From assembly GCF_025965585.1 (NCBI RefSeq), contig NZ_JAOPWR010000514.1:1-53424 (forward strand): DNA of 53,424 nt, in the 5' to 3' direction. Both the position numbers and the translations under genes were made by a program. Source of the stretch: Pseudonocardia sp. (GTDB taxonomy: Bacteria > Actinomycetota > Actinomycetes > Mycobacteriales > Pseudonocardiaceae). The notes below the pieces were generated by a model. It worked only from the letters and a program-made list of their open reading frames with translations, did not search any database and had not been told where the DNA came from. Below are positions 1 through 53,424 of this stretch, in pieces (positions within the stretch are counted from its first letter, which is position 1; every line of letters starts with the position of its first letter).

Positions 1-2
1 TC

Positions 3-350
3 CGCTGGCGGGGCGACCCCGACTACGCGCGCCTGCGCGCGCTGGCCGAGGGCATCGTCACGGGCCTCGCGGTGCACCTGGACCGCGGGCACCCGCTGGT
101 GGTGCTGCTCGACCGCGACCTCGCGCAGTCCCTCGGCGACGTGCTGACCCGCGAGCTCGGGGTGCGCGGTCCCGTGGTCTGCCTGGACGGGCTGTCGCTG
201 CAGGAGTTCGACTACGTCGACATCGGCGAGGTCATCGTCCTGGCGGGCGTCGTGCCGCTGGTGATCAAGTCCCTGCTGTTCGCGGGACCGGGCCCGGCCG
301 CCGCCGAGCCGGGGTCCGGACTGCTGGCCGCGGGCGCCTCCCGTGGGTGA
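3..350 (+). CDS. eutA: EutA-like ethanolamine ammonia-lyase reactivating factor, C-terminal part (partial)
   Basis: The reading frame is open from the left edge, so only the last 115 or so residues are present. The visible part holds a VLLDRDLAQSLG segment, an LDGLSLQEFDYVDIGE segment and a VPLVIKSLLF ending, which match the C-terminal pattern of EutA proteins. EutA is an ATPase-like chaperone that reactivates adenosylcobalamin-dependent ethanolamine ammonia-lyase by exchanging damaged cofactor. The stop overlaps the start of the next gene by 8 bp, so the two are probably co-transcribed. The eutBC lyase genes would be expected to the left, outside the window. The assignment rests on sequence pattern only; no catalytic residue can be checked in this fragment. 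Confidence 0.72.
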   Translation, partial: RWRGDPDYARLRALAEGIVTGLAVHLDRGHPLVVLLDRDLAQSLGDVLTRELGVRGPVVCLDGLSLQEFDYVDIGEVIVLAGVVPLVIKSLLFAGPGPAAAEPGSGLLAAGASRG

Positions 351-1269
351 GGCGCTGGCGCTGCTGGCCCTGGCCCTGTTCAGCAGCAACGTCCTGCTGG
401 TCAAGGTCGCCTCGCCGCGCCTGGGTCAGGACGTCGGCTTCCTCATCGGGTTGGCTGCCAACGTGGTGTTCGCCGGGCTGCTGCTGCTCGGGCAGAGCAT
501 GCTGCGCACCTCGGCGTTCCACATCGAGTGGGGGCCGTTCGCGATGTTCGTCGTCGGCGGGCTGTTCACCGCCTACCTGGGCCGGCGGCTGTTCTTCCGG
601 ACGGTGCAGAGCATCGGGCCGTCGCGGGCGAGCGCCCTGCAGATCACCAACCCGGTGTTCGCGGCGGTCATCAGCTGGCTGTTCCTGGGCGAGGCGCTGG
701 GCCCGGCGGCGATCGGGTTCGTCGTGCTCGTCATCGTCGGCCTGTACCTCACGTCCCAGGTCCCCGCGAAGGCCCCCGTTCCCGTCGCGTCCGGCGAGCT
801 TGCGACGGGCCCGGAGCCGCGGCACGCCCGGCTGCCCCGCCGCGAGATCGTCCTGGGCTTGGTCGGCGCCGTGTCCTACGCGGTGGGCAACGTCATCCGC
901 AGCACCGCCGTCCGCGACTGGGACGAGGCGATCTTCGGCGGGTTCATCGGCGCGGGAGCGGCGACGCTGGTCTACCTGGCCCTGCACACCGACATCCGCA
1001 CGCTGGCCGGGCGGGTACAGCGCGCCGACCGCCTCGGGGTCGCGATGTGGGGCATGTCAGGCGTGCTGACGATCTCGGCCCAGATCTCGCTCATCGCCTC
1101 CACCCGCTTCATCCCGGTGGCCGTCGGCGTGGTGGTCGCCGCGGCCATCCCCGTGCTCGTCATCCCCGCCGGCCTCCTGCTGTTCCGCAACAGCGAGGCC
1201 GTCACCGCCCGTACCGTCGCCGGCGCCCTGCTGATCCTCGGCGGCGTGGCCGGGCTCGTGCTCACCTGA
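343..1269 (+). CDS. EamA/DMT-superfamily membrane transporter
   Basis: This 308-residue protein is almost entirely hydrophobic, with about ten predicted membrane segments in two repeats, as in the drug/metabolite transporter (EamA) family. The second repeat begins near residue 165 after a hydrophilic linker rich in Pro, Ala and Arg. The conserved end-of-helix signature SRASALQITNPVFAAVISWLFLGE, typical of EamA repeats, is split around residues 90-110. The GTG start at 343 lies inside the eutA stop region (8-bp overlap). The next gene follows after 16 bp, so the transporter may belong either to the ethanolamine genes or to the aromatic-acid cluster. The substrate cannot be read from sequence. 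Confidence 0.82.
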   Translation: MGEALALLALALFSSNVLLVKVASPRLGQDVGFLIGLAANVVFAGLLLLGQSMLRTSAFHIEWGPFAMFVVGGLFTAYLGRRLFFRTVQSIGPSRASALQITNPVFAAVISWLFLGEALGPAAIGFVVLVIVGLYLTSQVPAKAPVPVASGELATGPEPRHARLPRREIVLGLVGAVSYAVGNVIRSTAVRDWDEAIFGGFIGAGAATLVYLALHTDIRTLAGRVQRADRLGVAMWGMSGVLTISAQISLIASTRFIPVAVGVVVAAAIPVLVIPAGLLLFRNSEAVTARTVAGALLILGGVAGLVLT

Positions 1270-1285
1270 CCCTTCGGAGGAAACC

Positions 1286-2278
1286 GTGTCCCAGACCATC
1301 CCACTGACCTATGCCGGCGCGGTGTACGACCGGACCCGCCCCCTCTACGACGGGACGGTCCGCGCCGAGGGGATCGACCTGCGCTACCTGCAGACCGACA
1401 TCGAGGAGCTGTTCTGGCGGCAGGGCCGCTACCACGAGTTCGACGCCGCCGAGTTCTCCTTCGGCGCCTACCTGGCCGCCGCGGAACAGCCCGACCGGCC
1501 CTTCGACGCGATCCCGGTGTTCCCCTCGCGCGCGTTCCGCCACTCCGCGCTCTACGTCCGCGCCGACTCGGAGATCGAGAAGCCCGAGCACCTCGGCGGG
1601 CGGGCCGTGGGCACCCCGGAGTGGAGCATGACGGCCTCGCTGTGGATGCGCGGCATCCTCGGCGAGCACTACGGCGTCGACCTCACGTCGGTGCGGTGGC
1701 GCACGGGCGGGCTGGAGGAGCCCGGCCGGCAGGAGAAGTCGCGGGTCGTCGCGCCCGACCGGTTCGACGTCGGCCCGATCCCCGAGGAGTCCACGCTCAC
1801 CGGGCTGCTCCTCGACGGCACGCTGGACGCCGTCCTGACCGCGCGCCCGCCCCGGGCGTTCCTCGACGGCGACCTGCGGATCCGGCGGCTGTTCCCGGAC
1901 TTCCGCGCGGCGGAGCTGGACTACCACCGGGCCACCGGCATCGTGCCGATCATGCACGTCGTCGTCATCAAGCGCGACGTGCTGGCGCGCCACCCCTGGG
2001 TCGCCAACAACCTGCGCCGTGCCTTCGAGGAGGCCCGCCGACCCGCCGCGCCGCAGCTGCGCGACACCGCGGTCTGCTCGTCGTCACTGGTGTGGGAGTC
2101 GGCCTACGCGGAGCAGGAGGCGGCGCTGCTGGGCGACCCGTTCGCCTACGGCGTGAGCGCCAACCGCGCGACGCTGGACGCCGTGCTGCGCTACGCCGCG
2201 GAGCAGGGCTTCACCTCGCGCCCGCTCGCGCTCGAGGAGGTGTTCCTGCCCAGCACGCTGACCGACGCGAAGGTCTGA
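1286..2278 (+). CDS. 4,5-dihydroxyphthalate decarboxylase-like protein (Pht5 family)
   Basis: The 330-residue product resembles Pht5/OphC, which decarboxylates 4,5-dihydroxyphthalate to protocatechuate and has a periplasmic-binding-protein-like fold. Shared features are the N-terminal YDRTRPLYDGTVRAEGIDL segment, EELFWR, the block IPVFPSRAFRHSALYV around residues 75-90, and the VGTPEWSMTASLWMRGIL segment. There is no signal peptide, so it should be cytoplasmic. The GTG start at 1286 has a strong GGAGG site 6-7 bases upstream. It is convergent with the MarR gene, with 6 bp between the stops. A Pht4-like dehydrogenase and a phthalate-family Rieske oxygenase lie within 5 kb, which supports an aromatic dicarboxylate role. 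A related aromatic carboxylate could be the true substrate. Confidence 0.72.
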   Translation: MSQTIPLTYAGAVYDRTRPLYDGTVRAEGIDLRYLQTDIEELFWRQGRYHEFDAAEFSFGAYLAAAEQPDRPFDAIPVFPSRAFRHSALYVRADSEIEKPEHLGGRAVGTPEWSMTASLWMRGILGEHYGVDLTSVRWRTGGLEEPGRQEKSRVVAPDRFDVGPIPEESTLTGLLLDGTLDAVLTARPPRAFLDGDLRIRRLFPDFRAAELDYHRATGIVPIMHVVVIKRDVLARHPWVANNLRRAFEEARRPAAPQLRDTAVCSSSLVWESAYAEQEAALLGDPFAYGVSANRATLDAVLRYAAEQGFTSRPLALEEVFLPSTLTDAKV

Positions 2279-2284
2279 CGCGCG

Positions 2285-2857
2285 TCAGGCGGGGCCCGCC
2301 CCCGCGGCGACGAGGGGGGCCTCGCCGTCTGCGGCCGCGGCCGTGCGCGCCTCGGCGTCCTGAACGGACTGCGCGAGGCGGTTGAGCAGCGTGGTGAGCT
2401 GGCCGCGCTGGCGGGCGCTGAGCCCGCCGGCCAGGCCGTCCAGGTAGCGCCAGTGGCCGGGCAGGAACGCGGCGAGGAACTTCTCGCCCGCGCGGCTGAC
2501 CCGCACCAGGAAGGAGCGGCGGTCGTTCGGGTTCAGCTCGCGTTCCACCAGGCCCCGCTTGACCAGCCCGTCGACGACGCTGGTGAGATTGCCCGGACGC
2601 ACCGACACGGCCTGGGCCAGATCGCCCATGGTCATCGGTGTCGCCGCCCGGTTCAGCACGCTGATCACGTTGAACTGCACGAGGTTGATGTCATGGGGCG
2701 CGAGCTCCGCGGCGTGGGCGCGATCGAAGACGGCCATGGTGCGGTACAGCGTCATGGCGAGCGTGAGCACGGTCGGGTCGAATTCCGGCCCGAACTGGGC
2801 CGCCGTGCGTGTCACCTGATCATCGATCGACATCCCGGCATCTCCGACCGTCCGCAT
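2285..2857 (-). CDS. MarR-family transcriptional regulator
   Basis: The 190-residue protein has the winged-helix layout of MarR regulators: LVQFNVISVLNRAATPMTMGDLAQAVSV, the recognition-helix region RPGNLTSVVDGLVKRGLVERE at about residues 95-115, and a wing NPNDRRSFLVRVSRAGEKFL. The DRR wing motif is a family hallmark. An Ala-rich tail of about 25 residues follows the dimerisation helices. The gene is divergent from the LigB-Rieske operon starting at 3019, so it probably senses an aromatic ligand and represses that operon. An internal ATG (MSIDDQ, ninth codon) is an alternative start. Confidence 0.88.
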   Translation of the reverse strand: MRTVGDAGMSIDDQVTRTAAQFGPEFDPTVLTLAMTLYRTMAVFDRAHAAELAPHDINLVQFNVISVLNRAATPMTMGDLAQAVSVRPGNLTSVVDGLVKRGLVERELNPNDRRSFLVRVSRAGEKFLAAFLPGHWRYLDGLAGGLSARQRGQLTTLLNRLAQSVQDAEARTAAAADGEAPLVAAGAGPA

Positions 2858-2931
2858 GAGTTCCTCCCCCGCGCCACCGGCGCTCGTGGTGCCCGGCCCG
2901 GATCCTATCAGCAGTAGAGCTGAATTTTCGG

Positions 2932-2969
2932 ATGACTGATACTGAACCTTGACGATAGTTACTAGTCAT
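2932..2969. promoter_or_regulatory. Inverted repeat between marR and the LigB operon; candidate operator
   Basis: ATGACT at 2932-2937 and AGTCAT at 2964-2969 form a perfect 6-bp inverted repeat with 26 bp between arms. This AT-richer stretch is the divergent control region. MarR proteins usually bind palindromes at such sites, but the arms are further apart than a typical single MarR box, so this may be two half-sites or chance. Confidence 0.35.
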
Positions 2970-2975
2970 GACAAT
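2949..2975 (+). promoter_or_regulatory. Candidate promoter for the LigB-hydrolase-Rieske operon
   Basis: TTGACG at 2949-2954 is followed after 15 bp by GACAAT at 2970-2975. Transcription would start near 2982, giving a leader that contains the GGAGGAGG ribosome site before the ATG at 3019. This supports 3019 rather than an upstream in-frame ATG at 2968. The short spacer is a weakness. Confidence 0.35.
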
Positions 2976-3018
2976 CTCCGAACATAGCGACCGACGGCCG
3001 GCCGCCGGAGGAGGACCC

Positions 3019-4086
3019 ATGGCAGAGCTGCTCGGGATCGGCTTGTCGCACTACCCGCCGTTCAGCGGCACCGACGACGACATGGCCGGCATCCTCCGCC
3101 GGACCCTGCAGGACCCGGACATCCCCGCGTCCGAGAAGGACCCCGCGAACTGGCCGGAGCTCATGCGCCGGGAGTGGGGTGGTGACGAGGGCCGGTCGGC
3201 GGCGGCGCAGCACCGCGCAGCGCTGGTCAAGGGCTTCGAGCGCACCCGCCAGGCCCTGGACGACTTCGGCCCCGACGTGGTGGTCGTGTGGGGCGACGAC
3301 CAGTACGAGAACTTCCGCGAGGACCTCATCCCTCCCTACGCGGTGCTCGCGTACGACGACATGGACGTGCGGCCGTGGGCGCACGCGGCGGACTCCTCGG
3401 ACATGAAGGGCCGGGTCAACGTGTGGGGCGAGGGGCCCGAGCGGTCCTTCACGGTGCGCGGTGCGCCTGCCGTCGGGCGCTATCTGGCCACGCAGCTGCT
3501 CGAACGCGGCGTCGACGTGCCCTACGCCTACAAGCGCCTGCACCACCCGAGCCTGCCGCACGCGTTCCTCAACGCGATCCTCTACCTGGACTACCACCGC
3601 GAGGGCTTCGACTACCCCGTGTTGCCGTTCCCCATCAACTGCTACGGGCGCCGCGTGGTCAGCTACAAGGGCTTCATGAGCGCGTTCGGGGACGTGCGCG
3701 AGCTCGACCCGCCCTCGCCGGCGCCGACCCGGCTGTTCGACATCGGCGCCACCGTGGCCGAGATCTTCGCCGAGTCCCCCTACCGGGTGGCGCTGGTGGC
3801 CTCGTCGAGCTGGTCGCACGCGTTCATCTGCGACAAGACGTGGCGGCTGCGGCCCGACACCGAGGGCGACCGCCGGCTCTACGACAGCCTCGTGCGCGGC
3901 GACATCGACGACTGGCGCTCGGTGGGGTTGACGGAGATCGAGGAGTCCGGGCAGCAGGAGCTGCTCAACTGGTTCCCGCTGCTGGGCGCGATGCGCCACC
4001 TCGGACGCACCACACCGACGTGGTCGGAGTTTATCCAGACCGACGTGTTCAACTCCAACAAGGTCTTCGCGACCTTCGAGCCGTGA
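3019..4086 (+). CDS. LigB-fold extradiol dioxygenase-like protein (GDDQ variant)
   Basis: The 355-residue protein belongs to the LigB (class III extradiol dioxygenase) fold. Compared with SYK-6 LigB (iron ligands His12, His61, Glu242; catalytic His195), it has the first His in GIGLSHYPP (His11), a catalytic-type His in SSSWSHAF, and a Glu in SGQQELLNWF. The His61 position falls at Gln95 inside WGDDQYENF, so one iron ligand appears replaced. It also has a longer insert around residues 20-60 than LigB. The start at 3019 was chosen because GGAGGAGG lies just upstream; an ATG at 2968 would add 17 residues. The next gene overlaps by 4 bp. The ring-cleavage role follows from context; the substrate is unknown. 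Confidence 0.72.
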   Translation: MAELLGIGLSHYPPFSGTDDDMAGILRRTLQDPDIPASEKDPANWPELMRREWGGDEGRSAAAQHRAALVKGFERTRQALDDFGPDVVVVWGDDQYENFREDLIPPYAVLAYDDMDVRPWAHAADSSDMKGRVNVWGEGPERSFTVRGAPAVGRYLATQLLERGVDVPYAYKRLHHPSLPHAFLNAILYLDYHREGFDYPVLPFPINCYGRRVVSYKGFMSAFGDVRELDPPSPAPTRLFDIGATVAEIFAESPYRVALVASSSWSHAFICDKTWRLRPDTEGDRRLYDSLVRGDIDDWRSVGLTEIEESGQQELLNWFPLLGAMRHLGRTTPTWSEFIQTDVFNSNKVFATFEP

Positions 4087-4910
4087 CCCTGGCGAAGGAG
4101 CTCGCCCAAATCGAGCACGACGGCTTCACCACGTTGTACCACGACGTCGGGGAGGGCCCGCCGGTCCTGCTGATCCACGGCTCCGGGCCGGGGGTGTCCG
4201 CGGCGGCCAACTGGCGCGGCATCCTGGCCTCCCCGCTGGCCCGCGACCACCGGCTGATCGCGCCGGACATCGCGGGCTTCGGGCAGACCCGCACCGACCA
4301 CGAGCTCACCCACGACACCCGCGTGCGCCACCTCGTCGGCTTCCTCGACGCGCTGGGGCTCGACCACGTGGACGTGGTCGGCAACTCGATGGGCGGCGCG
4401 CTGGCGCTCGCCCTGGCCCACCGTCACCCGGAGCGAGTGCGCCGGATGGTGCTCATGGGCACCATCGGCATCGCCTTCCCACTCCCCGAGGGCCTGGACC
4501 GGGTGTGGGGCTACGAGCCCTCGCCCGACGCAATGGCCGAGCTGGTGGGGCTGTTCGCCCACGACCAGGACCTGCTGGGTCCCGATCTCGTCGCTCTGCG
4601 CTACGAGTCGAGCATCGCGCCCGGCGTCCACGAGCAGTACGCCGCCGCGTTCGCCGCGCCGCGCCAGCGCCACGTCGACGCCATGGCGCTGACCGAGGAC
4701 CAGCTCCGAGCGATCACCACCCCGATCCGGCTGCTGCACGGCGCCGAGGACCGGGTCATCCCGCTGGAGGCCACCAGCCTGCGGCTCGTCCGGCTGCTGC
4801 CCGATGCGGACCTCGTCGTGTTCGGCCGGTGCGGACACTGGACGCAGATCGAGCGCGCCGACGACTTCGTCCACGAGGTCACCGCATTCTTCACCGACAC
4901 ACACCGATGA
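4083..4910 (+). CDS. Alpha/beta hydrolase, meta-cleavage product hydrolase type
   Basis: The 275-residue protein resembles XylF/DmpD/BphD-type C-C bond hydrolases that act on ring-fission products. It has the oxyanion-loop motif LLIHGSGPGVSAAANW near residues 28-43, the nucleophile elbow GNSMGG, the acid residue in HGAEDRVIP and the catalytic His in CGHWTQIER. The GTG start at 4083 overlaps the stop of the LigB-like gene by 4 bp (GTGA), which implies translational coupling. The pairing with an extradiol-type dioxygenase suggests hydrolysis of its product. Whether the substrate is 2-hydroxymuconic-semialdehyde-like or a carboxylated analogue cannot be told. Confidence 0.83.
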   Translation: MTLAKELAQIEHDGFTTLYHDVGEGPPVLLIHGSGPGVSAAANWRGILASPLARDHRLIAPDIAGFGQTRTDHELTHDTRVRHLVGFLDALGLDHVDVVGNSMGGALALALAHRHPERVRRMVLMGTIGIAFPLPEGLDRVWGYEPSPDAMAELVGLFAHDQDLLGPDLVALRYESSIAPGVHEQYAAAFAAPRQRHVDAMALTEDQLRAITTPIRLLHGAEDRVIPLEATSLRLVRLLPDADLVVFGRCGHWTQIERADDFVHEVTAFFTDTHR

Positions 4911-4923
4911 TGGGAAGGCCGAC

Positions 4924-6177
4924 ATGCTGTCGCCCGCGTTGAACGAGCGCCTGACCCGCGTGGGTCCTGGCACCCCGATGGGAACGCTGCTGCGCCGCTA
5001 CTGGTACCCGGTGGCGGCCGTGTCCGAGCTGGGACGCACCCCGATCGCCCGGCGGCTGCTCGGCGAGGACATCGTGATCTACCGCGACGGCACCGGGGAG
5101 CTGGGCTGCATCGAAGCGCAGTGCCCGCACCGCCGGGCGTCGCTGCAGTACGCCGTGGTCGAGCAGGAGGGCCTGCGGTGCGGTTACCACGGCTGGCACT
5201 TCGGCCGCGACGGCCGCTGCCTCGACCAGCCCGCCGAGCCGGCCGACAGCACGTTCAAGGACCGGGTGCGCGCGGTCACCTACCGGGTCCAGGAGCTGGG
5301 CGGGCTGATCTTCGTCTACATGGGTCCGGACCCTGCGCCGCTGCTGCCCCGCTTCGACCTGTTCGTGTGGGACAACTGCCTGCGCGACATCGGGCACGCC
5401 ACGCTGCCGATGAGCTGGCTGCAGGTCATGGAGAACTCGGTGGACCCGCACCACGTCGAGTGGCTGCACGGGCACTACATGAACTTCGTGCGCGAGCTCT
5501 CCGGCGACCCACGGGCGAAGATCCTCGCCCGCAAGCACGAGAAGGTCGCGTTCGACCCGTTCGAGTACGGCATCATCAAGCGCCGCGTCCTGCACGGCAT
5601 GAGCGAGGACGACGACGACTGGAAGATCGGCCACCCGCTCGTGTTCCCGGCGATGCTGCGGGTGGGCGGCGGCGGCCACTACCAGTTCCAGATCCGGGTG
5701 CCGATCGACGACACCCACACCTCGCACTTCTGGTATTCGGTGTACAAGCCCGACGGCGACTACACGGTGGAGCCGCAGGAGTCGATCCCGCTGTTCACGG
5801 TCCCTTTCACCGACGACGAGGGGAACTTCCTGGTCGACTTCGTGGACGGCCAGGACATCATGGCGTGGTCGAGCCAGGGCCCGATCGCCGACCGCAGCCG
5901 CGAGCACCTGGGCAAGTCCGACATCGGCGTGGTCATGCTGCGCCGGCTCTTCCAGGAGCAGCTCGACCTGGTCGAGGACGGCGGGGACCCCCTGGGCGTC
6001 GTGCGCGACGAGGCCACGAACACGTGCATCCTGCTGCCGCAGGAGCGCAAGAAGTTCGGCGCGGGCGGGGCGTTCCGCCAGGAGTTCCTCACGATGGGCC
6101 AGGGCCGCTACAGCCCCATCGCCGAGGAGGTGCTGGACCTGTTCGAACGGGTCGAGCAGCAGGAAGCCCAGGTATGA
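4924..6177 (+). CDS. Rieske aromatic oxygenase, phthalate-4,5-dioxygenase family oxygenase component
   Basis: The 417-residue protein has a Rieske centre with Cys67/His69 (CPHRRA) and Cys86/His89 (CGYHGWHF). It also carries the mononuclear-iron motif MENSVDPHHVEWLHGHY, which is characteristic of the homomultimeric phthalate/vanillate (group I) oxygenases that work without a beta subunit. The ATG at 4924 follows a GGGAAGG site; upstream in-frame starts would run into the hydrolase gene. It sits between a hydrolase and a Pht4-like dehydrogenase, so aromatic dicarboxylate dihydroxylation is a reasonable inference. No dedicated reductase gene (Pht2-like) is present in the cluster. Confidence 0.85.
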   Translation: MLSPALNERLTRVGPGTPMGTLLRRYWYPVAAVSELGRTPIARRLLGEDIVIYRDGTGELGCIEAQCPHRRASLQYAVVEQEGLRCGYHGWHFGRDGRCLDQPAEPADSTFKDRVRAVTYRVQELGGLIFVYMGPDPAPLLPRFDLFVWDNCLRDIGHATLPMSWLQVMENSVDPHHVEWLHGHYMNFVRELSGDPRAKILARKHEKVAFDPFEYGIIKRRVLHGMSEDDDDWKIGHPLVFPAMLRVGGGGHYQFQIRVPIDDTHTSHFWYSVYKPDGDYTVEPQESIPLFTVPFTDDEGNFLVDFVDGQDIMAWSSQGPIADRSREHLGKSDIGVVMLRRLFQEQLDLVEDGGDPLGVVRDEATNTCILLPQERKKFGAGGAFRQEFLTMGQGRYSPIAEEVLDLFERVEQQEAQV

Positions 6178-6359
6178 CCGGCGAGCGGCCTCCGGTCGGG
6201 TTCTGCCCGCACTGCGGCCGACCGCTCGACGTCGGGGCGTTCGTCCAGGAGTACTGGACGGCGCAGTCGCGGGTGTTCCACGTGTGGTGTCGCGGCTGCC
6301 GGTTCACCGCGGACGTCGTGCCGGTCGAGCGGATGCTCGGCCACGAGCCGGCGCACTGA
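6174..6359 (+). CDS. Small zinc-ribbon-like protein
   Basis: The 61-residue product has two CxxC pairs, CPHC near residues 10-13 and CRGC near residues 40-43, about 26 residues apart, as in a four-cysteine zinc ribbon. It overlaps the Rieske stop by 4 bp (ATGA) and its own stop overlaps the next start by 1 bp, so it is embedded in the operon. No function is recognised. Its position directly after a single-component oxygenase that lacks a visible reductase makes an accessory or electron-transfer-related role conceivable, but a structural zinc site is more likely than redox iron. Confidence 0.65.
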   Translation: MTGERPPVGFCPHCGRPLDVGAFVQEYWTAQSRVFHVWCRGCRFTADVVPVERMLGHEPAH

Positions 6360-7546
6360 TGGAGCCGTTGCGCCCCCATCCGTTGCGGCTGGGGGTCGCC
6401 GGCCTCGGCGTGGCCGGCGACGTGCTGGTGCCGTTCGTCGAGCGGCATCCCGAGTTCGTCGTGGCCGCAGGAGCCGATCCCGCGGCCGCGGCGCGGGAGG
6501 CGTTCGCCGGGCCCGGGCGGTCGGTGTTCTCGAGCGTCGAGCAGATGTGCGCCTCGGGCGCGGTGGACGTCGTCTACGTCGCCACGCCGACGCACCTGCA
6601 CGCCGAGCATGCGGTCACCGCGCTGCGCAGCGGCCACCACGTGATCGTCGAGAAGCCGATGGCGGTGTCGGTCGGGTCCGCCGAGGCGATGGTGGCCGCG
6701 GCGCGGGACGCGGACCGGGTGCTGCTCGTCGGGCACTCGCAGAGCTTCGAGGCCCCGGTGCGGGCGATGCGCCGCATCGTCGCCTCCGGCAAGCTCGGGC
6801 CGCTCCGCGCGATCAACGCGTGGTACTTCACCGACTGGATGTTCCGCCCACGCGCCGCGGACGAGCTGGACCCGGCGAAGGGCGGCGGCGTGCCGATGCG
6901 CCAGGGGGCGCACCACGTCGACATCGTCCGGTACCTCGGCGGCGGCCTGCTGCGCAGCGTCCGCGGTCGGGTGGGGCAGTGGGACCCCCACCGTCCCGGC
7001 GACGGCGCATACAGCGCCTACCTCGAGTTCGACGACGGCACGCCGGCCACCGTGGCCTACAGCGGATACGACCACTTCCCCACCACGGAGCTGACCTTCG
7101 GGCTCGGCGAGACCGGGCAGGAGATGCGTGGCTACGCGGTGGCCCGGCGCCTGCTGGCCGGGGCCACGGGCGTCGGAAGGCAGGCGGGCGGGCACGGCCG
7201 CGAAGCGGCACCCGGCCGGCAGCGCGAGCTGCTGCGGGGCGGTACGGGCCAGCCGTTCTTCGGGCTCGTGGTCCTGAGCTGCGAACGCGGTGACGTGCGC
7301 ATCTCCCCCGACGGTCTGCGCGTGTACGGCGACGAGCGCATCGAGGAGGTGGCACTGGCCGGCGCGCCGACGGGCCGCGCCGCGATGCTCACCGAGCTCG
7401 CCGACGCGGTCCGGACCGGGGTGACCCCGCCCCACGACGGGCGGTGGGGCACGGCCAACCTGGAGGTCTGCTTGGCCCTGGTGCAGTCGTCGCACACTCG
7501 GTCGGAGGTGCGCCTCACGCGGCAGGTGGCGTTGCCGGCCGGCTGA
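6359..7546 (+). CDS. Gfo/Idh/MocA-family dehydrogenase, Pht4-like (dihydrodiol dehydrogenase candidate)
   Basis: The 395-residue protein has the N-terminal NAD(P)-binding start RLGVAGLGVAG, the family motif YVATPTHLHAEHA and the catalytic-region EKPMA near residue 97. A C-terminal GGGVPMRQGAHHVDIVRYL segment follows. Phthalate 4,5-cis-dihydrodiol dehydrogenase (Pht4/OphB) belongs to this family, unlike the SDR enzymes used in most dihydrodiol pathways. Together with the group I Rieske oxygenase upstream and the Pht5-like decarboxylase at 1.3 kb, this makes a Pht3-Pht4-Pht5-like set. The ATG at 6359 overlaps the preceding stop (TGATG). Another Gfo/Idh/MocA reaction remains possible. Confidence 0.75.
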   Translation: MEPLRPHPLRLGVAGLGVAGDVLVPFVERHPEFVVAAGADPAAAAREAFAGPGRSVFSSVEQMCASGAVDVVYVATPTHLHAEHAVTALRSGHHVIVEKPMAVSVGSAEAMVAAARDADRVLLVGHSQSFEAPVRAMRRIVASGKLGPLRAINAWYFTDWMFRPRAADELDPAKGGGVPMRQGAHHVDIVRYLGGGLLRSVRGRVGQWDPHRPGDGAYSAYLEFDDGTPATVAYSGYDHFPTTELTFGLGETGQEMRGYAVARRLLAGATGVGRQAGGHGREAAPGRQRELLRGGTGQPFFGLVVLSCERGDVRISPDGLRVYGDERIEEVALAGAPTGRAAMLTELADAVRTGVTPPHDGRWGTANLEVCLALVQSSHTRSEVRLTRQVALPAG

Positions 7547-7666
7547 TGCGGCCCGGGGGTCCGTCCGGCATCACCTGACCCCGCCACGCTGCATCCGAAT
7601 GAGCTGAGCCCCCACTGCTCTGGAATGGCGCCGTCGTCGCGGCCTGTGCGACCGCGGAGGCCGAAC

Positions 7667-8008
7667 TCAGCCGGCGTAGGCGCGCATCGAGGTGATCCTC
7701 GCCTGGTTGTCGAAGGTCATGGTGTCGATGACGTCGCGGGCCGGACCCCCGGGCGGGGTGGCGCGGAAATGCACCGCGGCGTCGTGCCCGGTGACCGCGA
7801 TCATCACGATCTGCATCTCCCGAGGCTCGGTCAGCACACCGGCGAAATGCGCGGCGACCGCGGCGGGGCCCACCACCGCGACGCCACCGGCCGGGTCGTG
7901 CAGCCGAGCGTGCGGCGCGTAGAGCGCCGCCACCGCGGACGCGTCGGCGGCTCCGACGGCGCGCACGTGCGCCTCGACGGCGTCGTGGATCTGCTGCGCC
8001 GTGGCCAT
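7667..8008 (-). CDS. NTF2/SnoaL-like small protein
   Basis: The 113-residue protein has the cone-shaped NTF2-like pattern: helix AQQIHDAVEAHVRAVGAADASAVAALYAPHA is split near its start, then HDPAGG, a VGPAAVAAHFAG segment and a strand-rich C-terminal half with VIDTMTFD. This matches SnoaL/ketosteroid-isomerase-like proteins, which serve as isomerases, hydratases or binding proteins. It is the last gene of the minus-strand operon, starting 1 base after the intradiol dioxygenase stop codon. Its catalytic role is unknown. Confidence 0.7.
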   Translation of the reverse strand: MATAQQIHDAVEAHVRAVGAADASAVAALYAPHARLHDPAGGVAVVGPAAVAAHFAGVLTEPREMQIVMIAVTGHDAAVHFRATPPGGPARDVIDTMTFDNQARITSMRAYAG

Positions 8009-8009
8009 C

Positions 8010-8700
8010 TCAGCCGCCGTTGTCCGTAGGACCCGACGGCGTGGGTGGTGTCGGCGCGGGGTCGGTCGCCAGGCAGATCACGCCGGTGAGCGCGGTCGCG
8101 GCGTCGCCAGTCAGGTACAGCACCGTCTTCGCACCACCGTCGACGAAGATGCTGTCGGTGGTGTTGGTGGTGTCGCGCCCCGGGCGACCCGCATAGGGCG
8201 TGTGGGTGAAGACCTCGTCGGTGACCTCGTCGAGGGAAGTACAGCTGGGTGATCATCCGGCGGTCCCCGAGATGAACGGTGAGGTGGAGGTGCACGGTCC
8301 GGCTGGAGTACCAGCCCGGGTAGATCGTGTGGAACTTACACATGCCGCTGTCGTCGGTGCGCTGGCTGCCGCGCAGGATCGTCTCCGCCGGAGCCATCAC
8401 GTCTCGGGGCACCGACGCGGACGTCACGACCTGGCCCGGGCGGGCCTGGAACGGTGCGAAGCCCGAGTAGCGGCCCTCGTGATCGGCCTGCCACACCTCG
8501 ACCACCGCCCCGGTCAGCGGGTCCCCGGTGTCGGCCTCGAGCAGCCGCAACCCCACCCGCAGCGGCAAGCCCTCGCGGTCCTCGGTGATGTCGCGCCGTT
8601 CGGGATGCACGTCGCGGTGATAGGGGCCCTGGGTCTGCTCGGGCCACAGCCGGCAGGGCACCGCCCGCGAACTCAGCACCTCGACCAGATCATCGTCCAT
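8010..8700 (-). pseudogene. Intradiol ring-cleavage dioxygenase with a single-base frameshift
   Basis: The reading frame from 8700 encodes a protocatechuate 3,4-dioxygenase-like intradiol enzyme. It has TQGPYHRD, the tyrosine-ligand region WQADHEGRYSGF, and the tyrosine/histidine ligand block IYPGWYSSRTVHLHLTVHL. After MITQLYFP, near 8231-8238, the frame shifts by one base. The continuation DEVTDEVFTHTPYAGRPG is perfectly recognisable in another frame and runs to a stop at 8010, for a total of about 229 residues. All four iron ligands lie before the break, but the C-terminal strand region would be lost. It is either a recent inactivating indel or a sequencing error. Confidence 0.8.
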
Positions 8701-8890
8701 AACACCCTCAGTGTGGCCCGTCGACCGCGTACCGGCCGGCTGGGGCGAACAGTCAGCCGACCGTGTTGGCGCTCAGTGAGGGCTACCCGGACCTCGCCGG
8801 CGACGCCGCCGTCGAGTTCATCAACATGATGGCCGCGACCGATCACCTCCCGGACGCGGCGCACGTGCTCGCCTACCTCGCGGCCAGCGG

Positions 8891-9130
8891 CTACGCCTGG
8901 CCGAAGCGTTCCATGGGGTCGATGCCCAGCGAACCGGCCAGCTGCATGATGAGCAGGGGGTGCGCGCCACGATCGTGCAGCGCGACGACGTCGCCCTCGA
9001 TGACGGCGGTCAGATCGGTGAGGGAGACGCCCGCACAGTCCGCAGCGTCGTGGGGCGCCCGCCGTGCCTCTTCCCGGAAGTCGGCGTCGGCGACGGCCCT
9101 GCGGAGCAGCTCGTCGAGGACGATGTTCAC
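8891..9130 (-). CDS. LigA-like small subunit of a class III extradiol dioxygenase
   Basis: The 79-residue product resembles the LigA (protocatechuate 4,5-dioxygenase alpha) domain: VLDELLRRAVADADFREEARR, then GVSLTDLTAVIEGD, then a C-terminal GAHPLLIMQLAG segment. In LigAB this small helical subunit covers the active site of LigB. The GTG start at 9130 overlaps the stop of the LigB gene by 4 bp, so the pair is translationally coupled. The order here is LigB then LigA, the reverse of the usual ligAB arrangement. It is shorter than SYK-6 LigA, keeping essentially the core domain. Confidence 0.75.
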   Translation of the reverse strand: MNIVLDELLRRAVADADFREEARRAPHDAADCAGVSLTDLTAVIEGDVVALHDRGAHPLLIMQLAGSLGIDPMERFGQA

Positions 9131-9951
9131 GGCTGGTCGCGCGGGAACAACCGCGCGAGCGCGATCCCAGTGGCCCAGTCGGGCACGGACTCGTAGGCGA
9201 AGACGTGGGCCAGGCTCCGCTGCGCCGCCATGACCGTGATCCAGTTGCGGATCTCGGGAGCGCCGTTCCCGGCTTCGGCAACGACATCGGCGGTCTTCAT
9301 CGTCACGAGGCTGTCGAGGTCCCCGGCCTGGACGAGACCGAGGAAGCGCCGGTCGAAGTCGGTGTTGACGGCACCCATCTTCGGGGTGGCGACCCAGTGC
9401 GACAGGCCGCCGGTGCCCAGCAGCACTACGCGTTCGGCGCTCGGCCGCCGGTGGACGACGTCCCGGACGAGCTCGCCGAGCTCCGCGGAACGCCACAGCG
9501 GCGGAAGCGGCTCGGTGCTGGAGTTCTGGAAGACCGGCACCACCGGGATGTCCATCTGCGGCCGGATCAACGTCAACGGGGCCATGAACGCGTGGTCGAT
9601 CCGGGGGTTGGCGGAGAAGGCGAGGTCGAAGCCCGCCTCCAGGCCGTCCTCGAGCAGCTGCGCGGCGAACCCGCCGGCGAGGGGCAGCCGGGCGGCCGCC
9701 ACCCCACCGTCGCCCCAGCCGGTACAGGCGTCTCCGATGCCCACGCAGATCTGGGGGAAGGCGTCGTAGCCGAACGAGTTGAGGTGCTCGCTCCCGACCA
9801 CCACGATGAGATCGGGCGCCAGGCGGGCGATCTCGTCGCGGAGCCGACCGAAGGCCTGGTGCACCCGGAGCTGGGCCGGGTCCTCCGGCCGGTACTTCCG
9901 GATCATCATGGCCGTGTGCGAGACGCCGTATCCCGCGACGAGGACCCCCAT
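9127..9951 (-). CDS. LigB-like catalytic subunit of a class III extradiol dioxygenase
   Basis: The 274-residue protein keeps all LigB active-site positions: His12 in GYGVSHTAMM, His56 in VGSEHLNSF (matching LigB His61), the catalytic-type His in GTGGLSHWV, and the Glu in APEIRNW (matching Glu242). It is therefore the only one of the four LigB-fold proteins in this window with the complete two-His/one-Glu iron site. The ATG at 9951 overlaps the hydrolase stop by 4 bp, and its own stop overlaps the LigA-like start. With that small subunit it should form a LigAB-type ring-cleaving enzyme. The substrate is unknown. Confidence 0.85.
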   Translation of the reverse strand: MGVLVAGYGVSHTAMMIRKYRPEDPAQLRVHQAFGRLRDEIARLAPDLIVVVGSEHLNSFGYDAFPQICVGIGDACTGWGDGGVAAARLPLAGGFAAQLLEDGLEAGFDLAFSANPRIDHAFMAPLTLIRPQMDIPVVPVFQNSSTEPLPPLWRSAELGELVRDVVHRRPSAERVVLLGTGGLSHWVATPKMGAVNTDFDRRFLGLVQAGDLDSLVTMKTADVVAEAGNGAPEIRNWITVMAAQRSLAHVFAYESVPDWATGIALARLFPRDQP

Positions 9952-10877
9952 CAGCGGGTTCCGTCCGGTTGACCGGCCCGGCCCGACACCGAGCACAGGA
10001 ACCCGCCGACGACGTCGAGGAACTCGTCCGGTTTCTCGAACTGCGGCCAGTGCCCGGCGTCCTCCATCAGGTACCAGGCCGCCCCGGGGATGATCTCTGC
10101 CGCCTTCCTCCCGACCTCCCACGGCATCGTGGGGTTCTGCCGGGTCCAGAGGACCAGCGTCGGGCTCGAGATCTGCCGCAGCAGGTCGGCCGTGAGCACC
10201 TCCTGGAGCCGCGGGGCAGCGGTGAACGCGTCCACGAGCCGGCCGGCGACCGCGGCGAAGTCGGCCTGGGTCTGGATCCGGAACCGGGTCTCGACCAGCT
10301 CGTCGGTCACGACGGCCGGGTCGTGCACCAGCCATTCGAGCCGGGTCCGCACCTTCTCCCGGGTCGGCTCGTCCAGCGCCCGCCGCGTGGCGTCACCGAC
10401 CTTCCGGCCGACCCGGGCCGTGAGGTCGGCACCGTCCTCGGTCAGCTCCAGACCGGCACCGGTGACGCTGACGAACGACGCGACCCGGTCGGGATGGTGC
10501 ACAGCGAGCCAGGCGGCCACCCACCCGCCCAGGGACTGGCCGACCAGGTGGGCGCGGCGGGCGCCGATCGCATCGAGGAACCCGAGCACGTGATCCGCGA
10601 GCACCTGGATCGAGTAGTCGATGGCCGGCTTGGCGGTGAAGCCGTGCCCGAGCATGTCCAGGGAGTGCACCCGGAAGTCCTGTGCCAGCGGCCCCACGTT
10701 GCGCACCCACGTCTCAGCGTGCCCGCTGATGCCGTGCAACAGCACCACCGGCTCGCCGGTTCCGGCCTCGATGCTGCGCGTGCGGTGACCGTTCGCGTCC
10801 CGGAACCGGACCTCGGCCCCGAGCAGGTCCAGCCAGAACGAGCGCGTCACCGCCCCCGGGGCGTCCTCGACGGTCAT
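9951..10877 (-). CDS. Alpha/beta hydrolase in the LigB/LigA operon
   Basis: This 308-residue alpha/beta hydrolase has the oxyanion segment VVLLHGISGHAETW near residue 45, the nucleophile elbow GQSLGG and the catalytic His in EDAGHWPQFEKP. The usual acid position reads LWTRQNPTMP, where a clear Asp is not obvious, so the acid may lie elsewhere. The ATG at 10877 was chosen because AAGGGAAGG lies just upstream; an in-frame GTG at 10895 would add six residues. It precedes the LigB gene with a 4-bp overlap. Context suggests a ring-fission product or an aromatic ester/amide as substrate. Confidence 0.75.
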   Translation of the reverse strand: MTVEDAPGAVTRSFWLDLLGAEVRFRDANGHRTRSIEAGTGEPVVLLHGISGHAETWVRNVGPLAQDFRVHSLDMLGHGFTAKPAIDYSIQVLADHVLGFLDAIGARRAHLVGQSLGGWVAAWLAVHHPDRVASFVSVTGAGLELTEDGADLTARVGRKVGDATRRALDEPTREKVRTRLEWLVHDPAVVTDELVETRFRIQTQADFAAVAGRLVDAFTAAPRLQEVLTADLLRQISSPTLVLWTRQNPTMPWEVGRKAAEIIPGAAWYLMEDAGHWPQFEKPDEFLDVVGGFLCSVSGRAGQPDGTR

Positions 10878-10920
10878 GGGTTCCCTTCCCTTCACGTGGA
10901 TCTCGGACGGCGCTATCAGC

Positions 10921-12009
10921 TCACTGGTTGCTGCCGCCGGCCCAGTTCTCCTGAGAGCCGAGGTTGGCCAGCGCCGCTGTGTACAGCGCCCCCTGCGCGT
11001 CGAAGGGCAGGTGGGGCACCCCGGACCGCTCGTACGTGGGCATCGCGGCCTCGAGTCGCCTGTACATCTCCTCCATGTCCGCCGGCAGCTCGTGGTCGAG
11101 CCACGCGGCGTAGTCGCCGAAACCGTGGTCGTAGTTCCACTCCGGCACGTAGTAGAGCCGCCCGGCCGCCCCGCGGGCGTCCTGGGCCGAGAGGAACAGG
11201 GTGATCGGCAGCAGGTGCTCGGAGATCGCCGGCCGCATGAAGTAGACGACCCCCATGTCGTTGAACGCGCGGGCGGTGGTGTCGAACCACGACGCCCGGG
11301 TGTGTCCGGGCATGATCGCGTTGACCGCGACCCCGTCGCCGCGCACCTCCTCGGCGAGGTAGAACGTCAGCGCGGTGACGGCCGCCTTGGTGGCCTGGTA
11401 GGGCATCTCGACCGTCCACGGTCGCAGCCCGTGGTACCCGCCTCCGGCGGCGACGGGCAGGACGCCGCTGCTCACGACGTTGATGATGCTGCCGCGCTTC
11501 TTCTCCTGCATGGGCTTGATGAACCGGCGGATGACCTTGAGCGTGCCGAAGACGTTGACGCCGAACATCGCCTCCCAGTCCTGGTCGGTCGTGTCCAGGG
11601 TGTTGCGGTGACCGGTCGGCGCGAAGAGCGTCTCCGAGACCAGGGCCGCGTTGTTCACCAGGACGTCGACGGTTCCGAACCGGTCCGTGACCGCCTCGTA
11701 GGCGGCGTCGAGCTGCGCGTCGTCGGTGATGTCCACATCGACGGCCAGTCCCTGCTCGGCGTCCAGCTGCTTGCGGAAGTCCTCGGCGCCGTCCCAGCTC
11801 CGGTCAGCGGCGACGACCCGCGCGCCGGCGCGGATCAGCCCCTCGCACAGGGACCGGCCGATGCCGCGGGCGCCGCCGGTGACCACGACGACCCGTCCGT
11901 CGAGATCGCCGCGCCACTCGCGGAGGCTGCGCTCCACCATCTGCTTCTGCCGGGCCGTGACGGACGCTGTGTCCGGCCTGTCCGCACCGGAAGGCTCGTC
12001 GACCGACAT
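10921..12009 (-). CDS. Short-chain dehydrogenase/reductase (long form)
   Basis: The 362-residue SDR has the cofactor motif TGGARGIG near residues 45-52, NNAA, a catalytic Ser in VVSSG and the YxxxK pair in YQATKAAV. It has an N-terminal extension of about 35 residues and a C-terminal extension of about 80 residues beyond the usual 250-residue core, including YVPEWNYDHGFGDYAAWLDHEL. A GAGGAG site precedes the ATG at 12009. It is the first gene of the minus-strand operon, divergent from lysR. A dihydrodiol or side-chain alcohol dehydrogenase role is plausible, but the extensions make it unlike BphB-type enzymes. Confidence 0.83.
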   Translation of the reverse strand: MSVDEPSGADRPDTASVTARQKQMVERSLREWRGDLDGRVVVVTGGARGIGRSLCEGLIRAGARVVAADRSWDGAEDFRKQLDAEQGLAVDVDITDDAQLDAAYEAVTDRFGTVDVLVNNAALVSETLFAPTGHRNTLDTTDQDWEAMFGVNVFGTLKVIRRFIKPMQEKKRGSIINVVSSGVLPVAAGGGYHGLRPWTVEMPYQATKAAVTALTFYLAEEVRGDGVAVNAIMPGHTRASWFDTTARAFNDMGVVYFMRPAISEHLLPITLFLSAQDARGAAGRLYYVPEWNYDHGFGDYAAWLDHELPADMEEMYRRLEAAMPTYERSGVPHLPFDAQGALYTAALANLGSQENWAGGSNQ

Positions 12010-12127
12010 CTCGCGCTCCTCGCTGTCCAGGGGTCCGCGCCGAGCACGAGCGGCCCGTCGACGACGGATCTGCCCGCTCGGGCGCTGAGGAGCGCAACGC
12101 TATGGCGCGCCCGTATCTGCGTCCATA

Positions 12128-12151
12128 GAATAGTTCGAATACAAGCTATTC
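12128..12151. promoter_or_regulatory. Inverted repeat in the lysR/SDR intergenic region; candidate LysR operator
   Basis: GAATAG at 12128-12133 and CTATTC at 12146-12151 form a perfect 6-bp inverted repeat separated by 12 bp, 14 bp upstream of the lysR start. LysR-type regulators bind interrupted dyads of this size and usually repress their own gene from them. The surrounding stretch is notably AT-rich for this genome. Confidence 0.5.
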
Positions 12152-12164
12152 AACTGGAGTATCA

Positions 12165-13043
12165 ATGGAGCTGCGCCAGCTGCGCTATTTCGTCGAGGTC
12201 GTCCGCGTGGGGTCCTTCCTCGGCGCCGCCGAGCGCCTGGAGGTGGCCCAGCCCTCGCTGTGGCGCCAGGTCAAGGCGCTGGAGGCCGAGCTGGGCGTGG
12301 CGCTGTTCGAGCGCTCCGGCCGCGGCGTGGTGATCACCAGCGCAGGGTCCCAGCTGCTTCCGCGAGCCGAGCAGCTGCTCGCCCAGGCCGAGGGGATCCG
12401 AACCCTGAGCACCGAGCTGGCGCGTGGCCGCGCCGGCGTGGTGACGATCGCCTGCGCGCATCCGCACGTGTCGCACTTCCTCGCACCGGTGATCGGCCGG
12501 CTGCACCGCGCCCACCCGCTCATCCACGTCGCGCTGCACGAGTCGTCCGGACTGCCGCCGGTGGAGCAGGTACTCACCGGCGACGTCGACTTCGTCACCG
12601 CACTTCCCCGCAGCGACGAGAGGCTGGCGGGGCACCGACTGGGGGACGCCCGCGTCGTCGTGATCACCCACGAGGACCACCCGTGGCGGGACCGCCGCGA
12701 GGTTCCCGTGTCGGACCTGGCGGGCGTGCCGGTGCTCACCGGTGGACCCGACAGCCTGACCCGCCGCCTCCTCGAACCGGCGCTGCGCGAGGGCGGCCTC
12801 GTCCTCGACGTCGCGCTCGAGTCGGGCAACACCACCACGCTGGTGGCGATGGCCCGCGCGGGGCTGGGGGTCGCCGTCCTCGCCGACGACAACCTGTCCG
12901 GGACCGCCGAGGCCGCCGGCTGGCCGGTGCTGGTCGACGAGCGCTATCCGATGACCGCCCCCATCTGGATCTACTGGGCTCGCCACCGACAGCTGGCTCC
13001 GCCGGTGCGAGCCTTCGCCCGCGAGGTCACCGGCGGCCATTGA
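12165..13043 (+). CDS. LysR-family transcriptional regulator
   Basis: The 292-residue protein starts with the LysR helix-turn-helix: MELRQLRYFVEVVRVGSFL, then AAERLEVAQPSLWRQVKALE and LGVALFERSGRGVVIT. A two-lobe effector domain follows and carries the family GLGVAVLADD segment near residue 240. The ATG at 12165 follows a GGAG site. It lies between two catabolic operons, the divergent SDR-LigB operon and the downstream Rieske operon at 13161, so it could control both. Its inducer is unknown but is probably an aromatic acid or ring-fission product. Confidence 0.93.
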   Translation: MELRQLRYFVEVVRVGSFLGAAERLEVAQPSLWRQVKALEAELGVALFERSGRGVVITSAGSQLLPRAEQLLAQAEGIRTLSTELARGRAGVVTIACAHPHVSHFLAPVIGRLHRAHPLIHVALHESSGLPPVEQVLTGDVDFVTALPRSDERLAGHRLGDARVVVITHEDHPWRDRREVPVSDLAGVPVLTGGPDSLTRRLLEPALREGGLVLDVALESGNTTTLVAMARAGLGVAVLADDNLSGTAEAAGWPVLVDERYPMTAPIWIYWARHRQLAPPVRAFAREVTGGH

Positions 13044-13160
13044 TTCACGGGCGGCATTACTTCAATCCGAATTATGCAATAGACACCATAGTGACCGCCG
13101 CCATAGCGTCCTGCCCCACGTCACAGGACGGGTGCCCAGGGCTCTCAACGGAGGAAAACC

Positions 13161-14513
13161 ATGACGGATGTCGGTGAGCTGCGAGACATCGTCGACTGGC
13201 AGAACGGTCTCGTCGCGCCCATGATCCACTTCGACGAGGACGTGTACCGGGCCGAGGCGGAACGCGTCTTCGACCGGTCCTGGCTGGTCGTCGGCCACGA
13301 GGACATGGTCCGCAAGCCCGGGGACTACATCACGAACTACATGGGCGAGGTGCCCGTCATCGTGGTGCGGGACGCCGGCGGACAGATTCGCGTGCTGGTG
13401 AACAAGTGCTCCCACCGCGGCAACCAGGTGTGCCTGTTCGACCGTGGAAACGTCAAGGGCTTCACCTGCTCCTACCACGGGTGGAGCTTCGGCCTCGACG
13501 GCACGCTCACCGGCGCCCCCATGGAGCAGATGCTCTACCGCGGCGAGCTGGACAAGGCCGCCTGGGGGCTGGAGGAGGTCGCCAAGGTCGCGAACTTCCA
13601 CGGGCTGCTGCTCGCGTCGTTCGACCCCGCCGCTCCGGCGATCGAGGAGTGGCTCGGCGAGGACGTGCGCTGGTGGCTGGAGAACTTCGTCCTCGGCACG
13701 CCGCTGGGCGGCCTGGAGTCGCTGCCCGGCTGGCACCGGTACCGCTCGCCCGGGAACTGGAAGCTCGTCTCCGAGAACTTCATCGGCGACGACTACCACG
13801 TCTACTCCGCGACCCACGTCTCGTGGCTCGCCATGGTGGCCGAGTTCATGGAGAAGGGGATCAGGATCCCCATCATCACCTATCCGGGCACCACGGACCC
13901 ACCGTTGTACGAGGGCAGCGCCGGCTCCGGGCGGAGCGCGCCCTTCGGCATGGGGATGGTCGTGGCCGACAACGACTCGCTCTACAAGCGCGACCTCCTC
14001 GAGGCCCAGGAGCTGGGCCCGGAGGCGGTCGAGTGGGTGGAGTACCGGCAGCGGCGGCTCCTCGAGGTCGTCGCGGACCGGCCGGTCAAGCCGTACGGCT
14101 TCATGAACGGGCTGTTGTTCCCCAACATGGGCCTGATGGGCTTCTTCTCGCCGATGCTGGGTCGACATTTCCAGCTGTTCCATCCGCGCGGGCCCGTCGA
14201 GCACGAGTGCTGGCAGTGGACGATGGTCGAGCGGGACGCCCCGCAGGTGGTCAAGGACCTGGCGGTCCAGCGGGTGTACCAGGGCCAGCACATGGCCGGC
14301 ATCATCGCCCCCGACGACGTCGAGAACTTCGAGCGCATGGTGGAGGCCGGGCGCGCCCCCCGCAACTGGCGGCGCCCGCTGCACTACGGCCTGCAGTTCG
14401 GTCACGAGACGGAGGGGCCCACGGGCCTGCCGGGGAGCCTCGGCCCCAACCCGAGCGAGTTCAACCAGCGTCAGTTCTACCGGTTCTGGCTCGAGATGAT
14501 GGAGCGGAGCTGA
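13161..14513 (+). CDS. Rieske aromatic ring-hydroxylating dioxygenase, alpha subunit
   Basis: The 450-residue protein has the Rieske ligands Cys83/His85 (NKCSHRGN) and Cys103/His106 (CSYHGWSF), followed by a catalytic domain with SENFIGDDYHVYSATH that supplies the mononuclear-iron histidines. APDDVENFE near residue 385 probably supplies the carboxylate ligand or lies beside it. The layout is that of heteromeric (alpha-beta) benzoate/naphthalene-type dioxygenases. The ATG at 13161 is preceded by GGAGGA. It starts an operon with beta, two hydrolases, two LigB-fold proteins, a Rieske ferredoxin and a ThDP enzyme. The ring substrate cannot be read from the sequence. Confidence 0.9.
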   Translation: MTDVGELRDIVDWQNGLVAPMIHFDEDVYRAEAERVFDRSWLVVGHEDMVRKPGDYITNYMGEVPVIVVRDAGGQIRVLVNKCSHRGNQVCLFDRGNVKGFTCSYHGWSFGLDGTLTGAPMEQMLYRGELDKAAWGLEEVAKVANFHGLLLASFDPAAPAIEEWLGEDVRWWLENFVLGTPLGGLESLPGWHRYRSPGNWKLVSENFIGDDYHVYSATHVSWLAMVAEFMEKGIRIPIITYPGTTDPPLYEGSAGSGRSAPFGMGMVVADNDSLYKRDLLEAQELGPEAVEWVEYRQRRLLEVVADRPVKPYGFMNGLLFPNMGLMGFFSPMLGRHFQLFHPRGPVEHECWQWTMVERDAPQVVKDLAVQRVYQGQHMAGIIAPDDVENFERMVEAGRAPRNWRRPLHYGLQFGHETEGPTGLPGSLGPNPSEFNQRQFYRFWLEMMERS

Positions 14514-14515
14514 CG

Positions 14516-15007
14516 ATGACGGGCAACTGGGAGCTGAAGCAGGAGCTCGAGGACTTCCTCTACCGGGAGGCGCACATCCTCGACGAACACCGGCTGGAGG
14601 ACTGGCTGGACCTGTTCACCGAGGACGCCGAGTACCTGGTCCCCCTGCGCGAGTACGTGCAGGGTGACGTCGCGCCGGCCGGCCATCCCGTCATCAGGGA
14701 CGACAAGGCCATGCTCACGGTGCGCGTGCACAAGGACGCCACGGGCTTCTCGCACGTGGAGACCCCGGTCTCGATGACGTGCCATCTGATCAGCAATGTC
14801 GTGGTGGACGAAGGCCCCACGGCCGACGAGGTCGAGGTGCGCAGCGCGTTCACCGTTCGTCAGGCCCGCAAGCTGCGCGACGAGGCATGGTGGGCCGGGC
14901 GGCGACACGACCGCCTGCGCCGCGTCGACGGCGGATGGAAGATCGCGCGTCGCGAGGTGCACCTCGACTCGACGGTGCTGCCCCGCGGCATCGCCATCTT
15001 CTTCTGA
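14516..15007 (+). CDS. Aromatic ring-hydroxylating dioxygenase, beta subunit
   Basis: The 163-residue protein is a typical small subunit: LEDFLYREAHILDEHRLEDW near the start, LFTEDAEYLVPLRE, an interior SMTCHLISNVVV segment, and the ending VLPRGIAIFF that recurs in beta subunits. It has the NTF2-like fold and mainly a structural role in the alpha3beta3 hexamer. Two bases separate it from the alpha stop. Similar beta subunits are found at 22.1 and 36.6 kb. Confidence 0.9.
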   Translation: MTGNWELKQELEDFLYREAHILDEHRLEDWLDLFTEDAEYLVPLREYVQGDVAPAGHPVIRDDKAMLTVRVHKDATGFSHVETPVSMTCHLISNVVVDEGPTADEVEVRSAFTVRQARKLRDEAWWAGRRHDRLRRVDGGWKIARREVHLDSTVLPRGIAIFF

Positions 15008-15041
15008 TCCTCCACCGGAACGATTCGGACAAGGGAACTTC

Positions 15042-15884
15042 ATGACTCAGACTGTGGTCGCCCCGAGCGAGGAGGGCACCAGCCGCTACGCGCAGGCGGG
15101 GCCCCACCGGCTCCACTACCACGAAGCCGGCCAGGGCGCGGCCGTCGTCATGCTCCACGGCGGCGGGCCCGGAGCGACGGCGTGGTCGAACTTCGGCGGC
15201 AACATCGGGCCCTTCGCTCAGCAGCACCGGACGCTGCTCGTCGACATGCTGGGATTCGGTGGGTCGGACTCCGTCGTGTTCGACAGCGAGCCGGCGACGA
15301 CGGTGCGGGCGCGGGCGTTGCGCGACCTGCTCGACACCCTCGGCATCGAGAAGGCCAGCTTCGTCGGCAACTCCATGGGGGCGAGCACCGCGATGGCCTT
15401 CGCGGTGGACCACCCCGAGCGGACGGAGCGGCTGGTCCTCGTCGGGGCGGCGGGCAAGACCCGCACGGTGATCGCGCCGCAGCCGACCGACGGCCATCGG
15501 CGGCTCGCCGAGGCCGGTGCCGATCCGAGCGTGACGACGATGCGGGCCCTGGTCGACACGATGCTGTTCGACCCTGGACTCATGTCCGCAGCGGCTCTCG
15601 AGAGCAGGGTGCAGGCGGCGCGCAACCCCGCGCACCGGGATGCGGCGGCCCGCTCCACGGCTCCGTGGCGCGACCAGGCCGACGAGTTCTCCCGTATCGC
15701 GGCGAGGACCCTCATCGTGTGGGGCCGGGAGGACCGCGTGAACCCGCTGGAGATCGGTCTCCTGCTGTTGCGCGACATCCCGGACTCCCGCCTGCACGTG
15801 TTCCGCGACTGCGGGCACTGGGCGCAGATCGAGCACGAGACCGAGTTCAACCGGGTCGCCCTCGAGTTCCTGGCCGCGGCGTGA
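15042..15884 (+). CDS. Alpha/beta hydrolase, meta-cleavage product hydrolase type (first of two)
   Basis: The 280-residue protein closely fits the BphD/DmpD family: VVMLHGGGPGATAWSNFGGN near residues 30-49, nucleophile elbow GNSMGAS, acid in WGREDRVNP and His in CGHWAQIEHE. These enzymes hydrolyse vinylogous 1,5-diketones produced by extradiol cleavage. AAGGGA precedes the ATG at 15042. It is followed by a second, different hydrolase with a 4-bp overlap, suggesting two successive or alternative C-C hydrolysis steps. Confidence 0.88.
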   Translation: MTQTVVAPSEEGTSRYAQAGPHRLHYHEAGQGAAVVMLHGGGPGATAWSNFGGNIGPFAQQHRTLLVDMLGFGGSDSVVFDSEPATTVRARALRDLLDTLGIEKASFVGNSMGASTAMAFAVDHPERTERLVLVGAAGKTRTVIAPQPTDGHRRLAEAGADPSVTTMRALVDTMLFDPGLMSAAALESRVQAARNPAHRDAAARSTAPWRDQADEFSRIAARTLIVWGREDRVNPLEIGLLLLRDIPDSRLHVFRDCGHWAQIEHETEFNRVALEFLAAA

Positions 15885-16783
15885 CGGACGGAACCGGCAT
15901 CACGGCCCAGTCCCGATTCGTCGTGGTGCCGCAGGTCAGGGCCATGAGGGAGACGGTGTACGGCGTCCGGACGCACTACGTCGACGCAGGCGGGGGCGAC
16001 CCGCTCGTCCTCGTGCACGGCGGCGGCCCCGGAGCCTCCGGCGCGAGCGGCTGGGCCCGGCTCCTCCCCCTGCTGGCCCGGCACTTCCAGGTACTGGCGA
16101 TCGACCTCATCGGCTCCGGCCACACGGACAAGCCGCTGGTCGACTACTCGTTCCAGACCCTCGTCGACCACCTCGCGGGCTTCGTCGACGTTCTCGGCCT
16201 TCCGCGGGTGCGCCTGGTCGGCAACTCCCAGGGGGCCTACGTCGCGATGAAGTACGCGCTCGATCACCCCGCCCGCGTCCGGGGTGTCGGCACGATCGGC
16301 ACCGCCACCCTGGCCTCCGCGGTCGGCCTGCTCGACGACGGCCGCGCCGTGGCGCTGCCACGGTTCGACGGCTCGCGGGCGTCACTGGTCGCGTTCCTCG
16401 AGACGATCGTCCACGATCGGGCGCAGCTCGATGACGACCTGATCGAGGCCCGGTTCGCGGTCGCGTCGCTGCCCGGGCACCGCGAGATGCTCGACTCCCT
16501 CGGGCGCTACCGCACGGTCGTCACCGAGGACCCCGACCAGCGGCAGGTCTTCGAGGTACGGGAACGGCTGGCCGGGCTCGCGGTCCCCTGGTCGATGATC
16601 TGGGGTGCCGACGACCGCACCGCGCCACTGGGATCGCTGGGGACCGGCATGCGTCAGCTCCACCCGGAGGTGCCCTTCCACGTGGTCGACGGCGCGGGCC
16701 ACCAGGTGCAGACCGACCAGCCCCAGCGGGTCCACGAGCTGCTCATGACCTTGTTCGAGCGGTCATCCGCACCGGCCGCGTGA
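15881..16783 (+). CDS. Alpha/beta hydrolase, meta-cleavage product hydrolase type (second of two)
   Basis: The 300-residue protein has LVLVHGGGPGASGASGW near residues 40-56, the nucleophile elbow GNSQGAY, acid in WGADDRTAP and His in GAGHQVQTDQP. It is clearly a paralogue type distinct from the preceding gene, with Gln instead of Met after the nucleophile. The GTG start at 15881 overlaps the previous stop (GTGA). The operon then continues with a LigB-fold protein. Its substrate is unknown. Confidence 0.86.
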   Translation: MTDGTGITAQSRFVVVPQVRAMRETVYGVRTHYVDAGGGDPLVLVHGGGPGASGASGWARLLPLLARHFQVLAIDLIGSGHTDKPLVDYSFQTLVDHLAGFVDVLGLPRVRLVGNSQGAYVAMKYALDHPARVRGVGTIGTATLASAVGLLDDGRAVALPRFDGSRASLVAFLETIVHDRAQLDDDLIEARFAVASLPGHREMLDSLGRYRTVVTEDPDQRQVFEVRERLAGLAVPWSMIWGADDRTAPLGSLGTGMRQLHPEVPFHVVDGAGHQVQTDQPQRVHELLMTLFERSSAPAA

Positions 16784-16811
16784 GCTGCCCGAAGCACGGG
16801 AGAGCAGAGCA

Positions 16812-17774
16812 GTGGGAGAGATCGTTGCGGGCCTGGCGTCCTCGCACGCGTTCGCGTTCATGCCGCCCGAGCGCTGGGACGAGTTCCGGGAGCAGAACCG
16901 CCGGCTGCTGTACGAGCGCCGGGGGGTGGCAGCACCGGTGCAGGACGGCGTCCGTGTCGAGACGCTTGCCGCGAACCTGCGGGGGTACGCCCGCATCCGC
17001 GGTGGCCTCGACCGGCTGCGGTCCTTGCTGACCCAGCAGCGGCCGGACGCGCTTGTCGTCATCGGCGACGACCAGGACGAGAACTTCGACGCGAGCAACG
17101 TCCCCCAACTCGCGGTCCACGTCGGCGAGGAGTTCACCCTCGCCGGCCCGCTGGCGACCGGTGCGGCGACGCACCGGGTGCACCGCGGGCTCGCCACGGC
17201 GCTGCTCGAGCAGGGCGTGCGTGAGGGCTTCGACATCGCGAGACTGGGCTCGTTCCCGAACGGCGAGCTCAGGTCGCACGCGCACACGCAGGTGCTCGCG
17301 GACATGCTGCCGCGTGCCGACATACCGGTCGTGCTCGTCTTCCTCAACGCCATCCACCACCCGGCGGTGCCGCCGTGGCGATGCGCGCAGTTCGGGCAGC
17401 TCCTGGCCCGCGTCGTCAGGGACCGGCCCGAGGGCGAGCGGGTGGCGGTCTACGCCTCCGGCGGCTGGTCGCACTTCACCGCCGGATATCCGTGGGACGC
17501 CTATCGCGGGCCGCACACGCACGGCGCCATCGACGCCGCCTTCGACCACGTCGTGCGGGAGCTGGTGGAAGAAGGCGACGGGGGCAGGCTCGGCGAGCTG
17601 ACCGACACCGACCTCCTGGAACACGGCCAGGTGGAGCTGCGCGCCTGGATCGCCCTCATCGGTGCGCTCGGCGACCTGCCGGCGGACTTCGTCGAGTACC
17701 AGACCTTCTATCGGGCAATGATGGGGATGGCCGTCGCCGCGTGGACGCCTGAACCGGTGGGGAGAAATCGGTGA
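16812..17774 (+). CDS. LigB-fold extradiol dioxygenase-like protein (GDDQ variant)
   Basis: The 320-residue protein has LigB-like landmarks: His12 in GLASSHAFAF, a catalytic-type His in ASGGWSHF, and Glu in HGQVELRAW. The second iron-ligand position is Gln88 in VIGDDQDENFD instead of His. The same substitution occurs in the LigB-fold genes at 3019 and 18118. A GTG start at 16812 follows GGGAGAG. The neighbours are a hydrolase upstream and a Rieske ferredoxin that overlaps its 3' end. It may form a complex with the second LigB-fold protein, as in two-component extradiol enzymes, but this is inference. Confidence 0.72.
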   Translation: MGEIVAGLASSHAFAFMPPERWDEFREQNRRLLYERRGVAAPVQDGVRVETLAANLRGYARIRGGLDRLRSLLTQQRPDALVVIGDDQDENFDASNVPQLAVHVGEEFTLAGPLATGAATHRVHRGLATALLEQGVREGFDIARLGSFPNGELRSHAHTQVLADMLPRADIPVVLVFLNAIHHPAVPPWRCAQFGQLLARVVRDRPEGERVAVYASGGWSHFTAGYPWDAYRGPHTHGAIDAAFDHVVRELVEEGDGGRLGELTDTDLLEHGQVELRAWIALIGALGDLPADFVEYQTFYRAMMGMAVAAWTPEPVGRNR

Positions 17775-18121
17775 CGGCGATGTCGTCCAGCGTCCAGGTC
17801 CGGGTGTGCGCGGTGCGGGACGTTCCCGCCGGCGAGGGAATTCGGATCGAGCGTCCCGAGCTGCCCGAGCCCATCGCGGTGTTCAACGACGGGGGCCGGC
17901 TGTTCGCGCTGAGCGACATGTGCAGCCACGCCGACGCCTCGCTCGCCGACGGCGAGGTGACGGACTGCCAGGTGGAGTGCCCGATGCACTTCGCCCGGTT
18001 CGATCTCGTCACCGGCAGGCCGCGTTCGCTCCCCGCTCTGCTCCCGGTCCGGACCTACGAGGTCACGGTGCATGACGGAGACGTCCACGTGACCCTCCCC
18101 GAGGGGGGTGCGAAGCCGTGA
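17771..18121 (+). CDS. Rieske-type [2Fe-2S] ferredoxin
   Basis: The 116-residue protein has the Rieske motifs MCSHADASLADG (Cys/His) and CPMHFARFD (Cys/His) about 20 residues apart, with no membrane segment. It is the size and type of the BphA3/NdoA ferredoxins that pass electrons from a reductase to a dioxygenase. The GTG start overlaps the LigB-fold stop by 4 bp and follows a GGGGAG site. It is probably the electron donor for the alpha-beta dioxygenase at 13.2 kb. No reductase is encoded in this operon. Confidence 0.9.
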   Translation: MTAMSSSVQVRVCAVRDVPAGEGIRIERPELPEPIAVFNDGGRLFALSDMCSHADASLADGEVTDCQVECPMHFARFDLVTGRPRSLPALLPVRTYEVTVHDGDVHVTLPEGGAKP

Positions 18122-19044
18122 TGGTCCTCGGAGTGGCCTCGTCGCACGCCCCCGCCGTGCTCCTGCCCGCCGACCGGTGGCCGTCCGCCTACGCGATGCT
18201 CGTCGGCGACGTCCCCCAGCCGCGGGCCGCCGCGGCCGAGACGTCGGAGACGAACGCCGTCGCCCGCGGGCGGATCGATCACGGCGTCGCCACGCTGCGC
18301 GCGGCGATCGAGGCCGCACGGCCCGACGCGGTGGTCATCGTCGGCGACGACCAGGACGAGGTCTTCGGACCCGCGTTCAACCCGACGCTCGCCGTCTTCT
18401 GCGGCAGCGCGGTGAGCGGGAGCACCCTGCCCCGGTTCCGCGACCAGCCAGGACTCGACCGCCGCGTGGAGCTCACCTGCCACAGCGAGCTGGCGTCGCA
18501 CCTGGCCGCCGGCCTGACGCGACGTGGGTTCGACCCTGCCGTCATGACCGAGCTCCGGCCGCTCAGCCGCCCGGACGGCATCGGGCACGCTTTCACCCGG
18601 CCCGCGCAGTTCCTCGGCCTGGCCGAGACGGGCATCCCGGTGATCCCCGTCTTCCTCAACGCCTACCACGATCCCCTGCCCTCCGGTCAGCGCTGCTACG
18701 ACCTGGGCAGGGCGATCCGGGAGATCGCCGACGGGCGGCCGGAGCGGATCGTCGTCGTGGGCTCCGGCGGCCTCTCGCACGACCCGATGGGGCCGCGCGC
18801 GGGTTGGATCGACCAGCGGCTCGACCGCTGGGTGCTCGACCGCATCGCCGAGGGCCGGGGCGAGGAGCTGACCACCATGTTCAGCGTCGACTCCGATGCC
18901 CTGCGGGGCGGCACCGGCGAGATCCGGTCGTGGATCGTGGTGGCGGGAGCATTCGCCGGTCTCCCTGCCCACGTCGTCGACTACGTGCCCCTCCACCATG
19001 CGGTCACCGGTCTCGGATTCGCCTGCTGGCAGCCCTCGGCCTGA
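18118..19044 (+). CDS. LigB-fold extradiol dioxygenase-like protein (GDDQ variant)
   Basis: The 308-residue protein has a His in GVASSHAPAV (residue 10), Gln79 in VGDDQDEVF at the position of LigB His61, a catalytic-type His in GSGGLSHDPMGP and Glu in GTGEIRSW. The GTG at 18118 overlaps the ferredoxin stop by 4 bp; an ATG three bases later is possible. It is related to, but not a close copy of, the gene at 16812, and the two flank the Rieske ferredoxin gene. They may be two subunits of one enzyme or two enzymes for different substrates. Confidence 0.72.
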   Translation: MMVLGVASSHAPAVLLPADRWPSAYAMLVGDVPQPRAAAAETSETNAVARGRIDHGVATLRAAIEAARPDAVVIVGDDQDEVFGPAFNPTLAVFCGSAVSGSTLPRFRDQPGLDRRVELTCHSELASHLAAGLTRRGFDPAVMTELRPLSRPDGIGHAFTRPAQFLGLAETGIPVIPVFLNAYHDPLPSGQRCYDLGRAIREIADGRPERIVVVGSGGLSHDPMGPRAGWIDQRLDRWVLDRIAEGRGEELTTMFSVDSDALRGGTGEIRSWIVVAGAFAGLPAHVVDYVPLHHAVTGLGFACWQPSA

Positions 19045-19083
19045 CGCCGGCCGAGCACCGTGTCCCCACCAGAGAGGAGCTCC

Positions 19084-20820
19084 GTGCCGGAGCCGACCCG
19101 TGAACCACCTCCGCGCAACGGCGCCGACCTGGTCGTGGAATGCCTCGCCCAGGAGGGAGTCCGCCTCGTTGCCGGCGTCCCGGGCACGACGGTGATGGAC
19201 GTCATCGACAGCCTCGCCCGCCAGGACACCATCCGTTTCGTCGCGACCCGGCACGAACAGGTCGCCGGATTCCTGGCTGACGGCGTGTCCCGTGCCGGCG
19301 GGCAACCGGGAGTCTGCCTGGCCTCGCGGGGTCCCGGGGCGGCCAACCTGGCCATCGCCGTCCAGAACGCGTACGACGAGTCCGTCCCGCTGCTCGTGCT
19401 GATCGGACAGGTTCCCGGCAGCATCGCCGGACGCCGCGCGTTCGAGGAGATGGACATCGTGGCCACGTTCCGGCCCATGACGAAGTGGACGGTGGAGATC
19501 CAGGACGTCCTGCGGATCCCGGAACTGCTCCAGCGTGGGGTACGCGCAGCCGTCACCGGCCGACCGGGGCCCGTCGTCGTCTCCCTGCCCCTCGACGTGC
19601 TGCAGGCGCCTGCCCCCGGGCAGCTCCGGCCCGCGCCCCGACGTCGGAGCCACCCTCCCGCGCCCGCCGCCGACGGCGTGCGCGAGGCCGTCGAGCTGCT
19701 CGCCACCGCGGAACGCCCGGCGATCCTGTTGGGCGGCGGCGCAGCGGGCGATCCCGACGCCTACCTCCGGCTCGCGGAACGCTTCGACGCACCGGTCATG
19801 ACCACGTGGATGCGTCAGAGCGCGGTCCCGCACCACCACCCGGCCTATCTGGGAGCCCTGGGCTACGGCGCCCATGACGTGACCGAGCGGGCCGTGCGCG
19901 ACGCCGACGTCCTGCTGGCCCTGGGCTGCCGGTTCTCCGAGTTCACCACGAACGGATGGACGCTCCTCTCCGCCACGACGCGGCTCGTCCACGTCGACAT
20001 CGACGCCTCCGAGCTCGGCAGGGTCTACGTGCCCGACGTGGGGCTGGTGTCCGACGCGCGGCTCGCCGCCGCAGCACTGGCCACCGCAGCACCGGCCACT
20101 GCAGCACCGGAGCCGGGCGACGCGCAGCGCACCCGTCGTCGGGCCCGGCTGCGCGCCCTGCGGGACGAGTTCGAGCGGGTGTCCTCGACGGGCTCCGACG
20201 ATCTCGTCGCGGACGACCCCGGCACCGGCGTGAGCAGCCTCAGCGCGGTTCGCGTCCTGCAACGGCTGGCCACCCGGGACGGCGTGCTCCTGCTGCAGGA
20301 CGCGCCCAGCTTCGCCCCGTGGACCCACCGGTACCTGCGCCTGCCGCGCCCGGGGAGCCTGTACGCCTCCGCGGGCGGCGCCATGGCGTGGGGGCTGCCG
20401 GCCGGGATGGGCATCGCACTGGCCCGCCCGGACCAGCGGGTCGTCACCGTCAACGGTGACGGAAGCTTCTGGATGGTCGCCCAGGACTTCGAGACCTGTG
20501 TCCGGGAGAAGATCGGCCTGGTCAACATCGTGATGAACAACTTCTCCTACGGCAACACCCGCGACCGCCAGCGGACCACCCACGGCGGCCGCTATCTCGG
20601 CGTGTTCTACGGCAACCCGGACTTCGCGGACTTCGCCCGCTCGCTCGGAGGCTTCGGACGTCGGGTGGAGACCGACGCCGACCTGGAGGTGGCCGTGGAC
20701 GAGGCGCTGGCCCAGGGCCGTCCGGCGATCATCGACGTCGTCCAGGACCAGCTCTACGGCCTGCCGCCGGGACTCACCCCGCCGTCCGCGCGGTGGCCGA
20801 CATCTGCGGGGCCGGACTAG
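19084..20820 (+). CDS. Thiamine-diphosphate-dependent enzyme of the acetolactate synthase family
   Basis: The 578-residue protein has the full ThDP enzyme layout. The N-terminal Pyr domain carries VAGVPGTTVMD and the catalytic Glu in TRHEQVAGF, the central domain contains ILLGGGAAGDPDAY, and the C-terminal PP domain carries the GDG-to-NN motif starting at GDGSFWMV and ending NNFSYGN. The family includes acetolactate synthase, benzoylformate decarboxylase, oxalyl-CoA decarboxylase and related lyases. The GTG at 19084 was chosen because AGAGGAG precedes it; a GTG at 19060 is less likely. As the last catabolic gene in the operon it may decarboxylate or ligate a 2-oxo acid released by the hydrolases. 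Confidence 0.83.
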   Translation: MPEPTREPPPRNGADLVVECLAQEGVRLVAGVPGTTVMDVIDSLARQDTIRFVATRHEQVAGFLADGVSRAGGQPGVCLASRGPGAANLAIAVQNAYDESVPLLVLIGQVPGSIAGRRAFEEMDIVATFRPMTKWTVEIQDVLRIPELLQRGVRAAVTGRPGPVVVSLPLDVLQAPAPGQLRPAPRRRSHPPAPAADGVREAVELLATAERPAILLGGGAAGDPDAYLRLAERFDAPVMTTWMRQSAVPHHHPAYLGALGYGAHDVTERAVRDADVLLALGCRFSEFTTNGWTLLSATTRLVHVDIDASELGRVYVPDVGLVSDARLAAAALATAAPATAAPEPGDAQRTRRRARLRALRDEFERVSSTGSDDLVADDPGTGVSSLSAVRVLQRLATRDGVLLLQDAPSFAPWTHRYLRLPRPGSLYASAGGAMAWGLPAGMGIALARPDQRVVTVNGDGSFWMVAQDFETCVREKIGLVNIVMNNFSYGNTRDRQRTTHGGRYLGVFYGNPDFADFARSLGGFGRRVETDADLEVAVDEALAQGRPAIIDVVQDQLYGLPPGLTPPSARWPTSAGPD

Positions 20821-20829
20821 ACTTCTGCT

Positions 20830-21627
20830 GTGAAGAAAGCCGCGCCCGCGCACGAAGGTCCCCACCGGCCGAAACCGCAGTATCCGATCGAATCGGTGGA
20901 CAACGCCCTCAAGGTGTTGCTGCTTCTGGGCGAGCGCACCGAGCTGCGCCTCACCGAGGTCAGCGAATACCTCGGAGTCGCGTCCTCCACCGCGCACCGC
21001 CTGCTGGCGATGCTGCAGTACCGCGGTTTCGTCCGCCAGAACGAGAGTACAAAATCGTACGGAGCGGGCACCGCCCTCACCGGCGTGGCCTTCGCCATTC
21101 TGCAGCGCTTCGACTTCAGGGCCGTCCTGCGCCCCTATCTGGAGCACCTCAACGCCACGCTGGGCGAGACCGTCCACCTCGGCCTGCTGGATGGCACCAC
21201 AGTTCGCTTCATCGATGCCATCGAGAGCCCCCGCGCCGTCCGGGTCGCCTCCCGGCTGGGGCGGTCGATGCCCGCGAGCTCGACCTCGACGGGCAAGGCG
21301 ATGTTGGCCAACCTCTCCACGACCGAGCTGCACGCGCTCTACCCCGACGAGGACCTCGAGGGGCTCACCGCGCGGAGCATCCGGGTCCGCAGCGAGCTGG
21401 AGAAGCAGCTCGCGACCATCCGCAGGCGCGGGTACGCCACCAGCAACGAGGAGAGCGAGAGCGGGGTGTCATCGGTGGCGGTGGCATTTCCGTTCCGGAG
21501 CACTCCCGCACGGATCGCGTTCAACGTGGCCGTGCCCACGAGCCGGATGTCGGCCGCTGACCAGCGAGAGATCGGTGCGTCCCTGCGCCGGACCGTGACG
21601 GACGCGGCCCACCTGCTCCACGGCTGA
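20830..21627 (+). CDS. IclR-family transcriptional regulator
   Basis: The 265-residue protein has an N-terminal winged helix (IESVDNALKVLLLLGERTEL, LGVASSTAHRLLAMLQYRGF) and the IclR effector domain with GLLDGTTVRFIDAIESPRAV and the family motif ASSTSTGKAMLA. IclR regulators of aromatic pathways commonly sense the pathway acid. The GTG start has no ribosome site, but TAGACT lies six bases upstream, so the transcript may be leaderless. It sits at the end of the 13-20 kb operon and converges on the Rieske-ferredoxin operon on the other strand. Confidence 0.92.
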   Translation: MKKAAPAHEGPHRPKPQYPIESVDNALKVLLLLGERTELRLTEVSEYLGVASSTAHRLLAMLQYRGFVRQNESTKSYGAGTALTGVAFAILQRFDFRAVLRPYLEHLNATLGETVHLGLLDGTTVRFIDAIESPRAVRVASRLGRSMPASSTSTGKAMLANLSTTELHALYPDEDLEGLTARSIRVRSELEKQLATIRRRGYATSNEESESGVSSVAVAFPFRSTPARIAFNVAVPTSRMSAADQREIGASLRRTVTDAAHLLHG

Positions 21628-21643
21628 GGGCCGACGGCCGGCG

Positions 21644-21835
21644 CTACGCCAGCGAGATGGCGCGGACGGGGCAGGACCGCACGGCGTCCTGCACATCGGC
21701 GAGCACGGCATCCGGGGGCTCCTCGACGAGCAGCACTGCGACGCCCGATCGTTCGTCGAGATCGAACACGTCGGGAGCACTGAGAACGCAGGACGCGAAC
21801 CCCTCACACCTGTCGAGGTCGACCAGGACCTTCAT
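21644..21835 (-). CDS. [3Fe-4S]-type ferredoxin
   Basis: The 63-residue protein has CEGFASC (Cys-x5-Cys) near residues 10-16 and a distal CPVRAIS. The usual second cysteine of a four-cysteine cluster is missing, which is typical of [3Fe-4S] ferredoxins that serve P450s and actinobacterial Rieske dioxygenases. The ATG at 21835 follows AAGGAG. It is the last gene of the alpha-beta-X-ferredoxin operon, so it should donate electrons to the dioxygenase at 22.6-23.9 kb. A very similar ferredoxin occurs at 38.2 kb. Confidence 0.88.
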   Translation of the reverse strand: MKVLVDLDRCEGFASCVLSAPDVFDLDERSGVAVLLVEEPPDAVLADVQDAVRSCPVRAISLA

Positions 21836-21866
21836 GACCATCTCCTTCGCGACGAGCGGCTGCGGC

Positions 21867-22073
21867 TCACCCGCTGTCCTCCGCCGGGCCGAACGGATCA
21901 CTGAGCAGCCGGGCGTAGTCCTCGTCCGCCAGCCAGGTCAGGCTCTCCACCTGCAGCGGGTCGAGGTACACGGTGCGACCGGTGCGTGCGCTCCGGATCA
22001 TGAGACGGCTGCCGTTGGCGGACGTGTCGTGCGTGACCACGACCCGCGCGAACTCGTTGCCGAGGACGAGCAC
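21867..22073 (-). CDS. Small conserved dioxygenase-associated protein X (paralogue of the 37.1-kb gene)
   Basis: The product is about 68 residues and contains LGNEFARVVV, NGSRLMIRSARTG, LDPLQVESLTW and PFGP. The protein encoded at 37137-37406 shares all four blocks in the same order (LGNEFA, NGSRL, a PLxxExLTW block, PFGP). Both genes follow the beta subunit of a Rieske dioxygenase and precede a [3Fe-4S] ferredoxin. I do not recognise a characterised function; such small proteins are sometimes labelled dihydrodiol dehydrogenase in annotations, but they are far too short for an SDR. The start is uncertain; GTG at 22073 is used, and the homologue extends about 18 residues further at its N-terminus. 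Confidence 0.65.
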   Translation of the reverse strand: MLVLGNEFARVVVTHDTSANGSRLMIRSARTGRTVYLDPLQVESLTWLADEDYARLLSDPFGPAEDSG

Positions 22074-22098
22074 CTCGCCGCTGCGGTGCCCGTCGCCG

Positions 22099-22602
22099 TC
22101 AGAAGTAGATCGAGATGGCACGCGGCAGCACCCTGTGGTCGAGACGGATCGCCCGCTCGGTGATCCGGAACCCGTCCCCGACGCGGACGAGCCGGTCCTG
22201 CCGGCAACCGACGAAGAACTGTTCCGAAGCACCCCGGCGGGACTGGAAGACCAGCAGGTTCGACTCGACCCCGACGGCGCCGTCGTCGAACTCCGTGACG
22301 ATCACGTTGCTGATCATCCGGCGCGTCCGCGAGCGCGGCTGCTCGGCGTGGGCCAGCCCGCCGCTCAGGCGTTCGTGCCGCTTGATCAGGAAGCGCTTGT
22401 CCTCCTCGAACAACGCCCACTCCCCCGCCACCGGGCTCCGCTCCTGGCCGACCTCCCGGGACTCCGTGATCGGCATCCAGTACTTGGCGTCGTCGGTGAA
22501 CAGGTCGAGCCATTCCTCGTACCGGAACTCGTCGAGCAGCTTCGCCTCGCGGTAGAGGAACTGCTCGACCTCGCGCTGGGTGTCGCGGACCGTGGAGGTC
22601 AT
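22099..22602 (-). CDS. Aromatic ring-hydroxylating dioxygenase, beta subunit
   Basis: The 167-residue protein shows the beta-subunit pattern: VEQFLYREAKLLDEFRYEEW, LFTDDAKYWMPI, RRMISNVIVTEF and the ending VLPRAISIYF. It overlaps the alpha stop by 4 bp (ATGA). It pairs with the alpha subunit encoded at 22599-23924 and is followed by protein X and a [3Fe-4S] ferredoxin. Confidence 0.9.
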   Translation of the reverse strand: MTSTVRDTQREVEQFLYREAKLLDEFRYEEWLDLFTDDAKYWMPITESREVGQERSPVAGEWALFEEDKRFLIKRHERLSGGLAHAEQPRSRTRRMISNVIVTEFDDGAVGVESNLLVFQSRRGASEQFFVGCRQDRLVRVGDGFRITERAIRLDHRVLPRAISIYF

Positions 22603-23924
22603 GATCCTGCCTCCGTCATCAGTTCCGCCCAGTAGCGGTAGAAGTTGCGGTGGTTCTGCTCGGAGTAGTGCGGTCCCAGCTGCCCGGGCAGGGTGGGCTC
22701 GTCGATCTCGCCCTCGTGGCCCATGCCCATGGTGTAGTTGAAGTCCAGGGTGCGGGAGACCGCGCCGCGGGCCGACTCGGTGATCTTCTCGAAGTTCTCG
22801 CCGTCGTCCTGCCCGAAGATCCCGGCGGCGGCGTTCTCCTGCGACATCTGCGAGCGCGCGAAGTCCTTCACGTGCTGGGGCGCGCCGGTGTCGTAGAAGG
22901 TGGTCTGCCAGACCTCGAGCTCGCCGGGCCCCTTGGGATGCCACTGGTAGAGCCCGAGCACGTGGAAGCAGCCGAACTTGATCCACGAGAGGTTCGGGAA
23001 GATGTTGCCCTCGCCGAGGCCGTGCACCGCGGCCTGCTCCGGGCTGAGCCGCTCGGCGAGGCGGGCGTTGTAGGCCTGCACGTACTCGACCGCCTCGGGT
23101 CCGAAGTGCTCGGCCATCATCAGGTCGTTCTGCAGGCCGCGGCCCGGCTTGGGGATGTCGCCCATGCCGTGCCCGTGGGGGAAGTAGGCGATGTAGTCCG
23201 CGAGCGTGTCGTAGTCGGGCAGGAACCCGATCTGGAACGCCGAGCCGTGCGTGTAGAGCACGTGGTAGTCGTCGCCGGCGAAGTTCTCCGACGCGAGCTT
23301 CCAGTTGGCCGAGATCCGGTACTTCATCACCGGGCCGAGCACCTCCAACCCGCCCAACGCCCCCTCGATGGGCATGTCGAGGTACCAGAGCTGGTCGCGG
23401 CCGAGGTAGTCCACGAGGGACACCGCGCCCGCGTCCCAGTTGGCGAAGATGAAGCCCTTGTAGGACTCGACCCGGGGCACCTCGACGAGACCGAGCCGGG
23501 ACTTGTCGAGCTCGCCGCGGTAGGCGGCCTCGGTGCGCGGAACGCCCACCAGATCGCCGGTGGAGCTGTAGGTCCAGCCGTGGTAGGGGCACCGGAAGAA
23601 CTTCGCGTTCCCCTGGTCGGACGCGCACACGGTCATGCCGCGGTGCCGGCAGGAGTTGAGCAGGACGTGCAGCTCGCCGGCCGCGTCCCGGGTGGCGATC
23701 ACGGGGTCCTCGCCCATGAGGTTGGTGATGTAGTCGCCCGGGTTGCGCAGCTGGGACTCGTGGCCGATGTAGAGCCAGGTCCTGGTGAAGATCCTCTGCA
23801 GCTCCCGGTCGTAGACGGCGGGATCCCGGAAGATCTCCCGGCTGATCACACCGTCGTCGGGGCGCACGAGGTCGGCCGGATCTCGCGGCGACGTCGTCGT
23901 CGGTCGCGGGTCGATCATGGTCAT
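22599..23924 (-). CDS. Rieske aromatic ring-hydroxylating dioxygenase, alpha subunit
   Basis: The 441-residue protein has Rieske ligands Cys92/His94 (NSCRHRGM) and Cys112/His115 (CPYHGWTY) and the catalytic motif SENFAGDDYHVLYTHGS. QDDGENFEKI near residue 385 is in the region of the carboxylate ligand. The layout is that of heteromeric dioxygenases. GGAGGA lies 8 bases before the ATG at 23924; a second ATG two codons on is possible. A good promoter lies 64 bp upstream. Its [3Fe-4S] ferredoxin resembles those known for the phthalate and dibenzofuran/fluorene (Dbf) dioxygenases of actinobacteria, but the substrate is not identifiable here. Confidence 0.9.
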   Translation of the reverse strand: MTMIDPRPTTTSPRDPADLVRPDDGVISREIFRDPAVYDRELQRIFTRTWLYIGHESQLRNPGDYITNLMGEDPVIATRDAAGELHVLLNSCRHRGMTVCASDQGNAKFFRCPYHGWTYSSTGDLVGVPRTEAAYRGELDKSRLGLVEVPRVESYKGFIFANWDAGAVSLVDYLGRDQLWYLDMPIEGALGGLEVLGPVMKYRISANWKLASENFAGDDYHVLYTHGSAFQIGFLPDYDTLADYIAYFPHGHGMGDIPKPGRGLQNDLMMAEHFGPEAVEYVQAYNARLAERLSPEQAAVHGLGEGNIFPNLSWIKFGCFHVLGLYQWHPKGPGELEVWQTTFYDTGAPQHVKDFARSQMSQENAAAGIFGQDDGENFEKITESARGAVSRTLDFNYTMGMGHEGEIDEPTLPGQLGPHYSEQNHRNFYRYWAELMTEAGS

Positions 23925-23987
23925 CTCCGCAGTCCTCCATTCGGTACCGCTGGAGCTTTCTCTGCTCACCAGAAATAGCCTCTGACA

Positions 23988-24016
23988 AAACGTAGCCACG
24001 GCCCCGCCCATCGTCA
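23988..24016 (-). promoter_or_regulatory. Predicted promoter of the minus-strand dioxygenase operon
   Basis: On the minus strand TTGACG (24016-24011) and TACGTT (23993-23988) are separated by exactly 17 bp. This matches the housekeeping sigma-factor consensus well for an actinobacterium. Transcription would begin near 23981, giving a leader of about 57 nt with a GGAGGA site before the ATG at 23924. Confidence 0.6.
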
Positions 24017-24151
24017 AGGCTCCGTCCGCACCCCGTAGGTGCTAATGAATCCAAACTATATTGAGCATGGACTTTCCGAGTTTCGTAGATGTAGCGTCCC
24101 GCTCCACCGGACGCCGACCGGTCCCCACCCCGCACCGTCATGGGAGACGTC

Positions 24152-25645
24152 ATGCAACCCACGAGCGCCGAGTTGCGCACCGAGCTCCAGGTCCTGCTCA
24201 AGCGGGACTGGCGCATGCTCATCGGAGGGGAGCTGGTGCCCGCCGGTTCCGGCGAGACGATGACGACGTCGTCGCCGTCGGACGGCAGCGTCCTGGGCAC
24301 GGTCCCGCTCGCCGGTCCGTCCGATGTGGAGCGTGCGGTGCGGGCGGCGCAGGGGGCGTTCCCGGCCTGGCGCGACACCCCGTTGACCGAGCGCGTGGCG
24401 CTGCTGCGCCGGTTCGCCGGCGTACTGCAGGAGCACGCCCGTGAGCTCGGGCTGCTCGACGCCGCCGACTGCGGCAACCCGGTCACCGCGATGATCGGCG
24501 ACGTCGCCATGGCCACCCGCTGGATGGAGTACCAGACCGGCGTGGCGTTCGAGGTCAAGGGCTCGACGCTGCCGTCGCTGTCGCGCAGCTGGCTGCTGAC
24601 GCGCCGCGAGCCCTACGGCGTCGTCGGCCGGATCATCCCCTACAACCACCCGATCCTCTTCGCCGCCGGCAAGATCGGCGCACCGGTGGTCATGGGCAAC
24701 ACACTCGTGCTGAAGCTGCCCGACCAGGCCCCGCTCTCGGGCCTGCTGCTGGCCGAGCTCGCGGCCGAGGTCTTCCCGCCCGGCGTGCTCAACGTGATCA
24801 CCGGGACCGGCGCCGTCACCGGCGACGCCCTGGTGCGCCACCCCGAGGTCAAGCGGATCGCGCTCATCGGCAGCGTCCCGACCGGGCAACGCGTGCAGGC
24901 CGCCGCGGCCGAGGTGGCCGTCAAGCACGTCAGCCTGGAGCTCGGCGGCAAGAACGCCATGATCGTCTGCCCGGACGCCGATCTGGACGCCGTCGTCGAG
25001 GGCGCGGCGTTCGGGATGAACTGCCACTGGTGCCAGGGCCAGTCCTGCGGGTCCACCACCCGGCTGTTCCTGCACGACGACATCCACGACGAGGTGCTGG
25101 AGCGCCTCCTCGAGCGGCTGCGCACCATCCGGATCGGCGACCCGCTCGACCCGGCCACCGAGATGGGCTGCCTGGTGTCGGAGGCCCAGTTCGACAAGGT
25201 CACCTCCTACATCGCGGCCGGGCACGAGGACGGCGCGCGGCTGGTCACCGGCGGCGGCCGGCCCGAGGGGGCCGAGTTCGCCGACGGGTTCTTCGTGGCG
25301 CCCACCGTGTTCGCCGACGTCGACATGGGCATGCGCATCGCGAAGGAGGAGATCTTCGGCCCGGTGCTGTCCGTACTGCGCTGGAACGACCTCGACGACG
25401 TCGTCGCGCAGGCCAACTCGCTGCCCTACGGCCTCACCGGCGCGGTGTGGACGCGCGACATCCAGACCGGGCTGTCGGTCGCCGACCGCCTCGACACCGG
25501 CTACGTCTGGATCAACGGATCCGGCAGCCACTTCCTCGGCGCCCCCTTCTCCGGCCACAAGGACAGCGGCACGGACTCCGAGGAGGGCATCGAGGAGCTC
25601 ATCAGCTACACGCAGACGAAGACGGTCAACATCACCGTCCGGTGA
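24152..25645 (+). CDS. Aldehyde dehydrogenase family protein
   Basis: The 497-residue NAD(P)-dependent aldehyde dehydrogenase has the cofactor-binding block IIPYNHPILFAAGK, the general-base Glu in SLELGGKNAMI and the nucleophile Cys in QGQSCGST. EEIFGPVLSV and a C-terminal YTQTKTVNI follow. The ATG at 24152 has GGGAG just upstream; an ATG at 24140 adds four residues. It leads an operon with a zinc alcohol dehydrogenase and hydantoinase/carboxylase-like subunits. The preceding CHWC pair, before the active-site Cys, is seen in a subset of the family. The natural aldehyde is unknown. Confidence 0.9.
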   Translation: MQPTSAELRTELQVLLKRDWRMLIGGELVPAGSGETMTTSSPSDGSVLGTVPLAGPSDVERAVRAAQGAFPAWRDTPLTERVALLRRFAGVLQEHARELGLLDAADCGNPVTAMIGDVAMATRWMEYQTGVAFEVKGSTLPSLSRSWLLTRREPYGVVGRIIPYNHPILFAAGKIGAPVVMGNTLVLKLPDQAPLSGLLLAELAAEVFPPGVLNVITGTGAVTGDALVRHPEVKRIALIGSVPTGQRVQAAAAEVAVKHVSLELGGKNAMIVCPDADLDAVVEGAAFGMNCHWCQGQSCGSTTRLFLHDDIHDEVLERLLERLRTIRIGDPLDPATEMGCLVSEAQFDKVTSYIAAGHEDGARLVTGGGRPEGAEFADGFFVAPTVFADVDMGMRIAKEEIFGPVLSVLRWNDLDDVVAQANSLPYGLTGAVWTRDIQTGLSVADRLDTGYVWINGSGSHFLGAPFSGHKDSGTDSEEGIEELISYTQTKTVNITVR

Positions 25646-25671
25646 TCGAGCAGAACCCCGGAGGCCCGTCG

Positions 25672-26799
25672 ATGACCCAGTCGATGTCACTACCCACCCA
25701 CACCCAGGCCGCCGTCCTGGTGGACTACAACGCCCCGCCCGAGGTCCGGACGCTGCCGGTGCCCGATCTCGAACCCGGCGCGGCGCTGGTCAAGGTCGAG
25801 GCCAGCACCATGTGCGGCACCGACGTGCACATCTGGCGCGGCGAGTACGAGGCCGCCGGCCTGTCCAAGCTGCCGCTGGTGCCCGGCCACGAGATCGTCG
25901 GCCGCGTCGTGGCGCTGGGCAGCGAGCGCCGGGTCGACGCGCTCAACCGGCCGCTCGCCGAGGGCGACCTGGTCGCCTGGTCCTACGCCTGGTGCGGGCA
26001 CTGCTACTGGTGCACCGTCGCCAAGCAGCCGACCCAGTGCGAGAGCGCCCGGATGTACGGCTGGGGCCCGGCCGACCGGTCGCCCTACATCACCGGCGGC
26101 TTCTCCGAGTACGCCTACGTGATGCCGGCGTGCAGCATGGTCAAGGTGCCCGAGGGGCTCGACCCGGCGGTCGCCGCGTCGGCCACCTGCGCGTTCCGCA
26201 CGATCATCCACGGCTACGAGAAGATCGGCCGGATCGAGACCACCGACACCGTGGTGATCCAGGGCAGCGGCCCGGTGGGCCTCTACGCACTGGCCTACGC
26301 CGTCCAGTCCGGGGCGAGCCGCACGGTGATGATCGGCGCGCCCACCGCGCGCCTGGACATCGCCAAGCGCTGGGGCGCCGACGTTCAGCTCGACGTCACG
26401 AGCACCTCGGTCGAGGAGCGCCGCGAGCGCGTCCGGGACCTCACCGACGGCCGGGGCGCCGACCTCGTCGTCGAGTGCAGCGGGCGCAACGCCGCGTTCG
26501 TCGAGGGCATGGACCTGGTCCGCCGCGGCGGGCGATACCTGGTGCTGGGCGCGTCCGAGCCGAAGCCGGTGGAGATGCGCGCCACCTACCTGAACCTCCG
26601 GCAGCTCACCGTCGCCGGAACCATGAGCGGCGACATCTCGCACTACTACCGGGCCCTGCGCTTCCTCGACGACCACCAGGACCGCTTCTCCTTCGGCGAC
26701 CTGCTCGGCAACCGGTTCTCCCTCGACCAGGTCGGGGACGCGCTGCTCGGCATGGAGCAGATGCGCGAGATCAAGCCCGTGATCCTCCCGAACGCCTGA
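25672..26799 (+). CDS. Zinc-dependent medium-chain alcohol dehydrogenase
   Basis: The 375-residue MDR protein has the catalytic zinc ligands in TMCGTDVH and PGHEIVGRV and structural-zinc cysteines in WCGHCYWCTVAKQPTQC. The nucleotide-binding motif is VIQGSGPVGLYALAYA. The ATG at 25672 follows GGAGG. It lies between the aldehyde dehydrogenase gene and the HyuA-like gene. An alcohol-to-ketone oxidation that supplies a carboxylase or amide-hydrolase substrate would fit the order, but this is inference. Confidence 0.9.
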   Translation: MTQSMSLPTHTQAAVLVDYNAPPEVRTLPVPDLEPGAALVKVEASTMCGTDVHIWRGEYEAAGLSKLPLVPGHEIVGRVVALGSERRVDALNRPLAEGDLVAWSYAWCGHCYWCTVAKQPTQCESARMYGWGPADRSPYITGGFSEYAYVMPACSMVKVPEGLDPAVAASATCAFRTIIHGYEKIGRIETTDTVVIQGSGPVGLYALAYAVQSGASRTVMIGAPTARLDIAKRWGADVQLDVTSTSVEERRERVRDLTDGRGADLVVECSGRNAAFVEGMDLVRRGGRYLVLGASEPKPVEMRATYLNLRQLTVAGTMSGDISHYYRALRFLDDHQDRFSFGDLLGNRFSLDQVGDALLGMEQMREIKPVILPNA

Positions 26800-26833
26800 C
26801 GCCACCCCCACCACCTCACCTGGAGGAACCCCC

Positions 26834-28933
26834 GTGCCCTACGTCATCGGTATCGATGTCGGAGGGACCTTCACCGATGCGTTCGCTGCCGACGACAGCG
26901 GCCGCGTCCACTCCGCGAAGGTTCCGTCCACCCCGCCCGACTTCTCCCGCGGCGTGCTCAGCTCCGTCGACGCGCTCGCCGAGAACATCGGCTGCGACGT
27001 CGGGGAGCTGCTCGCCGACACCGCCTACATCTCGCACGGCACGACGTCGGCGCTCAACGCGCTGGTCACGGGCAACGTGGCCGAGGTCGGCTTCATCACC
27101 ACGCAGGGCCACCGCGACTCGATCTACATCATGAACCTGGAGGGCCGCTACGCCGGCCTGGGTCCCGAGGAGATCCAGGACATCACGGCCACGCGCAAGC
27201 CGCCGCCGCTGCTGCCCAAGCGGCGGGTCAAGGAGGCCGTCGAGCGGATCGACCACAAGGGCTCGGTGATCGTCGCGCTCGACGAGGACGCCACCCGGCG
27301 GTCGATCCGCGAGCTCCTCGACGACGGCGCCACGGCCATCGCCGTCTCGCTGTTGTGGTCCTTCCGCAACCCGGTGCACGAGAAGCGGATCCGCGAGCTC
27401 GTGCACGAGATCGCCCCGGACACCTACGTGGCGCTGTCGTGCGAGGTCAGCCCGCGGATCCGGGAGTACCCCCGCAACGTCACCACGCTGATGAGCACCC
27501 AGATCGGCCCGGCGCTGCGCGACTACCTCGAGCCGCTCTCGCGCGACCTCACCGAACGCGGCCTGCGCGGGCCGCTGCTGGTCATGCAGGGCTCCGGCGG
27601 CACCGTCTCCGCGCAGGAGGCCCCGGCCAACGCGATCACCACGATCGGCTCGGTGCTCACCGGCGGCGTGATCGGCGCCCGCAACCTCGGCCGGCAGCTC
27701 GGCCACGAGAACATCATCTCTACCGACGTCGGCGGCACCACGTTCCTCGTCGGCATGATCGTCGGCGGCGAGCCGGTGTTCAGCTCGATGACCACGCTCA
27801 ACCAGTACCAGCTCAACGTGGCGATGATGAAGGTCGCCACGATCGGCAGCGGCGGCGGCGCGATCGCCTGGCTCGACGACGGCAAGAACCTGCGCGTCGG
27901 CCCGCGCAGCGCCGGGGCCTCCCCCGGGCCGGCCTGCTACGGGCAGGGCGGCACCGAGCCGACCGTCACCGACGCCAACCTCGTGTTGGGCATCCTCAAC
28001 CCGGGCTTCTTCCTGGGTGGCACCAAGAAGCTCGACGTCGAGCTGGCCCGCGAGGCGCTGCGCAAGAACATCGGCGACCCGCTCGGCCTCACCGCCGAGG
28101 AGGCCGCCGCCGCGGTCTACGAGATCCAGAACTCCCAGACCGCCGACCTCGTGCGCACGGTCGTCGTCGGCGCCGGGCACGACCCCCGCGACTTCGTCAT
28201 GTACGCCTTCGGCGGCGCCGGCCCGGTGCACTGCGCGGCCTACGGCGCGGAGCTGGGCGTACAGGAGATCCTCGTGCCGCTGGGCCAGACCGCGGCCACG
28301 TTCTCCGCCTACGGCCTGGCGTCGTCCGACGTCGTGCTGTCGGTGGAGCTCTCGGACCCGTCGAACTTCCCCGTGGACCCCGCCGTGGTGGACCGCAACT
28401 TCACCGAACTGGAGGAGGAGGTCCGCCGCCGGCTCGCCGCCCAGGGCGTGGAGTACGCCGACATCACGGTCACCCGCGAGGTCGACGCCCGCTACACGAT
28501 GCAGATCTTCGAGGTGCCCACACCGGTGGCGCAGGGCACGGTCGACGACACGGCCGTCAAGCAGATCGCCGACGACTTCGAGGAGCGCTACGCCTCGCTC
28601 TACGGCAAGGGCACCGGCTTCCGCGAGGCCGGCATCCAGTTCATCACCTACCGCGTCTTCGGCACCGGACGCATGCCGTTCAAGCCCGAGCTCCCGAAGG
28701 CGGTGACGGCCGACGGCGGCAGCACTCCCCCGGTCAAGGAGCGGCGCCGGGCGCTGCTCGACATCCGCGCCGGCTGGCAGGAGGTGGACGTCTACGACTA
28801 CTCCCGCCTCGGCCTCGGCAGCGCGCTGACCGGCCCGGCGATCGTGGAGGCCCCGACCACCACCGTCGTCGTCCCCCCCGGTACCTCGGCCGTCGTCGAC
28901 GGGCTGGGCAACCTCCGCATCCGCTACCAGTAG
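26834..28933 (+). CDS. HyuA-family subunit (hydantoinase/oxoprolinase; acetone or acetophenone carboxylase-like)
   Basis: The 699-residue protein begins with the acetate/sugar-kinase-like phosphate loop YVIGIDVGGTFTD and contains YISHGTTSALNALV, the PRIREYPRNVTT segment, VMQGSGGTVS and STDVGGTTFL. This is the ATP-using A subunit of the hydantoinase/oxoprolinase family, which includes N-methylhydantoinase, 5-oxoprolinase and the ATP-dependent acetone and acetophenone carboxylases. GGAGGA precedes the GTG at 26834. With HyuB and a small Cys-rich subunit following directly, a three-subunit ketone-carboxylase-like complex is the best guess; hydantoin or lactam hydrolysis is the alternative. Confidence 0.85.
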   Translation: MPYVIGIDVGGTFTDAFAADDSGRVHSAKVPSTPPDFSRGVLSSVDALAENIGCDVGELLADTAYISHGTTSALNALVTGNVAEVGFITTQGHRDSIYIMNLEGRYAGLGPEEIQDITATRKPPPLLPKRRVKEAVERIDHKGSVIVALDEDATRRSIRELLDDGATAIAVSLLWSFRNPVHEKRIRELVHEIAPDTYVALSCEVSPRIREYPRNVTTLMSTQIGPALRDYLEPLSRDLTERGLRGPLLVMQGSGGTVSAQEAPANAITTIGSVLTGGVIGARNLGRQLGHENIISTDVGGTTFLVGMIVGGEPVFSSMTTLNQYQLNVAMMKVATIGSGGGAIAWLDDGKNLRVGPRSAGASPGPACYGQGGTEPTVTDANLVLGILNPGFFLGGTKKLDVELAREALRKNIGDPLGLTAEEAAAAVYEIQNSQTADLVRTVVVGAGHDPRDFVMYAFGGAGPVHCAAYGAELGVQEILVPLGQTAATFSAYGLASSDVVLSVELSDPSNFPVDPAVVDRNFTELEEEVRRRLAAQGVEYADITVTREVDARYTMQIFEVPTPVAQGTVDDTAVKQIADDFEERYASLYGKGTGFREAGIQFITYRVFGTGRMPFKPELPKAVTADGGSTPPVKERRRALLDIRAGWQEVDVYDYSRLGLGSALTGPAIVEAPTTTVVVPPGTSAVVDGLGNLRIRYQ

Positions 28934-28942
28934 GAGCTGACC

Positions 28943-30922
28943 ATGCCGTTCATGCCCGTTCCCGGCTCCGAGTTCTTCTCCAGCAGGGTCCGCTCGTCGG
29001 AGGAGGTGCTGGCCTCGATCCCCGCGGAGCTGCCCCTGCACCGCGCCACTCCCGACACCGTCGAGAAGATCGACGCGCTGACCTACGAGGTGATCCGCCA
29101 CCGCCTGTGGGCGATCACCGACCTCATGGGACAGGCCCTCAAGCAGATGTCGGGCTCGCTGGTGGTGACCGACTGCAACGACTTCGACGTCGCGGTCACC
29201 GACGAGATCGGCGACATCGTCCAGATCGGCCCGTACAACACCGAGCTGGCCGCCGCCGTCGACCTGGCGATCAAGTGGATCCTCGCGAACCGCTCGGTGA
29301 ACCCCGGGATCTGCGAGGGCGACATGTTCCTCTGCAACGACCCCTGGGTCGGTGGCGGGCTGCACCAGAACGACGTCGCGGTGTTCGCCCCGCTGTTCCA
29401 CGAGGGCAGGCTGTTCGCCTGGACCGCCGCGATCGCCCACCAGGCCGACCTCGGGGGCGTCTCGCCGGGCAGCTGGACTCCGCGCGCGGAGGACGTGTTC
29501 TGGGAGTCCCTGCCCACCCCGCCGGTCAAGATCGTGCGGAACTTCGAGATCCAACGTGACGTGGAGGACGTCTACCTGCGGCGCTCACGCGTGCCGAAGA
29601 TGGTCGGCCTGGACCTGCGCGCCAAGATCGGCGCCAACCGGGTGGGTCACGAGCGCATCACCCAGCTCATCGACAAGTACAGCGCCGAGACGGTGAAGGC
29701 CGCGATGGCCCGCCAGCTCGACGACGCCGAGCAGCGCCTGCGCGCCAAGCTGGAGCAGATCGGCGACGGGGCCTGGACCGCGACGAGCTACCAGGAACAG
29801 TCCATGAAGGACGACCGCGGCCTGCACAAGGTCGTCTGCACGCTGCGCAAGACCGGCAGCGAGCTGGTCTTCGACTTCACCGGCACCTCGCCGCAGTCCG
29901 GCATGATCAACTGTCCGTTCTCCGGCATGTACGGCGGCGTGATGTCGGCGGTGCTGCCGGTGCTCTGCGGCGACATCCCGTGGGCCGCGGGCGGCCTGCG
30001 CCGGTGCATCAGCTTCGTCACCGAGGAGGGCACGCTCAACAACGCCACCTTCCCGGCCGGCGTGGGCAAGGGCTCGGTGGCCTCGTCGTGGGCCACGATG
30101 AACGCCGCCACCGAGTGCCTGTCCACGATGCTCGACACCTCCGTCGAGCTGCACGGCCAGGTCCAGTCCGTGTGCTGCGGAACCTGGGACCTGTGCGTCA
30201 TGGCCGGGCTGGACCAGCGCGGTCAGCCGTTCGCCACCATGATCACCGACTCCATGGGCGGCGGGTTCGGCGCGGGCAACGACCACGACGGTGTCGACAC
30301 CGGGGGGCTGCTGCTCATCCCGATGGGCAAGATGCCCGACGTCGAGATGAACGAGTTCATGCTGCCGATGCTCTACCTCTGGCGCCGCGAGGAGACCGAC
30401 AGCGGTGGCCCGGGCCAGTTCCGCGGGGGCGTCACCGGGTCGCTGTGCTTCGTGCCCCACGACACCTCGACACCGCTGGCGCAGATCGTGTCCGGCGCGG
30501 GCAAGGCCGTGCCGCAGAACGTGGGCCTGGCCGGCGGCTACCCGGGCAACAGCCAGGCCGACCTGGCCGTCCGCGGCTCGAACATCGCGGACCTCTTCGC
30601 CCGCGGGGCCATCCCCTCCACGCTGGCCGAGATCGATGGCGAGCACGTGGTGCTGGCCTGCGAGGACGAGGTGCTGCTCTCCCCGGGCGACGTGCACTAC
30701 ATGTGCTGGCAGTCGGGCGGAGGCTACGGCGATCCGCTGCTGCGCGAGCCGGGTCGGGTCGCCTACGACGTCGCCGAGTTCCGGGTCACCGATCAGAGTG
30801 CCCGCTCGATCTACGGAGTGGTGCTCGACGGGTCCGAGGTGGACACCCTCGCGACCGAGGAGCTGCGCGCGACGCTGCGGGACCGCCGACGCGAGCTGGC
30901 CGTGAAGGGAGCAGGACGATGA
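28943..30922 (+). CDS. HyuB-family subunit (hydantoinase/oxoprolinase; acetone or acetophenone carboxylase-like)
   Basis: The 659-residue protein has the B-subunit hallmarks: LTYEVIRHRLWAITDLMG near residue 48, FLCNDPWVGGGLHQNDV, FDFTGTSPQSGMINCP and a C-terminal SGGGYGDPLLR. These are shared by HyuB, oxoprolinase C-terminal and acetone-carboxylase alpha-type subunits. GGAGC precedes the ATG at 28943, nine bases after the HyuA stop. HyuA and HyuB together activate a carbonyl compound with ATP. The enzyme's substrate cannot be decided from this sequence. Confidence 0.87.
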   Translation: MPFMPVPGSEFFSSRVRSSEEVLASIPAELPLHRATPDTVEKIDALTYEVIRHRLWAITDLMGQALKQMSGSLVVTDCNDFDVAVTDEIGDIVQIGPYNTELAAAVDLAIKWILANRSVNPGICEGDMFLCNDPWVGGGLHQNDVAVFAPLFHEGRLFAWTAAIAHQADLGGVSPGSWTPRAEDVFWESLPTPPVKIVRNFEIQRDVEDVYLRRSRVPKMVGLDLRAKIGANRVGHERITQLIDKYSAETVKAAMARQLDDAEQRLRAKLEQIGDGAWTATSYQEQSMKDDRGLHKVVCTLRKTGSELVFDFTGTSPQSGMINCPFSGMYGGVMSAVLPVLCGDIPWAAGGLRRCISFVTEEGTLNNATFPAGVGKGSVASSWATMNAATECLSTMLDTSVELHGQVQSVCCGTWDLCVMAGLDQRGQPFATMITDSMGGGFGAGNDHDGVDTGGLLLIPMGKMPDVEMNEFMLPMLYLWRREETDSGGPGQFRGGVTGSLCFVPHDTSTPLAQIVSGAGKAVPQNVGLAGGYPGNSQADLAVRGSNIADLFARGAIPSTLAEIDGEHVVLACEDEVLLSPGDVHYMCWQSGGGYGDPLLREPGRVAYDVAEFRVTDQSARSIYGVVLDGSEVDTLATEELRATLRDRRRELAVKGAGR

Positions 30923-31185
30923 CACTGGACACGAGACGGGTCAACGCGAACGTCGCCCGCAGCGCGGCCGGGGTCCTGTCCTGCGCGCACTGCCGTCAGG
31001 AGCTCGAGGGCACCGCGGAGAACTACCTGACGCTCCTGCCCCACTACGAGGGGCCCGTCACCGACGCCGGACCGCAGGTCTGCGCGGACACTGCCGAGTT
31101 CATCGACGTCGAGATCGTCTTCCGCCAGTACTACTGCCCCGGCTGCTACACGGCCTTCCGCACCGAGGTCGTGCCGCGGGTGTGA
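30919..31185 (+). CDS. Small Cys-rich third subunit (acetone-carboxylase gamma-like)
   Basis: The 88-residue protein overlaps the HyuB stop by 4 bp and contains CAHC near residues 23-26 and YCPGC near residues 74-78, with another Cys between them. It resembles the metal-binding small (gamma) subunit of acetone carboxylases and the small subunit found with acetophenone-carboxylase-type enzymes. Ordinary hydantoinases lack such a subunit, so its presence favours the carboxylase interpretation for this operon. It is shorter than the acetone-carboxylase gamma subunit, so a divergent relative is likely. Confidence 0.6.
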   Translation: MTLDTRRVNANVARSAAGVLSCAHCRQELEGTAENYLTLLPHYEGPVTDAGPQVCADTAEFIDVEIVFRQYYCPGCYTAFRTEVVPRV

Positions 31186-31191
31186 GCCGCA

Positions 31192-31224
31192 GGCGGCCCG
31201 GGCCCTGTGCGGACCCGGGCCGCC
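31192..31224 (+). terminator. GC-rich hairpin after the HyuAB operon
   Basis: GGCGGCCCGGG at 31192-31202 and CCCGGGCCGCC at 31214-31224 form a perfect 11-bp stem with an 11-nt loop, 6 bp after the last stop codon of the plus-strand operon. There is no clear T-run, which is common for actinobacterial terminators. Confidence 0.65.
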
Positions 31225-31300
31225 CCGGCGTGCGGCGAATGCGGTCCCGACGCCGCGATCCCTGACGACGCAGTCACCTCACGACCAGCCAGGAGGTGAC

Positions 31301-31337
31301 GCCGGACCCGGGCGCCGACGACGCTCCCGGGTCCGGC
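31301..31337 (-). terminator. GC-rich hairpin after the RutA-like operon
   Basis: GCCGGACCCGGG at 31301-31312 and CCCGGGTCCGGC at 31326-31337 form a perfect 12-bp stem with a 13-nt loop. It lies 21 bp beyond the stop of the minus-strand hydrolase gene, so it is placed to end that operon. It forms a back-to-back pair with the hairpin at 31192-31224. Confidence 0.65.
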
Positions 31338-31358
31338 GAGGCCACCGCCAGGCGGGGC

Positions 31359-32270
31359 TCAGGCGCCCAGGAACCCGATCACCAGGTTGTTGAACACCTC
31401 CGGACGATCGCGGAAGACCTGGTGGCCCGCGCGATTGATCACGCACATCGTGCAGTTCGCCGTCCGACCCGCCAGGACGTCGAAGAACTGGTGGCCGAGC
31501 TCGACGGGCGCGGAGCGGTCGTCCTTGCCCCACACGACGAGCACCGGGACGTCGAGACCCGGACCCTGCAGGTGGTCGAGAACCCGTTTCCGGGCGCGTC
31601 CCAGGCTGGGGATCCAGTGCCGGGCGCTGCTACGGGCGTAGACCTCGACCGACTCCTTGTGGTGCGCACCGTTCATCATCTCCGCGGCGATGCGGAGGTA
31701 CTCGGGGCTCAGCGGCCCCTCGGTCACCGCCTGGGCGGCGTGGTAATGGCTGATCACACCCTCCGCTCCGGCGTTCTTCGGCGCCGTGCGCTCGACCTCG
31801 TCGTAGAAGCCCATGTCGGACCGACCCGGCGGAGCGGGAGCGGTCGAGGCACTCGACACGACGACGAGCCGGCTGACCCGGCCCGGCAGCTCCATCGCCA
31901 GCCGGGTGGCGAGCAGGCCGCCGCGGGAGTGACCGACCAGGGTCATGTCGGTCAGGTCCAGCTGCTCGAGGAACCCGACGGCGTGGTCCAGGACGCTCTC
32001 GAACGTCCACTGCTCGTCCGAGGCCGGGATGTCGGTGAAGCCCTGCCCGAGCTTGTCGAAGGCCACCACCCGCCCGTGCGCGGACAGGGCGTCGACGGTC
32101 TCGCTCCAGACCTCGATGCCCATCGGCACGAAGATCCCGAAATGGCCGCCGTGCACGAGCACGATGGGATGCCCGGGCCCGGCATCCGGTACACCGGTGT
32201 CCAGATAGCGGGTCCTCACCCCGGAGACCGTGATGTGTCGGACGTGATCGGGGTTCAGCGGTTCGCTCAC
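31359..32270 (-). CDS. Alpha/beta hydrolase in the RutA-like operon
   Basis: The 303-residue protein has VLVHGGHFGIF near residue 32, nucleophile elbow GHSRGG, acid in WGKDDRSAPVE and His in RAGHQVFRD. The GTG at 32270 overlaps the flavin reductase stop by 4 bp. In the E. coli pyrimidine (Rut) pathway a hydrolase-fold protein, RutD, also accompanies the RutA monooxygenase, but this protein is not clearly RutD. It may hydrolyse an acyl or ring-opened product of the flavin monooxygenase. Confidence 0.82.
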   Translation of the reverse strand: MSEPLNPDHVRHITVSGVRTRYLDTGVPDAGPGHPIVLVHGGHFGIFVPMGIEVWSETVDALSAHGRVVAFDKLGQGFTDIPASDEQWTFESVLDHAVGFLEQLDLTDMTLVGHSRGGLLATRLAMELPGRVSRLVVVSSASTAPAPPGRSDMGFYDEVERTAPKNAGAEGVISHYHAAQAVTEGPLSPEYLRIAAEMMNGAHHKESVEVYARSSARHWIPSLGRARKRVLDHLQGPGLDVPVLVVWGKDDRSAPVELGHQFFDVLAGRTANCTMCVINRAGHQVFRDRPEVFNNLVIGFLGA

Positions 32271-32800
32271 GACGAGCTGCCTCTCAATACGGTGCGGCGG
32301 ATGGCATCGCCCGACTCGGCCACCCACCGGGCGACGGTCGGGCCGAGGTCGTCGAGCTCGTCTTCCAGGACGTACAGGCCCCGGGTCGGAAGGACACCAC
32401 CGAGCTCGACGAGCAATGGCCTCAGGTACGTCTCGACCGCGAGCGCGTGGTGCGCGGCCGCGCCCACCATCACCGGCGCGACCACCACACCCCGCAGGCT
32501 CGTGCGGTCGAACCACTCGAGGAACGCCTTGAGCAGCGCTGTGTAGGTGGCCTTGAAGACCGGGGAGGCGACCACCACGACCGACGCGCTCGAGACCCGG
32601 CCCACCAGCTCGGCCACCCGGGCCGAGGAACGGTCGAACAGCTCGCCGCCGAGCGTCCCCAGCTCGACCGAGTCCGGTTCTGCGCCCTCCGGCCAGCCGA
32701 GAAGCGCGACGACCTGGCGCGCGACCTCGTCGGCCGCCGCACTGGTCCGGGACCCGGCTCTGGGGTTGCCGACGACGGTCAGCACACGGAACGGCTCCAT
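32267..32800 (-). CDS. NAD(P)H-dependent FMN reductase (SsuE/MsuE-like)
   Basis: The 177-residue flavodoxin-fold protein begins VLTVVGNPRAGSRTS, the flavin-phosphate loop of the NADPH-dependent FMN reductase family, and has VVVVASPVFKATYTALLKAF, the second flavin-binding region. Such reductases supply reduced FMN to two-component monooxygenases. It lies 5 bp after the RutA-like gene and overlaps the hydrolase start, so it is the obvious partner of that monooxygenase. Confidence 0.88.
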   Translation of the reverse strand: MEPFRVLTVVGNPRAGSRTSAAADEVARQVVALLGWPEGAEPDSVELGTLGGELFDRSSARVAELVGRVSSASVVVVASPVFKATYTALLKAFLEWFDRTSLRGVVVAPVMVGAAAHHALAVETYLRPLLVELGGVLPTRGLYVLEDELDDLGPTVARWVAESGDAIRRTVLRGSSS

Positions 32801-32805
32801 CCCGG

Positions 32806-33855
32806 TCAGCTGCCGGCCAGGAGCGGCATGACCTCGCGGCCGAAGCGGTCGACGTCGGTCAGGTAGTCCTGGAACGACAGCATGACACCCGCCGTTCCCG
32901 CCACCGCACCGAAGGAACGCAGCTTCTCGGCGACCGTCGCCGCGTCGCCGAGTACGAGCGGGAACGAGATCATGAACGCGTCGGACCCCAGCATCAGGTT
33001 CTTGGTGGACTCCTCGTTCTCCGTGAGGTCCTCCTGTGCGATCCCCATGAGGTTCGTGACCGCGGGGAAGTCCATGTTCGCTCGCCAGTTCGCCACGACG
33101 TCCTCGGCCTCGGCGACGCTGTCGCGCAGCACGACCTGGAACAGCGGGAAGGTGCCCACCTCGCGGCCGGCCCGGTCGGCCTGGGCCTGGAGCCGGGCGT
33201 TCTGCGCCGCCAGGCTCTCGACGTCGGGCTTGCCCACCACGAACTGGTAGTCGCCCACCTCGGCGCAGAACTGCATGCCGCGGTCGGACTGCCCGGCGCA
33301 CACCAGCTCGATCGGAGCCTCCGGAAGGGGGCCGAGGCGGCAGTCGTCCATCCGGAAGTACTGGCCCTCGAAATCACTCTGTCCCTTCGACCAGAGCTCG
33401 CGCATGACCCGGACGTACTCGTCCGCGTGGTCGTAGCGGGTCCGGAAGTGCTGGTCTCCGGGCCACAGACCCATCTGCGTGTACTCGGGCTTCTCCCATC
33501 CGGTGACGATGTTGAGCCCGAAGCGCCCACCCGACATGTCGGAGATGGTGGCTGCCTGCTTGGCCGCGAGAACCGGCGGCGTGAGCAGCGTGGCGATCGA
33601 TCCGAAGAGCTTGATGCGCCGGGTCGTGACGGCGAGGCCCGCCATCACCGAGAGCGAGTCGAGGGCGTGGTTCCACGGGCTGGTGTCGCCGTCGAACCCG
33701 CGGAACTTCACCGCCGACAGGAGGAAGTCGAACCCGTAGTGCTCCGCCTTGGTCGCGGCCTGTGAGGCCAGGAACCACTCGGGCACGGAGGCGGGCGAGG
33801 TGTTGGAGAACACCCAGTTCTTGTTCATGGTGGGCATGAACATGCCGATCCGCAT
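32806..33855 (-). CDS. RutA-like flavin-dependent monooxygenase (LLM class)
   Basis: The 349-residue protein resembles pyrimidine oxygenase RutA over its whole length. Matching blocks are KAEHYGFDFLLSAVKFRGF, SIATLLTPPVLAAKQAAT, SGGRFGLNIVTGWEKPEY, MGLWPGD and ICAGQSD-like VCAGQSDRGM. The Thr in the ATLLTPP block and the Asn in GLNIVTGW match residues implicated in RutA's flavin-N5-peroxide chemistry. AGAGGAG precedes the ATG at 33855. Unlike the rut operon, no rutB, rutC or rutF is adjacent; instead there is an FMN reductase and a hydrolase. An amide-, ring N-containing or halogenated aromatic substrate is possible. Confidence 0.85.
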   Translation of the reverse strand: MRIGMFMPTMNKNWVFSNTSPASVPEWFLASQAATKAEHYGFDFLLSAVKFRGFDGDTSPWNHALDSLSVMAGLAVTTRRIKLFGSIATLLTPPVLAAKQAATISDMSGGRFGLNIVTGWEKPEYTQMGLWPGDQHFRTRYDHADEYVRVMRELWSKGQSDFEGQYFRMDDCRLGPLPEAPIELVCAGQSDRGMQFCAEVGDYQFVVGKPDVESLAAQNARLQAQADRAGREVGTFPLFQVVLRDSVAEAEDVVANWRANMDFPAVTNLMGIAQEDLTENEESTKNLMLGSDAFMISFPLVLGDAATVAEKLRSFGAVAGTAGVMLSFQDYLTDVDRFGREVMPLLAGS

Positions 33856-33970
33856 GATCGCTCCTCTTGTGAGTCCGGCCACCGGGCCGATGACGCGACG
33901 CTATAAACGCGAGCCGGGGGCAGCTATGCGGTTCGCGTCGCGCGCGCACCGGAATGCGCCACACCGCCGG

Positions 33971-34981
33971 TCAGCGCGTGCGGCGCAGGGTTTCCGACGG
34001 GGCGATGCCGTACCGGCGCCGGTAGGCTGCGGCGAACCGGCCCAGGTGACCGAACCCCCAGCGATGGGCGATCGCGGTGGTCGTCGTCCGGTCCGGATCC
34101 GCATCGACGAGATCCCCGTGCGCCCGCGCCATCCGCACGTCCTGCAGGTAGGTCATCGGCGACATGCCCAGCTCCCGGCCGAAGCCCGCCTGCAGGGCAC
34201 GGAGGCTCACACCCGCGTGGGCCGCCAGGTCGCCCGCCGAGTACGGCTCCTCCGGGCTCGCCTGCACGAGGTCCACGACCTGCCGTACCGCGCGCGAGCG
34301 GACGACCTCCGCGGGCCGGTGGAGAGCCTCGGAGTGGGTGTGGGAGTGGGCGAACAGCAGCGTGGTCACGAGCAGCCGGGAGAAGTACGCACCGGCCAGC
34401 GGCTGGTGGATCACGCTCTCGGGCCGCTCCATCTCGGCGAGCACGAGGTGCAGTGTGGCCAGCCAGCTACCGCCCGCTCCGCCGGCCACGTCCATTCCCA
34501 GGTCGAACTGGACCGGCGCCGCCGGCCGCCCCAGGATGGCTTCGAGCTCGGTCTGCAACGCGGCCCGATCGAGCTTGACCGCCAGTTGGGCGCAGTCGGC
34601 CGACCAGCGGATGGTCATCGGCCGTCCGGGGCTGAACACCGCGGCACGGGCGGGAGAACTGATGATCGAGTCCTTGCCGCTGGTCGACTCGGTGAAGCCC
34701 TGCCGCGGCAGGTTGATGTGGTAGCAGGACACGAGCGGCGCCGGGATCATCCGGATCTCCGTGCCGTAGCGCAGGTAACCCACGGTCGTGTCACCGACCG
34801 CAGCCGCGTTCAGCACGGCCCGCAGCGGTTGGCCTCGCTCGAGGACGATCGTCTGGTGCGGCGCGTAGACCCGTGGTACGACCTCGCGCACCTCGTCGAG
34901 CGCCGAGCTGTGCACGATGGCGTGGGCGGACAACGGCTCCGCATCACGGTACCGGTGGCGTGTGCCCTGTCGACCGCTCAT
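33971..34981 (-). CDS. AraC-family transcriptional regulator
   Basis: The 336-residue protein ends in a double helix-turn-helix AraC domain: YSAGDLAAHAGVSLRALQAGF, LGMSPMTYLQDVRMARAH, then AIAHRWGFGHLGRFAAAYR and YGIAPSETL. The N-terminal two-thirds is an AraC-binding-like domain with a PGRPMTIRWSADCAQLAVKLD segment. The ATG at 34981 is used; an ATG at 34993 is possible. It lies upstream of the RutA-like operon on the same strand and is divergent from the phthalate operon, so it could control either or both. Confidence 0.9.
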   Translation of the reverse strand: MSGRQGTRHRYRDAEPLSAHAIVHSSALDEVREVVPRVYAPHQTIVLERGQPLRAVLNAAAVGDTTVGYLRYGTEIRMIPAPLVSCYHINLPRQGFTESTSGKDSIISSPARAAVFSPGRPMTIRWSADCAQLAVKLDRAALQTELEAILGRPAAPVQFDLGMDVAGGAGGSWLATLHLVLAEMERPESVIHQPLAGAYFSRLLVTTLLFAHSHTHSEALHRPAEVVRSRAVRQVVDLVQASPEEPYSAGDLAAHAGVSLRALQAGFGRELGMSPMTYLQDVRMARAHGDLVDADPDRTTTTAIAHRWGFGHLGRFAAAYRRRYGIAPSETLRRTR

Positions 34982-35139
34982 CACTCTCCGCATGACAGAG
35001 GTGTTCTCTGGCGCATGTGTAAGGCCGGCAGCTCGGTCTGTCAAATGACCCCGGCCCCACCGCCGGATCGACCAGCCGTGCCGACCGGTTCGCTTGACTA
35101 GACGCGGCCGCTTTGAGAGCCTCTTCAGAACGGATTGCT

Positions 35140-35156
35140 TCTCTGTTGAGCAGAGA
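35140..35156. promoter_or_regulatory. Inverted repeat upstream of the phthalate operon; candidate operator
   Basis: TCTCTG (35140-35145) and CAGAGA (35151-35156) form a perfect 6-bp inverted repeat with a 5-bp spacer, 35 bp before the ATG at 35192. A TTGACT lies at 35093-35098 but no convincing -10 box follows at 17 bp. The repeat could be an operator or a leader hairpin. Confidence 0.4.
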
Positions 35157-35191
35157 CGACATGACCACGTCCAGACCTGCCGGGAGCCGCA

Positions 35192-36568
35192 ATGACCGAT
35201 CGATCGTCCGTCCTCGACGAGGTGCGGCGCGGGATGATCCCGGCACACATCTACAACGACGAGGAGATCTTCCGGCTGGAGAGGGAGCGGCTGTTCAGCC
35301 GGGCCTGGATCTTCGTCGGCCACGAGTCGGAGGTGCCGCAGCCCGGCGACTACGTGGTACGCCGGGTGCTGGAGGACTCGTTCATCGTCTCGCGCGGCGA
35401 GGACGGCGCGGTTCGCGCGCTGTTCAACATGTGTCTGCACCGCGGGATGCAGGTGTGCCGTGCCGAGGCCGGCAACGCCTCGCACTTCCGGTGCCCGTAC
35501 CACGGCTGGTCCTACCGCAACGACGGCCGCATCGTCGGCCTGCCCTTCCACCAGGAGGCGTACGGCGGCGAGGCCGGTTTCCGGCGCAAGGGCCAGACGC
35601 TCCTGCCCGCCCCGTCGCTGGACACCTACAACGGGCTGATCTTCATCAGCCTGGATCCCGCCGCTCCCCCGCTGCGGGAGTACCTCGGCGACTTCGCGTT
35701 CTACCTGGACTTCTACACCAAGCAGTCGGCGGCCGGCATCGAGCTGCGCGGACCGCAGCGGTGGCGGATCAAGGCGAACTGGAAGATCGGCGCGGAGAAC
35801 TTCGCGGGCGACATGTACCACACGCCGCAGACCCACACCTCCGTCGTGGAGATCGGGCTGTTCCGCGAGCCCAAGGCCGAGAAGCGCAAGGACGGCTGCA
35901 CCTACTGGGCCGGCAACGGCGGCGGCACCACCTACAAGCTGCCGGTGGGCACGTTCGAGGAGAAGCTGCGCTACGTCGGCTACCCGGACTCCATGATCGC
36001 GAACATGCGGGAGAACTGGTCGGTCGAGCAGCAGGCGGTGGTCGAGGACAACGCCTTCATGATCTCCGCGGCGTCGGTGTTCCCGAACATGAGCTTCGTG
36101 CACAATTGGCCCAAGGTGGAGGAGCACGGGGACGCCGTGCTGCCGTTCATCTCCATCCGCACCTGGCAGCCCGTCAGCGCAGACGAGACCGAGGTGCTGA
36201 GCTGGTTCGCCGTGGACGCTCAGGCGCCCGAGGAGTTCAAGGCGCTGTCCTACAAGGCCTACCTGATGTGCTTCGGCAGCACCGGCATGTTCGAGCAGGA
36301 CGACGTCGAGAACTGGGTGTCGCTCACCAACACCGCGGCCGGGTCGATGGCGCGGCGGCTGCTGCTCAACAGCCGCATGGGGCTGCTCGAGGACGGCTCG
36401 CACGTCGTGCCCCGGCTGGACGGCACTCAGTTCGCCGGGCCGGGCGAGGCCTACGTCGGCTACGGCGAGTACAACCAGCGCCACCTGCTCAACCGCTGGG
36501 CCGACCACCTGGAGAAACCGCCGGCCGACGTCGCGCAGGTCGAGGTCGGCGGGCAGGTGACCGGGTGA
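35192..36568 (+). CDS. phtAa: Phthalate 3,4-dioxygenase-like Rieske oxygenase, alpha subunit
   Basis: The 458-residue protein has Rieske ligands Cys81/His83 (NMCLHRGM) and Cys101/His104 (CPYHGWSY) and the catalytic segment GAENFAGDMYHTPQTHTS. EQDDVENW near residue 370 is in the carboxylate-ligand region. The gene order that follows (beta, X, SDR, [3Fe-4S] ferredoxin, reductase, class II aldolase-like decarboxylase) is that of actinobacterial phthalate 3,4-dioxygenase clusters, which is the main reason for the name. GGGAG precedes the ATG at 35192. Another aromatic dicarboxylate is not excluded. Confidence 0.75.
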   Translation: MTDRSSVLDEVRRGMIPAHIYNDEEIFRLERERLFSRAWIFVGHESEVPQPGDYVVRRVLEDSFIVSRGEDGAVRALFNMCLHRGMQVCRAEAGNASHFRCPYHGWSYRNDGRIVGLPFHQEAYGGEAGFRRKGQTLLPAPSLDTYNGLIFISLDPAAPPLREYLGDFAFYLDFYTKQSAAGIELRGPQRWRIKANWKIGAENFAGDMYHTPQTHTSVVEIGLFREPKAEKRKDGCTYWAGNGGGTTYKLPVGTFEEKLRYVGYPDSMIANMRENWSVEQQAVVEDNAFMISAASVFPNMSFVHNWPKVEEHGDAVLPFISIRTWQPVSADETEVLSWFAVDAQAPEEFKALSYKAYLMCFGSTGMFEQDDVENWVSLTNTAAGSMARRLLLNSRMGLLEDGSHVVPRLDGTQFAGPGEAYVGYGEYNQRHLLNRWADHLEKPPADVAQVEVGGQVTG

Positions 36569-37140
36569 GCACGCACTCGTCTCGCTCGGTGCTGGGCGCG
36601 CACGCGCCGACGACCCAGCGGACCGGGCGCACGCTGCCCTTCTCCGACGAGCGCCACCTGCAGGCCCACCAGTGGCTGGTCGACGAGGCCTACATCCTGG
36701 ACTCCCAGGCCTACGACGAGTGGCTCGACCTGCTCACCGACGACATCCACTACCTCATGCCGGTGCGGGTGACCACGGCGCTCGGCGCCGGCTACGACAC
36801 CTCGCCGGGCATGGCCCACTTCGACGAGAACCGCTACTCACTGGGCCGGCGGGTGGCACGCTTCCTCACCGAGCACGCATGGACCGAGGACCCGCCCTCG
36901 CGGCTGCGGCACTACGTGGCCAACGTCCGCACCTTCGCCACCGACGACCCGGACCACGTCGTCGTCGACTCCGGGGTGATGCTCTACCGCAGCCGCGGCG
37001 ACGTCCGCGAGGCCGCGGTGCTCTCGGCGGGCCGGGAGGATCTGCTGCGGCGCACCGGCGACGGTTGGCGGCTCGCGCGGCGCACGATCCTGCTCGACGA
37101 CTCGGTGGTCCGCAGCCAGAACCTGGCGATCTTCCTGTGA
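36565..37140 (+). CDS. phtAb: Phthalate 3,4-dioxygenase-like beta subunit
   Basis: The 191-residue protein has the beta-subunit pattern AHQWLVDEAYILDSQAYDEW, LLTDDIHYLMPV, LRHYVANVRTF and the ending VVRSQNLAIFL. It is about 25 residues longer at its N-terminus than the beta subunits at 14.5 and 22.1 kb, as expected for the phthalate 3,4-dioxygenase type. The GTG start overlaps the alpha stop by 4 bp. Confidence 0.8.
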   Translation: MSTHSSRSVLGAHAPTTQRTGRTLPFSDERHLQAHQWLVDEAYILDSQAYDEWLDLLTDDIHYLMPVRVTTALGAGYDTSPGMAHFDENRYSLGRRVARFLTEHAWTEDPPSRLRHYVANVRTFATDDPDHVVVDSGVMLYRSRGDVREAAVLSAGREDLLRRTGDGWRLARRTILLDDSVVRSQNLAIFL

Positions 37141-37406
37141 GCGGGGACGCCGCCGAGCAGTACCGCGCGCTGGTGGAGCACCGCACCGGCGAGGCGATCC
37201 AGCTCGGCAACGAGTTCGCCGAGATCCGGGTGTCGCGGGTGGAGACGCGCAACGGCTCGCGGCTCCTCATCGAGTCGCCGAGGTCCGGGCAGTGGGTCTC
37301 GCTGTGCCCGCTGGAGCTGGAGGCCCTGACCTGGCAGAACACGGCCACGTTCTCGGCGATGATCGGCAACCCGTTCGGCCCGCTGGTGACGGACGAGGAA
37401 CCGTGA
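37137..37406 (+). CDS. Small conserved dioxygenase-associated protein X (paralogue of the 21.9-kb gene)
   Basis: The 89-residue protein overlaps the beta stop by 4 bp and the SDR start by 4 bp, so it is firmly part of the operon. It contains LGNEFAEIRV, NGSRLLIESPRSG, PLELEALTW and PFGP. The protein encoded at 21867-22073 has these blocks in the same order and is also found immediately after a dioxygenase beta subunit. It has no cofactor motif, no cysteine cluster and no membrane segment. A structural or regulatory role for the dioxygenase, or a role in dihydrodiol handling, is inference only. Confidence 0.78.
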   Translation: MSGDAAEQYRALVEHRTGEAIQLGNEFAEIRVSRVETRNGSRLLIESPRSGQWVSLCPLELEALTWQNTATFSAMIGNPFGPLVTDEEP

Positions 37407-38188
37407 CGGGCTGGCTCGAGGGGAAGCGGGCGCTGGTCGTCGGGGCGGGCTCGGGCATCGGGCGGGCGGTGGTGGACGCGTTCCGGTCCGAGGGCGCGCA
37501 GGTGGCCGTCCTGGAGCGCGACGCCGCCAAGTGCGCCGCGCTGGCCGCGGCGCGGCCCGAGGTGCCCGTGGTGACCGGCGACGCCACCACCCGCGGCGCC
37601 AACGACGAGGCCGTGGCCGCCGCCGTCGACGCGTTCGGCGGGCTGGACGTACTGGTCAACTGCGTGGGCGTCTTCGACTTCTACCGGGGCATCGCCGACC
37701 TCGACGCCGACCGCATCGACGACGCGTTCGACGAGATGTTCGCGGTCAACGTCAAGTCGCACCTGCACGCGGTGAAGGCGGCGCTGCCCGCGCTGCGGGA
37801 GTCCGGGGGCAACGTCGTGCTCACCGAGTCGACGTCGGCCTACTACCCGGGCCGCGGCGGGGTGCTCTACGTCGGCTCCAAGTTCGCGGTGCGCGGGCTC
37901 GTCACCGCGCTGGCGCACGAGCTGGCGCCGCACATCCGCGTCAACGGGGTCGCCCCCGGCGGCACGCTGCACACCGACCTGCGCGGCCTGTCCAGCCTCG
38001 GGATGGACGCGCAGCGGCTCGACGACACCCCCGACCGCGCAGCCGCCCTCGCCGCCCGGGTGCCGCTGCAGGTCGCGCTGGACGGCACCGACCACGCCTG
38101 GAGCTACGTGTACCTGGCGTCCGACCGTGCCCGCGGTATCACCGGCGGGGTCGTGCATCCCGACGGGGGCATGGGTGTGAAGGCGTGA
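37403..38188 (+). CDS. phtB: SDR-family cis-dihydrodiol dehydrogenase (phthalate 3,4-dihydrodiol type)
   Basis: The 261-residue SDR has the NAD-binding motif VVGAGSGIG, VNCVGVFD in place of the common NNAG, a catalytic Ser in ESTSAYYP and the Tyr/Lys pair in YVGSKFAV. The C-terminal SDRARGITGGVVHPDGG is the usual SDR ending. BphB/NahB-type dihydrodiol dehydrogenases belong to this group. The GTG overlaps the previous stop by 4 bp. In the pathway it would re-aromatise the dihydrodiol to 3,4-dihydroxyphthalate. Confidence 0.8.
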   Translation: MTGWLEGKRALVVGAGSGIGRAVVDAFRSEGAQVAVLERDAAKCAALAAARPEVPVVTGDATTRGANDEAVAAAVDAFGGLDVLVNCVGVFDFYRGIADLDADRIDDAFDEMFAVNVKSHLHAVKAALPALRESGGNVVLTESTSAYYPGRGGVLYVGSKFAVRGLVTALAHELAPHIRVNGVAPGGTLHTDLRGLSSLGMDAQRLDDTPDRAAALAARVPLQVALDGTDHAWSYVYLASDRARGITGGVVHPDGGMGVKA

Positions 38189-38214
38189 GGACCCGACATC
38201 CCGAAGGAGAGAAC

Positions 38215-38421
38215 ATGGCCGTCGTCAGGGCCGATCTCGGCGCCTGCCAGGGCTACGCGAACTGCATGACCGACGCCGCGGACTACTTCGACATCGACGA
38301 CGACGGCGTCGTCGTCGTGCTGAGGTCGACCGTCCCGGACGAACACCACGGCCGCGTCGAGGAGGCCGCGCGCAGCTGCCCGGTGAACGCGCTGGTCGTC
38401 GTGGACGAGGATCCGTCGTGA
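38215..38421 (+). CDS. phtAc: [3Fe-4S]-type ferredoxin of the phthalate dioxygenase system
   Basis: The 68-residue protein has CQGYANC (Cys-x5-Cys) and a distal CPVNALVV, with no fourth cluster cysteine at the usual place, as in [3Fe-4S] ferredoxins. GAAGGAGA precedes the ATG at 38215. It is similar to the ferredoxin at 21.6 kb. It should carry electrons from the reductase encoded next to the phthalate dioxygenase. Confidence 0.88.
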   Translation: MAVVRADLGACQGYANCMTDAADYFDIDDDGVVVVLRSTVPDEHHGRVEEAARSCPVNALVVVDEDPS

Positions 38422-38455
38422 CCGCCGACGCACGTCGTCCCGCGGAGGCGACATC

Positions 38456-39685
38456 GTGACCGCCGTCGTCGTCGGGGCGTCGGTCGCCGGGGTCCGCACC
38501 GCGCAGGCACTGTGCGCGGCCGGCTACGACGACGGAGTGGTGCTCGTCGGCGCCGAGCCCGAGCTGCCCTACGACAAGCCGCCGCTGTCGAAGACGCTGC
38601 TGGCCGGCAGCACCGACGTCGATCGCGTCCGGCTGCTCACTGCGCCGGACGCGGTGGCAGCAGGCATCGAGCTGCGGCTCGGGTCGGCCGCTGTGGCGCT
38701 CGACCCCGCCGCCCGCGTCGTCACGCTCGCCGACGGCGCCCGCATCGGCTACGACCAGCTGGTCGTCGCCACCGGCGTGGCTGCCCGCCCGTCCCCGTGG
38801 GGTGACCCGCCCGGCCTGCACCTGCTCCGCGGCATGGAGGACTGTCTGCGGCTGCGTGCCGCTCTCGTGCCGGGCACGCACCTGGTCGTGGTCGGTGGGG
38901 GCTTCATCGGCGCGGAGGTCGCGGCGACGGCGCGCGGACTCGGCCTGGACGTGACCGTCGTGGACCCGCTCCCGGTGCCCATCGGGAGGATCGTGGGCGA
39001 CGAGGTCGGGACGCACCTCACGGCCGTGCACGCCGAGCACGGTGTCACCACCCGCTTCGGCACCGGCGTCGAGGCCGTCGAACCGGCCGGGAACAGGTTG
39101 CGGGTACGGCTCACCGACGGGTCGGTGCTCGACGCAGGATGCGTGGTCGTCGGGATCGGCGCCGTGCCCAACGACGGCTGGCTGGGCTCCTCGGGCCTGC
39201 TGGTGCGGGACGGGCTCGTGTGCGACGAGTTCTGTCGCGCGGTGCACCGCGACGACGTCTACGGCGTCGGCGACATCGCCCGCTGGTACCACCCCCGCCA
39301 CGGCGAGCACCGCCGCGTGGAGCACTGGACCAATGCGGTCGAGCAGGCCGCGGTGGTGGCGCACAACATCACCCACGGGGACGCGCCCCGGCCCTACGCA
39401 CCGGTCGAGTACGTCTGGAGCGACCAGTACGACTGGAAGATCCAGATCTGTGGACACCCCGCCGGGGCCGAGCCCGCCGTGGTGGTCGGAGAACCCGGTC
39501 GGGCACGCCCGTTCGCCGCGCTCTACGCGAGCCGCGACGAGACGCTCGCCGCTGCGGTGACGGTCAACTGGCCGCGGGCACAGGTCGCGTGCCGCCGCGG
39601 GCTGCGCACAGGGACCCCGGTCGCGCACGTGGCCACGGAACTGGCGGAGATGCACCGCAGGCTCGTCGAGAGGACGCCGGCATGA
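38456..39685 (+). CDS. phtAd: FAD-dependent ferredoxin reductase (BphA4/PhtAd-like)
   Basis: The 409-residue flavoprotein has an N-terminal FAD motif VVVGASVAGVRTAQAL, YDKPPLSK, the NAD-binding motif VVVGGGFIGAEVAA near residue 145 and DVYGVGDIA near residue 265. This is the BphA4-type NADH:ferredoxin reductase. GGAGG precedes the GTG at 38456. It is the only such reductase in the window, although there are three ferredoxins and four Rieske oxygenases, so it may be shared. Confidence 0.92.
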   Translation: MTAVVVGASVAGVRTAQALCAAGYDDGVVLVGAEPELPYDKPPLSKTLLAGSTDVDRVRLLTAPDAVAAGIELRLGSAAVALDPAARVVTLADGARIGYDQLVVATGVAARPSPWGDPPGLHLLRGMEDCLRLRAALVPGTHLVVVGGGFIGAEVAATARGLGLDVTVVDPLPVPIGRIVGDEVGTHLTAVHAEHGVTTRFGTGVEAVEPAGNRLRVRLTDGSVLDAGCVVVGIGAVPNDGWLGSSGLLVRDGLVCDEFCRAVHRDDVYGVGDIARWYHPRHGEHRRVEHWTNAVEQAAVVAHNITHGDAPRPYAPVEYVWSDQYDWKIQICGHPAGAEPAVVVGEPGRARPFAALYASRDETLAAAVTVNWPRAQVACRRGLRTGTPVAHVATELAEMHRRLVERTPA

Positions 39686-40428
39686 CCACCGGATGGATGC
39701 AGGAACGGCACGAGATCGCCGAGGCCTGCCGGGTGCTGGCCGCTCCCGGCCTCGCCGACGGCTTCCTCGGCCACATCAGTCGTCGGATCAGCGCGAACAC
39801 CCTCCTCATCCGCTGCCGTGGCCCGCGGGAGCGCGGGTTGGCCTTCACCGAAGCCGGGGACGTCCGGCTCGTCGACACGGACGGGGCGGCTGCGGCGCCC
39901 GGCGAGCTCGACGGCGGATACCGGCCGCCCAACGAGCTGCCGCTGCATGTCGAGGTCCTGCGGGCGCGCCGCGACGTCGACGTCGTCGTGCACGCCCATC
40001 CCCCGGCCGTCGTCGCCGCCGATCTGGCCGGTATCGCCCTGCGCTCGATCATCGGCGCCTTCGACATCCCGGGCGCCCGCCTGGCCGCCGGCGGCATACC
40101 TGTCTATCCCCGCGGAGTGTTGATCCGCGACGCCATCCTCGGGCGCGAGATGGCAGCGGCTCTCGGCGACCGGCCGGTCGTGGTCCTGCGAGCCCACGGA
40201 CTCACCAGCACGGGCCCGTCGGTGCCCGACGCCGTGCTGCGGGCGATCAGCATCGACACCCTCGCCGGCCTCTCGCTGCGGATCGTCGCGGCCGGCGGGA
40301 CGCTGGTCGATCTGCCGGAGCAGGACATGGCCGAGCTGCCCGACCTGGGTGCCTCCTTCAACAGCGCCACCGCGTGGCGTCACGAGCTGGCGCGGCTGTC
40401 GCCGACGGATCCGACCGGACGGGCATGA
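39682..40428 (+). CDS. phtC: Class II aldolase-family decarboxylase (3,4-dihydroxyphthalate decarboxylase-like)
   Basis: The 248-residue protein has the class II aldolase/adducin metal-binding motifs VVHAHPPAV (His-x-His) and LRAHGL, with GHISRR near the start. Actinobacterial PhtC, which decarboxylates 3,4-dihydroxyphthalate to protocatechuate, belongs to this family. Here it directly follows the reductase gene with a 4-bp overlap, as the last intact gene of the phthalate operon. The product, protocatechuate, could enter the intradiol or LigAB-type routes found elsewhere in the window. Confidence 0.78.
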   Translation: MTTGWMQERHEIAEACRVLAAPGLADGFLGHISRRISANTLLIRCRGPRERGLAFTEAGDVRLVDTDGAAAAPGELDGGYRPPNELPLHVEVLRARRDVDVVVHAHPPAVVAADLAGIALRSIIGAFDIPGARLAAGGIPVYPRGVLIRDAILGREMAAALGDRPVVVLRAHGLTSTGPSVPDAVLRAISIDTLAGLSLRIVAAGGTLVDLPEQDMAELPDLGASFNSATAWRHELARLSPTDPTGRA

Positions 40429-40432
40429 CGAC

Positions 40433-40793
40433 GTGAACCGTGCACACCACAGCAGTCTCGCGGCCGCGGCCGACGCATTCGGCATGGCAGGTCTCGCGGA
40501 GCACGCCCGACGCCATGATGATCCGGTCCACTGGCTTCACCTCGCCGCGACGGTCATGGGCTGGTGGAGGCGCACGCGATGGTGCTCGCCGCCGATGTGG
40601 CCGCGGGTGGGAGCCGGCTGGACCCGATGGCGACGGTGGACGCGGCGGCCTTCGCGGCTACGGGTATGAGAGGACGCTGCTGTCCGGACTCGTCCACCGC
40701 CTGCACGGCGGCCCGACCGCCGACGAGGAGTGGTTCGTGGCGCAGGCGCGCGATCGCCTCGATGGCGCCGTCGAGATTCTCCGCGGGTCTTGA
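40433..40793 (+). pseudogene. Broken small gene after phtC (two frameshifts)
   Basis: Protein-like text runs through three frames in turn. HDDPVHWLHLAATVMG comes from a GTG at 40433, then LVEAHAMVLAADVAAGGS and MATVDAAAFAATG from about 40563, then YERTLLSGLVHRLHGG to DGAVEILRGS with a stop at 40793. Joined, these give about 120 residues of continuous helical protein. The start lies 4 bp after the phtC stop, so it was part of the operon. I do not recognise the family. Confidence 0.55.
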
Positions 40794-40979
40794 GCGGTCC
40801 TCATCGCGAGCCGATCACCACGATCGGCAACCGGGTCAGGCTCCCAGTTCCAGCTCTGCGCGGCGCAACCCCACGAGACCGTCGGGGCCGGTGGCGCGGC
40901 CGTCGCGCAAGACCCGGGCCGACTTCTCGGATGCCCTGATCACGCTCGCCCAGCGGTGTCCGCCGGTGGACGGCACAGG

Positions 40980-42566
40980 TCATCGCGCGACGAGCAGGCT
41001 CTCCGCGGCGATGGGGTGGTCGATGAGGTGGGCGCTGCCCATCAGCTCGATCCAGAAGTCGAGTTGGTCCGGTGCGGGGGTTTCGATATAGGTGCCGACG
41101 GTGACGGCGGCGCTCAGCTCCGGCGAGAGCCGGGCGAAGCGTTCCTGAGCACGCACGGCGAGCTCCGGTTCCCTGCCCAGCAGCCGGATGCCGTCGTGCA
41201 GTGCCGCCCTGAACGACTCGGTGAGGCCACGGTTGTCGGCGATCCAGTCGGCCCGACCGGCCACGAAGACGTCCAGTGTGGACGCCCTCAGCTCGGCGAG
41301 GTTGAGCACGACGCGGGCACCGTCGCGCTCGAGCAGCAGCGGGAGCGGCAGCGGGGCTGCGACCGCATCGACGACACCGGCCGACAGGTTGCCGCGCATC
41401 CGTCCGGGCTCCATGGGCACCCACTCGATCCCGTCGGTGTCCACCCCGAGGCGGCGCAGCAGCGCGTCCGAGCCGACCTGGAGGTAGCCGCGACGGGTGG
41501 ACACGCCGATCCTGCGGCCGGCCAGTCCGGCCGGGCCGGTGATCCCGGTGCCACCGCCGGCGACCAGGAACAGACGCGGTTGTCGAAGGTGTTCAGTGAC
41601 AGGCCGGCGACGACCCGGAGGGCGAACCCGTGGTCGACGGCGGTGACGAGGTCCGGGGTGGTGGTGACGCCGAGCTCGGCCTGCCGACCGGCGAGCAGCC
41701 GAGGGGTCTGACCGGGACCGCTGACCGGCACCACGGTGATCTGCAGGCCGTTGCGGGCGAAGATCCCCTCCTGCGCGGCCACCCACAGCGGCGCGATGTC
41801 GACGTAGGGCATGGCGGCCACCCGGATCCGGCGCAGCGGCCGGGCCGAGCGTGACTGCAGACGCCGGCCCGGTCGCCCCGGGGCGCTGCCGTCCGCCCCG
41901 GCGAGGGTGCGCGAGATGACCTCGGCGGTGATGGCGACGAGGCCTGCGGTGTTCGTCGCCGGGGTCCGGCCCGCCGGCGTCGACAGTGCCACGGCCGCGA
42001 CCACGGCGCCCCGCAGGTCGCGGACCGGGGCGGCAGTGGTCGTCACCCCGGAACGGGGGTCGTGTGCGTCGCCGGCCACGCCCTCGATCGCGACCCGGTC
42101 CAGCTCGCGGGCCAGCCGCTGCGCCGCGCGCGGATCCTGCGTCGGCGTCCCGCGGAGGGCACGGAGGAACCGGTCGCGGGATCACCGACGACGTCGACGC
42201 ACAACACCGCGTCCTGGTCGAGGACCGCGACCTGGGCCCAGCCCCCTGTCTGCCGGACGAGGTCCCGCATCGCCGGCCGCGCAGCCCGGCGCAGCAACCG
42301 CGGCTCGGGCGCGGCCATCCCGAGGGTGAACAGCTTGCGGCCGAGCCGGTAACCGTCGTCGGTTCTCTCCACCAGCCGGGTGGCGACGAGGTCGGCGAGC
42401 AGCCGATGCGTGCTCGGCTTGGTGACCCGGGCCCGCCGGGCGATCGTCGCGAGCGGGACGGAGTCCTCGTCCGGGCCGAACGCGTCGAGGATCGCGGCGA
42501 CCTTGCCCAGAACGCTGTTGCATGCTTCGAGCGCTTCACCGTGTAGGTGGGATCCCCACTTGCCAT
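40980..42566 (-). pseudogene. IclR regulator fused to a substrate-binding-protein-like domain; broken by frameshifts
   Basis: From an ATG at 42566 the coding sequence passes through three frames. An IclR winged helix (NSVLGKVAAILDAFG, VTKPSTHRLLADLVATRL) runs to VLCVDVVGDP near 42178. A partial IclR effector region (AAPVRDLRGAVVAAVALS) follows and leads into a binding-protein-like domain (PLWVAAQEGIFARNGLQITV). After about 41576 the domain continues as RLFLVAGGGTGITGPAGLAG to the stop at 40980. The second half resembles NMT1/SsuA-type solute-binding proteins but has no signal peptide. Shifts are visible near 42525, 42178 and 41576. An intact version would be about 520 residues and could be a ligand-sensing regulator of the phthalate operon. 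Confidence 0.7.
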
Positions 42567-42577
42567 CAATCAGCTCG

Positions 42578-43396
42578 CTACTTGTGGGACGCCAGGAAGG
42601 CGGCGTCGAACTTCCACTGGTGCACGGTCTTACCGTCCTTGCCGAGGGTCCAGCCGATCGCTCCGGCTGCCTCGTTGTTGATGTCGACCGGGGATGCCGC
42701 GTACGGGGGCAGCACCAGATCCAGCTTCTCGTCATCTCGAAGCGACTTGAACGACCCGTACGACGTGGTGCCGGCGTTGAGCACTGCGCCGTCGGGCGCG
42801 AAGATCGTCTTGTTACCGGTGGGGTACGTGATGGTGAGGGCGTCAGCCACGTCGTCATCTCCTGACGGTGTTGGGGATTGCGACGGGAGCGGTAGCCCGG
42901 CGGTGACCCAGTTGCGGATGTCGTCGCCAGGGCACTGCGTGGCGCAGAAGTGCGAGTGCGGGAAGACATCGGATCCGTAACCGTGCTGCGAGCGTCCGAG
43001 GCCGATCAGCTCGACGAACGCTTGCTTGGCTGTGTCGGTGAAGGGATCACGTTCACCGCCGAGGTAGCAGATGGCTCCCCAGCTCGCGTTGGCCTCCGTG
43101 CTCCCGTTGGCCGCGCTGCGGCTGTCCCACCCTCGGCCCTCGTAGACGTTGCCCCACGGGTCGATAAGCCAGCTGTAGGCGATGTCCGCCCACGGCTTGT
43201 GGTCCGAGTTGCGGCCGTCCATGTGGTCGGCCTGGATCTGCCTCACCGTGGCCTGTGCTTGGGCCGGCGACGTGAGACCGAGATGCGGGCCCTCCCAGTG
43301 GCACGCGAACCCGCTCTTGGCTACCAGGGGGCTCGTCGACGTCGCAGGTCGAGCACCCCACTGCTGACGGGTCACGATGTTGGGAGTAGCACCCAT
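42578..43396 (-). CDS. N-acetylmuramoyl-L-alanine amidase / PGRP-domain protein (phage-endolysin-like)
   Basis: The 272-residue protein begins IVTRQQWGARPA, the classical amidase_2/PGRP start, followed by a His in FACHWEGPH, the segment HKPWADIAYSWLIDPWGNVYEGRGW and the His/Cys zinc ligands in PHSHFCATQCPGDDI. There is no signal peptide, as in phage endolysins. A C-terminal domain of about 90 residues (from DDVADALTITYPTG) may bind cell wall or be a tail-like module. No other phage genes surround it. It borders the broken IclR gene by 11 bp. Confidence 0.83.
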   Translation of the reverse strand: MGATPNIVTRQQWGARPATSTSPLVAKSGFACHWEGPHLGLTSPAQAQATVRQIQADHMDGRNSDHKPWADIAYSWLIDPWGNVYEGRGWDSRSAANGSTEANASWGAICYLGGERDPFTDTAKQAFVELIGLGRSQHGYGSDVFPHSHFCATQCPGDDIRNWVTAGLPLPSQSPTPSGDDDVADALTITYPTGNKTIFAPDGAVLNAGTTSYGSFKSLRDDEKLDLVLPPYAASPVDINNEAAGAIGWTLGKDGKTVHQWKFDAAFLASHK

Positions 43397-43450
43397 TAGT
43401 CACGAGCCTAGACCGCGATGATCATGAAATCAGGTTGGTACGGTGCGCGC

Positions 43451-44445
43451 GTGCTGCGGCTGCTCGTCGATACCTCCACATGGCTCGATCTGGCCCGGAG
43501 GCGGGATGCCCAGAAGTGGATCGTGGCGTTGAGACTCTTGGTACTCAGCGGGGACGTCGAGCTCCTGGTGCCTGACGTCCTAGTCGCGGAGTACAGCGAA
43601 ACCGGACCCGCATCGAATCAGCGATGAGCAGTGGCGTTGCGGAGCGTTTCAAGGCACTTCGTCGGGACATCGTCGACTACGGCGGCGTGGACCGGGGTGA
43701 GGCTCTCGGGTGGATCGATGCCCTTGCTCACCAAGTGCCGCTCATCGGAGCGTTGACGACCCGCAACTTCGAAGAGATCCTCGAGTTGTTCGGCAACGGC
43801 CACCGGCTTGAAGCCGGAACTACAGAGCACGCCGGCGTGGTACGCCGGGGCTTGGAGAAGCTGGCGCCCCTTCACAAGAACAAGAACAGCGTCGCCGATG
43901 CTCTACTGATTGAGCTGTACGGGACGGCTGTTGCCGCCGGTGACCTGGGTGTCGACTCGTATGCCTTCGTCACGTCCAACTATCTGGACTTCTCCGTGTC
44001 TACGGGTGACCACCGACAACCCCACGCGGACATTGCCGACCTGTTCGACAGTGACGGATCGAGCTACCACCTTGGCGTCGAGGGCCTCGTCGCCGTCCTC
44101 CAGAGCCACTTCGCCGAAGAGTTCGACGAGCTGGTGGAGGAGTCAGACTTCACCGAGGAACCCCGTCGTCTCGACGAGATTCTCCAGGCGGAACAGGAAC
44201 ACTTCGATCTGATCTCGTTCGACCGTCACCTCGTGCATTCCATCAAGGAGCAGGAGAAGAAGATGGACCGAGGATTGACGGAAGAGGAACGCGACGAACT
44301 TATTGCTTCGGCCCTTGCCACGAGCCGAACCCACGGTCGTGACGTACGAGTGGTCGAGAGCGACTTCGAGTGGGGCATGTGGAACGGCAAACTGTCCGTC
44401 CTGCGGTGGGTGCTCGGGTCGGAGTGGGATTTCCTGGATACCTAG
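43451..44445 (+). pseudogene. PIN-domain protein with a frameshift near its N-terminus
   Basis: The first frame from a GTG at 43451 gives LRLLVDTSTWLDLARRR and ELLVPDVLVAEYS, an N-terminal PIN nuclease start with its first acidic residue. Near 43593-43600 the frame changes, and RNRTRIESAMSSGVAERFKAL follows in another frame to a stop at 44445, for a total of about 330 residues. The second part has NSVADALLIELYG and AFVTSNYLDFS, consistent with the later acidic PIN positions (DUF4935-type PIN proteins). An ATG at 43624 would give only a PIN-less 273-residue piece. Base use is less GC-rich than in the catabolic genes. Confidence 0.65.
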
Positions 44446-44503
44446 GCGCTACTGACGTCGTGTTGATCGGTAAGTCCGTGGTCACCTGGTCCAGACTTGC
44501 CTC

Positions 44504-45793
44504 GTGAACGACTACTGGGGCTCGTACGAGGCCACGGAGCGCAAGCGGATCTACCGCTGGCTGGAGACGGTCAGGGCATCGTTGGAGGACGAGCCGCGCC
44601 AGAAGGGTCGTGCGGGTAGGCGCCAGGCGCCAGCGTTCCGAGGGGCGGTGCGTGAAGCCCTTGTGCATCGTCCGCAGTGGCCTCGACCCCATGCTGCGCT
44701 CGCCGTCGACTTCCATTTCCATGCGACCGAGCCGCAGCCACCGTCGCTGTGGCGGCTGCCCAAGAACTACCTCGATCTCCTCGGCGCTACTTCCGCTCCG
44801 GCGAACGATCCCGGTGCAGTTCTCTACCGAGACGACGCGCAGGTGAAGCTGCTGTACGCCTCGCTCGCAACGTCTCGTACGCCGGCCAGCGCAGGAAGCA
44901 TCTATCTGGAAGCACGAACCCGAACGTCCGCCATCAACGACATGGAGCTCGCCGGTGAGCTGCTTGATGACGGCTCGGACCTTGAGGACAACACCACTTG
45001 GGCTGAGGCCGATCCCAACCAGGACGTCGATGAGCCGGCCCGTCTCCTGCCAGCGGATCTCGAAGCATGGTTGCACGCAGAGGGCAAATCCAGATACCAG
45101 GCGATGCAGTTCGGTGCCAACGACCGGCTGCTGCGGTCAGTCTTCTTCCGCAATGCTCGATGGCTCCTCACGGGGGTCCACGCCGATGCCAACCGGCTGG
45201 CCCGGCTCGGGCGGACAGAACCCTCGGCGGTGGAAGAGATCATGAGGATGATTCGCGAAGCAAGCACTGCGGATCGAGACTTGCTCTCCTTGGCCATCCA
45301 CATCGATCTTCCCCCGCTGCCTACACAAGCCGGTGAAGGTGTCGCGTTCGACCAGAGAGTTCGCACCGCCCTGCAGAAGTTCGTCCAGGACCGGCCAGAC
45401 TTGCAACCGCTACTCGTCCCGCTGCGGGTGACGGTGCTCGTCACCCCGCCCAAGCGCGCCGGCGCCAAGGACCTCGACAACATCCTGATCGAGGTGCTCG
45501 CGACGCTGGAGGTGGAACTGAAGCCCCATGCGGAGCCCTGGCTGCTGCTACCTGAAGTGGCCGTGGAGGGTGCCGAACCTGATCCAGAACTCGCCGACCG
45601 CAAGGCTCGGTACCGCTCCTACACCGGGTCGCACACGTGGGCTTACCAGGTGCTCGAACTTCACCGGCGGCCTACCGACCCCGACAGTGGATCGCTCGTG
45701 GTGATGCCGGGCCTGGGCTGGAACCGCAAGAGCATCTGGGCCGAGGCCGAACATTTCGTTGAGGCACGCCTACAGAAGATCCTCGACAAGTAG
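44504..45793 (+). CDS. Uncharacterised protein with RusA-like segments
   Basis: The 429-residue protein starts with GTG at 44504. Around residue 310 it has VTPPKRAGAKDLDNILIEVL, which resembles the DxDN motif region of RusA-type Holliday junction resolvases. Around residue 75 a second stretch (FHFHATEPQPPSLWR, then LYRDDAQVKLLYASL) resembles the later RusA DDxQV strand, but its DxDN motif is degenerate. It may be two RusA-like units in one chain, one decayed. The gene follows the PIN gene by 58 bp on the same strand. I do not recognise a characterised family. Confidence 0.5.
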   Translation: MNDYWGSYEATERKRIYRWLETVRASLEDEPRQKGRAGRRQAPAFRGAVREALVHRPQWPRPHAALAVDFHFHATEPQPPSLWRLPKNYLDLLGATSAPANDPGAVLYRDDAQVKLLYASLATSRTPASAGSIYLEARTRTSAINDMELAGELLDDGSDLEDNTTWAEADPNQDVDEPARLLPADLEAWLHAEGKSRYQAMQFGANDRLLRSVFFRNARWLLTGVHADANRLARLGRTEPSAVEEIMRMIREASTADRDLLSLAIHIDLPPLPTQAGEGVAFDQRVRTALQKFVQDRPDLQPLLVPLRVTVLVTPPKRAGAKDLDNILIEVLATLEVELKPHAEPWLLLPEVAVEGAEPDPELADRKARYRSYTGSHTWAYQVLELHRRPTDPDSGSLVVMPGLGWNRKSIWAEAEHFVEARLQKILDK

Positions 45794-46800
45794 TGCCCGC
45801 CCGCTGAACTCAACGCGACCGATCGACCTTTGCCTTTAGTACGGCCTCCACGTACTCCTGCGGTGGGATAAGGGTCCCGTCGGATCCACGCCTCTGCTTG
45901 GTGGCGGTGCGGCTGGAACTCCGGCGGGGACCAGTCGAGATGCTCCCGCCACTCGTCGTCGGCCGGGCGGAACGGGAGCGACTCTCCACCCCGGTTCCCG
46001 ATCCTCGACACCGCCTACCTCGTGGCGCTCCTCGCCGGCCGCGGACAGGCCCGGAGATCGCAGTCGAGCAGCGCGCGGGTGGCCTTCTGCACGGCAACCG
46101 CCACCTCGCCGCACATGTGGGCCAGCGAGGCCGTCGAGCTGTCGGTGGTAGTCGTCGCGCATAGGGCGGGGAGCGTAACGCTCCGCAGCCGGTCTACGGC
46201 TTCGATTTGACCGGCCTGCGCTTTGACGCGATGACCGTCCGGTTCCGTGTCGAACGATGGCTGTGCTCCCACCGGCCGTGGGATTGCCGAAGACGCCGTT
46301 CGGTCCGCGGGCCGGTCGGGGCGGGCCTGGGGCCCGGACCGACGGATCCCATGCCAAGACAGCCCAACGGCGTCTGTCGATACTTGAGTCAGGCCCGACC
46401 GGTGATGCCGGGACCATCCTCACTGTCGATACTGGACGGTGCGGTCATCGCGTGGGCTCCTGAAGTACGGTGAGAGGTCTTCAAGAAGATCACGCGGTGG
46501 CCGCCCTTTACGTCGACGCCACGCCCGTCACCGGACCGGTCGCACACCAGCTTGGCGACGCCACTCGAGTACGGCGGCCGTCAACGATCGGCAGCCAGGC
46601 CGTGTCCGCCGCTCCAGCCGGGGCTGGATCAGCCTTGGGCGTCTGGCCAGGTGATATCGCTTTGACCGTACTGCAGTGCCTTGGCCGCACCAACCTGTTC
46701 TCGTCGATGAAGCAACGAGGTGATTGTGGCGTGGCTGGCACCTGGTCGACTCAGGCGGCCCGACGGTGAGCATTGAACCGGCGTGTCCGGAGCGCCACGC
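45794..46800. other. About 1 kb without an intact gene
   Basis: No intact coding sequence is convincing here. On the minus strand near 45850-45990 a short protein-like stretch (PADDEWREHLDWSPPEFQPH) ends abruptly, and a phoU fragment lies at about 46015-46162. From 46170 to 46800 I see only short open frames with Arg/Pro-rich shadow composition. The stretch looks like a graveyard between the PIN/RusA pair and the molybdenum hydroxylase operon. Confidence 0.6.
46015..46162 (-). pseudogene. phoU N-terminal fragment
   Basis: From the ATG at 46162 the sequence reads MRDDYHRQLDGLAG. In another frame it continues SLAHMCGEVAVAVQKATRALLDCDLRA, which together matches the first 35 or so residues of actinobacterial PhoU phosphate-signalling proteins. 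A one-base shift near 46130 breaks it, and the rest of PhoU is absent. Confidence 0.5.
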
Positions 46801-49125
46801 TCACTGTCCCTGCTGGCCAGCCGATTCCATTAGCTCCCAGACGACGGACGGCTTGAGCGGGGTCTTCGTGACCCGTACGCCGAGGTGCTCGATCGCGTCC
46901 GCCACGGCATTGGCGACGGCGCTGTGACCGCCGATTGCACCGCCCTCGCCCATTCCTTTGACTCCCAGCGGGTTCAGCGGCGACGGGCTGTGCAAGTGCC
47001 CGACCTCGATCTCCGGGACGTCGAGGCTTCCTGGAAGGATGTAGTCCATGAAGGACGCCGACTGCGGCTGCCCTTCCGCGTCGTAGACGAGCTCCTCCAT
47101 CAGCGCGCCACCAAGACCCTGCGCGACACCGCCGGCGATCTGCCCCTCGGCAACCATCGGGTTGATGATCACGCCGGCGTCATTGACGACGACGTATCGA
47201 GAGATCTCGACCAGCCCCGTGTTGCGGTCGACCTCGGCCTCAGCGATATGAATGCCGAAGGAGTAAGGCGCCGCGTGGTTCTCGAAGTACTGCACAGACT
47301 CCAGGTCCGGCTCCATGCCCGGCGGCCGGCTGCCGCCCGGCGCGGCCCCCGCGGCGATCTCGGTGAGGCTCAGCCTGGACTGCGGGCTGCCCTTGACCTG
47401 GACGTAGCCCTCCTCGAGCACGAGGTCGTTGACGTTGGCCTCCAGCATGTGCGCCGCGAGTTCCATCGCCTTCTCGCGCACCTTCTTCGACGCCATCAGC
47501 ACGGAAGTCCCGGACATCACGGCGTTGCGGCTGGCGAACGTGCCGATGCCGAAGCCGATCCGGCCGGTGTCCCCGAAGACGACCTTGATCGACTCGTAGT
47601 CGACCTGGAGTTCGTCCGCGACGATCTGGGCGAGCATGGTGCCCGTGCCCTGGCCCTGCGGCGCCGCACCGGAATTCACGGTCACCTGGCCCGAGGGATC
47701 GACCCTGACGCTGGCGCCCTCGAACGGCCCCGTGCCCGACAGCTGGTGGTAGACGCAGATCCCGAGCCCGATCAGCCGGCCGTCCGCGCGCGCTGTGCGC
47801 TGCTTCTCGGCGAAACCGTCGTAATCGACCATCTTCAGCGCCGCGTCGAGCGCGGCCGGGAAGTCACCGCTGTCGAGGATCACCGCGGCCTCGACCGAGG
47901 CCATGCCCGTGTCGTAGGGCATCTGCTCGGGCTTGATCAGGTTGCGACGGCGCAGTTCGGCGCGGTCGATGTCCAGCTCCCGCGCGGCGATGTCCATCAG
48001 GCGTTCCCGGGCGAACGCCGACTCGGGAGCACCGGCGCCGCGATAAGGCGATGCCGGGCTCTTGTTGGTCGCCGCGCAGATGACCTCGACGTGCACGTTC
48101 GGGATGTCGTAGACGCCGGCGATGCTGGTGCCGGCCAACGATGAGTTGATCACGGCGAGGGTGCGTTGGTAGGCGCCGATGTCGGTGATCAGCGTGGCGC
48201 GCAGGCCGGTGATGCGCCGGTCGGCGTCGAACGCGAACTCCAGTTCATGGGTCTGCTCGCGGGAGTGCACGAGCGTCAGGAAGTGCTCGTTCCGGTCCTC
48301 AATCCACTTCACCGGCCGGTCGAGCCTGCTCGCGGCGAACGGGACCAGGACGTCCTCGGGATAGACCTCGGCCTTCGTCCCGAAGCCGCCGCCCACGTCC
48401 GGAGTGATCACCCGCACCGAGCGTTCGGGCATGCCCAGGATGCCGGCCACGATCCCGCGCAGGATGTGCGGCCACTGGTTGGACGCCCAGATCGTCATCT
48501 CACCCGTGACGGCGTCGCGGGTCGCCGCCACGCCGCGGGTCTCGAGCGGGATCCCGGTGTAGCGCTGCATGTCGAGGCGGTCCTTGACCACCCGATCCGC
48601 CTTCTCGAACGCCGAGTGGACGTCGCCGACCGAGTAGACGAGGCGGGCGCCCATGTTGTCCGGCGCGGCTGCGTGCAGCACGGGCGCACCGGGCTTGATC
48701 GCCGCGGCGGAGTCGACCACGGCGTCGAGCACCTCGTACTCGACCTCGATCAGCTCCAGCGCGTCTTCGGCGACGTGCCTGCTCTCCGCGACGACGACCG
48801 CGACGCCCTCACCGACGTACCGGACGGCGTCGCGGGCGAGCGCGTACTGCGGCATGTCGCGGGACGTTTCCACCGGGAACAGCACGGGGATCGCGGCAGG
48901 GTCCGGACCCAGGTCGGCTGCCGAGAACGCGTCGACGACACCGCGGAGCTCGCGCGCAGGGCCGACGTCGACAGACAGCACGCGGGCGTGCGCGTGCGGG
49001 CTGCGCAGGACCGCCATGTGCAGGACTCCGGGGAGGTCGATGTCGTCGACGAACGCTCCCTCACCTCGCAGCAGACGGGGGTCCTCGACCCTCTTGACGC
49101 GAGCGCCCACCATCTTCACACCCAT
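46801..49125 (-). CDS. Molybdopterin-binding large subunit, xanthine dehydrogenase family
   Basis: The 774-residue protein has the large-subunit landmarks RVEDPRLLRGEGAFVDDI, TPDVGGGFGTK, SPYRGAGAPESAFARER, GQGTGTMLAQIVADEL and the active-site Glu in GVKGMGEGGAIGG. The SPYRGAGAPES loop differs from the AYxCSFR loop of true CO dehydrogenase, so it is a hydroxylase for an organic substrate. It starts one base after the iron-sulfur subunit stop. The operon order is amidohydrolase, FAD subunit, [2Fe-2S] subunit, large subunit. An N-heterocycle such as a purine is a likely substrate class. Confidence 0.88.
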   Translation of the reverse strand: MGVKMVGARVKRVEDPRLLRGEGAFVDDIDLPGVLHMAVLRSPHAHARVLSVDVGPARELRGVVDAFSAADLGPDPAAIPVLFPVETSRDMPQYALARDAVRYVGEGVAVVVAESRHVAEDALELIEVEYEVLDAVVDSAAAIKPGAPVLHAAAPDNMGARLVYSVGDVHSAFEKADRVVKDRLDMQRYTGIPLETRGVAATRDAVTGEMTIWASNQWPHILRGIVAGILGMPERSVRVITPDVGGGFGTKAEVYPEDVLVPFAASRLDRPVKWIEDRNEHFLTLVHSREQTHELEFAFDADRRITGLRATLITDIGAYQRTLAVINSSLAGTSIAGVYDIPNVHVEVICAATNKSPASPYRGAGAPESAFARERLMDIAARELDIDRAELRRRNLIKPEQMPYDTGMASVEAAVILDSGDFPAALDAALKMVDYDGFAEKQRTARADGRLIGLGICVYHQLSGTGPFEGASVRVDPSGQVTVNSGAAPQGQGTGTMLAQIVADELQVDYESIKVVFGDTGRIGFGIGTFASRNAVMSGTSVLMASKKVREKAMELAAHMLEANVNDLVLEEGYVQVKGSPQSRLSLTEIAAGAAPGGSRPPGMEPDLESVQYFENHAAPYSFGIHIAEAEVDRNTGLVEISRYVVVNDAGVIINPMVAEGQIAGGVAQGLGGALMEELVYDAEGQPQSASFMDYILPGSLDVPEIEVGHLHSPSPLNPLGVKGMGEGGAIGGHSAVANAVADAIEHLGVRVTKTPLKPSVVWELMESAGQQGQ

Positions 49126-49126
49126 G

Positions 49127-49651
49127 TCAGCGCTCCCACTGCTTGTCGGCTGCCTGGACCGATCGCACGATGTTCTGGTAGCCGGTGCACCGGCAGACGT
49201 TGCCTGATAGCGCTTCGCGGATCTCGCCGCTCGTGGGGTTCTTCTTCTCCTGCAGGAAGTCGTATGTCGTCAGCAGGATGCCCGGGGTACAGAACCCGCA
49301 CTGCAGGCCGTGGTTCTCCCAGAACGCCTGCTGGACGGGGTGCAGCTCGTCGTCCTCGCCGGCGATGCCCTCGACGGTCATCAGGACCTTGCCGTTGGCC
49401 TGGACCGCGAGCATCAGGCATGCCCGAACCGGCTCGTCGTCCACCAGGACGGTGCACGCCCCACACACGCCGTGCTCGCAACCGACGTGCGAACCGGTGA
49501 GGCGGAGGTCCTCCCGCACGAAGTCGACCAGCGACTTGCGGACGGAAACGGTGCGCTCGAAACGCTCACCGTTCACCGTCACGGTGATCGATCTTTCAGT
49601 CGTCGAGTCCGCGCCAGCGACGACCGCTGTTTCGTCTGCTTTCCTGCTCAT
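49127..49651 (-). CDS. [2Fe-2S] subunit of the molybdenum hydroxylase
   Basis: The 174-residue protein has the plant-ferredoxin-like cluster GCEHGVCGACTV plus a further Cys in VRACLM, and the second cluster CGFCTPG with CRCTGY. This is the standard CoxS/XdhA-type small subunit with two [2Fe-2S] centres passing electrons from the molybdenum site to FAD. An N-terminal extension of about 20 residues precedes the ITVTVNGERFE strand. It lies between the FAD and large subunit genes in the canonical M-S-L order. Confidence 0.92.
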   Translation of the reverse strand: MSRKADETAVVAGADSTTERSITVTVNGERFERTVSVRKSLVDFVREDLRLTGSHVGCEHGVCGACTVLVDDEPVRACLMLAVQANGKVLMTVEGIAGEDDELHPVQQAFWENHGLQCGFCTPGILLTTYDFLQEKKNPTSGEIREALSGNVCRCTGYQNIVRSVQAADKQWER

Positions 49652-49714
49652 GTTGTCTCCACGTCTGGATCAAGGTGTGACCGGATGGATGTGGTCACGC
49701 CGTCGGGACTCAGG

Positions 49715-50599
49715 TCAGGCCAGGGCTCGGCGTACGGACTCGTCGAGGGCACGGGGAACGAGGTGCCGGGCGAGCTGCCGGCGGTAGCCCGCCGAACCGT
49801 GGAGGTCGGACGGGGGTGTGAGCGCGGCGACGAACTCCTCGGTGAGTTCCCCGATCAGCTGCGAGGTCGGCTGCTCGCCGACGAGCCCGTCAATCACGGC
49901 GGACGCGCAAACCGGCTCGCTGCCGACGCCGGCGAGGACGAGCCCGCCCTGGATCACTCGCCCGTCGTCACCGAGAGCGATCGCCGCGGCGACGCCAACC
50001 TGGGCGAAGTCACCGTGCCGCCGGCTGACCTCGAGGAACGCTGATCCGCTCCTGGCCGGCCACGCGGGGATCCGGATCTCGGTCAGGATCTCGTTGGGCG
50101 CGAGCGCCGTGGTGAAGAAGCCCTCGAAGAACGTGTCCGCGGTGACCTCGCGCTCGCCGTCCTTGCCGCGCAGCACCATGCGCCCGCCGAGCGCGCTGAC
50201 CGCCGCGGGGAGCTCGGCGGCGGGATCGGCGTGGGCGAGGCTCCCGCCGACGGTGCCGCGGTTGCGGATGTGCACGTGCCCGACGTTGTGCAGCGCCTCG
50301 GGCAGCAGCGCCCACGCGCCGTCGGCGAGTTCGGACAGCTCGAGGCTGCGATGGCGGGTCAGCGCACCGATGACGAGTACGCCGTCGTCGCGACGGACGT
50401 AGTCCAGCTCGGTCACGTTGTTGATGTCGACCAGCTGGCTCGGTCTGGCCAGCCGGAAGTTCAGCATGGGCACGAGACTCTGGCCGCCGGCCAGCAGCTT
50501 TGCTTCGTCGCCGAACTCGTTGAGCAGCCCGATCGCTTCCTGAACGGTCGTCGGGTCGTAGTAGTCGTACGGTGCCGGCTTCACACTCAGAACCTCCAT
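49715..50599 (-). CDS. FAD-binding subunit of the molybdenum hydroxylase
   Basis: The 294-residue protein is a CoxM-type subunit with the FAD-binding motifs LLAGGQSLVPMLNFRLARP near residue 35 and RNRGTVGGSLAHADPAAELP near residue 110. The C-terminal domain has a VSRRHGDFAQVGVAAAI segment. It starts 51 bp after the amidohydrolase stop. No maturation factors (XdhC/CoxF-like) are present in the window. Confidence 0.92.
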   Translation of the reverse strand: MEVLSVKPAPYDYYDPTTVQEAIGLLNEFGDEAKLLAGGQSLVPMLNFRLARPSQLVDINNVTELDYVRRDDGVLVIGALTRHRSLELSELADGAWALLPEALHNVGHVHIRNRGTVGGSLAHADPAAELPAAVSALGGRMVLRGKDGEREVTADTFFEGFFTTALAPNEILTEIRIPAWPARSGSAFLEVSRRHGDFAQVGVAAAIALGDDGRVIQGGLVLAGVGSEPVCASAVIDGLVGEQPTSQLIGELTEEFVAALTPPSDLHGSAGYRRQLARHLVPRALDESVRRALA

Positions 50600-50650
50600 G
50601 TGCGTCTCGCCCGAAGGCCTTCGCTGTGCTGGTCTGCGGATAGTTCCCGG

Positions 50651-52060
50651 TCAAGAGACGATCATCGAGCGCCAGGCCCGTCTGGCCAGCGCGGCGGTTC
50701 CCGCCCGGTCGGTCAGCGCGCTCGCCGCGGCCGCGGAGCGCCGCCTGACCTCCGAGGGGTTCACCAGGACCGGCGCGCCGCCGCGCACCACCAGCCGCCC
50801 GTCGACGTACACGCGGTCCACCTCGTCTCCGCGTGCGCTGTAGACCAGCGCCGACACCGGCTGGTGCAGTGGCGTGAGGCACAGGCTCGACAGCTCGGCC
50901 ACGACGACATCGGCCCGTTTTCCCGGTTCGAGCGAGCCGATCACGTCCTGCATGCCCAGCGCCGCGGCCCCGTCGATGGTCGCCATTTCCAGCGCCTTCT
51001 CTGCCGTCATGATCTCGGCGTCGCGCAACGCGCCCTTGTGGATCAGCGCGGCGAACTTCATCGCCTGCAGCATCGAGTGGTTCGAGCTCGACGCCGGCCC
51101 GTCGGTGGCCAGGCCGACGGTGATACCGCGGCGCTGCATCCGCGGGATCGGGGCGATTCCCGAGCCCAGGTAGAGATTGCTGCACGGATTGTGCGAGACC
51201 TTGGCGTCGTGTGCGGCGAGCAGGTCGATGTCATGCTCGTCGCACTGCACGCAGTGCACCGCGAGCAAGTCGGGGCCCAGCAGTCCGGTGGCGGCGGCGA
51301 AGGGGACGTCACGCATCCCGAATCGGCGCTGCGACTCGGTGACGTCGAACGGCGACTCGGCGAGATGCATCGTGACCAGCGCTCCGGTCGCGTCGGCGAG
51401 CGCTCGGGTCTCGCGGAGCGTCGCCGCGTCGACTGTCCAGCTCATGCACGGCGCGAGGCCGACCTGCACGCGTGAGCCGGGTCGGTTCCAGCGGTCGATC
51501 AGCCGCTGCGCGTCGGCGAGCGCGGCGTCCAGCGTCTGCACCAGCGCGACCGGCACGCCCACGTCGGCTCCGGCCGTGACGTAGCCGCGCGCCATGACGG
51601 CCCGGATGCCCACCTCGTCCATCGCCGCCGCCACCGCGTCGCCCAGACCGGGGCGCGGGTGCACGTACATGAAATCGACCAGCGTCGTGGTCCCGGTGGT
51701 CAACGCTTCGGCGCAGCCGTGCAGCGCCGCGGCGTAGCAGTCCTCCTCGGTGAGCTCTACCGCGGAGGGTCCGGTCATGGCCGTGAACCAGTCCGCGAGC
51801 ACCCGGTCGTCGCCGAGTCCCTTCAGCAAGGTCTGGAACAGGTGGGTGTGGGTGTTCACGAAGCCGGGCAGGACGATCCGGCCGGTGCAGTCCACGAGCT
51901 CCGCCGTCGGGTAGTCCGCTCGCAGCTGCATCGCGGGCCCGACGGCGAGCAGGTACCCGGAGGCCGGCGAGAACGCCACCGCGCCGTCCTCGATCACCCG
52001 GCGGCGTGGGTCCATCGTCACCACCGTGCCGCCGGACAGCACCGTCACCGGGGCCGTCAC
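50651..52060 (-). CDS. Amidohydrolase-family deaminase (AtzA/TrzN/8-oxoguanine deaminase-like)
   Basis: The protein of about 469 residues has metal ligands in GFVNTHTHLFQT, a His in VTMHLAES, a His in AVHCVQCD and an Asp in LATDGPASSSNHSM. This is the pattern of the cytosine-deaminase-like amidohydrolases that act on triazines, purines or related rings. The C-terminal GSLEPGKRADVVV is typical. A GTG at 52060 is used; a TTG at 52066 is an alternative, and neither has a strong ribosome site. Linkage to a molybdenum hydroxylase suggests alternating deamination and hydroxylation of a nitrogen heterocycle. Confidence 0.83.
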   Translation of the reverse strand: MTAPVTVLSGGTVVTMDPRRRVIEDGAVAFSPASGYLLAVGPAMQLRADYPTAELVDCTGRIVLPGFVNTHTHLFQTLLKGLGDDRVLADWFTAMTGPSAVELTEEDCYAAALHGCAEALTTGTTTLVDFMYVHPRPGLGDAVAAAMDEVGIRAVMARGYVTAGADVGVPVALVQTLDAALADAQRLIDRWNRPGSRVQVGLAPCMSWTVDAATLRETRALADATGALVTMHLAESPFDVTESQRRFGMRDVPFAAATGLLGPDLLAVHCVQCDEHDIDLLAAHDAKVSHNPCSNLYLGSGIAPIPRMQRRGITVGLATDGPASSSNHSMLQAMKFAALIHKGALRDAEIMTAEKALEMATIDGAAALGMQDVIGSLEPGKRADVVVAELSSLCLTPLHQPVSALVYSARGDEVDRVYVDGRLVVRGGAPVLVNPSEVRRRSAAAASALTDRAGTAALARRAWRSMIVS

Positions 52061-52417
52061 GGGCAATCTCGCGGGCGGGCGACGGGGAGGGATGTCATCG
52101 ACGAGCCTCCGGCGTGGTTGGGCCGCGTGGTCCGCAGCGTTGGGAGGTGATCGGGGCCGTCCGCGCTGACGTCGTTCGATTCTGGCGAGGGGGCCAGTCG
52201 TCGCCCGATTGCGGCCGCTGCAGTTTCACCCGGCCCCTTTCCGTCTTGTAACGTCTTGTAACATCTTGTTACGTCGGCCCAGCCTTTCGAGCCCCGAGGC
52301 GTTGCCACCGTAGCGGCCCACATGAGACCTTCCGTTGCGTGATGGTGACATAAGACGTCGTTTCAGAAGTGGTGGGCCCGCTCCTGCTGCTTCTGGCGGG
52401 GCTGACAGCATCGGGGC
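52061..52417. other. Intergenic control region between the amidohydrolase operon and the IS-associated gene
   Basis: No credible gene lies in this 357-bp stretch. A minus-strand open frame from 52323 has no homology I recognise and overlaps the amidohydrolase start. The stretch contains the three 10-bp repeats at 52243-52272 and is AT-richer around them. The promoter of the minus-strand operon is expected here, but no clear -35/-10 pair was found. Confidence 0.55.
52243..52272. repeat. Three in-phase 10-bp direct repeats, candidate operator array
   Basis: GTCTTGTAAC (52243-52252), GTCTTGTAAC (52253-52262) and ATCTTGTTAC (52263-52272) are three contiguous 10-bp units, one helical turn each, so all present the same face of the DNA. 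GTAAC and GTTAC around the last unit also form a short inverted repeat. They lie about 185 bp upstream of the amidohydrolase start. Confidence 0.6.
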
Positions 52418-53011
52418 ATGCCCGTCCCTCGCGTGACTGCGAAGACGAAGATCTTCGAGCTCGAGATCGTGTTGGAAGATGTTGAGCCCCCGGTCCAGCG
52501 CCGTGTGCAGGTTCCGGGCGAGGTCAGCCTGGCGGTGCTGCATGAGGTGGTGCAGTCGGCGACAGGCTGGACCAGCTCGCACCTGCACGAGTTCGCCATC
52601 GACGGGCGCCGCTACGGGATTGTGGACCCGGACTGGGACGGCCAGCAGGTCACCGACGAAGCCAAGGTCAAGCTGTTCCGCCTGGTCAGCGAGGGTGACT
52701 GGTTCGGCTACCTGTACGACTTCGGCGACAACTGGGCCCACCGGCTCACCGTGGAGAAGATCGTCGCTCCAAAACCGGGTGTGCGTTACCCGCGGTGTGT
52801 GTCCGGGCAAGGGGCGTGTCCGCCGGAGGACGTGGGCGGTCCGTGGGGTTACGAGGAGTTCCAGGCGGTGCTGGCCGACCCGTCGCATCCCGAACATGAC
52901 GAGCGCCTGGAGTGGGTGGGCGGGCCGTTCGACCCGCATCGCTTCGACCTCGCCGAAGCCGACCGAGCCCTGCAGTGGCTGGCCTGGCGGCCGCTCACAC
53001 CCGTCTCGTAG
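52418..53011 (+). CDS. pRiA4b ORF-3-like / IS1096 passenger-family protein
   Basis: The 197-residue protein matches the plasmid pRiA4b ORF-3 family, also annotated as IS1096 element passenger TnpR family. It has LEIVLEDVEPPVQRRVQVP near the start, SSHLHEFAIDGRRYG, a FGYLYDFGDNWAHRLTVEKI core and the YPRCVSGQGACPPEDVGGPW segment that ends in GYEEF. The exact function of this family is unknown. It lies next to a broken transposase encoded on the other strand, as is usual for mobile-element cargo. Confidence 0.82.
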   Translation: MPVPRVTAKTKIFELEIVLEDVEPPVQRRVQVPGEVSLAVLHEVVQSATGWTSSHLHEFAIDGRRYGIVDPDWDGQQVTDEAKVKLFRLVSEGDWFGYLYDFGDNWAHRLTVEKIVAPKPGVRYPRCVSGQGACPPEDVGGPWGYEEFQAVLADPSHPEHDERLEWVGGPFDPHRFDLAEADRALQWLAWRPLTPVS

Positions 53012-53030
53012 AGCGCCGCCGAGAGCGCCG

Positions 53031-53424
53031 TCACGACGGCGGTGGCTGGTGCTGGGCGAGGCGGCGATGGCAGATCAGGGCGCAGGCCAGCGACAACAGG
53101 GCCGTGATGGTGGTTTCGGAGCGGTCGTAGCGGCAGGGCCAGGCGGCGGAAGTCGAGCAGCCACGACATCGTGCGCTCGATGACCCACCGCACTCGCCCG
53201 AGCCGAGTGGAGTCCTCGATGCCGCGGCGAGCGATCCGCACCCCGATCCCGCGCCGGGTCAGGTAGCGGCGGCACCGCGGATAGTCGTAGCCCTTGTGGC
53301 GTGCAGCTTGCCCGGCCGGCGTCGGGGACGTCCCGGCCGTCCGCGGCGCTCACGGACTCCGGGGTTGGTGTCCAGCAGCGGCGCGAGCATCGTGCTGTCA
53401 TGCGCGTTGGCCCCGGTGACCAGC
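53031..53424 (-). pseudogene. IS5-family transposase, C-terminal part, with two frameshifts (runs off the right edge)
   Basis: Reading from the right edge, NAHDSTMLAPLLDTNPGVRE and GRPGKLHA match the catalytic core of IS5-type DDE transposases. Near 53297 a base is missing, and KGYDYPRCRRYLTRRGIGVR with RVRWVIERTMSWLLDFRRLA follows in another frame. Near 53130 an extra base moves RYDRSETTITALLSLACALI into a third frame that stops at 53031. The E of the DDE triad is expected in the VIERTMSW segment. The copy is therefore inactive unless these are sequencing errors. Confidence 0.75.

Follow-up and report, generated by a model that had tools for sequence, protein, structure and literature searches.

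The small protein X, encoded behind the beta subunit of two Rieske dioxygenases in a contig of Pseudonocardia sp., was found to follow the oxygenase itself, i.e., the alpha/beta lineage, rather than one ferredoxin type. The window, i.e., the whole stretch of DNA that was analyzed (53,424 nucleotides, contig NZ_JAOPWR010000514.1), contains two operons with X and a third alpha/beta pair without it:

21867..22121, minus strand: X1, small acidic PhtU-family protein; 84 aa from GTG 22121, 68 aa from GTG 22073
22099..22602, minus strand: operon 1 beta subunit (PF00866); start overlaps alpha stop (ATGA)
22599..24017, minus strand: operon 1 alpha subunit (Rieske and Ring_hydroxyl_A); uncertain 5' end
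21644..21841, minus strand: operon 1 [3Fe-4S]-type ferredoxin (CX5C...C; Fer4_15/Fer4_13)
35192..36568, plus strand: operon 2 alpha subunit; 80% identity to the alpha subunit of the Arthrobacter keyseri plasmid operon
36565..37140, plus strand: operon 2 beta subunit (PF00866); GTGA overlap with alpha stop
37137..37406, plus strand: X2, PhtU family, 89 aa; GTGA overlap with beta stop; AlphaFold model
37403..38188, plus strand: operon 2 short-chain dehydrogenase (PF00106); GTGA overlap with X2 stop
38215..38421, plus strand: operon 2 [3Fe-4S]-type ferredoxin (CX5C...C; Fer4_15/Fer4_13)
38456..39685, plus strand: operon 2 FAD ferredoxin reductase (Pyr_redox_2, Reductase_C)
13161..14513, plus strand: operon 3 alpha subunit (X-less comparison operon)
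14516..15007, plus strand: operon 3 beta subunit, without X behind it
17771..18121, plus strand: Rieske-type ferredoxin downstream of operon 3

X1 and X2 are related (28 of 62 residues identical, 45%; pair E 2e-20), have LGNEFA, NGSRL, PLxxExLTW and PFGP in common, and were both retrieved by the X profile, which places them in the same family. In agreement with the preliminary description, each lies directly 3' of a PF00866 beta gene, and the operon of each includes a [3Fe-4S] ferredoxin of the CX5C type; X is absent from a 3' scan of up to 1.5 kb behind the third alpha/beta pair (13161-15007), which has a Rieske ferredoxin downstream. The ferredoxin motifs of operons 1 and 2 read CEGFASC and CQGYANC; for [3Fe-4S] ferredoxins of Rieske dioxygenases, the available part of Kweon 2008 gives the motif CX5CXnC. 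The distance from the Rieske ferredoxin at 17771-18121 to the beta gene of operon 1, which is on the opposite strand, is also 4.0 kb. No reductase match was found near operon 1; such genes may sit elsewhere. The 68-aa X1 described previously is probably too short, the upstream in-frame GTG at 22121 yielding 84 aa and an overlap of about 20 nt with the 3' end of operon 1 beta, including its stop. A plus-strand X1 (the preliminary description had named no strand) was rejected, with 21867-22073 giving a sensible reading on the minus strand only. The alpha subunit identity to A. keyseri suggests phthalate as the substrate of operon 2; in the alpha tree, the operon 1 alpha subunit did not fall into the clade that contains the A. 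keyseri enzyme. Neither Pfam nor NCBIfam contained a significant model match for X1 or X2, and sequence search with X retrieved no significant solved structure.

The position of X is strongly conserved. Among all loci then gathered, with near-copies counted, 181 of 189 X copies were located at -100 to +400 bp of a same-strand beta stop. A 4-nt NTGA overlap was present at 88 of 138 distinct beta-X junctions, and in the window GTGA chains alpha, beta, X2 and the dehydrogenase. The pairing of X with beta exceeded chance: in 396 actinobacterial genomes, X was detected in 28 and beta in 35, and 27 of the 28 X-bearing genomes also carried beta. The single beta-less genome had the weakest match (E 5e-4, within a 613-aa frame). 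Nine tandem X-X frames, confined to some lineages, were found, in which the N-terminal copy lacks NEF and the C-terminal copy keeps NEF or NEY; this pattern suggests that X may act as a two-domain unit. No beta-X fusion was seen among the loci gathered at that stage, and an apparent X-alpha fusion in L038 was not accepted since the shared frame was an open stop-to-stop frame.

It had been proposed that X is tied to the [3Fe-4S] electron-transfer type. In order to count co-occurrence, 162 beta loci from 107 actinobacterial genomes were surveyed and ferredoxins were scored within 5 kb, the Rieske-ferredoxin class requiring a Rieske ferredoxin on the same strand at most 5 kb from beta. Of the rows shown of an order-wide list, the survey took all those below the top group and 23 of the 49 best-scoring ones; these 23 are nearly all without a nearby ferredoxin and, at a guess, of the benzoate type. 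X was not equally frequent with both ferredoxin types: it was present in 0/13 Rieske-ferredoxin loci versus 23/32 [3Fe-4S]-ferredoxin loci (raw Fisher p 6.8e-6). The proposal is supported in part. Against a specific tie, nine of the 32 [3Fe-4S] loci lacked X (L137, L210, L234, L236, L237, L238, L239, L241 and L245), and of the 117 loci that had no ferredoxin at up to 5 kb, 50 carried X; in this last class the X-less share is probably too low because only 23 of the 49 top rows were taken. Rieske oxygenases often share ferredoxins encoded elsewhere, according to the available part of Kweon 2008, so the lack of a ferredoxin nearby need not mean that a system is not of the [3Fe-4S] type. When relatedness was allowed for, three independent ferredoxin contrasts were left, two to three of them in the proposed direction and none against it, which are too few to decide an X-ferredoxin rule. 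Weak 'Rieske ferredoxin' matches beside seven X loci were not counted, as each stems from a longer protein that ends in a Rieske domain; one of these seven proteins is a DUF2231 membrane protein (Pfam).

The presence of X maps onto alpha lineages. On the alpha tree, built from 136 of 161 alpha rows after removal of near-copies, X was strongly clustered, with 9-10 changes as compared to about 45 in shuffles. In the main alpha clade, 54 of 58 rows carried X, and one of the four X-less rows lies at a contig edge. The X tree repeats the deep split of the alpha tree (SH-aLRT 80, with few columns). In 46 operons with all parts, the distance correlation with X was 0.88 for alpha, 0.88 for beta, 0.74 for the ferredoxin and 0.57 for the reductase. 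Partial correlations with the other parts fixed (X-beta 0.03, X-reductase 0.36, X-ferredoxin -0.13) were unstable and give a hint only. X was also found with alpha and beta in Thermus, Thermomicrobium, Geobacillus and haloarchaea, where no ferredoxin was annotated in the parts of these stretches viewed, which likewise speaks against an exclusive link with [3Fe-4S]; phyla beyond Actinomycetota were sampled through plasmid records only.

X is an acidic protein with a median pI of 4.8 and a net charge of -4. Its conserved part spans about 65 residues, and it has no conserved cysteine, with 80 of 150 distinct X sequences containing no cysteine at all. Two separate structure models were obtained, with a pLDDT of 87 for X2 and 82 for X1. 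PUR-repeat chains were at or near the top of the structure search for both models, with PC4 chains close behind for X1; the best match had Z 5.9 over 62 residues, and X2 reached Z 5.4 over 43 residues. As all Z values were under 6 and Foldseek gave no E below 1e-3 for the X models, the models point weakly to a PUR/PC4-like fold of four strands and a helix. Many PUR/PC4-fold proteins bind single-stranded nucleic acid. No PUR or PC4 model was among the Pfam matches of 47 X sequences at E up to 10, a search in which HMMER filters drop weak matches. A CsrA signal (PF02599) was obtained for 8 of the 47 X members (best Pfam E 0.0045), and hhalign of X versus CsrA scored 20.6, compared with at most 18.45 in 100 column shuffles, at a probability of 17% over 35 columns. 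The similarity to CsrA was set aside as too weak given the search size, and CsrA was missing among the structure rows listed.

Because of the observed position, stop-start overlap, co-inheritance, acidity and tandem forms, X is tentatively proposed to be a dimeric partner of the alpha-beta oxygenase, either an assembly factor or a small third subunit, a reading held with slightly more doubt than belief. In this reading X is a component inherited together with the terminal oxygenase (alpha-beta); it would be produced in concert with beta and would form a compact acidic domain of the predicted PUR/PC4-like four-strand-plus-helix type. It would probably work as a dimer and may bind alpha-beta, most likely via the PxGP stretch at its C-terminus and the nearly invariant NEF turn, which is predicted to connect strand 1 to strand 2, and might help the hexamer to assemble or stay stable. 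A more specific version is possible but rather doubtful: X would be a true third component of many alpha-beta Rieske oxygenases, retained in several bacterial phyla and in haloarchaea but overlooked until now. A PUR/PC4 fold of the nucleic-acid type would here have become an acidic dimer that binds protein and completes or assembles the hexamer, and the tandem forms suggest that each dimer would have a single working NEF/PxGP face. Counted against a partner role were the 89 of 162 beta loci without X (for 85, the downstream sequence was visible over 400 bp or more), the four of 162 loci in which X is near beta but not immediately behind it, locus L157 with X about 8 kb from beta, and the near-zero partial X-beta correlation. 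When as much as 1.5 kb beyond the 3' end of each of the 89 X-less beta genes was scanned, nothing was obtained below E 0.4; L139 and three other X-less loci, with less than 400 bp behind beta in the scanned stretch, were retained in the 162.

The preliminary description had guessed at an assembly or a docking factor, and docking to the [3Fe-4S] ferredoxin is the less likely of the two. That X helps this ferredoxin to dock on the oxygenase would fit the distribution over the Rieske and [3Fe-4S] loci and the three contrasts, all agreeing or neutral, but both the X-less [3Fe-4S] loci and the X-bearing loci without a ferredoxin speak against it, as do the lower correlation of X with the ferredoxin than with alpha and its negative value with the other parts fixed. 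Furthermore, NidAB is reported to work with PhtAc/PhtAd in the accessible portion of Kweon 2008, and X is absent from the loci in L135 and L138 that we take to be nid loci from their beta-alpha gene order. On balance, docking is unlikely. It is similarly improbable that X regulates the operon by binding single-stranded nucleic acid: its closest structural neighbours are PUR-alpha and PC4 chains and the weak CsrA-like signal would agree, but X is acidic, stays fixed behind beta across very different operons, and separate IclR and GntR regulators are annotated near several X loci.

A job unrelated to the oxygenase protein, with X merely travelling with the alpha/beta lineage, would account for the clustering on the alpha tree and for those X copies that lie 2-4 kb away from beta. 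It is nevertheless rather improbable, as one position with stop-start overlap is kept across phyla and archaea and X is nearly constant in the main clade. A pathway protein for substrate or dihydrodiol handling appears very unlikely. WP_126177925.1 and one Rhodococcus record are labelled 'dihydrodiol dehydrogenase', but X has only its short conserved part and no significant Pfam match, and a full-length dehydrogenase gene (hcaB) separately follows X in several loci; the label therefore seems to stem from this adjacent gene. Pfam matched no dehydrogenase model to X1, to X2 or to the 47 X sequences, and the SDR of operon 2 is a separate gene.

Rieske dioxygenases find use in the degradation of pollutants and the preparation of chiral diols. 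At least one group has produced such enzymes from their alpha and beta genes, supplying ferredoxin and reductase from another system (PMC11176777). For two thermophile enzymes, the available text of that paper describes activity of alpha and beta combined with PhtAcAd or PhdCD, both in E. coli and with purified protein, and names no further gene of the operon. Thus, an X-like partner would not be strictly needed in these cases, in which the native operons may or may not carry X. With the naphthalene enzyme of JF8, no product was formed in E. coli, the authors' guess being that it was 'not appropriately expressed'; no ferredoxin was supplied in this test, and an X-like gene is not mentioned in the accessible part of the paper (PMC7023095). 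If X helps assembly or stability, adding X would be an inexpensive remedy, and a named ORF of unknown function would gain a testable role. A literature search for an accessory protein or chaperone of Rieske oxygenases, covering titles and the text of a 2025 review, found nothing relevant to X.

Compared with known folds, the four strands and the helix predicted for X follow one another, over about 60 residues, in the order known from PUR/PC4 chains (5fgo, 8chw, 8cht, 3k44, 3nm7 and 1pcf), and PUR likewise occurs in single and tandem forms; in contrast to these, X is acidic, without a Pfam match, and aligns at Z 5-6 and 5-24% identity only. The profile similarity to CsrA (PF02599) is short and weak, covering 35 columns, and not significant after search effort. 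The main X-bearing alpha clade includes the A. keyseri enzyme and one RHA1 enzyme, presumably pad. X is present beyond this clade, in two further alpha lineages and in operon 1, and some likely type V relatives (nid, judged by gene order) lack it. Type V Rieske oxygenases combine a [3Fe-4S] ferredoxin with a GR-type reductase, and the A. keyseri and RHA1 enzymes are listed with both in the part of Kweon 2008 available. Operon 2 has both parts, a CX5C...C ferredoxin by motif and a GR-type FAD reductase, and its order of alpha, beta, X, dehydrogenase, ferredoxin and reductase equals that of the RHA1 pRHL2 operon.

Judged by sequence and position, X2 corresponds to phtU of the actinobacterial phthalate operons (phtBAaAbUAcAdCR), an ORF to which the available literature assigns an "unknown function". 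X2 is 69% identical to the A. keyseri ORF. The available text of PMC10134610 places phtU between the beta gene and the [3Fe-4S] ferredoxin gene, and X takes this place in a contig of Mycobacterium sp. MBM (L031), taken by name as the strain of that paper. While PhtU figures in the accessible parts of the papers as one pht-operon ORF, it is found here as a family that occurs in at least three alpha lineages, in several phyla and in haloarchaea, and that includes tandem forms.

The window holds three alpha-beta Rieske dioxygenase operons. As the preliminary description had stated, a small gene (X; X1 in operon 1, X2 in operon 2) lies behind the beta-subunit gene of two of them, and operon 3, with its Rieske ferredoxin, has no X. 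X belongs to the PhtU family.

24017-22599, minus strand: operon 1 alpha
22602-22099, minus strand: operon 1 beta
between beta and ferredoxin, minus strand: operon 1 X1
21841-21644, minus strand: operon 1 ferredoxin
35192-36568, plus strand: operon 2 alpha
36565-37140, plus strand: operon 2 beta
37137-37406, plus strand: operon 2 X2
37403-38188, plus strand: operon 2 short-chain dehydrogenase
38215-38421, plus strand: operon 2 ferredoxin
38456-39685, plus strand: operon 2 FAD reductase
13161-14513: operon 3 alpha
ending at 15007: operon 3 beta
17771-18121: operon 3 Rieske ferredoxin, downstream of the alpha-beta pair
16812-17774: LigB-type ring-cleavage dioxygenase (Pfam), flanking the operon 3 Rieske ferredoxin

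The relatedness of X1 and X2 was confirmed, with 45% identity over 62 residues; for X1, GTG 22121 is a more probable start than 22073. In operon 2, GTGA stop-start overlaps join alpha to beta, beta to X2 and X2 to the dehydrogenase. The Rieske ferredoxin at 17771-18121 is also separated by 4.0 kb from the beta gene of operon 1, on the opposite strand, and was left out of operon 1's score; its other flank, 18118-19044, resembles the LigB-type gene by eye. Among named records, the one nearest to the window, the Pseudonocardia MAG OFTM178, carries X2 at 100% identity. Two further copies of X are present in the window's own genome: one on contig C500 (locus L129) behind a beta gene, and one on contig C395 (L128) upstream of an alpha-beta pair, not behind beta. 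The latter adjoins a frame that looks thiolase-like by eye.

No significant model for X was found in Pfam or NCBIfam. X2 shares 69% identity with the ORF behind beta on an Arthrobacter keyseri plasmid and 54% with X of the RHA1 plasmid pRHL2, whose operon, which we take to be pad, has the gene order of operon 2. In excerpts of three papers, an ORF of this kind is named phtU, function unknown (PMC10134610, PMC10434107, PMC4964388). It is already in print under that name, without a function, and searches of open-access literature yielded neither a treatment of phtU/X as a family nor an assigned role. The excerpt of PMC10134610 describes the A. keyseri cluster as being without phtU; contrary to this, the record of its plasmid pRE1 has an X ORF behind beta (L008 7950-8288). 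Some public records, including WP_126177925.1 (L009 5190-5444), name X dihydrodiol dehydrogenase. This is contradicted by the size of X and by the separate dehydrogenase gene behind it, and the label of WP_126177925.1 was probably carried over.

The proposed tie between X and [3Fe-4S] ferredoxins was examined in a set of 162 distinct beta loci drawn from 107 genomes, the window included. X and both ferredoxin types were scored with profiles built for this survey, and a ferredoxin was counted if it was encoded on the same strand and no more than 5 kb away. With a [3Fe-4S] ferredoxin, 23 loci had X and nine did not; with a Rieske ferredoxin, none had X and 13 did not; with neither, X was present at 50 (46 directly behind beta, four near) and absent at 67. 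The raw Fisher p for [3Fe-4S] versus Rieske rows, with kinship ignored, was 6.8e-6. Only half of the claim held: 'no X with Rieske ferredoxin' stands in this sample (13 of 13 loci), and '[3Fe-4S] implies X' does not, with 9/32 [3Fe-4S] loci lacking X (L137, L210, L234, L236, L237, L238, L239, L241 and L245). At several of these nine, ferredoxin and reductase precede alpha.

Mapped onto a 136-row alpha tree, X required 9-10 changes, compared with about 45 in shuffles, so X is a lineage trait. The clade holding the A. keyseri enzyme had X in 54 of 58 rows. The X-less rows were L210 (a long branch), one each in L138 (beta before alpha, presumably the nid order) and L239 (alpha before beta), and L139, which is cut at a contig edge. 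X also occurred in two other deep alpha clades, where L204 was the only row with a nearby [3Fe-4S] ferredoxin. Operon 1 and a near relative fell inside a 19-row group otherwise without X, in which Rieske and [3Fe-4S] systems are both present. Kinship may explain most of the correlation between X and ferredoxin type. Only three ferredoxin contrasts were independent, of which two to three favour the proposed tie and none the opposite.

Among 396 actinobacterial genomes, 28 had X and 35 had beta, and 27 of the 28 had both. The remaining match, G178:C10:7560-7685 (L127; E 5e-4), lies inside a 613-aa frame and is probably due to chance. Of 189 X copies, near-copies included, 181 lay at -100 to +400 bp relative to a same-strand beta stop. 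The 57 plasmid records with X came from Rhodococcus, Arthrobacter, other actinobacteria, Thermus, Thermomicrobium, Geobacillus and haloarchaea. In the inspected records of these last three genera, and in the four inspected from haloarchaea, X comes after alpha and beta. None of these 57 rows belonged to pseudomonads or sphingomonads, whose plasmids the beta query does find (Novosphingobium 15, Pseudomonas 14, Sphingobium 7). On the Rhodococcus pyridinivorans YF3 plasmid (L157), X lies about 8 kb from beta, beside genes annotated as carbon-nitrogen hydrolase and protocatechuate 3,4-dioxygenase.

Where an operon had every part (46 operons), pairwise distances of X matched those of alpha (r 0.88) and beta (0.88) more closely than those of ferredoxin (0.74) or reductase (0.57); over 110 X-bearing operons, r with alpha/beta was 0.91. 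Partial correlations with the other parts fixed (alpha 0.36, beta 0.03, ferredoxin -0.13, reductase 0.36) do not single out beta and are too unstable to rely on. The X tree split its main clade from the rest as the alpha tree did (SH-aLRT 80, few columns). A 4-nt NTGA overlap was present at 88 of 138 distinct beta-X junctions, which fits products of one complex made in step.

X is probably made together with beta, would pair, and would bind alpha-beta and thereby aid its assembly or stability; we regard X as a conserved additional component of the Rieske oxygenases that bear it. Two other roles rank jointly second, a docking aid for the [3Fe-4S] ferredoxin and a regulator like other PUR/PC4 proteins. 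Against docking, NidAB is reported to be compatible with PhtAc/PhtAd (Kweon 2008), and the loci taken for nid are without X. According to an excerpt of PMC11176777, two thermophile alpha-beta enzymes were active with foreign ferredoxin and reductase; insofar as their native operons hold X, this speaks against a strict need for it. In an excerpt on Geobacillus JF8, a 3-kb alpha and beta fragment gave no product in E. coli, ferredoxin not being supplied (PMC7023095). Since the fragment may or may not have carried X, a lack of X cannot be blamed for this failure. At seven loci (L100, L108, L111, L224, L225, L227, L240), a gene divergent to the X-bearing alpha-beta operon, about 2.1-2.3 kb from beta on the opposite strand, encodes a longer protein whose C-terminal domain is of the Rieske type. 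This protein may donate electrons or have nothing to do with the oxygenase; that of L108 is a DUF2231 membrane protein (Pfam).

The best-kept residues of X include N23 E24 F25, G38, R40, L41, L54, E60, L62 and W64 (X2 segment numbering), found in 87-99% of 150 distinct X. The proteins are acidic (median pI 4.8), and 80 of the 150 have no cysteine, which makes a metal cluster unlikely. The X2 model (pLDDT 86.9) comprises a helix, four strands and two helices, and the X1 model (pLDDT 81.9) has the same strands. Foldseek gave no E below 1e-3 with either model; PUR-alpha chains came first or nearly first in both lists. With a second aligner, X2 matched PUR repeats (Z 5.1-5.4), and X1 matched PUR and PC4 within the first eleven rows (Z 4.5-5.9). 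This predicted likeness to PUR/PC4 folds is weak and says nothing on function. Two X domains behind beta were noted at L112, L113, L119, L120, L121, L126 and L153-L156, in separate frames at L121. Nine tandem X-X frames lie behind beta (four haloarchaeal, five actinobacterial): NEF is missing from the N copy in 9/9, the C copy has NEF or NEY in 9/9, and its PxGP end is kept in 8/9. PUR repeats likewise occur in single and tandem forms and pair up; by this analogy, it may fairly be inferred that X forms a dimer.
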